From a virus: a stretch of DNA of 37,861 nt. Positions 1 through 37,861 of this stretch are shown in pieces. Positions within the stretch are counted from its first letter, which is position 1; the number at the start of each line of letters is the position of its first letter. The stretch lies in IMG/VR virus record IMGVR_UViG_3300032325_000004, positions 1 to 37,861 of that record; one strand, written 5' to 3'. Below the pieces are notes generated by a model that worked only from the letters and a program-made list of their open reading frames with translations, did no database searches and was not told the DNA's origin. Both the position numbers and the translations under genes were made by a program.

Positions 1-123
1 AGAATATCAGATTGATAAATTCTCAACAATGAATGAGCATGAAAAAACAAAAGCATTAGAAGAAAACAATAATTTGCGCGACAGAGCAATTCAACAGGCA
101 AAAGAAGCGTTAGACATTACTCG
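1..123. repeat. Terminal direct repeat, left copy (circular-assembly overlap)
   Basis: The first 123 bases are identical to the last 123 bases (37739-37861). The repeat lies inside the tape-measure reading frame and joining the two ends restores one continuous frame, so it is most simply the overlap left when a circular or circularly permuted genome was assembled. The unique circle is then about 37,738 bp. Confidence 0.95.
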
Positions 124-757
124 CCAATCACGCGAAGGCACAATGGCAGATGGTTTTACAAAAGGCTTTGACGAATTTGTGCGCGATATGCCAACCCGCA
201 TGGAAATGGGTAAGACTGCTTTTAACTCATTGATGAACAGTATGGATAGTGCTTTGCGGCGGTTTGTGCAAACTGGCAAAATAAACTTTAAAGATTTAGT
301 CAGAAGCATGATTCAAGAATTGATATATCTTGAGTCAAAAGCAAAAATGATGGATATGTTTAAGTCGCTAAAAGGCGATGGCGGTGGCGGCGGCATTATG
401 GATATGCTTGGTAGTTTGTTTGGCGGTGGCGGTGGCGGTATGGGTGGACCCGCTAATTTTGACCCATTTGGTTTAGTGGGTTTTGCTAATGGTGGTAGCC
501 CTCCTGTTGGTCAAGCGTCTATTGTTGGTGAACGTGGACCCGAATTATTTGTACCGCGCACGGCTGGAACAATCATTCCAAACAATCAGCTTGCAAGTGC
601 GATGGGTGGCGGTCAAACCATTAACTACAATGGACCATATATTGCAAGCATGAACGCCATTGATACACAAAGCGGCACACAGTTTTTGGCAAAGAATAAG
701 AACACAATTTGGGCGGCTTATCAATCAGCCAACCGAGGCGTTCCAGTTTCAAGATAA
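2..757 (+). CDS. Tape measure protein, C-terminal part (continues from 36372-37861)
   Basis: This is the 3' portion of the tail tape-measure gene, which sets tail length and is threaded through the tail tube. The frame is open from base 2 and is continuous with the frame starting at 36372 when the ends are joined, giving about 707 residues in total. An ATG at 29 is internal, not a start. The visible part has a charged helical stretch, then a glycine-rich linker (GGGGG and GGGGGG runs) and a closing segment with FANGGSPPVGQASIVGERGPE, the typical ending of lambda-type tape-measure C-terminal domains. A stop at 755-757 is followed 9 bases later by the next tail gene. Confidence 0.9.
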   Translation, partial: EYQIDKFSTMNEHEKTKALEENNNLRDRAIQQAKEALDITRQSREGTMADGFTKGFDEFVRDMPTRMEMGKTAFNSLMNSMDSALRRFVQTGKINFKDLVRSMIQELIYLESKAKMMDMFKSLKGDGGGGGIMDMLGSLFGGGGGGMGGPANFDPFGLVGFANGGSPPVGQASIVGERGPELFVPRTAGTIIPNNQLASAMGGGQTINYNGPYIASMNAIDTQSGTQFLAKNKNTIWAAYQSANRGVPVSR

Positions 758-766
758 GGAAGAATC

Positions 767-1498
767 ATGGCAGTCCCAAATACATTTGCAACTGATACAG
801 GCTCAATCCCTTTAGCTGACCTTGATGCTAACTTTAGTTATTACGATGCGGCTTTTTCTATCAGCGGCGCAAACATAACCTATTTGGGAACAACGACTGC
901 TGGTAACTTAGCATTTACTTGGAACATGACAAGTGCTAACTGGTTGGTGGGTAACGCACAATCAACTGGCACGATTACTTTTGGCGGTACTGCTGGCACA
1001 GGGGCAATGACCTTTGGTCGTTCTACAGGCGCACAAACGCTTAACTTTGGCACAGGCGCAACGACAAACGGCACAACAAAAGCAATTAACATTGGCACGG
1101 CTGGCGTATCAGGCTCAATCACAACCATCAACATTGGTTCTTCTGTCACTGGTGCAACTGGAATCACAAACATTAATTCACAAGAAACAACAGTAAATGG
1201 TTTTACCGCAAGCGCACCTAAAACTGTTAATGCGGCAACTTACCAGCATTTAATAACTGATTACAGCCTGATTGTGACTACGACAGCGCCAACGATTACA
1301 TTGCTGGCGGCGGCTAGTTACACAGGCAAAGTTTTGTTTATTAAGAACATTACCGCCACCGCAGTTGTTAGCGCATCTGCCAATGTTGTGCCACTTAGTT
1401 CAGCTACCGCAGGAACAGCAATTCTTCCTGCTACTAATGGTAAATTTGCAATGCTTCAATCAGACGGAACAAATTGGGTAACCATGATGGCTAACTAA
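767..1498 (+). CDS. Beta-rich tail-associated protein (unknown)
   Basis: A 243-residue protein between the tape measure and the tail-tip genes. It is made largely of Gly/Thr/Ala/Asn with repeated short motifs such as INIG, TFGG and MTFG (about residues 65-150), which suggests a beta-helix or beta-prism like those in fibres and tip adhesins. No signal peptide or membrane segment is seen. AGGA at 758-761 precedes the ATG at 767 with good spacing. Position points to a virion protein of the distal tail; the exact role is not recognisable from sequence. A fibre or fibre-accessory role is an inference. Confidence 0.6.
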   Translation: MAVPNTFATDTGSIPLADLDANFSYYDAAFSISGANITYLGTTTAGNLAFTWNMTSANWLVGNAQSTGTITFGGTAGTGAMTFGRSTGAQTLNFGTGATTNGTTKAINIGTAGVSGSITTINIGSSVTGATGITNINSQETTVNGFTASAPKTVNAATYQHLITDYSLIVTTTAPTITLLAAASYTGKVLFIKNITATAVVSASANVVPLSSATAGTAILPATNGKFAMLQSDGTNWVTMMAN

Positions 1499-1499
1499 C

Positions 1500-2180
1500 A
1501 TGAGTCTACAAACCATACTTTCTGTCGCTGAATCGGTCAGCATAAACGACCACAAGTTTGCAGGACAAATGCTGTCTCGCAATATGAAGATAAGCACATC
1601 TGAAATATTGACTGTTCAGCCATTTATGTTCACCATTAAACCGATGAACTATTTGCAGTACAGCACCAATCGGGATGTGCTTTCTGACTTGCGTGTAGCT
1701 GACCGAATCACAGAACAATATTTAAATTTTGGCTCTACTGGTTGGCTTAACTACATTAAGTATCAAGGCGATATGTCAGGCGTACAAGCGGCGGCTTGCC
1801 AAGTGCAAACATCTAGCGCCAACAAAACTATTGTGCTTGGTTCTTTGCCATCTATTGCATCAGGTTTGTTTATTGTTAAAGCTGGTGACTTTATACAAAT
1901 TGACCGCTATGCTTATATTGCTACGGCTGATGTTCAACGCGGCGGCGGCGCAACTGTTAACATTCCTGTACATCGTTCTTTGATGACTACAGTTAGCGTG
2001 GCTACGGCGGCTGTAATAGGGCAATTTGGCACAACAGTTAGCTTGGGTGGGTCAACCTATACAGGCACAACTTTCCCTGTTGTAATGCGTGACTACCCGA
2101 CATATACGCTTGTGCCAATGACCAATGATTCTTGGATTTCATGGGATGGTGCATTTAGCGCAATTGAGGTTGTTATATGA
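1500..2180 (+). CDS. Distal tail / minor tail protein (putative)
   Basis: 226 residues, starting 1 base after the previous stop and overlapping the next gene by 4 bases (ATGA), so it is translationally coupled inside the tail operon. It occupies the slot where lambda-like and GTA-like phages place the distal tail protein between tape measure and hub. It contains mixed beta-type sequence with a central segment beginning KAGDFIQIDRYAYIATADV that looks like a beta-sandwich insert. I do not recognise a specific family; the call rests on gene order (tape measure, this protein, DUF2163-like, hub). Confidence 0.55.
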   Translation: MSLQTILSVAESVSINDHKFAGQMLSRNMKISTSEILTVQPFMFTIKPMNYLQYSTNRDVLSDLRVADRITEQYLNFGSTGWLNYIKYQGDMSGVQAAACQVQTSSANKTIVLGSLPSIASGLFIVKAGDFIQIDRYAYIATADVQRGGGATVNIPVHRSLMTTVSVATAAVIGQFGTTVSLGGSTYTGTTFPVVMRDYPTYTLVPMTNDSWISWDGAFSAIEVVI

Positions 2181-2854
2181 ACCCAATAGCACCAGTTGAA
2201 AATACTAACGTAATTCGTTATGCGGATTTTGTACGCATTACAACTGGCTCTGCTGTCTACCTTTTTTCCACAGCACCTTACGACATTACTGTGCCAAGCA
2301 TTGATGCCTCGCCTTTTACAGGGTTAAGTCAGCTTGTAAAAGTAGGCTCTGCACAGCGAGACATTAAAAGCACAGCTAACGAAACCACAGTCACATTAGT
2401 TGGCATTGATACAGCTAACCTTGCATTGGTGCTTGGCGCAGACATTAAAGGTTCGCAAGTTGAAATGTGGCACGGCTTTTTTGATGCAAACAATGAACTA
2501 ATTACAAGTTCAAGTGTGGAGTGGGTTAACAACATTAACTTGGAAATACCTTGGACAAACACTACAGGCGACATTGTTGAATGGACAAGTTCAACAAGCG
2601 GGTCGGGTTTGTATCAATTTTTTAATGGTTACATAAATTCATTCAGCATTAGCGAACAATACATGGAAGAAGTGCGCGGCTATTTGGGAATCGTAACCAT
2701 TAGCGCATCAAGCATCCAGCTAATCTTGCAAAACAGAACAGCAGGCAGATACACAAACAATCCATCATGGACTTTTTGGAATGCTTTAGATAACAGCATG
2801 AACAGGGTTAACTACATACAGACAATTAACTATCAATTTGGAAAAACAAATTAG
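2177..2854 (+). CDS. Tail tip protein, DUF2163-like
   Basis: 225 residues. It resembles the first domain of the DUF2163/BR0599 tail-tip family: an N-terminal beta region describing a field-like DFVRITTG stretch, a middle segment KGSQVEMWHGFFDANNELI, and a C-terminal segment with ILQNRTAGRYTNNPS that matches the conserved R.AGR element of that family. These proteins sit between distal tail protein and central hub and help form the tail tip. GAGG at 2165-2168 is the ribosome binding site; the start overlaps the upstream stop as ATGA. Family assignment is from memory of the motif and gene order. Confidence 0.6.
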   Translation: MNPIAPVENTNVIRYADFVRITTGSAVYLFSTAPYDITVPSIDASPFTGLSQLVKVGSAQRDIKSTANETTVTLVGIDTANLALVLGADIKGSQVEMWHGFFDANNELITSSSVEWVNNINLEIPWTNTTGDIVEWTSSTSGSGLYQFFNGYINSFSISEQYMEEVRGYLGIVTISASSIQLILQNRTAGRYTNNPSWTFWNALDNSMNRVNYIQTINYQFGKTN

Positions 2855-2864
2855 GATGGACTAC

Positions 2865-3311
2865 ATGATAAGACAGGCAAACAAATTTGATATTGAGGCA
2901 ATTGTTCGAATGCTTAAAAGCTATCGTGAACAAGCGCCAACGCAGTTTCTTAAAGACGCAAACAGCCGCGAGCATATAGACAAAATGCTAGGCAATATCT
3001 TGGCTGGCGCAGGCTTTATATTAATTGCTGAAAAAGATGACGAAACAGTTGGAATGGTCATTGCCGCACAACACCCAAACATTTGGAATCCTGCGATAAG
3101 CCAAGTCAGCGAGATTGCTTTTTGGTTAGATGAAGCGCACCGAGGTGGCAAGCTGGCGCATCGGCTTTTGCATGGCTACATTCAGCAATGTGAAGAATGG
3201 AAGCAAGAAAACCGCATTCAATTTTTTGCAATCAGTAAAATGGTAAACAGTCCCGACTTGTCATATGAAAAGTTCGGTTTTGAAAAGTTAGAAGAAACTT
3301 GGATTAAGTAA
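2865..3311 (+). CDS. GNAT-family N-acetyltransferase in tail module
   Basis: 148 residues from the ATG at 2865, chosen because AGGA (2853-2856) is 8 bases upstream and the product begins MIRQANKFDIEAI, the usual beta1-alpha1 start of GNAT enzymes. An in-frame ATG at 2856 is possible. The central strand FILIAEKDDETVGMVIA, then VSEIAFWLDEAHRGGKLAHRL, give a GNAT core with an acetyl-CoA-binding turn (R.GGKLA), and the end YEKFGFEKLEETWIK is the classic C-terminal GNAT motif. It would transfer an acyl group from acyl-CoA to an amine; the substrate is unknown. It lies between two tail-tip genes. Confidence 0.8.
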   Translation: MIRQANKFDIEAIVRMLKSYREQAPTQFLKDANSREHIDKMLGNILAGAGFILIAEKDDETVGMVIAAQHPNIWNPAISQVSEIAFWLDEAHRGGKLAHRLLHGYIQQCEEWKQENRIQFFAISKMVNSPDLSYEKFGFEKLEETWIK

Positions 3312-3313
3312 CC

Positions 3314-6300
3314 ATGCCCGGTTCAATAATTGCCGCCGCTTTATTTCCCGGTCTTACTGGGATTGCTTTAAGTGTTGTTAGCTTTGCTATCAATATGCTG
3401 GTGTCGTCAATTATTGCCAAAGCAGATTCGCCTGATTCAAACCAAAACAATACTAGGCAAGACCAACAAAACCCCGGCAGTCGCGTACAGATTCCACCAG
3501 CAGGCGACAATAAAATTCCTGTTGTTTATGGCTCTGCTTATGTAGGCGGCATCATTACTGATTTGTCTATTACTAGCGACAATCAAACTTTATATTATTG
3601 TTTGGCTTTATCTGAAGTCACAAACACTGAGGGCTTTATTGCTGGCGGCGCAGATGTAATTACTTTTGGCGATGTTTATTGGGGCGGCAAAAAAGTTGTT
3701 TTTAACGCCAATGGTTACGATGTGGATTCATTGCTTGATGAATCAACTGGTTTATCTGATACATCTGTAGCTGGTAAGTTGGCATTTTACTTTTACAACA
3801 ATGGTTCTTCTGCGCCTACAAACAGTGCGTTTCCTGCATTTTCAACGCAAGTTATGGGCAACAGCGCATTGACTTATCAGTGGACAAGCGCACAAGCAAT
3901 GACAAATTGTGCTTTTGCTATTGTAAAAATAACTTATAACCAAGACGCAAACCTAACAGGAATGCAAGTTACTAAGTTCCAAATTACAAATGCAAGAAAA
4001 GCCCCCGGCGATTGTTTCTTAGATTACTTTACTTCCGAACGCTACGGCGCGGCAATTCCTTACGCCAACATTGACACCGCAAGCCTTACAGCATTAAACA
4101 CATATTGCGCCGAACAAGTTGTGTACACACAATTTAGCGGCGGCACAGCTTTACAAGATAGATTTCAATTTAATGGGCAGTTAGAGACAACACAACCCAT
4201 CATGACTAATTTGCAACTCATGGCGACTTGCTGTGATTGCTTATTGCGTTACAACGAAATCATGGGGACTTGGGGCGTAATTGTCCAACAGCCTAGCTAT
4301 GCGGTGGCTATGCAGTTAAATGATTCCAACATCATTGGACCAATTAGCGTAACGCCTTTAGATATTGCTTCATCATTTAACATTGCAGAAGTTAAATTTC
4401 CTGACAACTCAGCGCAAGACAGTTTTAATTCAACCATTTATGATTTAGCTATTGTTGCGCCAGCACTGTTGTATCCAAATGAACCAGTTAACAAACAAAC
4501 AATTAACCTTGCTTTAGTTAACAACAGCGTATCGTCACAGCTTTTGGCAAATCGTTTGCTCAAAGCAGGGCGCGAAGATTTACAAGTGCAATGTGAAATT
4601 GGGTTTAGTGGTTTACAGCTTGAAGCTGGAGACATTGTTAGCTTAACTAACACCAATTATGGCTTTACAAATAAACTGTTTCGTATAAATAAAGTAATTG
4701 AAAACTTTACCGATAATGGACAAATCACAGCATCATTGACGCTTGCAGAATTTAATCAAACTGTTTATTCAGATATACCAGTAACCCAATTTACGCCATC
4801 ACCTAATACTGGTTTGCCTCAACCGCTTAACTTTGGTTCAATACCTACGCCAACAATTAGCACTTCATCACCTAACGCGGCAACACCATCATTTATTGTT
4901 AATGTAACTACGCCTGCGGGTGGTATTACTCAATACATGGAGGTGTGGTATTCGGCTTTTGCAAGCCCCACAAGCGACCAGCGTTTGCTTGCAGGCACTA
5001 CGGCAATACAAGCATCAGGCAATCCATACCCAACATCTACACCATTACAAGTTAGCCTGACTAACATTGCAAGTGGTAATTGGTATTTCTTTACTCGCGC
5101 GGTCAACAGTTTAGGCGCAAGCGCATATAGTTCTGCATCTGCTATATTTCAATGGCGACCAACTACCTTTAGTTATGATTTGCAATATATTGTTGTTGCT
5201 TATGCTAACAGCATTACAGGCACAGGCATATCATCATCGCCAAGTGGCAAAAGTTATTATGGACTTTACAACTCATCATCAACGGCATATAGCCCAGTTG
5301 CGGCAAACTACATATGGTTCTTGGCGCAACCTACATTTGGCACAACCTACAAACTTGCATATATAAATCGCGGTAGTCGCAGATTAAGTACAGCCACATC
5401 ACTTGCTGGATATGCTGGAACATCAGGCGCTTATGTTCCAACATCAGTTGGGTTTGATAGTTCGCAATGGTCTGCGTTAGCTGATGGAACAAACTATATT
5501 GATTTAGATGTCCGTACAGGACAACTTACAAAAGTAGGAACAGGTAGCGGCGGTATTGGTCAAATTGCTTTACAAAATAATCCTGATGGCACTATGGTTG
5601 GCTCACTTGCTCAGTTTTTAGATTTTGGTGGCGCTGGCACATATACCTCATCGGTTGCACAACTTACTATTGACATTTATGGTCGTGTGGTTGGAATTAT
5701 ACCTCCCGATTCTTTTTATTACACTTCACAAAATTTTACTGCAACAGCAAGCCAAACAGTATTTACGCCAACAGCAAGAGGCGCTGGATATATCACAGGC
5801 ATGGATTTGGTTTTTAAGAATGGCATTTTGCTAGACACAACAGAGTACACAGAAAATAATACAACTGTTACGCTAAACACTGCTTGTGTTGTTGGAGACA
5901 CAATAATTATTACGTCTATGCGGTCTGTAGCATCAAGTACGTTTTACCAAGATTGTGGAATTATTTATTCAAGCGGTACTGGCACAACAACTTTGACATA
6001 TACAAATTTGCCACATTTTGAAATTAGAAATGGTGACGTTTTAACTTTTGCAAATACAGGTACACCAACGCAATACACAGTTTCAAGCATTAATTATGTG
6101 ACAAAACAAATTGTTTTCACAGGCGCATTTACTGCAACGGCAGGCAATTCGGTTTATCGAAGAATTGCAAGCGGCGCTACCTATCGTTCATTTAGTAGAT
6201 TTACTGATGCGTTAACTGCGGCATCAAGCTATACGCCAACAAGATTTCAATTTGTCTCAGGTAGAGAGTTATTATTTTTAAATGGAACAATCGTAAACGA

Positions 6301-6625
6301 CCAAGACTATGATTTAATTCCAAACACAGTATCTAATTTTCCTGCGCCTGCAACAGGTAATTTAACCAGTATTATTTGGAATCCAAACAATCAAGGTGTA
6401 CCTAATGGATTACCAACGTCTGTAACAACATACACATCTAATGGTGTTGCAACTTATAGTTTTTCTTACACGCCAGCATTTTTTGACTTGTATGCAAATG
6501 GTTGTATATATGTTCAAGGCACAGATTACACAACATCAACAGGCACTTACACGCTAGTTCCAACACCTAACAACAACACAACAGTTCTTGTTCAACAAAC
6601 TTTTGACGCAGTAGGAGCCGCATAA
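3314..6625 (+). CDS. Central tail hub / host-specificity protein (J-like)
   Basis: 1103 residues, the largest gene of the genome. A hydrophobic N-terminal segment (about residues 5-35) is followed by PPAGDNKIPVVYG, typical of J-like hub proteins. The middle (about 200-490) has the hub-like region LEAGDIVSLTNTNYGF found in GTA/lambda hub proteins (lambda-type tail tip domain III). After about residue 520 there are fibronectin-like and beta-rich segments, and the last 300 residues carry repeated receptor-binding-like modules with Tyr/Thr/Ser-rich strands. It closes the tail tube and probably makes first contact with the host. It overlaps the next start by 1 base (TAATG). Confidence 0.85.
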   Translation: MPGSIIAAALFPGLTGIALSVVSFAINMLVSSIIAKADSPDSNQNNTRQDQQNPGSRVQIPPAGDNKIPVVYGSAYVGGIITDLSITSDNQTLYYCLALSEVTNTEGFIAGGADVITFGDVYWGGKKVVFNANGYDVDSLLDESTGLSDTSVAGKLAFYFYNNGSSAPTNSAFPAFSTQVMGNSALTYQWTSAQAMTNCAFAIVKITYNQDANLTGMQVTKFQITNARKAPGDCFLDYFTSERYGAAIPYANIDTASLTALNTYCAEQVVYTQFSGGTALQDRFQFNGQLETTQPIMTNLQLMATCCDCLLRYNEIMGTWGVIVQQPSYAVAMQLNDSNIIGPISVTPLDIASSFNIAEVKFPDNSAQDSFNSTIYDLAIVAPALLYPNEPVNKQTINLALVNNSVSSQLLANRLLKAGREDLQVQCEIGFSGLQLEAGDIVSLTNTNYGFTNKLFRINKVIENFTDNGQITASLTLAEFNQTVYSDIPVTQFTPSPNTGLPQPLNFGSIPTPTISTSSPNAATPSFIVNVTTPAGGITQYMEVWYSAFASPTSDQRLLAGTTAIQASGNPYPTSTPLQVSLTNIASGNWYFFTRAVNSLGASAYSSASAIFQWRPTTFSYDLQYIVVAYANSITGTGISSSPSGKSYYGLYNSSSTAYSPVAANYIWFLAQPTFGTTYKLAYINRGSRRLSTATSLAGYAGTSGAYVPTSVGFDSSQWSALADGTNYIDLDVRTGQLTKVGTGSGGIGQIALQNNPDGTMVGSLAQFLDFGGAGTYTSSVAQLTIDIYGRVVGIIPPDSFYYTSQNFTATASQTVFTPTARGAGYITGMDLVFKNGILLDTTEYTENNTTVTLNTACVVGDTIIITSMRSVASSTFYQDCGIIYSSGTGTTTLTYTNLPHFEIRNGDVLTFANTGTPTQYTVSSINYVTKQIVFTGAFTATAGNSVYRRIASGATYRSFSRFTDALTAASSYTPTRFQFVSGRELLFLNGTIVNDQDYDLIPNTVSNFPAPATGNLTSIIWNPNNQGVPNGLPTSVTTYTSNGVATYSFSYTPAFFDLYANGCIYVQGTDYTTSTGTYTLVPTPNNNTTVLVQQTFDAVGAA

Positions 6626-7422
6626 TGACCCAAGCATTTAATCTTTCACAACTTGCAAACAATGTTGATACCAACGGCGACTTAAATGCGGCGGTTGGTT
6701 TATATAACCAAGTGCCAGTAGCAAATGGCGGCACAGGCGTAGCAACGATTGCATCAGGTTCGGTTGTTATTGGTGCAGGAACAAGTGCTGTAACAACTGT
6801 GGCGGCTGGTACAGCAGGCAACGTCTTAACCTCAAATGGAACAACTTGGACTTCTGCGGCAAACCCTGCAAGTTCAAACGTAAACACAATGATTCTTGGG
6901 GTGGCATCAGGCACATGGACAAAGCCTGCAACTGTGAAATCAATTAAAGTGACTGTTGTAGGGGGTGGTGGGAATGGCGGCAATGGCGTTCAGGGGTTAC
7001 CGGGCACTGGTGGCTCGGGTGGCGGGGGTGGCGGCGGTGGTACAGCAGTTCGTTATTATCCTGCGGCATCGTTGCCCGGTCCACAACCATACACAGTCGG
7101 CGGTGGTGCAGGAGCTTCATCTTTTGGTGTTGCACCAGTAACTGTTGTTTCGGCAACTGGAGGGAGTTCAGGTACACCGGGTAGCGGACCTACGCCGGGT
7201 ACACCGGGCGCGGGCGGCGCAGGGTCAAATGGTCAATTAAATGTTGATGGTGGTGCAATTGTTTCGGGTGGCGCATCATTATTTTCAACATCAGGCGATG
7301 CAAAATTGTATGGTGGAGGCGGTAGAGGTGGATTAGGTTATCAACCACTTAGTCCACCTACACCCGCTAACGTGGGCACAACAGGCGCATCAGGTTTTGT
7401 AATGATTGAGGAGTTTTATTAA
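6625..7422 (+). CDS. Glycine-rich tail fibre / adhesin
   Basis: 265 residues. The N-terminal about 85 residues resemble a fibre shaft attachment region (NGGTGVATIASGSVVIG), then WTKPATVKSIKVTVVGGGG introduces a glycine-rich domain with runs of GGSGGGGGGGG, GTPGSGPTPGTPGAGG and YGGGGRGGLGY, ending SGFVMIEEFY. This layout matches glycine-rich receptor-binding domains that fold as polyglycine-II sandwiches in other phages. It is likely an exposed adhesin determining host range. GGAG at 6613-6616 precedes the start, and the start codon overlaps the hub stop. Confidence 0.7.
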   Translation: MTQAFNLSQLANNVDTNGDLNAAVGLYNQVPVANGGTGVATIASGSVVIGAGTSAVTTVAAGTAGNVLTSNGTTWTSAANPASSNVNTMILGVASGTWTKPATVKSIKVTVVGGGGNGGNGVQGLPGTGGSGGGGGGGGTAVRYYPAASLPGPQPYTVGGGAGASSFGVAPVTVVSATGGSSGTPGSGPTPGTPGAGGAGSNGQLNVDGGAIVSGGASLFSTSGDAKLYGGGGRGGLGYQPLSPPTPANVGTTGASGFVMIEEFY

Positions 7423-7622
7423 TGAAAGCGTTGATTTCAACAATTGAACCAAGATATACAGGATACCGCGTGGCGCAAGTGGTAGACGATGGGATAATCT
7501 TTCCTGTCAGCGATGAATTGTTTTGGTTTGATTGTGCCGCTGATGTAGTGGCTGACCAATTTTGGTACGACCCTGCTGACCAATCAATTAAGCCAAACCC
7601 ACAAGACATTACACAGGAGTAG
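7422..7622 (+). CDS. Small conserved protein after tail fibre
   Basis: 66 residues, with GAGGAG upstream and TAATG overlap with the fibre gene. It begins MKALIST and contains VAQVVDDGIIFPVSDELFWFDC, a pattern I associate with small proteins found beside fibre genes in environmental phages. A fibre-chaperone or accessory role is possible from position, but no family is recognised with certainty. Confidence 0.6.
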   Translation: MKALISTIEPRYTGYRVAQVVDDGIIFPVSDELFWFDCAADVVADQFWYDPADQSIKPNPQDITQE

Positions 7623-7624
7623 AT

Positions 7625-8740
7625 ATGTGCGACAAACTCAGCCAATTTGCAATAGAAAAATATGTTCACCTAAAAGATTTTCTTGCAAAGGAATCTTGCG
7701 CTGAGTTAACCGCAGTATTGCAAAACCTTGTTGCCCAACAAAAGACAACACAAGACACGCAATGTCCAAAGTCCCAAGCCGTACATGGTGCAATGGCTTT
7801 TGACAAATTGCTGGTTGACCTTTTGCCGCACTTTGAAAAAGCATCAGGCAAACGCTTGTATCCTACTTACTCATACGCAAGGCTATATGCCCCACATGAG
7901 GTTTTAGAGTGCCATACAGACCGCGAAAGCTGTGAGATAAGCGCCACTATTACCCTTGGCTTTGAGGGCGGCGTATGGGGCATTTACATGGGCGATGAGG
8001 GCAAGCAGAACGCTAACCGCATTGATATGGCTGTAGGCGATGCTGTGCTTTACAAGGGCATGGACAAGCATCATTGGCGTGAAGAATACACCGAGGGCAA
8101 ATGGCAAGCCCAAGTATTCTTGCATTATGTAGATGCTGATGGCAAACACGCTGATTGGAAATTTGACAAGCGACCAGCACTTAACTTGCCACCGCCTGAA
8201 GAATTAAGGCATTGGGTTTACAGCGACATACTGACAAGCGATGCTTGTGATTCGTTAATCAGGCTTTACACCAAGGATGAGATACCCAAAGAGCAACCTT
8301 TTATTGGTGGCGATGCTGGAACAATTAACTTAGAAATAAGAAATGTTAAGCGGGTTATGTTGCCAACATACAAAGATATTGGCGGCAGGCTTGCGGCGGC
8401 AGGCTTGGCGGCTAACCATCAAGCGTGGAAGTTTGACATTACCCATGCCAATCAAGCAGAATTCCTTGCTTACCCTGCTGGTGGTCGGTATCAAGCCCAT
8501 GTAGACACCTTTTTACAGCATGGCGATGAGTGTCGAAAGTTGACTGTATTAGCTTTTCTGAACGATAATTTTGCGGGTGGAAAGTTCTTTTTGCAGAATG
8601 GGCAAGATAAATACTATCCACCACAAAGCAAAGGAACTGTGCTTGTGTTCCCATCGTTCATCATGCACGGCGTAGAGGATGTGCTTGAGGGCGAAAGATA
8701 CAGCGTAGTTTGTTGGATGGTCGGCAAATTCTTTAGGTAA
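7625..8740 (+). CDS. Tandem-domain 2-oxoglutarate/Fe(II) dioxygenase
   Basis: 371 residues with two dioxygenase-like catalytic halves. The N-terminal half has HTD at residues 97-99 and a distal His in KHHWREEY (H150), in a GDAVLYKG context. The C-terminal half has HVD at 292-294, distal H348 in MHGVEDV, and R358 ten residues later (2-oxoglutarate contact), as in prolyl-4-hydroxylase-like enzymes. Each half therefore keeps an Fe(II)-binding HxD...H set. GGAG at 7616-7619 precedes the start. Such enzymes hydroxylate proteins, nucleotides or small molecules; the substrate here is unknown. It sits between tail fibre and lysis genes. Confidence 0.85.
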   Translation: MCDKLSQFAIEKYVHLKDFLAKESCAELTAVLQNLVAQQKTTQDTQCPKSQAVHGAMAFDKLLVDLLPHFEKASGKRLYPTYSYARLYAPHEVLECHTDRESCEISATITLGFEGGVWGIYMGDEGKQNANRIDMAVGDAVLYKGMDKHHWREEYTEGKWQAQVFLHYVDADGKHADWKFDKRPALNLPPPEELRHWVYSDILTSDACDSLIRLYTKDEIPKEQPFIGGDAGTINLEIRNVKRVMLPTYKDIGGRLAAAGLAANHQAWKFDITHANQAEFLAYPAGGRYQAHVDTFLQHGDECRKLTVLAFLNDNFAGGKFFLQNGQDKYYPPQSKGTVLVFPSFIMHGVEDVLEGERYSVVCWMVGKFFR

Positions 8741-8744
8741 CAAA

Positions 8745-9020
8745 ATGACTACACCCATTAAACCTGTCCGCAATATTACAGATGAAGAATTAAAAGATAT
8801 GTTGCGCGAGGCGGCTGAGTGGGGGGCAAAAAGAGCATTGGCTGACATTGGCTTGCATGACGATAATGCTGGCACAGACGTTAAAGAACTGCGTGGCTTG
8901 CTTGAGTCATGGCGCGATGCCAAGCAAACAGCGTTTAAGACTTTTATAAACTGGCTCACTAAAGGTTTTCTGATTCTGATTATTGGCGGCGTGTGGTTTT
9001 ACTTTGATAAAAAGATGTAA
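8745..9020 (+). CDS. DUF6127-like single-TM protein
   Basis: 91 residues. The segment EWGAKRALADIGL, the acidic linker, and VKELRGLLESWRDAKQTAFKT match the pattern I remember for the DUF6127 family of GTA-like and phage lysis regions. It ends with one hydrophobic helix (FLILIIGGVWFYF, about residues 75-88) and a KKM tail. Its place directly before the 3TM holin suggests an inner-membrane lysis accessory or second holin-like protein, which is inferred from context. Confidence 0.7.
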   Translation: MTTPIKPVRNITDEELKDMLREAAEWGAKRALADIGLHDDNAGTDVKELRGLLESWRDAKQTAFKTFINWLTKGFLILIIGGVWFYFDKKM

Positions 9021-9023
9021 AAA

Positions 9024-9518
9024 ATGGACTGGCTTAAACAAATTGCACCAACTATAGCAACGGCACTTGGTGGTCCATTAGCAGGCTTGGCGGTTGACGC
9101 AATCAGTAAAGCGGTAGGCATTGACCCCAAAGATGTGCAAAAAACCATTGACCAAGGCAAATTATCAGCAGAGCAAATAGGCGCAATTAAACAAGCGGAA
9201 ATTGCAATGGCGGCTCGCGCACAAGAATTAGGCTTGGACTTTGAAAAGATTGCCGTAGATGACCGCAAATCAGCGCGGGATATGCAAAGCAAAACGCAAT
9301 CATGGATACCCGGCACGATGGCAATGTTGGTCACTATGGGTTTCTTTGGCATCTTAATTGGTTTAATGACAGACCAATTTAAAACCTCAGATGCGCTAAT
9401 GCTTATGCTTGGCTCTCTTGGCACAGCGTGGACAGGCATCATTGCTTTTTATTTTGGTTCGTCTGCTGGCAGTCAGCGCAAAGATGAGTTGTTGCGACAA
9501 TCTGAACCAATTAAATAA
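9024..9518 (+). CDS. Holin of 3TM type (GTA holin-like)
   Basis: 164 residues. It has a hydrophobic N-terminal segment (IAPTIATALGGPLAGLAVDAI), a helical charged middle, then two strong transmembrane helices starting WIPGTMAMLVTMGFFGILIG (about 92-115) and ALMLMLGSLGTAWTGIIAFYF (about 124-145), followed by a charged tail. This matches the family of 3TM holins first described in gene-transfer agents. It would permeabilise the inner membrane to release or activate the endolysin encoded at 11191. It begins 4 bases after the upstream gene. Confidence 0.85.
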   Translation: MDWLKQIAPTIATALGGPLAGLAVDAISKAVGIDPKDVQKTIDQGKLSAEQIGAIKQAEIAMAARAQELGLDFEKIAVDDRKSARDMQSKTQSWIPGTMAMLVTMGFFGILIGLMTDQFKTSDALMLMLGSLGTAWTGIIAFYFGSSAGSQRKDELLRQSEPIK

Positions 9519-9521
9519 AAA

Positions 9522-9553
9522 ACAACAAATTACATTAAGATTCATGTAGTTGT
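9522..9553 (+). terminator. Bulged hairpin after holin (weak terminator or mRNA element)
   Basis: ACAAC (9522-9526) and TACAT (9531-9535) pair with ATGTA (9544-9548) and GTTGT (9549-9553), with an unpaired AAAT on the 5' side. There is no clear U-tract after it, so termination would be weak. It lies in the 77-bp gap between holin and metallophosphoesterase. Confidence 0.3.
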
Positions 9554-9595
9554 CATTGATTTAGTTTAATTTCAAGCAACTTCATTGGAGTTGTT

Positions 9596-10561
9596 ATGTC
9601 AGGAAAACCTGTTTACAGCGATGCGGAATTCATTGAACTTTGGAAAACGCATGAATCAGGCTCTGCAATGGCGAAAGCCCTTGGCATGGATTTGCGTAAC
9701 ATTCTCAGGCGAAAAAATAACTTAGAAGCTAGATACGAGATTTCATTACCTACAAAATCAAATGTCGTAAAGATGGTCACCAAGCCCAATAATTCAGCTA
9801 GAAAAGAATTGGGAATTGAGGATGGCGTTGTACTTTGTTTCTCAGACGCACACTTTTGGCCCGGCATTCACACTACGGCATACAAAGGGCTTCTTTGGGC
9901 GATTCGTGAGTTCCAGCCAAAGGCGGTCATAAATGGGGGTGATGCCTTTGATGGCGCTAGTATTTCCCGGTATCCCCGCATTGGGTGGGATTCAACACCA
10001 TCGGTAATTCAAGAATTAAAAGCCTGTGAGATTGCTTTAGGCGAAATTGAAGAAACAGCTAAAAAAGCACGACACAATGTAAATTTAGTGTGGGCGCTTG
10101 GAAATCATGATGCTCGCTACGAAAACCGTTTAGCCGCAAATGCACCGCAATACGAATATGTAAAAGGTTTTTCCCTAAAAGACCATTTTCCTGCATGGCA
10201 TCCTTGCTGGTCTTGCTGGCTCACCGATGATGTAGTTGTCAAGCATAGGTGGAAAGGGGGAATCCATGCCACACATGGGAATACCTCAATGTCGGGCAAA
10301 ACAATGGTCACTGGGCACTTGCACAGCTTAAAGGTAACGCCATATTCAGATTACAACGGCACTAGGTATGGCGTAGATACTGGCACATTAGCAGATACAG
10401 ATGGACCGCAATTTATAAATTACCTAGAGGATTCACCAACCAATTGGCGGTCAGGCTTTGCTGTTTTAACTTTTCACAAAGGTCGGCTTTTGTTCCCCGA
10501 ACTAGCGCAAAAATGGAATGAAAACGAAATTGAATTTCGCGGAAAAATATATGAGGTTTGA
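9596..10561 (+). CDS. Calcineurin-like metallophosphoesterase with N-terminal HTH
   Basis: 321 residues. An N-terminal helix-turn-helix-like region (about 8-45, including SGSAMAKALGMDLRNILRRKN) precedes a complete metallophosphoesterase core: FSDAHFWP (DxH), NGGDAFDG, GNHDAR, HATHGN and VTGHLHS (GHxH). All metal-ligand motifs are present. Such phage enzymes hydrolyse phosphomono- or diesters, including nucleic-acid ends or cyclic nucleotides; the substrate is not evident. GGAG (9586-9589) precedes the start, partly inside a CAACT/AGTTG inverted repeat. It overlaps the next gene by 11 bases. Confidence 0.85.
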   Translation: MSGKPVYSDAEFIELWKTHESGSAMAKALGMDLRNILRRKNNLEARYEISLPTKSNVVKMVTKPNNSARKELGIEDGVVLCFSDAHFWPGIHTTAYKGLLWAIREFQPKAVINGGDAFDGASISRYPRIGWDSTPSVIQELKACEIALGEIEETAKKARHNVNLVWALGNHDARYENRLAANAPQYEYVKGFSLKDHFPAWHPCWSCWLTDDVVVKHRWKGGIHATHGNTSMSGKTMVTGHLHSLKVTPYSDYNGTRYGVDTGTLADTDGPQFINYLEDSPTNWRSGFAVLTFHKGRLLFPELAQKWNENEIEFRGKIYEV

Positions 10562-10763
10562 TTTGATTGCTTATCTAAGAGCCGAAATAAAAGAATTGCA
10601 TAACATTTTGCATGAAACGCAAGTTGCGTTAGCGCAAGCTAATGAAAAACTAAATAGGCAATCTACGCCTCTAACAGATGAGCGAATTTATACGCTTTAT
10701 CGCAGAAGCCTTGACTGGCGACAGTTGGCTAGAGATGTAGAGGCAGAGCATCATATTGAATAA
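10551..10763 (+). CDS. Small protein overlapping metallophosphoesterase
   Basis: 70 residues from the ATG at 10551. The first half is a charged helix that could be a coiled coil (AEIKELHNILHETQVALAQ). The second half, LTDERIYTLYRRSLDWRQLARDVEAEH, has the look of a small helical regulatory domain common in phages. Function unknown. It ends directly at the minus-strand terminator hairpin. Confidence 0.6.
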   Translation: MRFDLIAYLRAEIKELHNILHETQVALAQANEKLNRQSTPLTDERIYTLYRRSLDWRQLARDVEAEHHIE

Positions 10764-10789
10764 AAAAAAGGGGAGTCCTAAGACCCCCC
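10762..10789 (-). terminator. Rho-independent terminator for minus-strand gene 10813-11112
   Basis: GGGGAGTC (10770-10777) and GACCCCCC (10782-10789) form an 8-bp stem with one mismatch and a CTAA loop. On the minus strand the stem is followed by eight U residues (the A-run at 10762-10769). This terminates leftward transcription just past the acidic-protein gene. On the plus strand there is no U-tract. Confidence 0.8.
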
Positions 10790-10812
10790 TGCAAGTAACA
10801 ACTGCATCTAAA

Positions 10813-11112
10813 TTATGACACACGAACCCAAAGTAATCCGTCTTCGTCTTCTACAGTCTCTCCGATTTCGTATTCATCGGATTCTTCGTCTTCAACGATT
10901 TCGTCTTCGCCAACTTCGTCTTCGCTGACTTCTTCATCGCACTGGTTGTATTCGTATTCTTCAGTAACGTCATAGTCAACAGCCCAACCATGCGCCTGTT
11001 GGAATTCGATAAACTCTTGAATGATTGCAATTTTTGTGAAATCATCTGTCTCCACAACTACTGAATCTGAACCAAATTCCCAATCCGAAATGTCAATCTC
11101 AATCTTGTACAT
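10813..11112 (-). CDS. Highly acidic small protein (unknown; possible DNA mimic)
   Basis: 99 residues with 36 Asp/Glu against three Lys/Arg by count. The first 45 residues look like a folded beta-alpha domain (MYKIEIDISDWEF), then the chain becomes almost purely acidic with near-repeats such as SEDEVGEDEIVEDEES before a short hydrophobic end GLLWVRVS. On the minus strand the start is preceded by AAAGGAAACATC, a good ribosome binding site. It has its own terminator. Extreme negative charge fits DNA-mimic anti-restriction or nucleoid-binding inhibitors, but no family match is claimed. Confidence 0.75.
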   Translation of the reverse strand: MYKIEIDISDWEFGSDSVVVETDDFTKIAIIQEFIEFQQAHGWAVDYDVTEEYEYNQCDEEVSEDEVGEDEIVEDEESDEYEIGETVEDEDGLLWVRVS

Positions 11113-11190
11113 GATGTTTCCTTTGTGATGGCACTATTGCCAACTAAATGCTATATTTGAAATGTGACAGTTTTTAGCGAAAGGGTTGCA

Positions 11191-11700
11191 ATGTTGACAA
11201 ATTTTGAAACTGCTTTAAAAGTATTACTTAACCATGAGGGCGGTTTTGTTAATCATCCTAAAGACCCCGGCGGTATGACCAATTTAGGCGTTACTAAAAA
11301 AGTATGGGAAGAATGGGTCGGTCATCCTGTTGATGAATCAGCTATGCGAGACTTAACACCCGATATGGTTGCACCACTCTACAAAGCAAAATATTGGAAT
11401 AAAGTTTATGGCGATAAGTTGCCGCACGGCGTTGACCTGTGTGTTTTTGATTGCGCTGTAAATAGCGGCGTAAGTCGTGCCGCAAAGCTACTACAAAGGG
11501 CTGTGGGCGTAGATGATGATGGAATGATAGGCAACATAACCCTGACCGCTTGCGAGGCTGTAAGCCCTGATTTAATCATTCAGCGATTCAGCGAGGAACG
11601 GCTGGCTTTCTTACAAGCCCTGCCAACATTTGCCACATTTGGTAAAGGCTGGACAAGGCGTGTAGCTGAAGTGGAAGCCCAAGCGCAAAACTTAGCTTAA
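11191..11700 (+). CDS. Endolysin, GH108-type N-acetylmuramidase
   Basis: 169 residues from the ATG at 11191 (AAGGG at 11181-11185). NHEGGFVNHPKDPGGMTNLGVT near the N-terminus is the diagnostic start of glycoside hydrolase 108 lysozymes; E16 in the EGG motif is the expected catalytic acid. The C-terminal half (FDCAVNSGVSRAAKLLQRAVG, then VDDDGMIGNIT) matches the companion peptidoglycan-binding domain of this family. It cleaves the glycan backbone at lysis. It is the only plus-strand gene between 10813 and 16163, embedded among minus-strand genes, and its stop codon overlaps that of the convergent gene in TTAA. Confidence 0.9.
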   Translation: MLTNFETALKVLLNHEGGFVNHPKDPGGMTNLGVTKKVWEEWVGHPVDESAMRDLTPDMVAPLYKAKYWNKVYGDKLPHGVDLCVFDCAVNSGVSRAAKLLQRAVGVDDDGMIGNITLTACEAVSPDLIIQRFSEERLAFLQALPTFATFGKGWTRRVAEVEAQAQNLA

Positions 11701-11906
11701 TCTTTTTTGATTTTTTCTAAGTCTTCTTTAACGCTTTCACTGTACATGGTGAGTGCCAAGCCGTAAGCAGAAAAAGTACCGCCTTGGCTTCTGTTCATCA
11801 TTTCGTTAAGTGCGGCTTCATAGCCAGCGACAAACATTAGGCGATTCATTTCAGTATTTAACTTAACGCCTGTAAAAATTCGGTCAAAGTTTTCGTTTGC
11901 TGTCAT
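11697..11906 (-). CDS. Small conserved early protein (unknown)
   Basis: 69 residues, last gene of the minus-strand early operon. The start overlaps the upstream stop by 4 bases and is preceded by AAAGGAAAACAACAC. The sequence is helical and amphipathic (NRLMFVAGYEAALNEMMNRS) without membrane segments or cysteines. Its stop codon overlaps the convergent endolysin stop. No family recognised. Confidence 0.6.
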   Translation of the reverse strand: MTANENFDRIFTGVKLNTEMNRLMFVAGYEAALNEMMNRSQGGTFSAYGLALTMYSESVKEDLEKIKKD

Positions 11907-12211
11907 GTGTTGTTTTCCTTTAATTGTTTTTCAATAGCATCAAAAGCAGGTTTGCCAATAATCATTTCGCAAGCATCTTCAATGGCATTGCGCTGTTGTT
12001 CAGTCAGCCCTACCCATGTGCGCTGTGGTGGATGTCTGTAAAGAGCAGTAGCGTTATCAAATGGCTTTTCTGTATGCGCTTGCAACCCATATCCAAGCCA
12101 GTAATCGGGCTCTTGGCTTTCCAAGCTATTGCAATACTGTTCTAGGGCGCGTGTATATGCCACATAACTTGTGTAGTCTAATTCAATTGGTCGTTTTAAT
12201 ACTTCAATCAT
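11903..12211 (-). CDS. Early-operon protein (unknown)
   Basis: 102 residues, with AAGGAA upstream of the start on the minus strand and a 4-base overlap with the following gene. It contains a phage-typical phrase HPPQRTWVGLTEQQRNAIEDACE, a pattern seen in many small phage early proteins of unknown role, and a C-terminal charged helix. No catalytic motif is visible. Confidence 0.6.
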   Translation of the reverse strand: MIEVLKRPIELDYTSYVAYTRALEQYCNSLESQEPDYWLGYGLQAHTEKPFDNATALYRHPPQRTWVGLTEQQRNAIEDACEMIIGKPAFDAIEKQLKENNT

Positions 12212-12220
12212 GCTTGTTCC

Positions 12221-12553
12221 TTATCTTGCAAAGCCATCAAGTCTTGCTCTGTGCGCTGTGCGGTATTCAAACAATCCCGCATGAGCAGGGTTAAGAATTG
12301 CAAAAAGTCGTGCAAGGTATGGGCTAATGTTGTTGTTAATTTTCCAACCGCTTGTTCCATGCTCAGACAGCGCAGAATGATGCCGCAATACATGGATGAT
12401 GGTTCGGGCTGAATAGTGCTTAAACCCTGCTCTTAGCACCTTGTATGCCTCTTGTTCAAACGCTATCCAAATGTGTGCGTTCTCAGGAATCCAACGTAGG
12501 AATTCATCGCTGAATTGTTCTTTGTGTTCGTGTGCAATATCTTCAATGTTCAT
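12221..12553 (-). CDS. Conserved phage early protein (unknown)
   Basis: 110 residues. The central block NAHIWIAFEQEAYKVLRAGFKHYSARTIIHVLRHHSAL and the later NNISPYLARLFAILNPAHAGLFEYR are patterns I recognise from a widely distributed phage hypothetical protein next to recombination genes. It is rich in His and aromatic residues; no metal site can be assigned confidently. The start is preceded by AAAAAGGATTAAAA, a leader shared with other genes of this operon. Confidence 0.7.
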   Translation of the reverse strand: MNIEDIAHEHKEQFSDEFLRWIPENAHIWIAFEQEAYKVLRAGFKHYSARTIIHVLRHHSALSEHGTSGWKINNNISPYLARLFAILNPAHAGLFEYRTAHRARLDGFAR

Positions 12554-12603
12554 TTTTAATCCTTTTTAATTTGGCGACTTACTGGTTGCCCATGCGCCGA
12601 TAC

Positions 12604-12753
12604 TTAATAACAGTTTGTCGTGCAGTTATTCCCATAACAACAGGTGGTGCAAGTGACCATGCGACCATTCTGCGTAAAGGTGTGAGTTGAACAAGCGGCA
12701 TACACCATTGTGGTGCTGGCGGCAAACCAAAGAGCAAGTAATACTTTTTTCAT
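12604..12753 (-). CDS. Secreted Cys-rich micro-protein
   Basis: 49 residues from the ATG at 12753 (AAAGGATTGAC upstream), not the longer frame. MKKVLLALWFAASTTMVYA is a textbook Sec signal peptide with an AxA-like cleavage site before ACSTHTF. The predicted mature part is about 29 residues with six cysteines, ending CTTCCYGNNCTTNCY, so it is probably disulphide-bonded in the periplasm or outside the cell. Function unknown; an envelope-directed early product such as a superinfection-exclusion or lysis-inhibition factor would fit. It lies between the SSB-like gene and a conserved unknown. Confidence 0.75.
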   Translation of the reverse strand: MKKVLLALWFAASTTMVYAACSTHTFTQNGRMVTCTTCCYGNNCTTNCY

Positions 12754-12763
12754 GTCAATCCTT

Positions 12764-13012
12764 TCAAAAGGGAATATCGTCATCGGGAATATCGCGGTTG
12801 CGATTGGGTCGGGATTCGCCTTTAGGCTTTTCCTTGTCGTATGGCTCATTGATATACGCATAGCCATTCCATTCAAGCGGCACTAAGTCCAGCTTCAACA
12901 TCGGACCATGTTTGCTATCAATAATTGCACCAATTTTTTGGTACTTCTTTTTTGTCTCGCCTTGTGCGTTGACATATTCACCAAGCACGGCGGTTACTTC
13001 TTTGAAAGACAT
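12764..13012 (-). CDS. Small SSB-like protein with DDDIPF tip
   Basis: 82 residues, coupled to the ERF gene by a 1-base overlap (TAATG). It ends in RDIPDDDIPF, which is the signature acidic C-terminal tip of bacterial single-stranded DNA-binding proteins that recruits partner enzymes. The N-terminal 55 residues (VTAVLGEYVNAQGETKKKYQKIGAIIDS) could form a small beta-barrel but are shorter than a normal OB-fold SSB. It probably binds ssDNA or replication/recombination partners together with ERF. The tip is seen directly; the OB fold is an inference. Confidence 0.6.
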   Translation of the reverse strand: MSFKEVTAVLGEYVNAQGETKKKYQKIGAIIDSKHGPMLKLDLVPLEWNGYAYINEPYDKEKPKGESRPNRNRDIPDDDIPF

Positions 13013-13629
13013 TATTTATTTTCCTTTGCGAGTTCAGCTTGCTTTTTTATTGCACTTCTTACTTTGCTATCCAGCTTAGACCAAAGAGCAATCTTTTCAT
13101 CGGCATCCTCAATGCCTGTGTATTCTTCATAAGCGCCATGAACATCATCTGCAATAATTTTGTTCATGATGGCATCCATCACATCTTGCACAACTGCTTG
13201 GCGGTCAGGCTTTAAACCATCCCAAGCGCCTTGCGTAGCTGAGATGCGAGGAACGGACTTGCTGGCGGCGTTGCCATCATCGTCTTCGGGTGCTAGCCCA
13301 GTGGCGGCTAACAGGCTGTAACGCCGCGCATAGGTCGCGCAACTGCCTATGCCTTGGGCATCCAGCTTAATGGCTGGAACAAACAGCTTGCCACCGCTTA
13401 ACTGTTCGCCTGATTCATGTATGAACAGCGTCTCCACAATTACGCCTTTATCGCATTCATGAAACTGTTGCATCAAGGCGATGCCGTTGTCGTTCAATGC
13501 ATCTACAACGGCTTCAACACAAGCTGACAAGTCTGCATATTTACTGCGGAAATGTGGGTTGGTGCTGGACTTAAGTGCTTTGCCAAAAGCCTTTTGTGCT
13601 TTGACAAGTGCGGCTGATACTTTTTGCAT
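13012..13629 (-). CDS. erf: ERF-family single-strand annealing recombinase
   Basis: 205 residues. The N-terminal domain has NPHFRSKYADLSACVEAV and the ERF hallmark GSCATYARRYSLLAATGLAPEDDDGN (residues about 92-117). These proteins anneal complementary single strands during phage recombination and genome circularisation. The C-terminal part is a charged helical region. The start is preceded by AAGGATAATTAA on the minus strand. Immediate downstream coupling to the SSB-like protein supports a recombination unit. Confidence 0.9.
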   Translation of the reverse strand: MQKVSAALVKAQKAFGKALKSSTNPHFRSKYADLSACVEAVVDALNDNGIALMQQFHECDKGVIVETLFIHESGEQLSGGKLFVPAIKLDAQGIGSCATYARRYSLLAATGLAPEDDDGNAASKSVPRISATQGAWDGLKPDRQAVVQDVMDAIMNKIIADDVHGAYEEYTGIEDADEKIALWSKLDSKVRSAIKKQAELAKENK

Positions 13630-13824
13630 TTAATTATCCTTTTCAATTAGTTGGCGGTTAAGTGCCAAGATTTCGTCTTTGTGGTTTTCAATTTCTTGGC
13701 AAAGCATCTTGATGTAACCCTCTAACATTCCGCATCGATAAGCCAAGCGGTCTTCTGCTACGGCATCACGATATGCAACATCGCTGGTGTGCTTTGCGTG
13801 GTCAATTAAATAATCTGCTGTCAT
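13630..13824 (-). CDS. Small helical early protein (unknown)
   Basis: 64 residues directly before ERF with adjacent stop and start codons. Helical and charged, with a C-terminal segment (MLCQEIENHKDEILALNRQLIEKD) likely to form a coiled coil. Its start overlaps the upstream stop by four bases (ATGA), so translation is coupled. No recognised family. Confidence 0.6.
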   Translation of the reverse strand: MTADYLIDHAKHTSDVAYRDAVAEDRLAYRCGMLEGYIKMLCQEIENHKDEILALNRQLIEKDN

Positions 13825-14063
13825 TTCGTTCCAATTAAGTATTTAACAAAAGCTAAAAGTCCGATGATGTAAGACACAAACAAAGCCCAGTTGTGTGATG
13901 GCTTAATGCCCAACAACACAGCTTGCCAATGCTCATCCTCGGCGGTCATACGCACCTTTGTGGGTGGCGTGTAAGACGAACCGATTTTTAAGCCAGTTCG
14001 CGTGGTATAGGGCAAATTATGGGAAGTCACGACTTGATTCCCATTGACTGATGGCGGCATCAT
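13821..14063 (-). CDS. Small C-terminal TM protein (start uncertain)
   Basis: About 80 residues if started at the ATG at 14063. The segment TTRTGLKIGSSYTPPTKVRMTAEDEHWQAVLLG resembles a common short phage protein, followed by one transmembrane helix (ALFVSYIIGLLAFVKYLI) and a short GTK tail. A better ribosome binding site (AAAGG) precedes a later ATG at 13949, which would give a 42-residue membrane protein. Its 5' part overlaps the end of the 14017-14274 gene in another frame. Function unknown. Confidence 0.5.
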   Translation of the reverse strand: MMPPSVNGNQVVTSHNLPYTTRTGLKIGSSYTPPTKVRMTAEDEHWQAVLLGIKPSHNWALFVSYIIGLLAFVKYLIGTK

Positions 14064-14274
14064 CTTCTGAGTCTTTGCAGATTTGTTGCCAATCGTCTTT
14101 AACTTGCGTTTCGATTTCGTGTTGGTCACTTGAACTAAGTTCATCCCAAATATCCTTTCCATCTTTGAAAGCAGATATTTCAAACTCTATATTGCCGCTA
14201 TCATCGTAGTCAACTGGCTCATATTCCACAATGATGGTTTCACCATCTTCCAATTCATAATCAAATTCGTTCAT
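14017..14274 (-). CDS. Acidic early protein (unknown)
   Basis: 85 residues from the ATG at 14274, chosen because AAGGA lies 6 bases upstream; the ATG at 14280 would have no spacing. The upstream stop overlaps this start as ATGA. The product is acidic, starting NEFDYELEDGETIIVEYEPVDYDD, with a beta-strand-rich first half and helical second half. No known motif; conserved-looking small phage early protein. Confidence 0.65.
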   Translation of the reverse strand: MNEFDYELEDGETIIVEYEPVDYDDSGNIEFEISAFKDGKDIWDELSSSDQHEIETQVKDDWQQICKDSEDDAAISQWESSRDFP

Positions 14275-14402
14275 TTCCATTCCTTGATGATTTGAAAAAT
14301 TAAAGGCGATGCAAATACAAGCCCTGCCACAAGCGCAAGCAAGTATTCATAAGCGGCGTTGCTACGCTTTTCCAATTTAATTTGATAGTGTTCGCGATAC
14401 AT
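14271..14402 (-). CDS. 43-residue single-TM protein
   Basis: A small gene read directly from the minus strand. A perfect Shine-Dalgarno GGAGG is 7 bases upstream of the ATG (14400-14402), which overlaps the previous stop as TAATG, and its stop overlaps the next start as ATGA. The product starts MYREHYQIKLEKRSNAAY, with a basic N-terminus, then a hydrophobic helix of about 18 residues (LLALVAGLVFASPLIFQII) and ends KEWK. Start, stop and coupling on both sides support a real gene. Role unknown; inner-membrane location predicted. Confidence 0.7.
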   Translation of the reverse strand: MYREHYQIKLEKRSNAAYEYLLALVAGLVFASPLIFQIIKEWK

Positions 14403-14833
14403 TATTTTTCCTCCGCAAGAACTAACCAATCTTCAATCATGCCGCCGCCATACAACAAAATGGTTTTGCAAGCATCAAGCACCGATTTAATTTGATGCGT
14501 TTCGCTTGAAGTCATACTTTTTTCAGTATCTAATTTATTTTGAATCATGTTGATAACAGGGAACAACTCATGTATTGTGTTAAGCCCTGCCCATACATCT
14601 GAATGGCGGTCAAACATTTTTTGAGCAATGGATTGAGGCTGACTTTTTATTTGCCAATCTATTGCATCTGACCACATACCCAAGGCATCAACAATGCTTG
14701 TGTAGTCACCCGAATATTCCACATTGTCTTCACTTGTGTAACGCTTAACAAAATCTTCAACTCTGTCAGCAGGAACACTAGCAACATTGTTGCTGTACGC
14801 ATTAATAAATGCTTTTTGTTCTTCAATTTCCAT
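14402..14833 (-). CDS. Early-operon helical protein (unknown)
   Basis: 143 residues from the ATG at 14833 (AAAAAGGATTGAAA upstream). Largely alpha-helical with a central segment WAGLNTIHELFPVINMIQNKL and an end CKTILLYGGGMIEDWLVLAEEK. No catalytic motif, membrane helix or cysteine cluster is seen. It lies between DUF932 and the 43-residue membrane protein. Function unknown. Confidence 0.6.
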   Translation of the reverse strand: MEIEEQKAFINAYSNNVASVPADRVEDFVKRYTSEDNVEYSGDYTSIVDALGMWSDAIDWQIKSQPQSIAQKMFDRHSDVWAGLNTIHELFPVINMIQNKLDTEKSMTSSETHQIKSVLDACKTILLYGGGMIEDWLVLAEEK

Positions 14834-14852
14834 TTTCAATCCTTTTTAAATG

Positions 14853-14872
14853 ATGCCCACTTGCGTGGGCGT
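14853..14872 (-). terminator. Intergenic hairpin downstream of DUF932 gene
   Basis: GCCCAC (14855-14860) and GTGGGC (14865-14870) form a stem with a TTGC loop, extendable by a wobble and an A-T pair. On the minus strand it follows the DUF932 stop but is not followed by a U-run, so it is more likely an mRNA-processing or stability element, or a weak attenuator, than a strong terminator. Confidence 0.4.
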
Positions 14873-14879
14873 GTTAAGT

Positions 14880-15845
14880 TTACGCTAAAAGCAATTCTTC
14901 AGCTTGTGACTTCATGCGGTTTCCATTGCCGAACCAAGCATTGTTCATGCGTGTATCAACATTGTGTCCGCGTTCATGGTCAACATACTGCGTAACAGCG
15001 TTCAGCAAGCCCCATTTAGTGCCGTAAACGCCATAATTGTTAGCACCCATACCAGCACCATCGAACAGTTCTAAAACACGCTTAAAACCGCGAGATTCTT
15101 TAAATGTGTTGGTCTGTGGGTTGTATGAGGCAGGAAACAATTCATTGCTGAAAGTTCGGGCATATTCGCTTGATACGCCTTGTCTTGCCAACCTGCGATA
15201 TTTGTCCATCATCCCATCAAAGCCGCCAACAATCAAACCCAAGCGGTCACGCATTAACGATTGGTCAAAATCAGAGCCATGAGTTAACACAACGCGACTG
15301 GGTGCGGCTTCTTGGTCTGCCATTGACAAAGTGTTATTGCACACAACGCGAATGCTGGTAAATTGTCCAATCGTTGCCGCTGTGCCATCAAATGATGTGC
15401 TTAACAGCAAGTAACCGCGCACGGCATCATCTTGCAAAACAACAGCTTCTTTATTAACGTTAGCCAATGCCCAAATGCGTTTGCCACCTTTGATAGCACC
15501 AGCAACTTCTAAAGTAAAACCTGCCGACTGTACAAGAGTATTGAAAAACTCAAGCACTTCTGCTGGCTGGTGAACTTTATAGCGGTCAGTCACAACGCCA
15601 AGCGGCTGGTTTGTGTCATCGCGATAGATAACTTTTTGGTTTTGCATTTCGGAATAGTTTTGTCCATCCCAAGTGAACATGATGGGCGACAGTTTTGCAG
15701 ACCAATCCAAGCCTGCTTCTTTGCGCCATACGTCAATGGGTGCATCTTGCGTTAACTGCTGACCAAGACCATGCCAAGGTGTTGCGTTTGCATATGCAAT
15801 TTCTGCTTTGCCTGTAATTGCGTTGTTTTCGATTAAGTGAGCCAT
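14880..15845 (-). CDS. DUF932 phage/plasmid-like protein
   Basis: 321 residues from the ATG at 15845 (AAAGGAATTGAAA upstream). It shows the DUF932 pattern: ATPWHGLGQQL near the start, YSEMQNQKVIYRDDTNQPLGVVTDRYKVHQPAEVLEFF, then SIRVVCNNTLSMA, and near the end YGTKWGLLNAVTQYVDHERG. DUF932 proteins are common beside recombination genes in phages and plasmids; a role in DNA recombination or protection is suspected but not settled. A 12-bp direct repeat (14872-14883 and 15863-15874) brackets the gene. Confidence 0.85.
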   Translation of the reverse strand: MAHLIENNAITGKAEIAYANATPWHGLGQQLTQDAPIDVWRKEAGLDWSAKLSPIMFTWDGQNYSEMQNQKVIYRDDTNQPLGVVTDRYKVHQPAEVLEFFNTLVQSAGFTLEVAGAIKGGKRIWALANVNKEAVVLQDDAVRGYLLLSTSFDGTAATIGQFTSIRVVCNNTLSMADQEAAPSRVVLTHGSDFDQSLMRDRLGLIVGGFDGMMDKYRRLARQGVSSEYARTFSNELFPASYNPQTNTFKESRGFKRVLELFDGAGMGANNYGVYGTKWGLLNAVTQYVDHERGHNVDTRMNNAWFGNGNRMKSQAEELLLA

Positions 15846-15923
15846 TTTCAATTCCTTTACATTGTTAAGTTTACACAAGACTGCTTCACAGCAGTTTCGC
15901 CGATTAACGGCTCATCAGTTGTG

Positions 15924-16163
15924 TTAAGCGTCATCTAACATTAAACGTGTGTACTCACGCCATTCGGCTTGTGCTTCTTTTTTTTGTTCATTAAGCCAAA
16001 AAAGAATCAATTCTTCAATGTTTGCTGGTGTTATTTGTTCTCTACAAAGCAGTAAAGTTTCTTCTGCCTCTTTAAGATATTTCAAAATATCGCGTTCAGT
16101 TGCATTGCAACCAAAGACATCATTGTGAATTTTTTGTATTTGAGCTATTGCGAATGTTTGCAT
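15924..16163 (-). CDS. First gene of early minus-strand operon (unknown)
   Basis: 79 residues from the ATG at 16163, preceded by AAAAGGAATTGAAA. Helical and charged; the segments TERDILKYLKEAEETLLLCREQI and ILFWLNEQKKEAQAEWREY suggest a small alpha-helical bundle. As the promoter-proximal gene of the early operon it may be a host-takeover or regulatory factor, an inference from position only. Confidence 0.6.
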   Translation of the reverse strand: MQTFAIAQIQKIHNDVFGCNATERDILKYLKEAEETLLLCREQITPANIEELILFWLNEQKKEAQAEWREYTRLMLDDA

Positions 16164-16330
16164 TTTCAATTCCTTTTAATTTGGTTAATTTGTATCAACT
16201 GTTTTTGTTGATGAACGAATCTTAACATCAAAACTTAACACATTTACATCTTTATTAAAAATATTTTTGTTAATACTTAAAATTTAAATTGTTATTTTTT
16301 TTGAAAATAAGTGTTTTAAGAACTTAGCAT
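16164..16330. promoter_or_regulatory. A+T-rich divergent control region
   Basis: About 165 bases between the leftward early operon and the rightward Cro-like gene, with long A and T runs and almost no G+C. Two CTTAACA boxes (16221-16227 and 16234-16240, 13 bases apart) match TGTTAAG boxes elsewhere in non-coding parts. The leftward early promoter must lie here or just upstream, but no leftward -35/-10 pair is good enough to assign. Confidence 0.5.
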
Positions 16331-16359
16331 TCGACAATTGATTAACTAACTTGTACAAT
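16331..16359 (+). promoter_or_regulatory. Sigma70-type promoter for Cro-like gene (leaderless)
   Basis: TCGACA (16331-16336) and TACAAT (16354-16359) are separated by exactly 17 bases and each matches the sigma70 consensus at five of six positions. The expected start of transcription, about 7 bases past the -10, falls at 16366-16367, the first base of the regulator's ATG. The 8-bp palindrome TTGTACAA (16351-16358) overlaps the -10 and could be an operator. Confidence 0.65.
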
Positions 16360-16366
16360 GTTAAGC

Positions 16367-16576
16367 ATGAAAACACAAACCGCAATTACTCTCGCTGGCA
16401 GTCGCGCAAAACTTGCACGATTGCTTGGTGTATCACGCCCTGCTGTTACGCAGTACAAAGAGATGTTACCGCCTAAGCGCATACAGCGTTTGCGTGAAGT
16501 GCATCCTGAGTGGTTTGTTGATACATCATCAACCACAGAAATACACCTTGAACCAGCAGAGTTGCACCCTGTTTAA
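16367..16576 (+). CDS. Cro/YdaS-like HTH regulator
   Basis: 69 residues from the ATG at 16367. An upstream in-frame ATG at 16358 is part of the -10 box and is therefore not used if that promoter is active. The product has a helix-turn-helix: AGSRAKLARLLGVSRPAVTQYKE, then LPPKRIQRLREVHPEWF, the usual Cro/YdaS arrangement. It probably binds the divergent control region and represses early transcription. No Shine-Dalgarno is visible, fitting a leaderless mRNA. No partner repressor or integrase was found. Confidence 0.8.
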   Translation: MKTQTAITLAGSRAKLARLLGVSRPAVTQYKEMLPPKRIQRLREVHPEWFVDTSSTTEIHLEPAELHPV

Positions 16577-16919
16577 AAATGTGTTTATAATTAAGCCGTT
16601 GTCGTTGCACACAACAGGTTTGAAAGCCGTTTACTCATGCGTATTGCCTTTGGGGATTCTCAAAGGGTGCAACCAATATGCAGTAGTAAGCGGCTTTTTT
16701 ATTTGTGCTTTGACTTCCGTACTCCACACGATAGAAGTGAGTTTGCATGGACTGCTTGGAAGAAAACACCGCACACAGATACACCCCTGTGAAAAATGTG
16801 AACAGCGTTGGTTAAGCGACTGTTAAAGCACAAAGTAATTCAGGTGGAAAACTAGGCTTTGTGTATAAGTGAATTGACCCGTCAAGCGCACTTGGTCTTT
16901 GTGATTGAAAGAATTGAAA
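16577..16919 (+). other. 343-bp stretch without a gene
   Basis: Between the Cro-like gene and the replication gene. It contains the nested hairpin with U-tract at 16623-16700, an upstream alternative AAGCCG (16593-16598) that could also pair with the hairpin's 3' arm, and an inverted repeat CACAAAG / CTTTGTG (about 16830-16836 and 16857-16863). A TTGACT at about 16710 has no convincing -10. An open frame of 137 codons crosses this stretch but conflicts with the RNA structure and has no ribosome binding site. Confidence 0.6.
16623..16700 (+). terminator. Long nested stem-loop ending in U6 (terminator / structured RNA)
   Basis: Three stacked stems: an outer 13-bp stem (16623-16635 with 16685-16697, one G-U), a middle 9-bp stem TGCGTATTG / CAATATGCA (16638-16646 with 16674-16682, one G-U) and an inner 6-bp stem CCTTTG / CAAAGG (16647-16652 with 16661-16666). 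The 3' arm runs into TTTTTT (16695-16700). It should terminate transcripts from the Cro-like gene, but is much longer than an ordinary terminator, so a small RNA or regulated attenuator is plausible. Confidence 0.75.
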
Positions 16920-17375
16920 ATGAACAATGAAGATAAATTAAACAAAGTAAACAAAGATGGAGAAGGTAGGATACTGCTGGTATCCACCCTAGCTAAACCT
17001 ATGGAGATTCAAATGTTTGAAAGTGGATTTGATAGATTTTGGAAAGCGTATCCATCAACACCGCGCAAAGGTGCAAAGAAGCAATGCGAAGAAAAATGGG
17101 CGAAGTATCTTTGCGAACATTCTGCCGACCAAATCATTAAGCACGTTGTTTGGATGAAAACAACAGAGCAATGGTTAAAGGGCAACGGCGCATTTATTCC
17201 TGCACCTTTGGTATATTTAAACCAACAGCGTTGGGATGGCGCAGAAGTACCCGATATGCCAACAAAAACAGAAGTTGACCCTTACCTATTGCAATTGGAA
17301 AAAGACCGCCAAAGAGCCGTTCCTATGCCAGCGGGAATGCGAGCCAAGTTTGCCGCATTGAAAGGGCAACAATGA
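16920..17375 (+). CDS. Phage replication protein (replisome organiser-like)
   Basis: 151 residues from the ATG at 16920. After a polar N-terminus comes FDRFWKAYPSTPRKGAKKQCEEKWAKYL, then WMKTTEQWLKGNGAFIPAPLVYLNQQRWDG, the C-terminal module of many phage origin-binding or helicase-loader proteins (lambda O / DnaT-like). The usual N-terminal HTH is absent, so this may be a short form that only contacts the host helicase. It opens the rightward replication block and overlaps the next gene by 4 bases. No phage helicase or polymerase is seen, so host machinery is presumably recruited. Confidence 0.65.
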   Translation: MNNEDKLNKVNKDGEGRILLVSTLAKPMEIQMFESGFDRFWKAYPSTPRKGAKKQCEEKWAKYLCEHSADQIIKHVVWMKTTEQWLKGNGAFIPAPLVYLNQQRWDGAEVPDMPTKTEVDPYLLQLEKDRQRAVPMPAGMRAKFAALKGQQ

Positions 17376-17557
17376 CACTTGAAGAAGCTAATAAACTTTT
17401 GGATGCCGTAAAAGATGGAAAATTTGCACAACAAGGACTCATCAACCAAGCCCTTTTCGCAACAGGAGATTTACGCAAAATCTCTGCGCCATTTAATTTG
17501 GATGGCTGGCTTGAAAGGCGCAAAACAATACGCATGGCGCGAAGCAAAACGACTTGA
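17372..17557 (+). CDS. Small protein coupled to replication gene
   Basis: 61 residues, start overlapping the previous stop (ATGA). MTLEEANKLLDAVKDGK followed by QALFATGDL is a pattern seen in small phage proteins near replication genes. The last third is basic (ERRKTIRMARSKTT). Overlaps the next small frame. Function unknown. Confidence 0.55.
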   Translation: MTLEEANKLLDAVKDGKFAQQGLINQALFATGDLRKISAPFNLDGWLERRKTIRMARSKTT

Positions 17558-17636
17558 TGCAGACCCAAGCAAATTGTGGCGCGGAATCGCTGATGACTTA
17601 ACAAAGGCTATGAATGAGAACAGCGGCAAAAGTTGA
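17502..17636 (+). CDS. Short overlapping protein (start uncertain)
   Basis: 44 residues if started at the ATG at 17502; a longer frame back to 17415 is possible. The segment AKQYAWREAKRLDADPSKLWRGIADDLTKAM looks like a genuine conserved phage helix pair, although no good ribosome binding site is visible. It overlaps both neighbours in other frames, as is common in this compact block. Confidence 0.45.
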   Translation: MAGLKGAKQYAWREAKRLDADPSKLWRGIADDLTKAMNENSGKS

Positions 17637-17901
17637 CCGAAACCAAAGCGAAGTTGTTGCGGCTTTACGCAATGTAGGTGCAAGCGTTCAATCGCTGGCA
17701 AGCATAGGTAAAGGTTGCCCTGATTTGCTTGTTGGCTATCACGGCATTTTGTATTTGATGGAAGTAAAAGATGGCACAAATGTGCCTAGCAAGCAATTGT
17801 TAACAGAAGACCAAAAAAAATGGCACGATGCTTGGACAGGTTCGCCAGTTCATGTTGTGCGTTCAATTGAGCAAGCATTAAAAATATTAGGAGAACGATA
17901 A
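17614..17901 (+). CDS. PD-(D/E)XK nuclease, VRR-NUC-like
   Basis: 95 residues, the size of stand-alone VRR-NUC or Holliday-junction-resolvase-like nucleases. The core is GKGCPDLLVGYHGILYLMEVKDG with D37 and E50-V-K52 forming the PD-(D/E)XK site, followed by LTEDQKKWHDAW and a closing helix, as in phage VRR-NUC proteins. It probably cuts branched or free DNA during replication or packaging. AAAGG (about 17602-17606) precedes the start, and the start lies inside the previous frame. Confidence 0.75.
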   Translation: MRTAAKVDRNQSEVVAALRNVGASVQSLASIGKGCPDLLVGYHGILYLMEVKDGTNVPSKQLLTEDQKKWHDAWTGSPVHVVRSIEQALKILGER

Positions 17902-18234
17902 ATGAATGCACCCCATCAAGCTGTTGACTTCATCATCAAAAATGCGCCAGCATTTGCCAAAGCAAAAAGCAAGCGTGTATATCTTGAAGAATTTAGAAAA
18001 AGCAAAAAAGCATTGTTAATGAAAGATGCTTTATTTAAAGGCATTGAGGCGGCTAACGCACAAGAACGAGAAGCATATTCACACCCCGAATATTTGGAAT
18101 TGCTTGAAGGTTTGGCGATGGCTATTGAGGTTGAGGAAACTTTGAAATGGCATTTGGAAGCGGCAAGAATGCGAACAGACATTTGGCGCACTGAGCAAGC
18201 TAACGCACGAATGGAAGGCAGAGCTACAGAATGA
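17902..18234 (+). CDS. Conserved phage protein (unknown)
   Basis: 110 residues starting at the codon after the nuclease stop. Strongly alpha-helical: AKSKRVYLEEFRKSKKALLMKDAL, then AQEREAYSHPEYLELLEGLAMAIEVEETLKWHLEAARMR. I recognise this pattern from many phage replication regions, where the protein is always of unknown function. Coupled by 4-base overlap to the zinc-ribbon gene. Confidence 0.7.
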   Translation: MNAPHQAVDFIIKNAPAFAKAKSKRVYLEEFRKSKKALLMKDALFKGIEAANAQEREAYSHPEYLELLEGLAMAIEVEETLKWHLEAARMRTDIWRTEQANARMEGRATE

Positions 18235-18503
18235 ATTGTCCAGCTTGCGGAAGCAAAACATTGGTGCGACAAACAATGAAAGGCGGCATTCAATACAGAG
18301 ATTGTGATGGCGGTCATTCATTTAAAACGCAATCTGTTGTTGTTAAGACAATTACATTGTTAACAGAACCAAAGTTAAAAAAGGCTCGAAATGGCAAGTT
18401 ACCCGAAGACAAAATACTGGCGAAGCAAGAAGCACCTACAAAACGTAGCATCTTTACCTTGTCAAAATTGTGGCATAGAGGGTCAGACACAAGCGGCTCA
18501 TAG
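18231..18503 (+). CDS. Zinc-ribbon protein
   Basis: 90 residues. MNCPACGSKTLVRQT and YRDCDGGHSF provide C3, C6, C25 and H29 for one zinc, resembling the NrdR/transcription-factor type ribbon. The remaining two thirds is basic and low in features. Its 3' part overlaps the YbcO-like gene in a different frame. It may be a small transcription or DNA-binding factor. Confidence 0.65.
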   Translation: MNCPACGSKTLVRQTMKGGIQYRDCDGGHSFKTQSVVVKTITLLTEPKLKKARNGKLPEDKILAKQEAPTKRSIFTLSKLWHRGSDTSGS

Positions 18504-18723
18504 CAACATGGCAACGCACGGAAAAGGGCGGTCTATTAAGGCTTCTGACCACTTTAGCGCGGCATTGTGCTTTGCTTGTCATCACAATTTGGATGCTGGA
18601 CATACATTAACAAAAGAACAGAAGCAAAAAATGTTTTTGGATGCGTTAAGCAAAACATGGACTGAACTGGCGGCAAGGGATTTGATACTGATTGACACGC
18701 CCGACCAGCTGTTGGACAATTAA
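18391..18723 (+). CDS. YbcO-like recombination nuclease (DUF1364)
   Basis: 110 residues with AAAGG upstream. CQNCGIEGQTQAAHSNMATHGKGRSIKASD and ALCFACHHNLDAG give the Cys/His set (C24, C27, H37, C60, C63, H64) and the KG.SIKASD phrase of the YbcO/DUF1364 nuclease family, found in lambdoid recombination regions. It is thought to be a HNH-like endonuclease acting with annealing proteins such as ERF. Starts inside the zinc-ribbon gene. Confidence 0.8.
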   Translation: MASYPKTKYWRSKKHLQNVASLPCQNCGIEGQTQAAHSNMATHGKGRSIKASDHFSAALCFACHHNLDAGHTLTKEQKQKMFLDALSKTWTELAARDLILIDTPDQLLDN

Positions 18724-18738
18724 CAAAAGGGGATTCCA

Positions 18739-19143
18739 ATGGTTAAATTCACCGCAAGCATTGAAGCAAAGCAACCTGACCCTGTAATGGATTTCACAAT
18801 GTGTTTGCTTAACAGCGTAACTACTGGACACATTTTGCATTTGCAGACCCGCAGTTACAGTCAGCATATGGCACTTGGTGCGTTCTATGATGGCATTGGT
18901 GACCTTGTAGACGCATTTATTGAAGCATTCCAAGGCAAGTATGGTTTGCTTACAAAATACCCCACAACGGCTGTTTTAATGCCCGACATGAATCCAATAG
19001 ATTATTTGGAATATTTAAAAGAAGACGTGCAAACATTACGCAGAACAAACGGTTTTCCACAAGACAGCGAATTGCAAAACGAAGTTGACAACATTGCCAA
19101 CTTGATTAACAGCACATTATATAAATTAAGATATCTTGCTTAA
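18739..19143 (+). CDS. Ferritin-like/DUF5856-type protein
   Basis: 134 residues. The block TGHILHLQTRSYSQHMALGAFYDGIGDLVDAFIEAFQGKYGL resembles the Dps/ferritin-like four-helix proteins annotated as DUF5856 in phages. The histidines and acidic residues spaced along helices 1 and 2 could bind metal. A DNA-protection or metal-binding role is possible; neither is proven. It is preceded by an AAAAGGGG ribosome binding site and stands just before the ParB-like cassette. Confidence 0.6.
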   Translation: MVKFTASIEAKQPDPVMDFTMCLLNSVTTGHILHLQTRSYSQHMALGAFYDGIGDLVDAFIEAFQGKYGLLTKYPTTAVLMPDMNPIDYLEYLKEDVQTLRRTNGFPQDSELQNEVDNIANLINSTLYKLRYLA

Positions 19144-19157
19144 CAAAAGGACAATAC

Positions 19158-19706
19158 ATGACAGCACAAATCAAAATAGTTTACAAAAAAACTGCCGATT
19201 TAATTCCATACGCAAGAAACAGTAGAACGCATGATGAGGGGCAAATAGCCCAAATTGCCGCATCAATAAAAGAATTTGGATTTACAAATCCAATCTTAAT
19301 TGACGGAACAAACGGCATTATTGCTGGACATGGGCGCGTAATGGCGGCACAAAAACTTGGCGAAGAAAAAGTGCCAACCATTGAATTAAGTCACTTAACT
19401 GAAGGACAAAAACGAGCATACATAATTGCCGACAACAAATTGGCTTTGAATGCTGGTTGGGATATGGAAGTTTTAAAGTTTGAAATTTCGGAATTAAAGC
19501 CTGCTGAATTAGCGTTAACAGGATTTTCGGTTGGAGAATTAAAGAGTTGGTTTGGTGATGAGGAAAATGAAAGTTCAGATGCAGAAGAAATGGATTTGAA
19601 TGTTGGCTACGAAATCATTGTTGAATGCGATTCGGAATATGAACAACGGAAATTATTGGAAAAGTTAACTGAAGAAGGTTATAAATGCAAATCAATGCTA
19701 CGCTGA
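19158..19706 (+). CDS. ParB/Srx-fold nuclease-like protein
   Basis: 182 residues. DLIPYARNSRTHDEGQIAQIAASIKEFGFTNPILID and GIIAGHGRVMAAQKLGEEKVP are the hallmark motifs of the ParB/sulfiredoxin fold (nucleotide-binding GHGR), spanning residues 11-80. No methylase domain follows; instead there is an acidic linker and a C-terminal domain YEIIVECDSEYEQRKLLEKLTEEGYKC. In mobile elements such domains act as CTP/ATP-dependent DNA binders or nucleases. It overlaps the ABC-GNAT gene by 22 bases, so the two are likely co-translated. Confidence 0.8.
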   Translation: MTAQIKIVYKKTADLIPYARNSRTHDEGQIAQIAASIKEFGFTNPILIDGTNGIIAGHGRVMAAQKLGEEKVPTIELSHLTEGQKRAYIIADNKLALNAGWDMEVLKFEISELKPAELALTGFSVGELKSWFGDEENESSDAEEMDLNVGYEIIVECDSEYEQRKLLEKLTEEGYKCKSMLR

Positions 19707-20824
19707 AATCAAAGATAGTTCGCCAATCTCCAATAATTAGAACTGGTCGGGTTTTACAACTGGAGGGAATGTTTGACGTATCGCCAGCAGATACAAGCAA
19801 GTTAACTTGGGATGTTAGTTTGCCATTGCATGAGCATGATTGGAATGTTGGCTTAATAGTTGGACCATCAGGCTGTGGAAAATCAACGATTGCCAAAGAA
19901 TTGTTTGCCGATTCTTATGTGCATGGCTTTCAATGGGATGATTCCAAAGCATTGATTGATGGATTCCCTGACCACTTAAGCGTTAAGGATATTACTTTGA
20001 TGCTATCAAGCGTTGGATTTAGTTCACCGCCAAGTTGGTTAAGACCATTTGGAGTTTTGTCAAATGGTGAACAATTTAGAGCAACAATAGCAAGAGCATT
20101 GGTAGAAAAACCCGATTTGTGTGTAATTGATGAATTTACATCGGTGATTGATAGAACTGTTGCAAAGATTGGTTCAACAGCTATTGCCAAAACTGTAAGA
20201 CGCAACAAAGGAAAATTTATAGCCGTTAGCTGTCACTATGACATAGAGGAATGGTTAGACCCTGATTGGATTTATGAGCCTGCATTAAATAAATTTCAAT
20301 GGAGGTTGGTTCGGCGGCGACCACCAATCACAATCCAAATCTGTCGTATCCCGCATCAAACTTGGCAGTTATTTTCAAAGCATCACTATTTAACGGCATC
20401 ATTAAATCATTCTGCTGTTTGTTTTGGTGCGTTTGTTGATGGTCAACTTGTTGCCTTTGATGCTTGGTTGCCATTCGTTGGAAAACTTGCACATGGCAAA
20501 GCAAGGAGAGGTCATCGCACAGTTTGTTTGCCCGACTTCCAAGGCGTAGGAATAGGAAATGCTTTGTTTGAAAGAGTCGCATCAATGTGGCGAGGATTAG
20601 GATATCGTGCATTCTCAGGAACTGGGCATCCTGCGGAAATTGCAAAACGAATCAAATCACCAAATTGGAAAATGACAAAAGCACCAGCAAGACACGCCAA
20701 AGGCAATCACAATGTTGACAAGACAAGAGCAACAAACAGAATGGTTGCATCTTTTGAACATATTGGCAAACCAATGGATAGAACTGAAGCGCAAAAAATG
20801 CACGAATCATGGGCAAGCATATAA
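19685..20824 (+). CDS. ABC ATPase fused to GNAT acetyltransferase (COG2401-like)
   Basis: 379 residues in two parts. Residues about 20-205 are a soluble ABC ATPase: Walker A GPSGCGKST (60-68), signature LSNGEQFRATIARAL (125-139), Walker B LCVIDE (145-150) and the switch H184. There are no membrane helices, so it is not a transporter. Residues about 212-379 form a GNAT domain with acyl-CoA site QGVGIG (286-291) after RTVCLPDF. This architecture matches the COG2401 group (ABC ATPase fused to predicted acetyltransferase). The substrate is unknown; nucleic-acid or protein acylation driven by ATP is an inference. AAGG precedes the start. Confidence 0.85.
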   Translation: MQINATLKSKIVRQSPIIRTGRVLQLEGMFDVSPADTSKLTWDVSLPLHEHDWNVGLIVGPSGCGKSTIAKELFADSYVHGFQWDDSKALIDGFPDHLSVKDITLMLSSVGFSSPPSWLRPFGVLSNGEQFRATIARALVEKPDLCVIDEFTSVIDRTVAKIGSTAIAKTVRRNKGKFIAVSCHYDIEEWLDPDWIYEPALNKFQWRLVRRRPPITIQICRIPHQTWQLFSKHHYLTASLNHSAVCFGAFVDGQLVAFDAWLPFVGKLAHGKARRGHRTVCLPDFQGVGIGNALFERVASMWRGLGYRAFSGTGHPAEIAKRIKSPNWKMTKAPARHAKGNHNVDKTRATNRMVASFEHIGKPMDRTEAQKMHESWASI

Positions 20825-21207
20825 ATCCAGTATGGCTTGCACAATATTTTGGCTTTGATTTAATTGATTACAAGCGATGGGGCGATGGTGTGTTGATTGC
20901 ATCAGGCTGTGGAATCATGATGAGCATTATGGATGCTGTGCCACGTTTCCAATACTGCATTGATGTTGATTCATTTAGAGAACATCACAATAGACTGCCA
21001 CAATTGTTAAGCGCATTAGATAAGAATTGTGGTTTTAAAATAATTGGTATTGCTGGATGGTTTAGTCTTGACAAGCCTGATATGTTAAGAGATGGGCAAC
21101 AGCGAATAGCAAACGCACAATGCGTTACTTACTCAGGCGGTTATGCCGCATTTCAAAATGAAGCGCAAACACTCAACCAATTTATACAACAAGCAAATGA
21201 TTGTTAA
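20809..21207 (+). CDS. Third gene of ParB / ABC-GNAT cassette (unknown)
   Basis: 132 residues overlapping the ABC-GNAT gene by 16 bases. Compact alpha/beta sequence: VWLAQYFGFDLIDYKRWGDG, IASGCGIMMSIMDAVPRFQYCIDVDS, HHNRLPQLLSALD. The sequence VDSFREHHNRLP could supply His/Asp ligands, but no known catalytic signature is evident. Tight overlap indicates it works with the upstream enzyme. It could be a substrate-binding or accessory component. Confidence 0.65.
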   Translation: MGKHINPVWLAQYFGFDLIDYKRWGDGVLIASGCGIMMSIMDAVPRFQYCIDVDSFREHHNRLPQLLSALDKNCGFKIIGIAGWFSLDKPDMLRDGQQRIANAQCVTYSGGYAAFQNEAQTLNQFIQQANDC

Positions 21208-21210
21208 GTT

Positions 21211-21654
21211 ATGCCATATGCACCATTCAACAAGGTATGCAGGGAACTAGGATGCAAGAACACAAGAAGCAAACTTAACAGCTTTTGTTTAGAACATGGT
21301 GGCTTGCAACACGCTAACGAGGGCAAGGATAACGCATATAGCAATCCAGCTTGGCGCACGATAAGACGCGCACAGTTAAGCAAACAACCCTTGTGTCAGT
21401 CCTGCTTAACGCAAGGGCATATAGCACCAGCATTGCACGTTGACCATGTATTCCCTTGGCGACAGATAAGCGAGCAAGCATTCTTGCATAACATCTTCCA
21501 AAGCCTGTGCCATGAATGCCATAGTCACAAGACCGCACAAGAGCGTAAAGGCATCTTTGAGCATTACACCCAAGACGGAATAAAAAACCTCACTAAAGGC
21601 GACTACAGCTATTCCATGAGCCAATTCCACGGCGGCAAAAGTTTAGAAACTTAA
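21211..21654 (+). CDS. HNH endonuclease
   Basis: 147 residues. CQSCLTQG, then ALHVDHVFPWRQISEQAFLHNIFQSLCHECHSHKT form a zinc-supported HNH site: C62/C65 and C100/C103 for structure, DH (78-79), N94 and H105 for catalysis. HNH proteins immediately before the terminase genes are common in HK97-like phages and are needed for cos cleavage in several of them. Gap of 3 bases from the preceding gene. Confidence 0.9.
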   Translation: MPYAPFNKVCRELGCKNTRSKLNSFCLEHGGLQHANEGKDNAYSNPAWRTIRRAQLSKQPLCQSCLTQGHIAPALHVDHVFPWRQISEQAFLHNIFQSLCHECHSHKTAQERKGIFEHYTQDGIKNLTKGDYSYSMSQFHGGKSLET

Positions 21655-21664
21655 ATATTGACGA

Positions 21665-21767
21665 GTTAAGTAGAAGCAAGCGCGCACCCAATTACGCAAA
21701 ATTTGGATTGTTAATGTGGGTACTTAACAAATTTTTTGGTATCATGCGGCAATTATAACTTAACAAA
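21665..21767. repeat. Repeat-rich intergenic site before terminase (candidate packaging/control site)
   Basis: GTTAAGTA (21665-21672) and TACTTAAC (21721-21728) form an inverted repeat. An inner ACCCA (21686-21690) pairs with TGGGT just before the right arm, so TGGGTACTTAAC is matched by the left arm split by 14 bases. ACTTAACAAA also occurs twice (21722-21731 and 21758-21767), 36 bases apart. This stretch, between the HNH and small terminase genes, is the usual place for cos or terminase-binding sites. Confidence 0.5.
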
Positions 21768-21775
21768 ACAAAAAA

Positions 21776-22234
21776 ATGACCAACCGATTACCCCCCGAAT
21801 TGCATTTAGTTCATGGCACAAAGCAAGGTCACGCAGGCGGCACTTTGCCTGAAAAGTTACGCGCAAGAGTTCCAAAGGCTGAATGGCTGGACAACCCTGA
21901 CGCATGGGACAGGGACAAATTTATCCAAGAAACCTCCGACTTTCTTTGGGAAACCTATGGGATTGGAAGCAATCAAGACAAGCACGTTTTGGCGGCACTT
22001 GCCAATCAGATGGACATTTACATTAAGTGTATGAAAGGCGTAGCCAAGGGCGGCATCATTACGCAATTTAACGCTGGTCAAACAGTCGGACCAAATCCCT
22101 TTTTGACTGCTGGCGACAAAGCATTAAGCCGTGCGGTTGCATTGATGAATGAACTGGGCTTAACACCGCGAGGTCGCTTGGCTACAAATAAAACCGAGGG
22201 CGGCAAATACAGCAAGCTACTAAACGGACCATGA
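21776..22234 (+). CDS. terS: Terminase small subunit, P27 family
   Basis: 152 residues. The C-terminal segment TVGPNPFLTAGDKALSRAVALMNELGLTPRGR is the conserved core of the P27 small-terminase family. The N-terminal PELHLVHGTKQGHAG is also typical. It recognises the phage genome and hands it to the large subunit for packaging. The repeats just upstream may be its target. Overlaps the large terminase start by 4 bases. Confidence 0.9.
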   Translation: MTNRLPPELHLVHGTKQGHAGGTLPEKLRARVPKAEWLDNPDAWDRDKFIQETSDFLWETYGIGSNQDKHVLAALANQMDIYIKCMKGVAKGGIITQFNAGQTVGPNPFLTAGDKALSRAVALMNELGLTPRGRLATNKTEGGKYSKLLNGP

Positions 22235-23892
22235 CCTACGAAGATGGCATCCTGTATGCGGTGCGTGTGGCAAAGGGAGAGTTAACAGTTAGCCGTAATG
22301 TGCGGCTTGCTTGTCAACGCTTTTTAAATCAGCTTGAAGAAAGAGCATGGGGTTATGAATTCCATGTTGACTATGTAACGCATTTCCTTGAGTTTGCCAA
22401 AACGCTTGTTCACACAAAAGGACCTGACGCTGGCAAGCCATTGATGCTTGAGCCATTCCAAATATTTATCATTTGCGCCATCTACGGATTCAGAAGCAAA
22501 AAAGATGTGAGCAAGCGCATGGTCACGGATGTAATTGTGTTTATTCCGCGCAAAGCGGGTAAGTCAACGCTGACCGCTGTTATTGCGTTATACGAACTAA
22601 AGTGGGGTGAAGCTGGCGCAGAGGTTTACACCTTGGCGACCACACGCGAACAAGCAAGCATTGTTTTTGATGCCGCTAAAGGTTTTGTGGAAAATATGCC
22701 ACACGATGTAGCACAACTTTTTATTGTGCATCGCAACCAAATTACTGTTGCTGGCGACAGTCAAACAAAGTTTAAAGCGTTAAGCAGAGACACAAAAAAG
22801 ACAGGCGATGGCATGAACCCATCTTGCGCCATCATTGATGAGGCGGCGCAAATTGTGGACAGAAACGCAATTGAAGTGTTGCATTCAGGCATGGTGGCAC
22901 GGCAAAACCCTTTGCGTATCTACATAACAACGGCATCCTTTACCAAGGAAACCAAGTTTTATGAAGATATGCAGATGCTGGAAAATATGCTTAACGGCGA
23001 AGCAGAAGACAATCCAAGATGGTTTGGTTTGCTGTACAGCTTAGACCCACAAGACGATTGGCGAGACCCTAAGATATGGGCTAAAGCTAATCCTATGCAC
23101 GGCATCAGCGTGTATGAAGATGCAATAGCGGAAAGAGCAGAACAGGCAAAGCATAAGCCAGCGGCGCTAAATGAATTTCTATGCAAAACACTTAACATTT
23201 ATGTTAGCGCAAACTCTGCTTGGCTTGACCGCGCATATTGGGATGATGACAAGGCATTTATAAAAACACAACGAGAACCCGAAGCGGTTTTTATAGGCTT
23301 TGACTTGGCGGCTACGCGAGATTTAAATGCAGTTTGTACGCTGAAACGCTTTGCGGAAAATGACTTTGAAGCAGAGTTCAAATTCTTTTTGCCCGAAGAA
23401 GGCTTGGCACTTGTGCCTAAACATTACAGCGATATTTTTCGCGTAGCTGTTAACTCAGGCATCTTACATATTACCGAGGGCAACGTAATGGATGACCGCG
23501 AGATAAGCGACTACATCATTGGGCAAGCCCAAAAATATGACGTTAAGGAAATTGGCTTTGATGCCTACAATGCCGCAAGTTTGGTTGCACGATTGCACGA
23601 AGCTGGCTTGCCTGTTAAGAAAGTTGGGCAAGGCATGGCGGTGTTAAGTAATCCAAGCAAGCAAGTTGAAAAGTTAATTATGAATTACGGCATCAAGCAT
23701 GATGGCAACCCATTTGTGGGATGGCAACTTGGCAACTGTGAGGTTTATGTAGATGTAAATGGAAATGTAAAAGTTCGTAAAAATGAAAATGACAAAAGTG
23801 CAAAAGTTGATGGCATAATCGCACTTATCATCGCTACGCATTGTTCTTTGGACAACCCGACAATGAGTGGCTTTGGTTTCCGAACTTTCTAA
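22231..23892 (+). CDS. terL: Terminase large subunit, HK97-like
   Basis: 553 residues. ATPase domain: Walker A-like IPRKAGKST (105-113), Walker B CAIIDE (199-204), and coupling motif ITTAS. Nuclease domain: GFDLAATRD with D358, then EIGFDAYNA and a terminal DGIIALIIA supplying further acidic residues. It translocates DNA into the prohead and cuts it. The best ORF for phylogenetic placement of this phage. Confidence 0.95.
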   Translation: MTYEDGILYAVRVAKGELTVSRNVRLACQRFLNQLEERAWGYEFHVDYVTHFLEFAKTLVHTKGPDAGKPLMLEPFQIFIICAIYGFRSKKDVSKRMVTDVIVFIPRKAGKSTLTAVIALYELKWGEAGAEVYTLATTREQASIVFDAAKGFVENMPHDVAQLFIVHRNQITVAGDSQTKFKALSRDTKKTGDGMNPSCAIIDEAAQIVDRNAIEVLHSGMVARQNPLRIYITTASFTKETKFYEDMQMLENMLNGEAEDNPRWFGLLYSLDPQDDWRDPKIWAKANPMHGISVYEDAIAERAEQAKHKPAALNEFLCKTLNIYVSANSAWLDRAYWDDDKAFIKTQREPEAVFIGFDLAATRDLNAVCTLKRFAENDFEAEFKFFLPEEGLALVPKHYSDIFRVAVNSGILHITEGNVMDDREISDYIIGQAQKYDVKEIGFDAYNAASLVARLHEAGLPVKKVGQGMAVLSNPSKQVEKLIMNYGIKHDGNPFVGWQLGNCEVYVDVNGNVKVRKNENDKSAKVDGIIALIIATHCSLDNPTMSGFGFRTF

Positions 23893-23901
23893 AGGAAAAT
23901 C

Positions 23902-25485
23902 ATGGGAATACTAGACGTTTTCACAAGAAAAGATAAGGTTTCCAAAGAATCAAATACGCTATTTGGACAGACTGCGCTTGGCAATAATGTTGTTTATCAA
24001 GGCAACAATAAGAATTTAACAGTCAACACGCAGATTCTTTATGTAACTACTGGAAGCACAACTAACGCTGGTCGACCTGTTGACACTTCAACGCTGACAA
24101 GAAACAGCACAGTAATGTCCTGCATTGGTGTTAAAGCAAGGGCTATATCACAATTGCCAATCAAAATTATGGCGTTGTCGGAAGATGGCTCTTATGTAAA
24201 TGCTTTAACAGACACAAACGTAGGCACAAGAGATAAAGTAAAAGCAAAGCAAGTTTATAACTTGTTGACGAACCCAAACAACTTCCAAAGCCAATATGAA
24301 TTTTGGTATCAATGGATGATGTGGCATGAAATGCTTGGCGAAGCGTTCACTTTGTGGTGGAGAAAAGACCAAGATAATCCAACGCAAACACCTTTGGAGA
24401 TGTACGAACTGGACAGCACGTTAATTGCTGTCACCATTACGCCAACACGCTATCCAAGCTATCGATTGTCTACACCTAGCTACGGCTTTAACAAAGACGA
24501 ACCACTTGCATCGCATCAAGTTATGCACTGCAAGGATATGGCATGGCAAGGCTCTGCTGGCTTTAACAAAGGCTTGCTTGCCGCTGAGTTAGTAGGCTTA
24601 GACCAAGATATTGACTTGTACGCAAACTATGTCATGCTGAACGGCGCAAAGCCAAGCGGTATGTTCATAACTGACAATGTTATTCCTGACGCTAAATATA
24701 AAGAAATTGCCGCACGATTAAAAGAAGCGTGGTCATCAATGGTTGGTAGTCAGCAAACAGACAAGAGCAAGCCCGGTCAAGGAATGTTGCTTGACCAAGG
24801 CATGAAGTATGAGCCATTGAAAATGTTAAGTTTGCAAGATACAGATTTAGCAAATTTAAAAGAACAAACTATGAAGCGCATTTGTGGTGTGTACGGCGTA
24901 CCGCCTGCAATGCTTCACATTGGCGACCAAAAATATAACAACACCCAAACCATGTTGGATGAGTTCTACAAATCCACTATGTACCCAATCATTGTTAACG
25001 TACAGCAAAAATTAAAATCATCTTTGCTACAAGGTTACCCAAATTTGTGTGTTGAGTTTGATGTGCAAGACTTTTTAAAAGGCGCACCGCTTGACCAAAT
25101 GAACTATGTGGTTGCTGGCGTTAACGCTGGAATAATGACACCTAACGAGGCGCGAGAATATCTTGGCAAAGCAAACATAGATGGCGGCGATGAATTGCAA
25201 AGCCCTAAAAAAGCTGAACCAATTGCAGGCTCAAGCCCACAAGACACAGGCGGCGGCGGTGGCAATCAAACCAAGAAAATGAACATTGGCAAAGAAGAAA
25301 GATTGACCGAGCAAACAATTAACTTTTCGCCTGAGTTGAAATTAAACCCAAATATCACTGTTAAATCTGAACCAACCGAATTAAATTTAAATATTCAGCA
25401 AGAACACCGCAGAACGCATAAAAAAATCACGCTTGTCCGAAATGCTGATGGTGCAGTCATCGGCGCAGAATCAAAGGAAATGTAA
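23902..25485 (+). CDS. Portal protein, HK97 family
   Basis: 527 residues. TLTRNSTVMSCIGVKARAISQLPIKIM, LLTNPNNFQSQYEFWYQWMMW and MKRICGVYGVPPAMLHIGDQ are conserved portal motifs of the HK97 family. It forms the dodecameric ring at one vertex through which DNA passes. The C-terminal tail (about 440-527) is glycine-rich then charged and is longer than usual. AAAGGAAAATC precedes the start. Confidence 0.95.
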   Translation: MGILDVFTRKDKVSKESNTLFGQTALGNNVVYQGNNKNLTVNTQILYVTTGSTTNAGRPVDTSTLTRNSTVMSCIGVKARAISQLPIKIMALSEDGSYVNALTDTNVGTRDKVKAKQVYNLLTNPNNFQSQYEFWYQWMMWHEMLGEAFTLWWRKDQDNPTQTPLEMYELDSTLIAVTITPTRYPSYRLSTPSYGFNKDEPLASHQVMHCKDMAWQGSAGFNKGLLAAELVGLDQDIDLYANYVMLNGAKPSGMFITDNVIPDAKYKEIAARLKEAWSSMVGSQQTDKSKPGQGMLLDQGMKYEPLKMLSLQDTDLANLKEQTMKRICGVYGVPPAMLHIGDQKYNNTQTMLDEFYKSTMYPIIVNVQQKLKSSLLQGYPNLCVEFDVQDFLKGAPLDQMNYVVAGVNAGIMTPNEAREYLGKANIDGGDELQSPKKAEPIAGSSPQDTGGGGGNQTKKMNIGKEERLTEQTINFSPELKLNPNITVKSEPTELNLNIQQEHRRTHKKITLVRNADGAVIGAESKEM

Positions 25486-25899
25486 ATGCCTATCTCGACA
25501 ACAATGACCAATTCTTACAAGCAAGATATCTTGTCAGGAACACAAGCATCAACAGACACATACAAGATTGCTTTATATACGTCATCAGCTACGCTAGATG
25601 CGTCTACAACGGCTTATTCTTCAAGCAATGAGGTAGTAGGCACAGGCTACACCGCTGGCGGCGCTACGTTGTCAGGCTTTGCTACTGGCTTGGCAGGGTC
25701 AACTGCTTATTTGACGTTTACAAATCCAACTTGGTCAACTTCAACAATTACGGCTCGCGGTTGCTTAATATACAACTCAAGCAAAAGCAATAAGTCCGTG
25801 GCGGCATACGATTTTGGCGCTGATGTAACTAGCACGAATGGCACATTTACAGTTAACTTTCCTGCTGTTGGTGCTACTGGTCTTATTCGTATTGCTTGA
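25486..25899 (+). CDS. Putative structural protein after portal
   Basis: 137 residues, starting at the base after the portal stop. Rich in Thr/Ser/Gly and probably all-beta (TYKIALYTSSATLDASTTAYSS, YLTFTNPTWSTSTITARGCLIYNSS, FTVNFPAVGATGLIRI). Similar beta proteins occur among virion proteins of environmental phages. A capsid decoration or fibre-like role is inferred from composition and place. Confidence 0.6.
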   Translation: MPISTTMTNSYKQDILSGTQASTDTYKIALYTSSATLDASTTAYSSSNEVVGTGYTAGGATLSGFATGLAGSTAYLTFTNPTWSTSTITARGCLIYNSSKSNKSVAAYDFGADVTSTNGTFTVNFPAVGATGLIRIA

Positions 25900-25901
25900 T
25901 T

Positions 25902-26084
25902 ATGCAAATCATTTTTGAACATATTCATAATGGAATTATGTTTAGGGATGCTTTATATTTACCTGATAACCATACATATACTGATGCTGAAATAGATGCA
26001 ATGAAACAAGAGCGCATCAGTAATTGGGTGTCATTAATTACATCTGCGCCATCAGAATCTTTGCCTGATGAAAGTTCTGAATAA
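25902..26084 (+). CDS. Small protein before beta-rich giant (unknown)
   Basis: 60 residues from the ATG at 25902; a TTG at 25896 overlapping the previous stop is another possible start. MQIIFEHIHNGIMFRDALYLPDNHTYTDAEIDAMKQERISNW is soluble, with the C-terminal half helical. The stop overlaps the next ATG as TAATG. It may act as an accessory to the following large protein. Confidence 0.55.
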   Translation: MQIIFEHIHNGIMFRDALYLPDNHTYTDAEIDAMKQERISNWVSLITSAPSESLPDESSE

Positions 26085-28654
26085 TGGCAAATAGATATTG
26101 GGTTTCAGGCGGTACAGGCAATTGGTCAAGTACAACTAATTGGAGTACATCATCAGGCGGTGCAAGAGGCGCTAGTGTACCAAGCATAAATGACACGGCA
26201 ATATTTAATGCCTCATCTAGTTCGGGCATTGCCACATTAGATTCAAGCGTTACGATTCAAGAGTTGACAATAACAGGGTTCACTGGAACTTTGGCATTTG
26301 GAACAAATACAATTTCTTTGAATGGCACAGGAACTATTTTTACTGCTGGTAGTTTTTACAATGTAACTGGAACACCATTAATACTTTGCACAAATGCTTC
26401 TGCATCATCAAGAACAATTAATGCAGGAACAACAACAGAAGCAACTTGCATAAGTTTTCAGTTTACCGCTGGTAGTGGCGCTGTAACCATTAGTAGCGGT
26501 TCAACAATTAGAAGTCTTATTTTTAGCGGCACATTTACAGGTTCATTATCTAATAGTGCTTTTGTACTTGTTGGAGATTTAACATTTAAAGCAGGAATGA
26601 CCATAACTGCTGGCACAGGAATTAAAACATTTGCCGCAAGTAGTGGTACGCAATCGATAACAAGTGCCGCATTAAATTTAAATTTTCCAATTACATTTCT
26701 CAATTCGTTTGTAACCTACAGATTGAAAGATGCTTTGGCTGTTGGTACTACAACCGCAAGAACAATAACACTTCAAGCAGGCACACTTGATTTAAATAAT
26801 TTCACATTAACTCATTTTGGTAATTTTTCTTCAAACTTTAGTGGCGCAAGGTCTATTGCTTTTGGCACAGGGTCTTATGTAAATACAAGGTCAGGTTCTG
26901 CAACGTATTGGGACTTTCCGAATACTGAGTTTTTTTCATACACTGGTACTCCTAACGTAATTTTTTCTCCTAGTTCGGGTACTTGTACTATTCTCCATGG
27001 AACAAGTGGAGGAGGCTCAGAATCAAAAGCATTGAATTTTACTTTTGGTAATGTTGGTGCAACTATTGCTTTTAGCAATTCGTATATATTAGATTTAACT
27101 TTATTAGGTGGTGGTTCAAATCATACATATACAAATACTACGCCAACTATTTATGGAAGTTATAGCCAAAATGCCTCAACGAATTTTACATCACTAACTC
27201 TTGCTTCTACTAACACATCACGAATAAATACCATAAATCCAGCGAATTTTAGTTCTTTACCATCTACTATGAACATTAATGGTGGGGTTGGAACAGTATA
27301 TAAATTATTAAATTCTAGTACTTCTCTTCTTGTTGCTTGGAATGTTTTTTCATCGCTTGATACAAATGGTCGAAATTTATCAGGCAATTCTTTTAATTTT
27401 AATAATTCAAATACAAAAACCATAACTATAAGTAGTGGTAACTATATAGAGATTAATAATAATTTTGGTGGTAGCGGCGCATTTATTGGTTCTATGGTTG
27501 GAACAACTTTAAACGTAGCTGGTTCTAGTGTTCGATTTGGCTCAAGTGGTTGGTTTAATGTGCCTAATGGAACTTTTCCTGAATTAAATGTAGAAGTACC
27601 TATTTTTTCCAATACAACAAATACAGTTTTAGTTGGGTCTGTTGGTAATACACAAACAATAGAAACAATTAAGGAAGCAAGTGGAATACCCAATAGATTA
27701 GGAAAAATTGTTCTTATTGAAGAGTCAACGCTTAATGTTGTGGATATGTTCTACACCAATAATGGCGGCATTACTAACCCTTTAAATACAATATTTCCAA
27801 ATATACAAGCCACATTAAGAAAGACAAGCGGAACTTTAATTGTAAACCAGCGCAACATACGCGATATTGTTGCTACAGGAGGTGCGGTTTTTAGAGCGCC
27901 AACAGTTGCCCCATATAACAACATCAACGGAGGCAATAATGTTGGATGGGACTTTGGGGCATTACCTGTTGATGGCACGGCAAACGTCACAGGCGTTCAA
28001 GCAACAGGTGCAGTAGGTACTGCTACAGCAACAGGCGAAGCAAATACAGACTTAACAGGTGTAGAAAGCACAGGTCAAGTCGGTGTAACAACTGCAAATG
28101 GTGATGGGCAAACAAATTTAACTGGCGTTGAATCTACTGGTGAAGTTGGCACAACAACAGCATCAGGCGCGGCAAATGCGGATTTAATAGGCGCACAAAC
28201 AACAGGTTCGGTTGGTACAGTAATTGCATCAGGCGCAGGAAATGTTAATTTAACAGGCGTAGAGGCAACAGGTGAAGTTGGCACAGTAACCGCAAGCGGC
28301 GGCGGCGCACAAGCTGGCAATGCTTATCCAACAGGCGTTCAAGCTATTGCAAGCGTTGGCACAGTTACGGCAGACGGAGGCAATGTTGCACCTGTTTTGC
28401 CAAATGGCGGCTTGGGATACCCATTCATTATTGAACCTGACCGCATTATTCCACCGCGTCATGCGGCGGCTGGCGTTAAGTCGGCTTCTGCTATAGGCAA
28501 AGTTGGCAAGGCTTTAGCTTTGGGGACAATTGTGATAAATGCAGAAGTTAGCGTACAAGCAATTTTGCATCAAATAAAAATTAATTCGATGATGGCAAAA
28601 GGAATCCAAAACCCAACAGATGAAGAATTGATTGCTTTATTTTTTATGGATTAA
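26084..28654 (+). CDS. Large beta-helix-like repeat protein between portal and protease
   Basis: 856 residues. The start ANRYWVSGGTGNWSSTTNWSTSSGG resembles the opening of beta-helix surface proteins. About residues 35-600 are Ser/Thr/Asn/Gly-rich strands consistent with a long beta-helix. Residues about 634-766 hold six copies of a 22-residue repeat (LTGVESTGEVGTTTASG type), with a degenerate seventh copy near AAGVKSASAIGKVGKALALG. The last segment is helical. The DNA is visibly more A+T-rich than its neighbours. Probably a virion surface or adhesin protein; its insertion inside the head gene block is unusual. Confidence 0.7.
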   Translation: MANRYWVSGGTGNWSSTTNWSTSSGGARGASVPSINDTAIFNASSSSGIATLDSSVTIQELTITGFTGTLAFGTNTISLNGTGTIFTAGSFYNVTGTPLILCTNASASSRTINAGTTTEATCISFQFTAGSGAVTISSGSTIRSLIFSGTFTGSLSNSAFVLVGDLTFKAGMTITAGTGIKTFAASSGTQSITSAALNLNFPITFLNSFVTYRLKDALAVGTTTARTITLQAGTLDLNNFTLTHFGNFSSNFSGARSIAFGTGSYVNTRSGSATYWDFPNTEFFSYTGTPNVIFSPSSGTCTILHGTSGGGSESKALNFTFGNVGATIAFSNSYILDLTLLGGGSNHTYTNTTPTIYGSYSQNASTNFTSLTLASTNTSRINTINPANFSSLPSTMNINGGVGTVYKLLNSSTSLLVAWNVFSSLDTNGRNLSGNSFNFNNSNTKTITISSGNYIEINNNFGGSGAFIGSMVGTTLNVAGSSVRFGSSGWFNVPNGTFPELNVEVPIFSNTTNTVLVGSVGNTQTIETIKEASGIPNRLGKIVLIEESTLNVVDMFYTNNGGITNPLNTIFPNIQATLRKTSGTLIVNQRNIRDIVATGGAVFRAPTVAPYNNINGGNNVGWDFGALPVDGTANVTGVQATGAVGTATATGEANTDLTGVESTGQVGVTTANGDGQTNLTGVESTGEVGTTTASGAANADLIGAQTTGSVGTVIASGAGNVNLTGVEATGEVGTVTASGGGAQAGNAYPTGVQAIASVGTVTADGGNVAPVLPNGGLGYPFIIEPDRIIPPRHAAAGVKSASAIGKVGKALALGTIVINAEVSVQAILHQIKINSMMAKGIQNPTDEELIALFFMD
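27983..28380 (+). repeat. Tandem 66-bp (22-residue) coding repeats
   Basis: Six consecutive units encode variants of LTGVxATGxVGTxTASGxxN. The units differ at many synonymous positions, so they are old or under diversification rather than recent copies. The fifth unit carries a short insertion (GGGAQAGNAY). Confidence 0.8.
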
Positions 28655-28659
28655 AATAT

Positions 28660-28875
28660 ATGAACACTATTTTTGAAAAAGTGGTAGCATATTTGCAAAG
28701 TTACAAGCCAAATGTCGGTGTTGCTAAACGTGGCAGACCGCCAAAAACAATACAAGACATTGACCGAACAAAAGTCGATGAGGTAATTTATGACCAAAAA
28801 CTTGATGATGGTATGCGAAGCAAAACTGATGGTTCAAAACCCATCAGAGGCGGCAGAACCGACAGGCAAGATTGA
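28660..28875 (+). CDS. Small basic protein overlapping protease
   Basis: 71 residues. Contains KRGRPPKT, an AT-hook-like basic element, then a charged tail (DDGMRSKTDGSKPIRGGRTDRQD) that overlaps the prohead protease start. Only a weak ribosome binding site is seen. It could bind DNA or a head protein; function is not recognised. Confidence 0.5.
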   Translation: MNTIFEKVVAYLQSYKPNVGVAKRGRPPKTIQDIDRTKVDEVIYDQKLDDGMRSKTDGSKPIRGGRTDRQD

Positions 28876-29581
28876 AGCAATGGTGACGACATGGGGCGCA
28901 AGAGAGGGCGCTGATGGTCGCAAATTTAATTATCAGCCCGAAGGCTTTATGGATTGGGCTGAAACCTTTTCCAAAGAAGGCAAGCCATTGCCCATGTTTT
29001 TAAATCATGCGGCTGACAATATGCCAGTAGGCGAATGGCACAGTTTTGAATTTAATGATGATGGCATGATGGCAGAGGGCAAGTTGTTTATGAATACAAC
29101 TGCTGGCTCTGACCTTTATAAAATCATGAAAGAAAGCCCCAAAATGTTTGGCGGCGTTTCGGTTGGTGCTTACGCTGACGAATACCAATATGTGAATGAA
29201 GATGGTATGCCAATGATGGCAGGCGATGATACCGATGAGGGTTATTTCCAAATCACTAAAGGCGGCTTGCGTGAAGTCAGCGTGGTGATGTACCCAAACA
29301 ATTTACAGGCAGAAGTGCAATCATTGGAATATTTCCGCAAAGATGGTTCTGCCAATTTAAAGAATTTGGAAAAGGCTCTGCGCGAAGCAGGAATTTCCAA
29401 AAAAGATGCGGTCACTTCCGCATCTGTCTTCAAAAAGGTATTGGAGTTGCGTGATGCGACACAAGCCCCAATTGAAAATGCGCCACAACAGAGTGAGTCC
29501 GATGTGGATGTGACCGAACTACTTTACGCATTAGAACTGCGTGAGTTATCCAAAATGTTAGATAAACGACTGAAAGGTTAA
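28790..29581 (+). CDS. Prohead protease, HK97 (S78) type
   Basis: 263 residues. Core motifs PMFLNHAADNMPVGEW (H73), MFGGVSVGAYADEY (S124) and GLREVSVVMYPNN are those of HK97-like prohead maturation proteases. GAGG lies 6 bases before the ATG at 28790. It removes the scaffold part of the capsid protein. The C-terminal about 80 residues are acidic and helical and may act as internal scaffold. Confidence 0.9.
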   Translation: MTKNLMMVCEAKLMVQNPSEAAEPTGKIEAMVTTWGAREGADGRKFNYQPEGFMDWAETFSKEGKPLPMFLNHAADNMPVGEWHSFEFNDDGMMAEGKLFMNTTAGSDLYKIMKESPKMFGGVSVGAYADEYQYVNEDGMPMMAGDDTDEGYFQITKGGLREVSVVMYPNNLQAEVQSLEYFRKDGSANLKNLEKALREAGISKKDAVTSASVFKKVLELRDATQAPIENAPQQSESDVDVTELLYALELRELSKMLDKRLKG

Positions 29582-29583
29582 TC

Positions 29584-30933
29584 ATGTCAAAAGAAATCCT
29601 TGAAAAGCTGGATGCTATCGAAGCTAAACAAGCCGAAGCAGTATCAGCAGTAGAAGCAAAAATTCCCGAAGCCATTGCCGCTGTGCAAGCTGACGTAGCC
29701 GAAAAGCTGTCCGCTTTTGAAGCTAAATTAGCATCTGTTCAAGCGCCTGCAATCATTCGCGCACCCCACAAAACTGTGCGTGGTGATGTGAACCGCGCTG
29801 TGCGTGAGCAAATTTCCGCTTATTACAAAGGTGGTCGCCAAGGCGAAAAAGAACTGAAGATGTTTGAAGACGCTGGTCAATACGATGCGTATTTGCAAGA
29901 AGCATCTGCGCTGACTGCTGGCGGTAACAATCAGGGTGGTCGTACAGGCTACGACCCTGTGTTTGTTGCTCTGCGTTTGGCTAACCCTATGCGCGGTGTT
30001 TCTCGCACAGTTGCAACCGATGGTTCTTCTTATCAATTCCGAGTCAAGACTGGCAACGCTGGCGCGGCTTGGGGATACACCATCCAAAACAACGGCGCGG
30101 CAACAACTGAAGATACTTCAATTTGGCAATTAGTTTTGCAAGATTTGAACGTGCAATTCCCCATCCGTACAGCCGCATTGGATGACATTGATGGTTTGGA
30201 AGGCAATGTTGTTGATGATATGTTGGCAGAATTTGCACAAAGCGAAGCCTTGTCAATGGTTCAGAACAATGACCAAGCCGCACAATCAGCATCTAACCCC
30301 TATGGCGGTACAAACGGCTTGCGTGGTCTTGACCAATACGCTGGCGCAAATGCTACCTACACAGGCGGCACAGCATCAACAGCGGCATATGGCACAAGTG
30401 GTACAGGCTCAACAACTGGCTTGCACAGCTTGGCGACCTATGACCAATTAACTTCAAACGTCAATACTGTTGGCTTGAACAATATTGCATACAAAGATGT
30501 GATTAACTTCATGTATTCTTTGCCACAGCAATATTGGACAGCAAACGCTAAGTTCATGGTCAATCCAATTTTGGCTCAAGCTATTCGTGGCTTGCAAGAT
30601 ACCAATGGTCGCCCAATCTTCAACTCTGTTGAATCTTTGAACCCTGATGGCATCATCGGTCAAATGTTGGGCTTTGATGTGGTTATCAATAAGTATCTTG
30701 ATAACCCATTCCAAGGAACTGCTGGCGCGGCTGGCACTAACAGCTTGTACCCAATGTACTTTGCTGACTGGTCACGTTTCCACACAATCGTTGACCGCTT
30801 GAACATGGTCATGCGCCGCTATGACCAAACAGCGCCCGGCTTCATAACTTTTTATGGAGAAAAAAGACTTTGCACCAGTGTGCGTGATCCCAATGCTGGT
30901 GTTCGTTATCGTTCTACTGGCACTTCAACCTAA
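29584..30933 (+). CDS. Major capsid protein 1 (HK97 fold, with scaffold domain)
   Basis: 449 residues. Residues about 1-60 form an Ala/Glu/Lys-rich coiled coil (LDAIEAKQAEAVSAVEAKIPE), the delta/scaffold domain removed by the protease. The HK97-fold core begins near SALTAGGNNQGGRTGYDPVF and includes LRLANPMRGVSRTV, QFPIRTAALDDI and closing PGFITFYGEKRLCTSVRDPNAG. It is followed by a strong terminator and then a second capsid paralogue. AAGG precedes the start. Confidence 0.9.
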   Translation: MSKEILEKLDAIEAKQAEAVSAVEAKIPEAIAAVQADVAEKLSAFEAKLASVQAPAIIRAPHKTVRGDVNRAVREQISAYYKGGRQGEKELKMFEDAGQYDAYLQEASALTAGGNNQGGRTGYDPVFVALRLANPMRGVSRTVATDGSSYQFRVKTGNAGAAWGYTIQNNGAATTEDTSIWQLVLQDLNVQFPIRTAALDDIDGLEGNVVDDMLAEFAQSEALSMVQNNDQAAQSASNPYGGTNGLRGLDQYAGANATYTGGTASTAAYGTSGTGSTTGLHSLATYDQLTSNVNTVGLNNIAYKDVINFMYSLPQQYWTANAKFMVNPILAQAIRGLQDTNGRPIFNSVESLNPDGIIGQMLGFDVVINKYLDNPFQGTAGAAGTNSLYPMYFADWSRFHTIVDRLNMVMRRYDQTAPGFITFYGEKRLCTSVRDPNAGVRYRSTGTST

Positions 30934-30944
30934 TTGTTGCCCTT

Positions 30945-30977
30945 GGGTGGAGGCGTAAAAAACCTCCACCTTTTTTT
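30945..30977 (+). terminator. Strong terminator between the two capsid genes
   Basis: GGTGGAGG (30946-30953) pairs perfectly with CCTCCACC (30963-30970) around a CGTAAAAAA loop and is followed by seven T (30971-30977). This is a textbook Rho-independent terminator after capsid gene 1. The downstream capsid 2 and all tail genes must be transcribed by read-through, antitermination or a promoter that I could not identify. Confidence 0.9.
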
Positions 30978-31000
30978 AGCAACCTTTTTTGGAAAACAAA

Positions 31001-32035
31001 ATGAGCATCACCGAACGAATCCTTACTGGTATAAAGCAAACAATCGAAACAGGCGATAAAGTCAAGATTGACTTGCGTGAAGCGTCTGCACTTACAGGGT
31101 CAGGAATTAATATCGGTGGTCGCACTTTATTTGATGATGCGTTTGCCGCTTTGCGTTTTGCTAACCCATTGCGCCAAGTTGCAAGACAAGTTGTCCGAAG
31201 CGGTCAAAGCGCGGTGCAGTTTGTTGCAAAAACTGGTAACGCAACTACACAAGCAAACCCTTGGGGATACACATTTACGCCTGATAGCGGAACACCCAAT
31301 ACAAACACTTCTATTTGGCAAATACCAACTCGCGTGATTACAGCGCAAATTCCAATTCGTTCTGCTGTTTTATCTGACGTAAATTATTTAGATGAAACAT
31401 TGGTGCAGGACTTGTTCCAAGAATTTGGCACACAAGAAGCCAATTCAATGATTATCAATAATGACCAAGCAGGCTCTACAACCACCACAACTGGCGGCGT
31501 AGATGGTTTGCGTGGTTTGAATAGTTATACAACTGCGGTGGCTTCTGCTTATGGCACAAGCGGCACGGCAATCACAAATGGCATTCATAGCATTGCAACT
31601 GTTACACAAGCAACGGCGGCAATTAACTATGGGGCAATTACTGATATAGCACGTTTGTTTCCTGCTCAATATTGGAATTTGCCCGGCACAGCATGGATGA
31701 TGCACCCACAAACAATTCATGACTTGCGTAACCTTGGACCGGTTACAGCCGCAATCAGAGAATTTGCTGAAGTGGGCAGTAATGAGGGCGGTGCAATAAA
31801 AAATATTTTTGGCTTCCCTGTGATTGCAAATCCATATATGCAAACTGTTGGCGCTGGCAACTTCAGCGTGTACTTAGCAAACTGGACAAACTTTGTGACT
31901 ATTGCCGATGTGGAAGAAATGAATGTTCAAGCGTTTGAGCAAACCACTCCCGGCTTCATAACTCTGTACGCAGAGAAACGATTGGTTTCTACTGTGCGCG
32001 ACCCTTTTGCTGGCATTCGTTTGGTTGGTGTTTAA
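31001..32035 (+). CDS. Major capsid protein paralogue 2 (no scaffold domain)
   Basis: 344 residues from the ATG at 31001 (GGA 8 bases upstream). It is homologous to capsid 1 through the whole fold: SALTGSGINIGGRTLFDDAFAALRFANPLRQ, TSIWQIPTRVITAQIPIRSAVLSDV, SMIINNDQAGS and PGFITLYAEKRLVSTVRDPFAGIR; in that last block 19 of 27 aligned residues match capsid 1. It lacks the coiled-coil domain, having only about 25 residues before the fold. It may form pentons, decorate, or replace capsid 1 at special sites. Confidence 0.85.
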   Translation: MSITERILTGIKQTIETGDKVKIDLREASALTGSGINIGGRTLFDDAFAALRFANPLRQVARQVVRSGQSAVQFVAKTGNATTQANPWGYTFTPDSGTPNTNTSIWQIPTRVITAQIPIRSAVLSDVNYLDETLVQDLFQEFGTQEANSMIINNDQAGSTTTTTGGVDGLRGLNSYTTAVASAYGTSGTAITNGIHSIATVTQATAAINYGAITDIARLFPAQYWNLPGTAWMMHPQTIHDLRNLGPVTAAIREFAEVGSNEGGAIKNIFGFPVIANPYMQTVGAGNFSVYLANWTNFVTIADVEEMNVQAFEQTTPGFITLYAEKRLVSTVRDPFAGIRLVGV

Positions 32036-32037
32036 CC

Positions 32038-32706
32038 ATGTCTGTTGACCAACTTGGCTATTTAACCATTGGTGCGCCAACTCGCAATCCATTCAACTAT
32101 GAAAAGTTTGAGCAGATTGCGCGTGATAACACTACTGCATGGTTAACGCTTGCCGAAGTTAGACAGCAACTTAACTTGTTTGACGATACAAGCCAAGATA
32201 CTTATTTAAGCGGTTTAGAAATTGCGACCCGCCAAGCGATTGAAGATTATTTAGGCATGAGTATTTTTGCCACAAGTTATCGCGTGTATTACAACGCGGC
32301 AAGTTTGTATGGTACGCCTTTAGCTTTGGATTTGCCCGAAGTTTCGCAAAACAACGCAACACCAGCAAGCGGCGTGACCATTACAAATGTTAAGTATTTT
32401 AATGATGCCACACCGCCTGTTTTAACGACTGTTGACCCTACGACATACTACTATGACAACTCAGGCAATAAAGTGGTGCTACAGACGCTTCCAAGCGATT
32501 TAAACAGCAACATGACAAGCCCTGTATCCTGTGAATATGTTGCGCCAGCAAATCCCATTGCGGCTTATCAAGTGGTTAAGCAAGCTGGCAAACTTTTGTT
32601 AACGCATCTTTACAATAATCGTAGCGATACGACTGATGGCAATTCCAAGTTTATTCCTTTTGGAGTGGCTACCTTATTGCGACCCTACAAACCATTGGTG
32701 ATGTAA
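32038..32706 (+). CDS. Head-tail connector (gp6-like)
   Basis: 222 residues. WLTLAEVRQQLNLFDDTSQDTYLSGLEIATRQAIEDYLGMSIF is the conserved N-terminal helical block of phage head-tail connector (gp6/gp15-like) proteins. A beta-rich insertion follows, then a C-terminal helix. It extends the portal channel after packaging. Begins 2 bases after the capsid 2 stop. Confidence 0.85.
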   Translation: MSVDQLGYLTIGAPTRNPFNYEKFEQIARDNTTAWLTLAEVRQQLNLFDDTSQDTYLSGLEIATRQAIEDYLGMSIFATSYRVYYNAASLYGTPLALDLPEVSQNNATPASGVTITNVKYFNDATPPVLTTVDPTTYYYDNSGNKVVLQTLPSDLNSNMTSPVSCEYVAPANPIAAYQVVKQAGKLLLTHLYNNRSDTTDGNSKFIPFGVATLLRPYKPLVM

Positions 32707-33051
32707 ATGGCAATCGCAAGGTTTGAAAACATTTCGGTTAACACCCTGTCATTTGGCAAAAGTGACTTTGGTGAGCAAAGCACTACACAAACTCTTTGGT
32801 TTCAAACACGCGCAAGAGTGCATTCAGTGTCAAACAATGTACGAATTGCAGATAAATATCGTGTGTATTCGGATATTGTGCAATTGACTTTGAATTACAC
32901 GCCAAATTTAAAAACAATCGTTGACAATCAAAATGCTTATTCAATTACTTGGCGAGGCTTTGATTGGCGTATTGACAATGTGCGTGAATCGGATGACCGA
33001 ATGACTGCTCATTTGTTGTGTGTACGCAATGACCCTGTAACGGCGGTGTAA
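32707..33051 (+). CDS. Head closure / head-tail adaptor protein
   Basis: 114 residues. The pattern of six beta strands, with QTLWFQTRARVHSVSNNVRIADKYRVYSDIVQLTLNYTPN and WRGFDWRIDNVRESDD, is that of SPP1 gp16-like head-closure proteins (HTA family). It seals the connector and joins head to tail. Adjacent to its neighbours with no intergenic gap. Confidence 0.75.
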   Translation: MAIARFENISVNTLSFGKSDFGEQSTTQTLWFQTRARVHSVSNNVRIADKYRVYSDIVQLTLNYTPNLKTIVDNQNAYSITWRGFDWRIDNVRESDDRMTAHLLCVRNDPVTAV

Positions 33052-33470
33052 TGGCTACACAACAAAACCCAGTCCAATACGCTAAAGCAATACAGTTCCA
33101 ATTGCAAAGCATAGTCACGCCTGTGCCTGTCTATGCGACTTTTAACCGAAACTTTGCAACTGAGCCAAAGTTTATAACTTGGATGTTAAGAAATGTTCAC
33201 CAAGATGTATATACAGGACAAACTCAAAGCAATAAAGGCATTGACCGCCCAACTTTTCAAATCAGTATTTTCACGCAAGTCATAGAAGATGGTTTTACAA
33301 TTTCCAATCAAATACTACAATCCTTGCATGGATATAGTGGTTTGTTTGGCGGCGTGACAAATGGCTTTTGGATTGCCAAAGCAGATGTGACTTGGCTATA
33401 CAACAGCTATAACAACGATGACAAACTAGGCGAAGTCTTTTTAGACTGCACCTTGGACATTCCAACATAA
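33051..33470 (+). CDS. Tail terminator-like protein (DUF3168/neck type)
   Basis: 139 residues, overlapping the previous stop by 1 base (TAATG). The sequence VQYAKAIQFQLQSIVTPVPVYATF, DRPTFQISIFTQVIEDGFTISNQILQSLHG and closing LGEVFLDCTLDIP fits tail terminator / neck proteins in fold and position (just before the tail-tube genes). Family call is by context and pattern. Confidence 0.65.
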   Translation: MATQQNPVQYAKAIQFQLQSIVTPVPVYATFNRNFATEPKFITWMLRNVHQDVYTGQTQSNKGIDRPTFQISIFTQVIEDGFTISNQILQSLHGYSGLFGGVTNGFWIAKADVTWLYNSYNNDDKLGEVFLDCTLDIPT

Positions 33471-33503
33471 GACAAGTTCAGCAATCAATCGGAAGGAAAC
33501 AAA

Positions 33504-33998
33504 ATGCCTTTACCAACGAAAGTTTTACCCGGCTTTACCGCCTCGCTGTATGTGCAACCACTTGCAACACCAACACCATTAACCACCGCACAGCTTTCGT
33601 TGATTGCAAGCGTTTCTCCGCTTACTGTCAGCGGCAACTTGTTGCAAGTGGAAGCCGTGCCTGCATTTGGTCAAGATGATGCTGTTGCCAATTTTTCTGT
33701 GGCTGGCTCGCGTCAATCAGACAAAATACCAACACAAAGCGCACCAACATCATTGACGATTACTGTGGCTTGGAATCCAAGCGATTCAGTTTTGTTATTG
33801 GTTCGCGCAGATGCTTACTCAGGCTTGATTGACCGCACTTACATCGTACAAGCTACCGATGGTACAGGCACAGTTAATTATGCCTTTAATGCTCGCGTAG
33901 GACAGTTCCAAATTGATGCTCAACCCGGTGCAGAGGCTAAATGTATTTTTACCTTGCATCCAAGAAGCGGTCAGTATGGTTGGACAAACACAGTTTAA
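33504..33998 (+). CDS. Major tail tube protein 1
   Basis: 164 residues with GGAAGGAA upstream. MPLPTKVLPGFTASLYVQP, AFGQDDAVANFSVAGSRQSDKIP and PTSLTITVAWNP are typical tail-tube beta-sandwich segments. It is followed by a close paralogue. It forms the tail tube through which DNA exits. The first of the tandem pair; it lacks the AGGTGAAG-type insertion of the second copy. Confidence 0.85.
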   Translation: MPLPTKVLPGFTASLYVQPLATPTPLTTAQLSLIASVSPLTVSGNLLQVEAVPAFGQDDAVANFSVAGSRQSDKIPTQSAPTSLTITVAWNPSDSVLLLVRADAYSGLIDRTYIVQATDGTGTVNYAFNARVGQFQIDAQPGAEAKCIFTLHPRSGQYGWTNTV

Positions 33999-34013
33999 TC
34001 GGGAGATTTAAAG

Positions 34014-34532
34014 ATGGCATTACCAAATAAAGTTTTACCCGGCTTCGTAGCCGATATGTGGATGCAATCAGGCGCATCACCCACACCTTTGACAACAGCA
34101 AACTTAGCGGTTTGGACAGCGCAAGTGGCTACTATTGTTGGCACAACTGCTGGCGGTACAGGCGCGGCAGGCGTTGAAATCGGTGTGGAGTCTGTGCCTG
34201 CGTTTGGGCAAGATGATGCAGTAGCTAATTTTATGGTTGCTGGCGCACGTCAAAGCGACAAGATTCCTACACAATCAGCACCCACATCCATGACAATTAC
34301 AGCGGCTTGGAATCCAAGCAGTGCGTCATTGTTGTTGATACGAGGTGACGCATACAGCGGATTGGTAGACCGCACCTATGTGATTTCTGCTTATGATGGA
34401 ACAAATACTGTGGCGTATGCTTTTAATGGTCGTGTAAGTCAGTTTCAAATTGACGCACAGCCCGGCGCAGAAGCCAAGTGTGTTTTCACAATTCATCCTC
34501 GCGGCAATCAATACGGCTGGAGTAATTCATAA
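34014..34532 (+). CDS. Major tail tube protein 2 (paralogue)
   Basis: 172 residues, GGAG 8 to 11 bases before the ATG. It is clearly homologous to the preceding gene: a 34-residue block beginning AFGQDDAVANFMVAGARQSD matches at 31 positions, and the end QFQIDAQPGAEAKC is identical. It has a short extra loop (TTAGGTGAAGVEIG). At the DNA level the shared blocks differ mainly at synonymous sites, so the duplication is not recent. Confidence 0.85.
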   Translation: MALPNKVLPGFVADMWMQSGASPTPLTTANLAVWTAQVATIVGTTAGGTGAAGVEIGVESVPAFGQDDAVANFMVAGARQSDKIPTQSAPTSMTITAAWNPSSASLLLIRGDAYSGLVDRTYVISAYDGTNTVAYAFNGRVSQFQIDAQPGAEAKCVFTIHPRGNQYGWSNS

Positions 34533-34735
34533 TGAAAGTAGCTGATGCTGTAGAAGTGTTGGCTACTACTTATCAATCCTTGGACTTAGTTGCCCAAGGT
34601 TTGACAGTAACAGCCACCGAAGTAGCAACGGCTCTTGCTAATGCAAAGCCTGATACAACAGAATTTGTTTGCTTAACAGTTCTTGCAAGATACAACCCTG
34701 TGGCGCAAGTCATAGAAGAACAAACGACAGAATAA
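34532..34735 (+). CDS. Small tail-region protein (unknown)
   Basis: 67 residues, TAATG overlap with tail tube 2. Ala/Thr/Val-rich helices (VADAVEVLATTYQSLDLVAQGLTV, TEVATALANA). Position is where small tail accessory or assembly proteins sit. No family recognised. Confidence 0.5.
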   Translation: MKVADAVEVLATTYQSLDLVAQGLTVTATEVATALANAKPDTTEFVCLTVLARYNPVAQVIEEQTTE

Positions 34736-34737
34736 AA

Positions 34738-34977
34738 ATGACCGACACGACAATACATAACACGCAAGATTTGTTAGGGTTCTTGGTAAGCCAAGCAGAA
34801 CACCGCAAGGATTGGTTTGGCTTTACTCAACAAAAGATGACTGCCGTTAGTCTCGCGCATGAGATTGCGGCGCGTCATGCTGACACGATGACACCTGACC
34901 AAGTGGTTGAGTACGCAAAAGAATTAAACGAGTTGCTGTTTCACCGATTGGTCAAGCCCGGCGCATGGAGAATCTGA
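34738..34977 (+). CDS. Small tail-region helical protein (unknown)
   Basis: 79 residues from the ATG at 34738, 2 bases after the previous stop. Helical: LLGFLVSQAEHRKDWFGFTQQKMTAVSLAHEIA, YAKELNELLFHRLVKPGAW. No motif known to me; the next gene follows after 1 base. Confidence 0.55.
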   Translation: MTDTTIHNTQDLLGFLVSQAEHRKDWFGFTQQKMTAVSLAHEIAARHADTMTPDQVVEYAKELNELLFHRLVKPGAWRI

Positions 34978-34978
34978 A

Positions 34979-35527
34979 ATGGGTGTCACCATAAAGCTGG
35001 AAGGCATTGGCGATGTTGCGTTAGCTTTTGACCAATTAGCGGCAGAAATTGGCGACAAAAAAGCAACCAGCAAAGTGCTTGTGCCTGCTGTGCGTGAAGC
35101 AATAAAACCAGTTTTATCAGACGCACAAAGACGAGCGCCCGAAGATACTGGCGGCTTGCGTTTGTCTTTATTGGTTGAAGCGCGGCGACCAACCAAGCGA
35201 GATAGGCGAAGCAAATACATAACGCAAACTGATACTGTTATTGCATCTGTTACAACCGCATCAGGCAAAAAATTAGCGGCAATGAGTGAGGGCAAAGGTT
35301 TGTTAAGGGCAAGAAAGCGTTTAATCAAAATGGGCGCAACCGCAGAACAAGCAGAAGCATTTAAGGGAATTGAAAGCGATGCTCGCGCAATGTCACAAGA
35401 ATTTGGTTCTGCAAGGAATCCACCTCATCCATATTTGCGACCAGCATTAGAAAGTAGCGCACAAGAAACTGTTAACAGACTTGGGCAAATTTTGGCAAGA
35501 AGAATACAAACATTTAAGAGGACATGA
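34979..35527 (+). CDS. HK97 gp10-like tail completion protein
   Basis: 182 residues. GVTIKLEGIGDVALAFDQLAAEIGDKKATSKVLVPAVREAIKPV and QRRAPEDTGGLRLSL are conserved features of the HK97 gp10 family (tail completion / neck). A central linker rich in Lys/Arg precedes HPYLRPALESS, the usual closing motif. In many phages this gene precedes the tail tube; here it follows, an order variation. Confidence 0.8.
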   Translation: MGVTIKLEGIGDVALAFDQLAAEIGDKKATSKVLVPAVREAIKPVLSDAQRRAPEDTGGLRLSLLVEARRPTKRDRRSKYITQTDTVIASVTTASGKKLAAMSEGKGLLRARKRLIKMGATAEQAEAFKGIESDARAMSQEFGSARNPPHPYLRPALESSAQETVNRLGQILARRIQTFKRT

Positions 35528-35528
35528 C

Positions 35529-36017
35529 ATGACACGATTTGCAGATGCCTTTGGCAAGAAGTACGAAGAAAACAAAGAGAAAATTTTCACCCGCAAATTT
35601 GAATTAGGCGGTCACATCTTTAGAGTGCGTGTGCCGTATGTGCATGAGTCAGATGAGATTTACAAGCGCATCCAAGAGCCAAGCCCCGAAGCCATAGAAA
35701 AAGAATACAAGACCATCACAGACCCATTGATGGAGTTTAAAGACAATCCTGCTAATGAAAGCGTTTTTGTCTTTACTGAAGATGATGTAATTGTTGAAAG
35801 TCGTTCTTTGCGTGAGTCTGCCAAGACTAAAGTGCAAACGCAAATAAAAATTACAGAGTTTTTTAAGTTGTTAATTCCTGAAGTGCCTGACCATTCATTA
35901 GCCGACTTAACATATGAGGAAATTGAAGCAGAATTTCCCATGTCGGTGCAAAGCCAAATGATTGAAAAGATTGTTGAAGCAATCAGCCCGACATACAAGG
36001 AAGCAAGGGGAAACTAA
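35529..36017 (+). CDS. Tail assembly chaperone G
   Basis: 162 residues from the ATG at 35529 (AGGA 6 bases upstream; an ATG at 35524 stops at once). Acidic helical protein: FGKKYEENKEKIFTRKFELGGHIFRVRVPYVHESDE and ITEFFKLLIPEVPDHSLADLTYEEIEAEF. It occupies the lambda gpG position before the tape measure and ends right after a -1 slippery heptamer, so it is made alone or as the longer GT fusion. Confidence 0.8.
   Translation: MTRFADAFGKKYEENKEKIFTRKFELGGHIFRVRVPYVHESDEIYKRIQEPSPEAIEKEYKTITDPLMEFKDNPANESVFVFTEDDVIVESRSLRESAKTKVQTQIKITEFFKLLIPEVPDHSLADLTYEEIEAEFPMSVQSQMIEKIVEAISPTYKEARGN
36008..36014 (+). other. Programmed -1 frameshift site G GGA AAC
   Basis: In the G reading frame the bases fall as G GGA AAC, a canonical X XXY YYZ heptamer, with the TAA stop in the next codon (36015-36017). 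A -1 slip here (tRNAs re-pairing on GGG and AAA) moves the ribosome into the frame that runs open to 36379. This is the lambda G/GT arrangement. Confidence 0.9.
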
Positions 36018-36379
36018 TTGGCTCATTGAAAACGCAAGTCATCACCGCGATGATTTTCAATGGGCATACACATGACACGATAGCGGAGTTGGATGACATA
36101 ACAATGGGGAATTTGCAGACCATGTACGCTGACGGACTGATTGGAAATTATGGCTTGCTTAACACGCTTGGAAGTCTTACCAATGGCGTGTTTAACTACA
36201 TTAGGGCATCGGGTTCTGCCGCTTATAAACTAGCCAACATTCTCGGTAATGCGTATGATTACATCTACCCGCCATTGACTGAAGAACAAGTTAAACAGCA
36301 AGTTAACGAGCAATTGCTTGCGTTCATGAGTCAAGCGCCGGGCTTTTCCGCAGACCGATTTGGGGTAAAAAATGGCTAA
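36014..36379 (+). CDS. GT extension (T domain), made by -1 frameshift
   Basis: 121 codons before the stop, read as a fusion to G giving a GT protein of about 283 residues. It has no convincing own ribosome binding site; the apparent TTG at 36026 is not needed. AMIFNGHTHDTIAELDDITMGNLQTMYADGLIGN and LTEEQVKQQVNEQLLAFMSQ are helical. In lambda the T part recruits tail-tube subunits to the tape measure. Overlaps the tape-measure start by 8 bases. Confidence 0.8.
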   Translation, partial: LIGSLKTQVITAMIFNGHTHDTIAELDDITMGNLQTMYADGLIGNYGLLNTLGSLTNGVFNYIRASGSAAYKLANILGNAYDYIYPPLTEEQVKQQVNEQLLAFMSQAPGFSADRFGVKNG

Positions 36380-37861
36380 TATGCTTGGGCGGCTTGGTGT
36401 AGTTCTCGGACTTGATGCCGCTGAATTTGTTTCGGGCATACAAAAAGCAGAAAGAAATTTAAAGCAATTTGCGGAAGGTGCAATCCAGTACGGCAAGATT
36501 GGCGCGACTGCTCTAACTGCTATGTCCGTGGCGGCAATTAAATTTGCCGATGACATACAAGATGTAGCGCAGGCAAATGATGTTGCTATTGATACAGTTG
36601 TCAAATTACGTTCAGCTTTACAAGATAGTGGCGGCTCGGCAGAAAAAGCTGGCGTGATGCTGTCGGCATTTACAAAATTTATTGAAACAGCGGCAAGCGG
36701 TTCATTTGAGGCGCAAAAAGCATTAAGTTCTGTTGGTGTATCTTTTAGGGATATTGGCAGGTTATCGCAGGAAGAATTGCTAGGCAAAGCGTTAAAGGGT
36801 TTAGAAAGCATTGAAGACCCAATCACACGCAATGCAAGGGCGATGGATTTGTTTTCTAAAGCGGCAAAGGGTGTGGCGTTTGATTCGTTTGCACAGCAAA
36901 TGCAAAACACAAGCAAGACCACAAGAGAACAAGTGGAAGCTGTAAAAGCTGGCGCGGAAACTTGGGGTAACTTTGAAAAAATAATCCGCAAATTGCAACT
37001 TGCTTTTGTTGAAGCACTTGGTCCGAGCCTGAGTGCAATCAACAATCAAATGTCAGCAGAGGCATTCCCTAAACTAACAATGCTGAACAAGCTGTTTAAC
37101 TCTATTGCAAGCAACGCATTTAGCGCAGGACAAGCAATAGAGGCTTTGGGCAAAGGCTTTGAAAAGATTGCTGGCACTTCTTTAATCATGCAAACTTATG
37201 GCGAGTCTGCCGCTGGTTATGCAGAAGTAAAAAAATTAAATGAAGAATATGTAAGGTTTTTGGAAAACCAGCGGAAAGCACAAAAACAATTTGACAGCGA
37301 CCTAGAAGGTGGAAGGCGCGGCATCCGCACAGATGTATACCCTAAAGGCGGCAGACCAAAAGTTAGCGGGACAATTGTTCGACCAACAAAAATAGGCGTT
37401 GATACTGAGGCAGAAGCAGAAGCAAACAAGATACGAGAAGATTGGTACAAGCGAGTTAACAAAAGCATTGAGGAAGCACAAAAACTTTCTGAAGCAAATT
37501 ACAGATTAAGCCTTAAAGAACTTGATGTAGATATTAGCAGGCTTAAAACAGAAGAAGATTTGCAATTATTAAAAGACCAAACATATCAATCTATATTGCA
37601 AAGCAATAGGTTGCAAAGTCAGCAATTAGATTTTGAAAGAGCCAATCTTTTGTTAGTTACACAATTTACAGATTTGCGTTCCGAGGAAGTTAGATACGCA
37701 CAAGATGTAATGAGTATTCGTGCTAAATACGCAGAGCAAGAATATCAGATTGATAAATTCTCAACAATGAATGAGCATGAAAAAACAAAAGCATTAGAAG
37801 AAAACAATAATTTGCGCGACAGAGCAATTCAACAGGCAAAAGAAGCGTTAGACATTACTCG
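36372..37861 (+). CDS. Tape measure protein, N-terminal part (continues at 1-757)
   Basis: 496 complete codons to the end of the contig, in frame with 2-757 across the circular join; the whole protein is about 707 residues. GGGG 6 bases upstream of the ATG. The N-terminus MANMLGRLGVVLGLDAAEFVSGIQKAERNLKQF is typical; a short hydrophobic segment at about 40-60 and long coiled-coil-like helices follow (KTEEDLQLLKDQTYQSILQS). Length predicts a tail of roughly 100 nm using the usual 1.5 Angstrom per residue rule, an estimate only. Confidence 0.9.
   Translation, partial: MANMLGRLGVVLGLDAAEFVSGIQKAERNLKQFAEGAIQYGKIGATALTAMSVAAIKFADDIQDVAQANDVAIDTVVKLRSALQDSGGSAEKAGVMLSAFTKFIETAASGSFEAQKALSSVGVSFRDIGRLSQEELLGKALKGLESIEDPITRNARAMDLFSKAAKGVAFDSFAQQMQNTSKTTREQVEAVKAGAETWGNFEKIIRKLQLAFVEALGPSLSAINNQMSAEAFPKLTMLNKLFNSIASNAFSAGQAIEALGKGFEKIAGTSLIMQTYGESAAGYAEVKKLNEEYVRFLENQRKAQKQFDSDLEGGRRGIRTDVYPKGGRPKVSGTIVRPTKIGVDTEAEAEANKIREDWYKRVNKSIEEAQKLSEANYRLSLKELDVDISRLKTEEDLQLLKDQTYQSILQSNRLQSQQLDFERANLLLVTQFTDLRSEEVRYAQDVMSIRAKYAEQEYQIDKFSTMNEHEKTKALEENNNLRDRAIQQAKEALDIT
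37739..37861. repeat. Terminal direct repeat, right copy
   Basis: Identical to bases 1-123, see the left copy. Counted once, the genome is a circle of about 37,738 bp. Confidence 0.95.

What the first reader, a model, noticed from the sequence alone, without database searches (positions are those of the whole stretch)
1..37861. GATC is almost absent from the genome
Reading the whole plus strand (GATC is palindromic), I found only one GATC, at 30886-30889 in capsid gene 1. Chance alone predicts on the order of 130-150 sites in 37.7 kb. GAT is very common, so this is specific avoidance. It suggests long exposure to a GATC-cutting restriction enzyme, or avoidance of Dam-type marking and mismatch repair.
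Basis: partly seen in the sequence, partly recalled or inferred. Interest (0 to 1): 0.7.

Follow-up and report, generated by a model that had tools for sequence, protein, structure and literature searches.

The report
Phage genome stripped of restriction sites
This virus of bacteria has almost entirely erased not only GATC but about a dozen (up to 21) short DNA words, many of them cutting sites of bacterial restriction enzymes, largely by silent codon changes, and its relatives have each erased a different set.

Summary
In detail: GATC occurs once (30886-30889), against 141 expected from base composition, about 94 from a trinucleotide model, and 74±7 in coding sequence with proteins and codon usage held fixed. 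A greedy search finds 21 such words, against none in Markov-simulated genomes and 0-13 in 13 reference phages. Where amino acids are identical, the window keeps 4 of 173 GATC sites present in seven relatives, but 27-63% of control words: removal was largely silent. The erased set differs between relatives and turns over on their tree. Best explanation: selection by many Type II restriction enzymes of past and present hosts. Dam or mismatch-repair avoidance cannot explain the other words. The window is a complete 37.7-kb tailed phage related to Methylophilaceae phage P19250A. Its own host is unknown, so cognate enzymes are not shown. Restriction-site avoidance is a known strategy; the breadth and turnover here are unusual.

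The parts
1..37861 (.). whole phage genome, depleted of about 21 words along its whole length (unique length 37,738 bp)
   Evidence: sites are missing in all three thirds of the genome, including the early region
1..123 (+). terminal direct repeat, first copy (assembly-level sign of a complete, circular or terminally redundant genome)
37739..37861 (+). terminal direct repeat, second copy
30886..30889 (.). the only GATC, in codons GAT CCC (Asp-Pro) of capsid gene 1; the ten closest homologues have GAC CCN here
9858..9861 (.). the only GGCC
22231..23892 (+). terminase large subunit; marker used for relatives and tree
29584..30933 (+). major capsid protein 1, holds the single GATC

Best explanation
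The genome has been under long selection by many Type II restriction-modification systems of its hosts, so nearly every recognition site that would enter a cell unmethylated has been removed. Shown here: about 21 words are almost absent; the loss is not explained by protein sequence, codon usage or trinucleotide content; it happened largely through silent substitutions; the erased set differs between related phages and changes several times on their tree; erased words are enriched in known Type II specificities. Inferred: the agents are host restriction enzymes, and their number reflects a host population, or successive hosts, with a large and changing repertoire rather than one strain. No D12-type or N6/N4-type methyltransferase was found in the window, so site removal rather than self-methylation appears to be its main protection from restriction.
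For: GATC 1 vs 74, GGCC 1 vs 69, GCWGC 0 vs 73, CCWGG 0 vs 30, ACSGT 1 vs 40, CCAGA 0 vs 48 under a protein- and codon-usage-preserving null. 113 of 1870 hexamers absent vs 0.66 expected. 21 words found by greedy search, none in simulated genomes. One-base neighbours are in excess: GCSGC 139 vs 71, CCSGG 22 vs 10. Asp before C is GAT 1 / GAC 63, before G GAT 169 / GAC 34; in relatives that keep GATC, GAT before C is common. At identical amino acids 173 GATC of seven relatives -> 4 kept, 135 GGCC -> 0, 146 GCWGC -> 0, 117 ACSGT -> 0, while CATG 91/181, GATG 350/558 are kept. State changes on the TerL tree: GATC at least 5, GCWGC 4, ACGT 5. Degenerate hexamers picked are enriched in Type II prototypes, P 3e-9, prototype list from memory. 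Positive controls: the same method recovers GATC/CCWGG in T7 and GTYRAC, RGCGCY, CCGG and GGCC-type words in Haemophilus phage HP1. No D12 or N6/N4 methyltransferase. Published survey: orthodox Type II sites and non-temperate phages dominate site avoidance (PMC6286503).
Against: The host is not identified and no cognate enzyme or methylation is shown. Several of the 21 words (RAGCTY, ACSGT, GCRYGC, AGMKCT, TCYRGA, SCTNAGS, CCAGA, CCGGA, CGTCC) match no Type II prototype known to me. Twenty specificities is more than most single strains carry, so a pooled or historical host repertoire has to be assumed.
Confidence: 0.88

Rival explanations
1. GATC is avoided because of Dam-type marking: the phage escapes methyl-directed mismatch repair (MutH nicking) or other GATC-binding host proteins.
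For: GATC is among the three most strongly erased words; T7 shows a similar GATC deficit (6/137).
Against: GGCC, GCWGC, RCATGY, CCWGG, GGNNCC and others are erased equally. In relatives the avoidance can be flank-specific: G028 has GATC 134/173 but RGATCY 0/27, which MutH or SeqA would not produce. The avoided state is lost and gained between close relatives.
Confidence: 0.04
2. The words are missing for compositional, mutational or coding reasons unrelated to restriction (general palindrome avoidance, codon bias, polymerase context bias).
For: Some palindromes are mildly under-represented in many genomes; partial depletion is also seen for TCGA, AGCT and CCGG here.
Against: Trinucleotide, codon-shuffle and ortholog-position tests all reject it. 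Palindromes such as AATT, GANTC and CATG are normal. A mutational bias would not separate GCWGC from GCSGC or RCATGY from other CATG, and would not differ so sharply between close relatives.
Confidence: 0.04
3. The phage encodes site-specific nucleases that destroy host DNA, and its own genome lacks their sites for self-protection.
For: An HNH endonuclease gene lies at 21211-21654.
Against: It sits directly upstream of the terminase genes, where packaging-linked HNH proteins are common (own knowledge). One nuclease cannot account for about 20 unrelated words, and no restriction-enzyme family turned up among the genes scanned.
Confidence: 0.03

Closest known systems
Restriction-site avoidance in non-temperate dsDNA phages (survey by Rusinov et al. 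2018, PMC6286503)
   Same: Near-complete elimination (observed/expected under 0.1) of Type II recognition words; no integrase seen here.
   Different: In that survey hosts and enzymes were known and 3.9% of phage-site pairs were eliminated. Here about 21 words are missing at once and the host is unknown.
Coliphage T7 (GATC and CCWGG avoidance)
   Same: GATC 6/137 and CCWGG 2/82; both words are also erased in the window.
   Different: Seven words by the same search, not 21; unrelated phage and host.
Haemophilus phage HP1
   Same: Depleted of words matching Haemophilus enzymes: GTYRAC 0/21, CCGG 1/58, RGCGCY 2/26, AGGCC and GGCCAA.
   Different: Six words; temperate; unrelated.
Pelagibacter phage HTVC010P
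   Same: The highest of 13 yardstick phages, 13 erased words.
   Different: Unrelated; its 11-kb relatives have a median of one erased word against six in the window family.
Methylophilaceae phage P19250A (KX815270)
   Same: Nearest named relative found: TerL 71%, capsid 60%, 23 of 35 genes; avoids 14 words including GGCC 0/56 and GGNNCC-type words.
   Different: Keeps GATC (111/125) and GCWGC (51/63); avoids CTNAG, GTYRAC and ACGT, which the window does not.

Membership tests
Restriction-site avoidance by a phage | Recognition word at under 10% of expectation with adequate expected count | tested here: met
   GATC 1/97, GGCC 1/115, GCWGC 0/109 and others
Restriction-site avoidance by a phage | Not explained by protein sequence or codon usage | tested here: met
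   Codon shuffles; ortholog positions with identical amino acids
Restriction-site avoidance by a phage | Erased words are Type II specificities | tested here: met
   16 of 45 degenerate hexamers picked in the family are known prototypes vs 24 of 288 in the pool, P 3e-9, list from memory; about 11 of the window's 18 palindromes match a prototype known to me; some words match none
Restriction-site avoidance by a phage | Host encodes the cognate restriction-modification systems | not testable with these tools
   Host unknown; only two metagenome-bin contigs with a related TerL
Restriction-site avoidance by a phage | No self-methylation that would make avoidance unnecessary | tested here: inconclusive
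   No D12 or N6/N4 methyltransferase family match and no methyltransferase-like motif in the window's open frames; the C5 family model was not run on the window
Restriction-site avoidance by a phage | Lower sensitivity to restriction in infection | not testable with these tools
   needs phage or cloned fragments
Dam/MutH mark avoidance | Depletion confined to GATC (and Dcm sites), whatever the flanks | tested here: not met
   At least seven other unrelated words erased equally

The most novel reading that the evidence does not exclude
This phage lineage keeps a rolling portfolio of some 15-28 erased restriction words, so each genome is a readable record of the restriction repertoire of its uncultured hosts, including specificities not yet described (for example RAGCTY, ACSGT, CCAGA).
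Probability: 0.45. Interest if true: 0.7.

Novelty: new member of a known kind. Interest (0 to 1): 0.52.

Why it matters
Site avoidance is usually described one or two sites at a time. Here a whole genome lacks about 21 words (roughly 880 expected sites, about a dozen present), and relatives lack different sets, so such phages could serve as a record of which restriction systems their hosts have carried. That would allow restriction repertoires, and new specificities, to be predicted from phage genomes alone, and suggests hosts with unusually many, changing systems. The cultured pair P19250A and IMCC19250 could test the idea directly.

Tried and rejected
Dam/mismatch-repair avoidance and compositional artefacts were rejected. 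Host identification failed: no tRNA in the window; one TerL scan of the genome collection gave only two metagenome-bin contigs at 72% identity (an Alphaproteobacteria bin and a Holosporales bin), which may be binning errors; C5 methyltransferases in those bins were not informative. An attempt to reach Methylophilaceae genomes through a RuMP-pathway gene gave no clear candidate. No close phage by DNA. A first greedy search counted palindromes with one flanking letter twice and was redone. TGCGCA, found by the Markov null, is not counted as secure because the codon null expects only 5.7 in coding sequence.

Full report
What the window is. The first 123 bases recur exactly at the end, so the unique genome is 37,738 bp, 42.6% GC. 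It encodes terminase subunits, portal, head protease, two tandem capsid genes, tail genes, an endolysin, an Erf-like recombinase and a DUF932 protein. No integrase was seen among the genes scanned. The nearest named relative found is Methylophilaceae phage P19250A: TerL 71% and capsid 60% identical, 23 of 35 window genes shared. Ninety IMG/VR stretches encode a related TerL, of which 80 were kept; 29 of their contigs were read in full.

There is one GATC, at 30886. The expectation is 141 from base composition, 94-97 from a trinucleotide model and 74 +/- 7 in coding sequence with proteins and codon usage fixed.

It is not only GATC. Of 1870 hexamers with an expectation of at least 5, 113 are absent, where 0.66 absences are expected. 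A greedy search for palindromes and short asymmetric words with observed/expected of at most 0.1 gives 21 words: GGCC 1/115; GCWGC 0/109; GATC 1/97; RCATGY 0/70; GGNNCC 3/54; RAGCTY 1/46; CCWGG 0/41; GCRYGC 1/40; ACSGT 2/40; TGCGCA 0/27; RCCGGY 1/25; SCTNAGS 1/22; CGWCG 0/18; AGMKCT 1/19; TCYRGA 0/16; ATGCAT 1/18; YACGTR 0/14; GWGCWC 0/14; CCAGA 0/55; CCGGA 0/24; CGTCC 0/19. Six genomes simulated from trinucleotide models gave none. I regard GATC, GGCC, GCWGC, CCWGG, RCATGY, RAGCTY, GGNNCC, ACSGT and CCAGA as secure (5.5 s.d. or more under the codon null), RCCGGY, CGWCG, AGMKCT and CGTCC as likely (5.3-6.1 s.d.), and the rest as weaker (2.9-4.9 s.d.; TGCGCA weakest, 0 vs 5.7).

The recognition is enzyme-like. 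CATG is common (136) but RCATGY is absent. GCWGC is absent but GCSGC is in excess (139 vs 71 under codon shuffling); CCWGG is absent but CCSGG is in excess (22 vs 10). Degenerate hexamers picked in any family member are enriched in known Type II prototypes, 16 of 45 against 24 of the 288 in the pool, P 3e-9; the prototype list is from memory. To my knowledge the window's words include the specificities of HaeIII, TseI, DpnII/MboI, NspI, NlaIV, EcoRII, Cfr10I, Hpy99I, NsiI, BsaAI and HgiAI. Others (RAGCTY, ACSGT, CCAGA and more) match no prototype I know.

How it was done. In the window, Asp codons followed by C are GAT once and GAC 63 times; before G they are GAT 169 and GAC 34. In relatives that keep GATC, GAT before C is common (P19250A 28 to 14, G013 28 to 17). 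At aligned positions with identical amino acids, seven relatives (G013-G018, G029) together have 173 GATC, 135 GGCC, 146 GCWGC, 73 CCWGG, 75 GGNNCC and 117 ACSGT sites; the window keeps 4, 0, 0, 0, 0 and 0. Control words are kept at 27-63% (CATG 50%, GATG 63%, CTGA 27%). These counts pool related genomes, so they are not independent events. The single GATC lies in GAT CCC of the capsid gene, where the ten closest homologues have GAC CCN: it is one silent base from removal.

Family pattern. On a TerL tree of 31 phages the avoided/present state of GATC changes at least five times, RGCGCY and ACGT five, GCWGC, RAGCTY, CCAGA and CASTG four. G021 and G022 have 28 and 26 erased words, including asymmetric CCTTC and CCCGC; G010 has three, G013-G018 four to seven. 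In G028 GATC is near normal (134/173) but RGATCY is 0/27.

How unusual. The same search gives T7 7, lambda 2, KHP30 5, 1961P 6, sk1 6, HTVC010P 13, HP1 6 and six other phages 0-1. It recovers T7's GATC and CCWGG and HP1's GTYRAC, which serve as positive controls. In length-matched 11-kb pieces the window family has a median of six erased words (range 1-12, n=38), enteric Pm34-like phages zero (n=73), pelagiphages one (n=23), DSL-LC04-like phages one (n=28). These comparison sets are few and were chosen by me, so the rarity of such genomes in general is not established.

Mechanism. Shown: strong, word-specific, mostly silent removal that is lineage-specific and has changed repeatedly. Inferred: the agents are Type II restriction enzymes of past and present hosts. 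D12 and N6/N4 methyltransferase families are absent from the window; only G019 and G023 carry an N6/N4-type gene, so self-methylation is not the usual route in this family. Rusinov et al. (PMC6286503) report that orthodox Type II sites and non-temperate phages dominate such cases; both fit here.

Known or new. Restriction-site avoidance is an established strategy and this is a member of that kind, with one defining feature (cognate host enzymes) untestable here. What stands out is the number of words erased at once and their turnover between relatives.

Limits. The host is unknown; the two metagenome-bin contigs may be binning errors. Cognate enzymes, methylation and fitness effects are untested. 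The C5 methyltransferase model was not run on the window (only a motif scan).

Noticed in passing
window 29584-30933 and 30989-32035: Two adjacent genes both match the major-capsid family phrog_10, and relatives and P19250A show the same pair (about 40% cross-matches): a tandem capsid duplication or decoration/minor capsid pair.
   Followed up: partly
window, whole: TCGA (15 vs 67), AGCT (83 vs 141), GTAC (66 vs 98) and CCGG (23 vs 44) in coding sequence are partly depleted under the codon null, as if selection on them is recent, weak or fading; relatives G019-G022 have erased TCGA and AGCT altogether.
   Followed up: partly
window 7625-8740: Gene with a 2OG-Fe(II) oxygenase domain (PF13640) at its C-terminal end and matches to phage families labelled ferrochelatase; role unknown.
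   Followed up: no
window 19685-20824: 379-aa ATPase-like protein with ABC/AAA signatures and a very strong match to a family of unknown function, phrog_11143, next to a ParB-like gene at 19158-19706.
   Followed up: no
L153 (G019:33427-34068) and L154 (G023): Two relatives carry an N6/N4 methyltransferase gene whose protein begins with a ParB-like stretch, yet they still avoid many words.
   Followed up: no
L132, L133: Related phage contigs sit in two metagenome bins called Alphaproteobacteria and Holosporales; either a host hint or misbinning. L132 avoids 11 words.
   Followed up: partly
L138 and L139 (Helicobacter phages KHP30, 1961P): ACGT is 5/69 and 0/66 and TCGA-containing words are strongly depleted, while GATC did not come up as erased.
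   Followed up: no
L083 (P19250A): CTNAG is 3 against 122 expected, with GGCC 0/56, GTYRAC 0/23 and ACGT 0/20: a testable prediction for its cultured host.
   Followed up: no

Follow-up and report, generated by a model that had tools for sequence, protein, structure and literature searches.

In 2013, Iyer, Aravind and colleagues predicted a system that couples a GNAT acyltransferase to an ABC ATPase, and the prediction was restated in 2021 with Tenacibaculum phage pT24 as an example (PMC7824862). The domain pair of this system equals that of the viral locus analysed here, and the pT24 protein was matched by tblastn with 85% coverage and 36% identity. The proposed role is also the same: a DNA base would carry an uncharacterised acyl modification. 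Since acylation of DNA bases by an ABC-coupled GNAT is already in print as a prediction (PMC7824862), the core idea of DNA acylation is not new. The available excerpts of the 2021 text contain no ParB head/tail scheme, no exchange at one site with Mom and glycosyltransferases, no CoA-ligase-like third protein and no link between ASCH proteins and the ABC-GNAT family. Among the papers listed by our literature searches, none was an experimental study of ABC-GNAT or described a ParB head/tail exchange. The exchange of ParB partners, the head/tail scheme, the CoA-ligase-like third protein and the ASCH link are presented as new here; the 2013 paper may describe some of them.

Further systems are comparable. 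Mom of phage Mu (PF25680; structure 8bv8) is, like ABC-GNAT, a GNAT-superfamily enzyme for DNA modification (PMC7824862), but it has no ATPase, its conserved residues differ and the profiles share no significant similarity. Phage fusions of ParB with a DNA methylase (phrog_498) contain a ParB head homologous to our ParB protein (E 3e-49) and are also located near terminase genes; their effector is an in-frame methylase, whereas our locus has a separate ABC-GNAT gene. The RNA cytidine acetyltransferases TmcA and NAT10 combine an ATPase and a GNAT in one protein, as ABC-GNAT does, but their ATPase is of the helicase type, their substrate is RNA and they show no significant profile match to the GNAT half.

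Genes and Genomic Setting

The locus is located in a 37.9-kb IMG/VR virus record of 37,861 nt (the window). It comprises three genes on the plus strand: a ParB/Srx gene (gene 1, 19158-19706, ORF of 182 aa), an ABC-GNAT gene (gene 2, 19685-20824, ORF of 379 aa) and a third gene (20809-21207, ORF of 132 aa). The ORF coordinates match exactly the three overlapping genes of the original prediction, with 22 bp shared by the ParB and ABC-GNAT genes (19685-19706) and 16 bp shared by the ABC-GNAT gene and the third gene (20809-20824). The 22-bp overlap is the most frequent ParB/ABC spacing, found in 83 of the 148 viral loci with an adjacent ParB, and it recurs in 23 of 71 bacterial genome loci and 4 of 7 phage loci, and also in phages of Firmicutes. 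The conservation of this arrangement far exceeds chance.

On its upstream side the cassette is flanked by a DUF5856 gene (18739..19143, plus strand) and on its downstream side by an HNH endonuclease gene (21211..21654, plus strand); the packaging genes for the small and large terminase subunits (21776..23892, plus strand) follow closely. The DUF5856 gene is a conserved upstream flank in related phages and the HNH gene a conserved downstream flank; neither was counted as a component. The named neighbours of the cassette in the window are phage genes. According to the large terminase subunit (TerL), the closest isolate is Methylophilaceae phage P19250A (71% identity), which lacks the cassette though the flanking genes are present; the cassette is therefore dispensable. 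A megablast search with the first 24 kb of the window against annotated phages gave no match. Scans of the window revealed no Rfam match and no tRNA, and scans for promoters and terminators gave counts at or below the shuffled expectation.

The ABC-GNAT Protein

The protein encoded by gene 2 matches ABC_tran in Pfam (E 1.3e-9) and, weakly, Acetyltransf_7 (E 0.005), and over its full length it belongs to the unnamed family phrog_11143 (E 5e-104). Its ABC ATPase half covers approximately residues 1-212 (19685..20320, plus strand), its GNAT acyltransferase half approximately residues 213-379 (20321..20824, plus strand). The structure model is confident (pLDDT 88.8). In its first half it shows an ABC nucleotide-binding domain with Z values of about 16 to MalK and MJ0796, and matches to this half take up the structure list of the whole protein. 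A GNAT fold was found for the second half by the model together with weak GNAT family matches and structure matches in BFVD. The ABC motifs are Walker A (G56..GK66), the signature LSxG (125-128), Walker B (DE 149-150) and the H-loop (H184), the GNAT motifs HY 234-235, R278 and PDxQGxG 283-289. The four ABC motifs and residues H234, Y235, R278, P283 and G287 are near-invariant in 168 dereplicated relatives, which suggests selection for both activities. Thus, an ABC ATPase fused to a GNAT domain with intact-looking catalytic motifs, as originally proposed, is what the family matches, the model and the conserved motif columns show.

Sequence profiles of the GNAT half gave weak generic GNAT matches; NAT10 chains appeared among other GNATs with E values of 0.18-0.19. 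Mom (PF25680) was absent among the best 25 of 28 Pfam rows (25th: E 0.21), and a comparison of the GNAT and Mom profiles with hhalign gave no signal (P 0.39), which led us to reject membership of the GNAT half in the Mom family. The BFVD matches include viral acetyltransferases and one Mom (rank 48, E 2.3e-4), but a single Mom at this rank among other GNATs proves nothing about kinship.

Members of the family were found in 81 annotated phage records, in viral sequence (at least 597 stretches) and in bacterial genomes (468 stretches). Laboratory isolates that encode the unit include Lactococcus phage P335 (Orf23-25), Rhodococcus phage Jace, Arthrobacter phage EastWest and Gordonia phage Sisko. 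Eighty of the 468 bacterial loci were kept; they are mostly from Planctomycetes, and also from Actinomycetes, Endozoicomonas and others. Some Firmicutes phages (P335, Oenococcus unk162 and MismyG) have separate ABC and GNAT genes, and ParB, ABC and GNAT are fused into a single chain at three loci (L017, L136 and L173). The split, two-gene and fused forms represent three states of one functional unit.

ParB Is Linked to ABC-GNAT

The protein encoded by gene 1 belongs to phrog_620 (E 1.4e-53). Its match to ParB_N in Pfam (E 1.4e-5, 25.4 bits) is slightly below the cut-off of 26.3, and a profile made of 19 ParB relatives matches Noc, Spo0J and ParB structures in the PDB (best E 4e-14). The ParB/Srx fold assigned to this protein earlier is confirmed by the phrog_620 and structure matches. 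Other ParB/Srx members are reported to have NTPase or nuclease activities (PMC5512222).

Because the ParB profile was built exclusively from ParBs of the gathered loci and the window (19 in total), the figures for ParB and ABC-GNAT are a linkage count and not a blind test: a ParB gene within 1.5 kb and on the same strand was found in 148 of the 155 gathered viral loci, in 71 of the 80 genome loci and in 7 of the 9 annotated phage loci. The seven remaining viral loci include four at contig ends, one fusion and two without ParB, the remaining genome loci three at ends, two fusions and four without ParB. Two annotated phages, VmeM-32 and P12024S, encode ABC-GNAT and no detectable ParB, so ParB is not strictly required. 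Conserved co-occurrence of the three genes had been suggested as a check of the original prediction, and for ParB and ABC-GNAT it is near universal. ParB and ABC-GNAT form one unit, sometimes one polypeptide. In 67 of the 92 readable viral loci and 24 of the 52 readable genome loci, a gene for the large terminase subunit is no more than six genes away. After dereplication 176 loci were obtained, of which 153 remained because the crude gene caller, which called long antisense ORFs, missed 23.

Exchange With Known DNA-Modifying Enzymes

A survey centred on ParB covered the best 80 of at least 593 loci, of which 21 had ABC-GNAT as partner, 55 had another readable partner and 4 were at contig ends. 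Among these best 80, 51 of the 55 other partners are members of DNA-modification families or accessories to these: 24 N6/N4 methylases, 12 Mom proteins in the place of ABC-GNAT, 4 C5 methylases, 4 TGT-like proteins (one, at L342, scanned as phrog_887 and the other three placed by BLAST cluster), 3 TAGT/glucosyltransferases, 2 His-phosphatase/cytidylyltransferases, 1 D12 methylase and 1 PAPS-reductase-like protein. The remainder consists of one cupin, two unknown proteins and one locus without a partner, in which the HNH gene is next. The His-phosphatase/cytidylyltransferase gene at L259 precedes a TAGT gene, and L376 is a weak TAGT (E 0.0026) with a match to phrog_842. Dereplication of the best 80 at 90% left 60 loci with a similar picture (15 ABC-GNAT, 16 N6/N4 methylases, 11 Mom). 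An association of this kind names a class of process, not a substrate, and RNA can also be the target of TGT and ASCH domains.

As a control we used 68 genes upstream of the surveyed ParBs. None belongs to a DNA-modification family; one encodes a generic methyltransferase and one maybe a generic acetyltransferase. With one upstream match counted, the difference to the downstream partners (51 of 55) has a Fisher p of about 1e-28, a comparison in which the upstream proteins are mostly shorter and have a lower chance of a Pfam match.

Phages whose TerL is 76-89% identical to that of the window carry other enzymes on the same ParB and at the same site. At L259 (TerL 89%) ParB is accompanied by His_Phos/CTP_transf and TAGT, at L272 (84%) by a PAPS reductase; L281 (81%) has a ParB-N6/N4 methylase, with N6/N4 methylases likewise at L289 and L292, and L283 (81%) has ParB and ABC-GNAT, the latter also found at L295 and L296. 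The upstream sequence was readable in 26 of 80 TerL loci: four have ABC-GNAT, nine a ParB of 380-450 aa (three scanned, all N6/N4 methylases), one ParB with a sugar enzyme, one ParB with PAPS reductase, two TAGT with no ParB in view (only L322 scanned), one ParB alone and eight nothing recognisable. These comparisons show that the ParB head shared by related phages can bear a different tail and a different enzyme, one known to modify DNA. The cassette is probably a phage-borne, exchangeable DNA-modification module.

ParB Heads and Tails

The ParB protein of the window can be divided into a ParB/Srx-fold head of about residues 1-137 (19158..19568, plus strand; the boundary is approximate), which is common to the ParBs of other DNA-modification cassettes, and a C-terminal tail of about 45 aa (19569..19706, plus strand), which is specific for ABC-GNAT and the last codons of which form the 22-bp overlap. 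An HMM of the last 45 ParB residues, trained on ABC-GNAT loci outside the survey set, detected 21 of the 21 ABC-GNAT-linked ParBs and none of the 59 others among the best 80 of at least 593 loci. Over the gathered loci it detected 226 of 227 ABC-GNAT-linked ParBs, a number that includes the training rows. Unlike these, the Mom-linked ParBs in the survey (best 80 of at least 593) mostly have a CPxC zinc-ribbon tail (10 of 12), which is also present in all four C5-methylase-linked ParBs.

Heads that are up to 92% identical bear different tails and enzymes. The ParBs of L338 (ABC-GNAT) and L401 (methylase) are identical in 146 of 158 head residues, and their DNA identity, 0.73-0.93 per 60 bases in the head, drops to 0.18 at the tail. 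A tree of the heads only gave 28 partner changes, with a minimum of 7; part of the branches underlying this count are weakly supported. The strongly supported branches (11 of 72) force one ABC-GNAT, four methylase and four Mom changes. Taken together, ParB consists of a constant head and a partner-specific tail; we infer that the tail is the docking piece for the enzyme.

This organisation bears on an alternative, in which the GNAT half acylates a host protein such as RNA polymerase or a defence factor and ParB is a separate nuclease or NTPase that travels along. Phage GNATs that modify host proteins exist, for example Rac (cited in PMC7824862), and the fold of the GNAT half resembles generic GNATs and Mom to about the same degree, its sequence matches being weak and generic. 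We nevertheless consider this explanation improbable, because the partners of the ParB family are nearly all DNA-modifying and the ABC-GNAT-specific tail argues for a physical complex of ParB and ABC-GNAT.

The Third Protein

Searches of Pfam, PHROGs and PADLOC assigned the third protein to no family, and a marginal match in NCBIfam (E 0.07) was regarded as noise. Its structure model (pLDDT 90.9) matches the C-terminal CoA-ligase domain of the succinyl-CoA synthetase beta subunit (Foldseek E 3e-5). In the VIA comparison, in which the first 16 rows are beta subunits, 125 of the 132 residues were aligned with a Z of 12.8 and an rmsd of 2.9. Thus, the protein listed as unknown in the original prediction remains without a sequence family, but its fold is that of a CoA-ligase domain. 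It covers only residues 239-384 of the beta subunit and differs from the enzyme in having no ATP-grasp domain and no alpha subunit. The CoA-ligase profile gave a weak hhalign match in the structural register (P 0.003), compared with P 0.13-0.51 for four unrelated controls. In this register a GxGLxMxxMD-like motif is shared, SGxGLMMSxMD in the third protein and NGAGLAMGTMD in the enzyme. The beta subunit of succinyl-CoA synthetase has a GGI motif, at the place of which the third protein reads GWF or GWY.

A scan for this family identified 20 viral loci, all with ABC-GNAT upstream, 19 of them also with ParB and one cut by the contig end; the third protein therefore belongs to the ABC-GNAT system, as an accessory partner of the enzyme. 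It is present in a minority of loci, a cluster of 8 among the 153 dereplicated ABC-GNAT loci, and had no match in annotated phages. Co-occurrence thus holds for this gene in a stricter sense: in the viral collection it never occurs without ABC-GNAT. A domain of a CoA enzyme next to a CoA-dependent acyltransferase suggests that the third protein handles the acyl donor.

The ASCH Companion

An ASCH gene is located within 3.5 kb in 32 of 263 ABC-GNAT loci, mostly in convergent orientation, in phages and in bacteria of many phyla, and in none of the 59 ParB loci with other partners (best 80 of at least 593). The Fisher p of this association is 0.0014, a rough value because the loci are not independent samples; 29 of 176 loci remain after dereplication. 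The window has no ASCH gene. The ASCH protein YqfB of E. coli hydrolyses N4-acylcytidines with the triad Lys21-Thr24-Glu74 (PMC6972931). The lysine is kept in the ASCH partners and a glutamate is found at the place of Thr24 (20 of 20 aligned), so a deacylation of the YqfB type, for which Thr24 is the nucleophile, is unsupported and this role was rejected. The ASCH companion is a possible reader only. An ASCH protein is encoded by nearly all PIN/GNAT-EVE operons, for which acetylation of a DNA base has been proposed (PMC7641849). By analogy, this parallel supports a link of ASCH and GNAT in general.

The ASCH proteins also bear on the possibility that RNA is the substrate, the cassette being an ATP-driven cytidine or tRNA acetyltransferase similar to TmcA and NAT10 and the ASCH protein a reader or hydrolase. 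The joining of ATPase and GNAT in TmcA-type enzymes, reportedly described by Ikeuchi in 2008 and Ito in 2014, would fit, as would the ASCH genes themselves and the activity of YqfB on acylcytidines (PMC6972931). We regard an RNA substrate as quite improbable: the ATPase is of the ABC type rather than the helicase type, NAT10 matches the profile only weakly, the ASCH partners lack Thr24, the window itself has no ASCH gene, and ParB as well as the replacement by DNA methylases points to DNA.

Proposed Role of the Cassette

The best reading of the cassette is that it is most likely an exchangeable, ParB-docked, ATP-dependent DNA-acylation module. The ParB head would bind phage DNA, perhaps in an NTP-dependent manner, and the tail would dock or recruit the ABC-GNAT enzyme. 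Dimerisation of the ABC part on ATP would position or open the DNA and give access to the base, and the GNAT half would move an acyl group from acyl-CoA to an exocyclic amine (adenine N6 or cytosine N4). The transfer might occur shortly before packaging; Mu Mom is annotated as acting near that time. The third protein, where present, would select, supply or hand over the acyl-CoA and possibly pair with a host SucD-type subunit. The resulting acyl mark would protect virion DNA from restriction.

A candidate modification system acting on DNA or on a host factor had been proposed. The DNA part is strongly favoured, on comparative grounds, by the ParB linkage and by the DNA-modifying enzymes, including Mom, at the equivalent position relative to ParB and in the genome; the host factor has no support from the context, and the GNAT half has no special profile kinship to Mom. 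GNATs often acylate proteins, which counts against DNA acylation, as does the missing sequence-profile kinship to Mom.

If DNA acylation is correct, hundreds of phages and prophages would be seen to encode a defined class of DNA writers, in a family whose members often bear the annotation transporter or hypothetical protein. Phage DNA with an acylated base would be unusual to restriction enzymes, defence systems and sequencers. The constant head with its enzyme-specific tails would offer a way to find further modification enzymes downstream of the head, and the pairing of tail and enzyme is a concrete interaction to probe. A phage protein that serves specifically the acyl donor of a DNA mark would, within the literature searched, be hinted at for the first time by the CoA-ligase-like helper. 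A more far-reaching and rather doubtful version sees in one ParB/Srx head a universal socket for DNA modification in phages: recombination would swap the plugs, each a tail with its enzyme, and these would cover at least seven chemistries. Together with the CoA-ligase-like helper and the ASCH companion, the ABC-GNAT plug would then write a new, non-Mom N-acyl base, for instance adenine or cytosine with an adduct of succinyl or acetyl type, and would have a donor-supply protein and a reader or eraser of its own.

It is very improbable that competing or host DNA is what the cassette modifies or attacks, in superinfection exclusion or host takeover, with ParB as nicking nuclease and the GNAT mark as self label, since, despite cereus Bce_0392 (cited in PMC5512222) and the Mom domains fused to nucleases in jumbo phages (PMC7824862), the ParB/ABC-GNAT unit contains no restriction-type nuclease and the flanking HNH genes persist in relatives that have no cassette or a different one.

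Partners of ParB in related loci

In the related phage locus L259, whose terminase large subunit (TerL) is 89% identical to that of the window, the place of the cassette is occupied by genes for a ParB (261 aa), a His-phosphatase/cytidylyltransferase and a TET-associated glycosyltransferase (L259:3371-5949), a candidate set for sugar modification of DNA. Another related locus carries at this place genes for a ParB, a PAPS-reductase-like PP-loop protein and a second ParB together with one more gene (L272:2805-5530), which might act in sulfur-based DNA modification.

Four loci (L342, L344, L346 and L350) encode a ParB of the cassette's family followed by a protein of approximately 290 aa (194 aa in L350). 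The L342 protein, the only member scanned, matches the queuine tRNA-ribosyltransferase profile (phrog_887), and deazaguanine DNA modification is possible for this partner. A 315 aa ParB partner is encoded at L388:4496-5440 and L389:880-1824; the L388 copy was scanned and had no match in Pfam, PHROGs or NCBIfam. Because of its place beside ParB, we regard this protein as a candidate new DNA-modifying enzyme.

Probable genome end and other genes

More than 30 related contigs start approximately 500-600 bases upstream of TerL, and many of them open with similar bases (approximately CCAATnnncGCAAA ... GGGGGG). Window bases near 21685 resemble this common opening, and positions 21680-21700 probably mark a cos-type genome end; in that case the linear genome would have the cassette at its right end.

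In Gimesia-type planctomycete genomes (L098, L101 and L102), the genes that come after ABC-GNAT lie on the opposite strand: one belongs to a PIG-L de-N-acetylase cluster and one to a glucosamine-isomerase-like cluster (one member scanned per cluster). They may be no more than the flank of an insertion site.

A minus-strand gene of the window (14880-15878) encodes a protein of the DUF932 type, judging by how its relatives are annotated; 442 annotated phage records contain matches to it.

Follow-up and report, generated by a model that had tools for sequence, protein, structure and literature searches.

Phage T4 encodes two HK97-fold capsid paralogues, gp23, which forms the hexamer lattice, and gp24, which forms the pentamers at 11 vertices (PMC9958956, PMC3012670). 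The two are about 20% identical, with 65 residues being removed from gp23 and 10 from gp24 (PMC9958956), and some of the changes that bypass gp24 fall in the A domain of gp23 (PMC9958956, PMC3012670). T4 itself is large and prolate, and has a separate scaffold core. HK97 and the Rhodobacter GTA (RcGTA) differ in that hexamers and pentamers alike come from a single capsid gene. Tandem HK97-fold shell paralogues with A-domain differences are also found in the two-component encapsulins of family 2B (Enc1/Enc2; PMC12407261), but these are bacterial enzyme compartments with randomly mixed shells, and lack portal, terminase and protease. Of 50,697 phage records, that of Methylophilaceae phage P19250A (KX815270), an LD28 phage, is the sole one to match our locus at E <= 1e-5. 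This cultured phage carries both genes described below in the same order, 60% (MCP1) and 54% (MCP2) identical to ours, although the second is annotated as hypothetical and there is a single tail-tube gene.

The window analysed here, an IMG/VR virus record of 37,861 nt taken whole, carries two tandem HK97-fold capsid genes, MCP1 and MCP2, in a head module that runs from the terminase large subunit through portal, S78 prohead protease, MCP1 and MCP2 to a head-tail connector (Table 1). As in T4, there are two HK97-fold paralogues per genome and the A domain is implicated; unlike in T4, they are about 40% identical and lie in tandem in phages of ~38 kb, with a scaffold-like region fused to MCP1. 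The paired capsid genes are a trait found throughout a large family of small phages from fresh water, and MCP2 is well supported as a conserved capsid partner. It is very probably also a genuine and required structural partner, and a place at the vertices of the shell is about as likely as not. In the openly accessible papers searched, no description of the pair was found.

The module shares with HK97 the order of portal, protease, capsid and connector, and the fused scaffold region. An earlier note on this DNA had called it a small lambda-like form, which was imprecise: with its terminase, portal, S78 protease, MCP with fused scaffold and connector, the module is HK97/GTA-like. The protease keeps its position next to MCP1 in relatives. 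The coordinates and lengths given in that note for the two reading frames (449 and 344 aa) hold; for MCP2, the list of open reading frames starts at TTG 30989, and the conserved start, which gives 344 aa, is ATG 31001. Beside the module, an insertion of ~3.2 kb (window 25486-28654) separates the portal and protease genes, which are at most 187 nt apart in 106 related loci; two proteins are encoded there, one of 137 aa assigned to PHROG 644 and one of 856 aa without Pfam or PHROG match. At its C-terminus, the portal of the window is longer than the stretch that aligns with relatives. Another structural gene is also duplicated in tandem, giving two tail-tube-like genes (33504-33998 and 34014-34532) that are 65% identical.

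Table 1. Head-module features in the window, with the evidence for each.
Feature	Position	Strand	Evidence
Terminase large subunit	22231..23892	+	PHROG 9, E = 5.8e-136
Portal protein	23902..25485	+	Pfam PF04860, E = 4.8e-62
Prohead serine protease (S78), directly 5' of MCP1	28790..29581	+	Pfam PF04586, E = 1.1e-8; PHROG 80/3244
MCP1, main HK97-fold capsid protein, 449 aa, with N-terminal scaffold-like region	29584..30933	+	Pfam, PHROG, Foldseek
MCP1 N-terminal scaffold (delta-like) region, residues 1-106	29584..29901	+	Helices in model; ends at invariant E106 (LQE|ASALT), putative protease site
Intrinsic-terminator-like hairpin GGGTGGAGG-CGTAAAAAA-CCTCCACCT plus T tract, MCP1/MCP2 junction	30945..30977	+	Dedicated scan, junction folding
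Shine-Dalgarno-like GGA of MCP2, 3' of hairpin	30991..30993	+	Sequence; GGA near MCP2 start in many relatives
MCP2, second HK97-fold capsid protein, 344 aa	31001..32035	+	BLASTP, Pfam, PHROG, Foldseek
MCP2 short N-terminal peptide, residues 1-27	31001..31081	+	Ends at invariant E27 (LRE|ASALT); putative site equivalent to that of MCP1
Head-tail connector (adaptor Ad1 type), directly 3' of MCP2	32038..32706	+	Pfam PF05135, PHROG 40

MCP1 and MCP2 are both HK97-family capsid proteins. BLASTP aligns them with 141 of 348 residues identical (41%, E = 2e-72), and in the block that begins QTAPGFITFYGEKRL a count on the sequences reproduces the 19 identities in 27 residues quoted by the earlier note. 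Both match PF05065 Phage_capsid (E = 8e-28 and 1.7e-19; 98 and 70.8 bits, against a curated cut-off of 24.2) and PHROG 10, major head protein. Among solved structures, the profile of each protein finds the Rhodobacter GTA capsid (E = 4e-12 and 1e-5), which is the nearest solved capsid to the pair. The same capsid (6tb9) is the top Foldseek match for both AlphaFold2 models (E = 1.8e-15 and 2.6e-14), followed for both by other HK97-fold capsids, including that of HK97 (prob 1.00). The alignments behind the models are shallow, with 52 sequences and P19250A left out, and confidence is modest (pLDDT 63 and 61), so the models serve for the fold only and are too weak to tell pentamer from hexamer contacts. 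The proposal that these are tandem paralogous HK97-fold capsid genes is thus borne out by identity, Pfam, PHROG and Foldseek alike; the alignment and modelling that had been suggested show the proteins to be homologous and support an HK97 fold for gene 2. In Pfam, MCP2 has no match to the T4 gp23/gp24 family at E <= 0.1, PF05065 alone being found. MCP2 may work like gp24, but by sequence it is not a gp24-family member: its nearest kin are MCP1 and the RcGTA and HK97 capsids, and the pair seems to have arisen by a duplication separate from that of gp23/gp24.

Like the minor paralogue of T4, MCP2 has the shorter N-terminal peptide: 27 residues precede its core and 106 that of MCP1, as compared with 10 and 65 removed in T4, cleavage in our proteins being a prediction. 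The 106 residues of MCP1 are mostly helical in the AlphaFold2 model and appear scaffold-like, with close to the length of the delta region of HK97 gp5, which we take to be 103 aa with cleavage after K103. The earlier statement that MCP2 has no scaffold domain is right for most of the scaffold, which is missing, but the short peptide that remains ends at a putative cleavage site common to MCP1. The Glu of this site is invariant, as E106 among 53 MCP1 sequences and as E27 among 53 MCP2 sequences. In larger sets, a hydrophobic-x-Glu motif is found in 252/252 MCP1 (7 with Gln at the hydrophobic place) and 310/310 MCP2, and its spacing of 11 residues to the core GG in 217/252 and 307/310, respectively. 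As the prohead protease of SPN3US cleaves after Glu (PMC10052503), retention of the motif in both proteins suggests that one S78 protease probably still serves both, trimming MCP2 at the conserved putative site. The conserved Glu may instead be structural.

The core also differs. The A domain is the part that meets at the capsomer centre. Taken as the segment after the spine helix, it is 26 residues shorter in MCP2 than in MCP1, while the E-loop is 4 residues longer and the N-arm and spine are equal, all within domain boundaries that are approximate, being drawn from predicted secondary structure. Extra domains are seen on MCP2 alone and never on MCP1. The MCP2 E-loop of one set of related phages (L290, L299-L315) carries an insert of ~70 residues, which in L290 (4414-5652), the one member tested, matches the tail fibre family PHROG 38233 (E = 2.6e-12); by motif search this fibre-like insert occurs in 9 distinct complete MCP2 and in 0 MCP1. 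E-loop inserts called by regular expression in L414, L415, L422 and L427 proved false once the sequences were read. A domain of ~105 residues is fused to the MCP2 N-terminus, ahead of the conserved Glu site, in two separate lineages, one consisting of L287 (4387-5724) and its kin and the other of L342, L354, L356 and L359; that of L287 matches PHROG 2859, a family of unknown function. Additions that are restricted to MCP2, one on the face expected to be outer and one on that expected to be inner, favour a virion component less constrained than the lattice protein. A possible, tentative extension is that MCP2 is a vertex protein doubling as the add-on platform of the head, with the fibre-like E-loop domain pointing outward at the vertices in some lineages, the ~105-residue domain pointing inward into the prohead in place of the scaffold in two, and MCP1 staying free of additions.

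The 50-82 nt between MCP1 and MCP2 hold a G+C-rich hairpin, a run of T's and then, mostly, a Shine-Dalgarno-like GGA ahead of the MCP2 start. With a dedicated scan, the terminator-like hairpin is found in 52 of 53 diverse loci, as against 0.6% of shuffled junctions, and in none of the 106 adjacent junctions scanned, two for each locus. The hairpin of the window has a loop longer than a generic terminator scan allows and was found by the dedicated one. Junction folding gives dG <= -8 in 119/119 loci, and the stem letters vary among loci with base pairing kept. Because the HK97 record annotates a putative terminator directly after the capsid gene gp5, there is nothing unusual in a stop behind such a gene, which would be expected even without MCP2. 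What is unusual is a second capsid gene beyond the terminator, in what would be the low-copy expression class of the connectors. Given the hairpin, MCP2 should be made in smaller amounts and so be less abundant than MCP1, and since it lies behind the terminator and adjoins the head-tail connector gene, it is probably expressed with the connectors.

The search for other phages with both genes, as the earlier note had advised, yielded 209 distinct complete MCP1-MCP2 sequence pairs, that of P19250A included. These pairs and the cultured phage rule out a local oddity, a misassembly or a single capsid gene split by a frame error. In our scan of IMG/VR, a sample of metagenomic contigs of which many are incomplete, MCP2 is present in 106/106 MCP1-anchored loci with at least 600 nt downstream, and from MCP2-anchored loci MCP1 is found directly upstream wherever the contig reaches, the exceptions being contig ends. 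Gene 2, whose conservation the note had made a test of its idea, is therefore kept in every checkable relative. The pair also occurs on 5 contigs filed in bacterial or archaeal MAGs. In 8 loci a capsid ORF seemed to be lacking or supernumerary, which came down to BLAST matches crossing a stop or to ORF-label artefacts (6 read fully, 0 real). Searches by MCP1 and in bacterial genomes returned no real relative with a single capsid copy. The sole apparent exception is a MAG contig (L168:1-753) on which the end of an MCP1-like gene and its hairpin run into a PHROG 26742 ORF and then into chromosomal-type genes on the other strand; as a search with that ORF led solely to contigs with an unrelated head module, we treat it as a probable chimera and not as a single-copy relative. 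In contrast, the tail-tube tandem has two copies in 65 related loci and one in 48, P19250A also having one. Since these phages do vary in copy number of the tail-tube gene, close sampling is not in itself enough to explain why the capsid pair is universal.

In a 64-row tree, the MCP1s and MCP2s form the two sides of one branch with support of 100. Rooting with an outgroup gives an MCP2 clade (support 100) on a stem of 1.20 and MCP1 on a stem of 0.24 (support 67); this is a quick tree, and as the outgroup consists of four distant single-capsid phages at 22-27% identity, the rooting rests on long branches. Intermediate single-capsid outgroups were searched for and not found. The difference in stem length indicates that MCP2 is probably the changed copy, and the simplest reading is one ancient duplication before the sampled family radiated. 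Median MCP1-MCP2 identity is 39.8% within and 39.2% between genomes. This equality shows no trace of the two genes having exchanged sequence later, and rules out gene conversion as well as a recent duplication. Purifying selection acts on both to a similar degree, with median dN/dS over 1050 pairs of 0.19 for MCP1 and 0.20 for MCP2, and the dN of the two is correlated (r = 0.85).

This evidence fits paralogues that have become specialised, the penton being one of the roles open to MCP2. We propose that MCP1 and MCP2 are an ancient pair building one HK97-type head, a scheme in which we infer the expression ratio, the cleavage, the virion incorporation and the vertex position. Scaffold-fused MCP1 would form the hexamer lattice and drive prohead assembly, the terminator behind it would lower MCP2 output, the S78 protease common to MCP1 would remove the short N-terminal peptide of MCP2, and MCP2 would form the pentamers at the non-portal vertices. 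In this capacity, MCP2 would be a processed virion protein present in minor amount, with the vertex (penton) as its most likely place and T4 gp24 as its independent counterpart; we give the whole of this proposal about equal weight for and against. A vertex role is put first because long and short N-terminal regions and changes at the capsomer centre recur as in gp23/gp24, and because pentons are a minority share of the shell. A T=7 head has 415 subunits (PMC10052503), which T=7 geometry, assumed here from the ~38 kb genome, divides into 360 in hexamers and 55 in pentons; a share of 55/415 suits a minor partner behind a terminator.

MCP2 could, however, be mixed with MCP1 at irregular hexamer or pentamer positions and tune the stability or surface of the shell. 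This is how the tandem encapsulin shells, with their diagnostic A-domain differences, assemble at random (PMC12407261), and the nearly full-length N-arm and E-loop of MCP2 and the fibre-like domain carried by some of its E-loops would agree with it. A two-component encapsulin would be expected in a cargo-enzyme operon that lacks packaging genes, which this locus is not, as the pair lies among genes for terminase, portal, protease and connector. Moreover, paralogues of ~40% identity that are no more alike within a genome than between genomes point to separate capsomer roles, and the loss of most of the MCP2 scaffold argues against interchangeability, so that mixed assembly is in our view possible but rather unlikely. 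The place of MCP2 behind the terminator and directly before the connector gene might suggest a unique, low-copy site, perhaps next to the portal or neck, or a role in starting assembly there. This is improbable in view of the full HK97 fold with conserved arm and loop, which are the needs of a lattice subunit, and none of the HK97-fold proteins known to us is confined to the portal vertex.

Alternatively, MCP2 may be a non-virion factor (a chaperone, an inhibitor or a size-setter) present transiently in proheads, a role in which a protein without most of the scaffold could act as an assembly chain terminator. The putative protease site common to MCP1 in 310/310 MCP2 and a fibre-like insert on the face expected outside favour a part of the virion, making such a factor quite improbable. 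The earlier note had further considered replacement of MCP1 under some conditions, which the retention of both genes throughout and the terminator between them make less likely, and capture from another phage, which is contradicted by the tree, with MCP2 sister to MCP1, a single duplication and congruent divergence. A foreign or decaying gene without a required role would account for the low identity to MCP1 and for the hypothetical annotation in P19250A, but is hardly credible for a sister of MCP1 that is universally retained under purifying selection.

If the division of labour between MCP1 and MCP2 is as we propose, it would be a second independent and widespread case of a split shell, found in small phages of ~38 kb, and a large prolate head would be unnecessary for it. 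P19250A would then offer a compact cultured system for how a scaffold-fused capsid protein gives up pentamers, and a name would be given to a gene that is called hypothetical in that phage and is present in hundreds of freshwater viral contigs.
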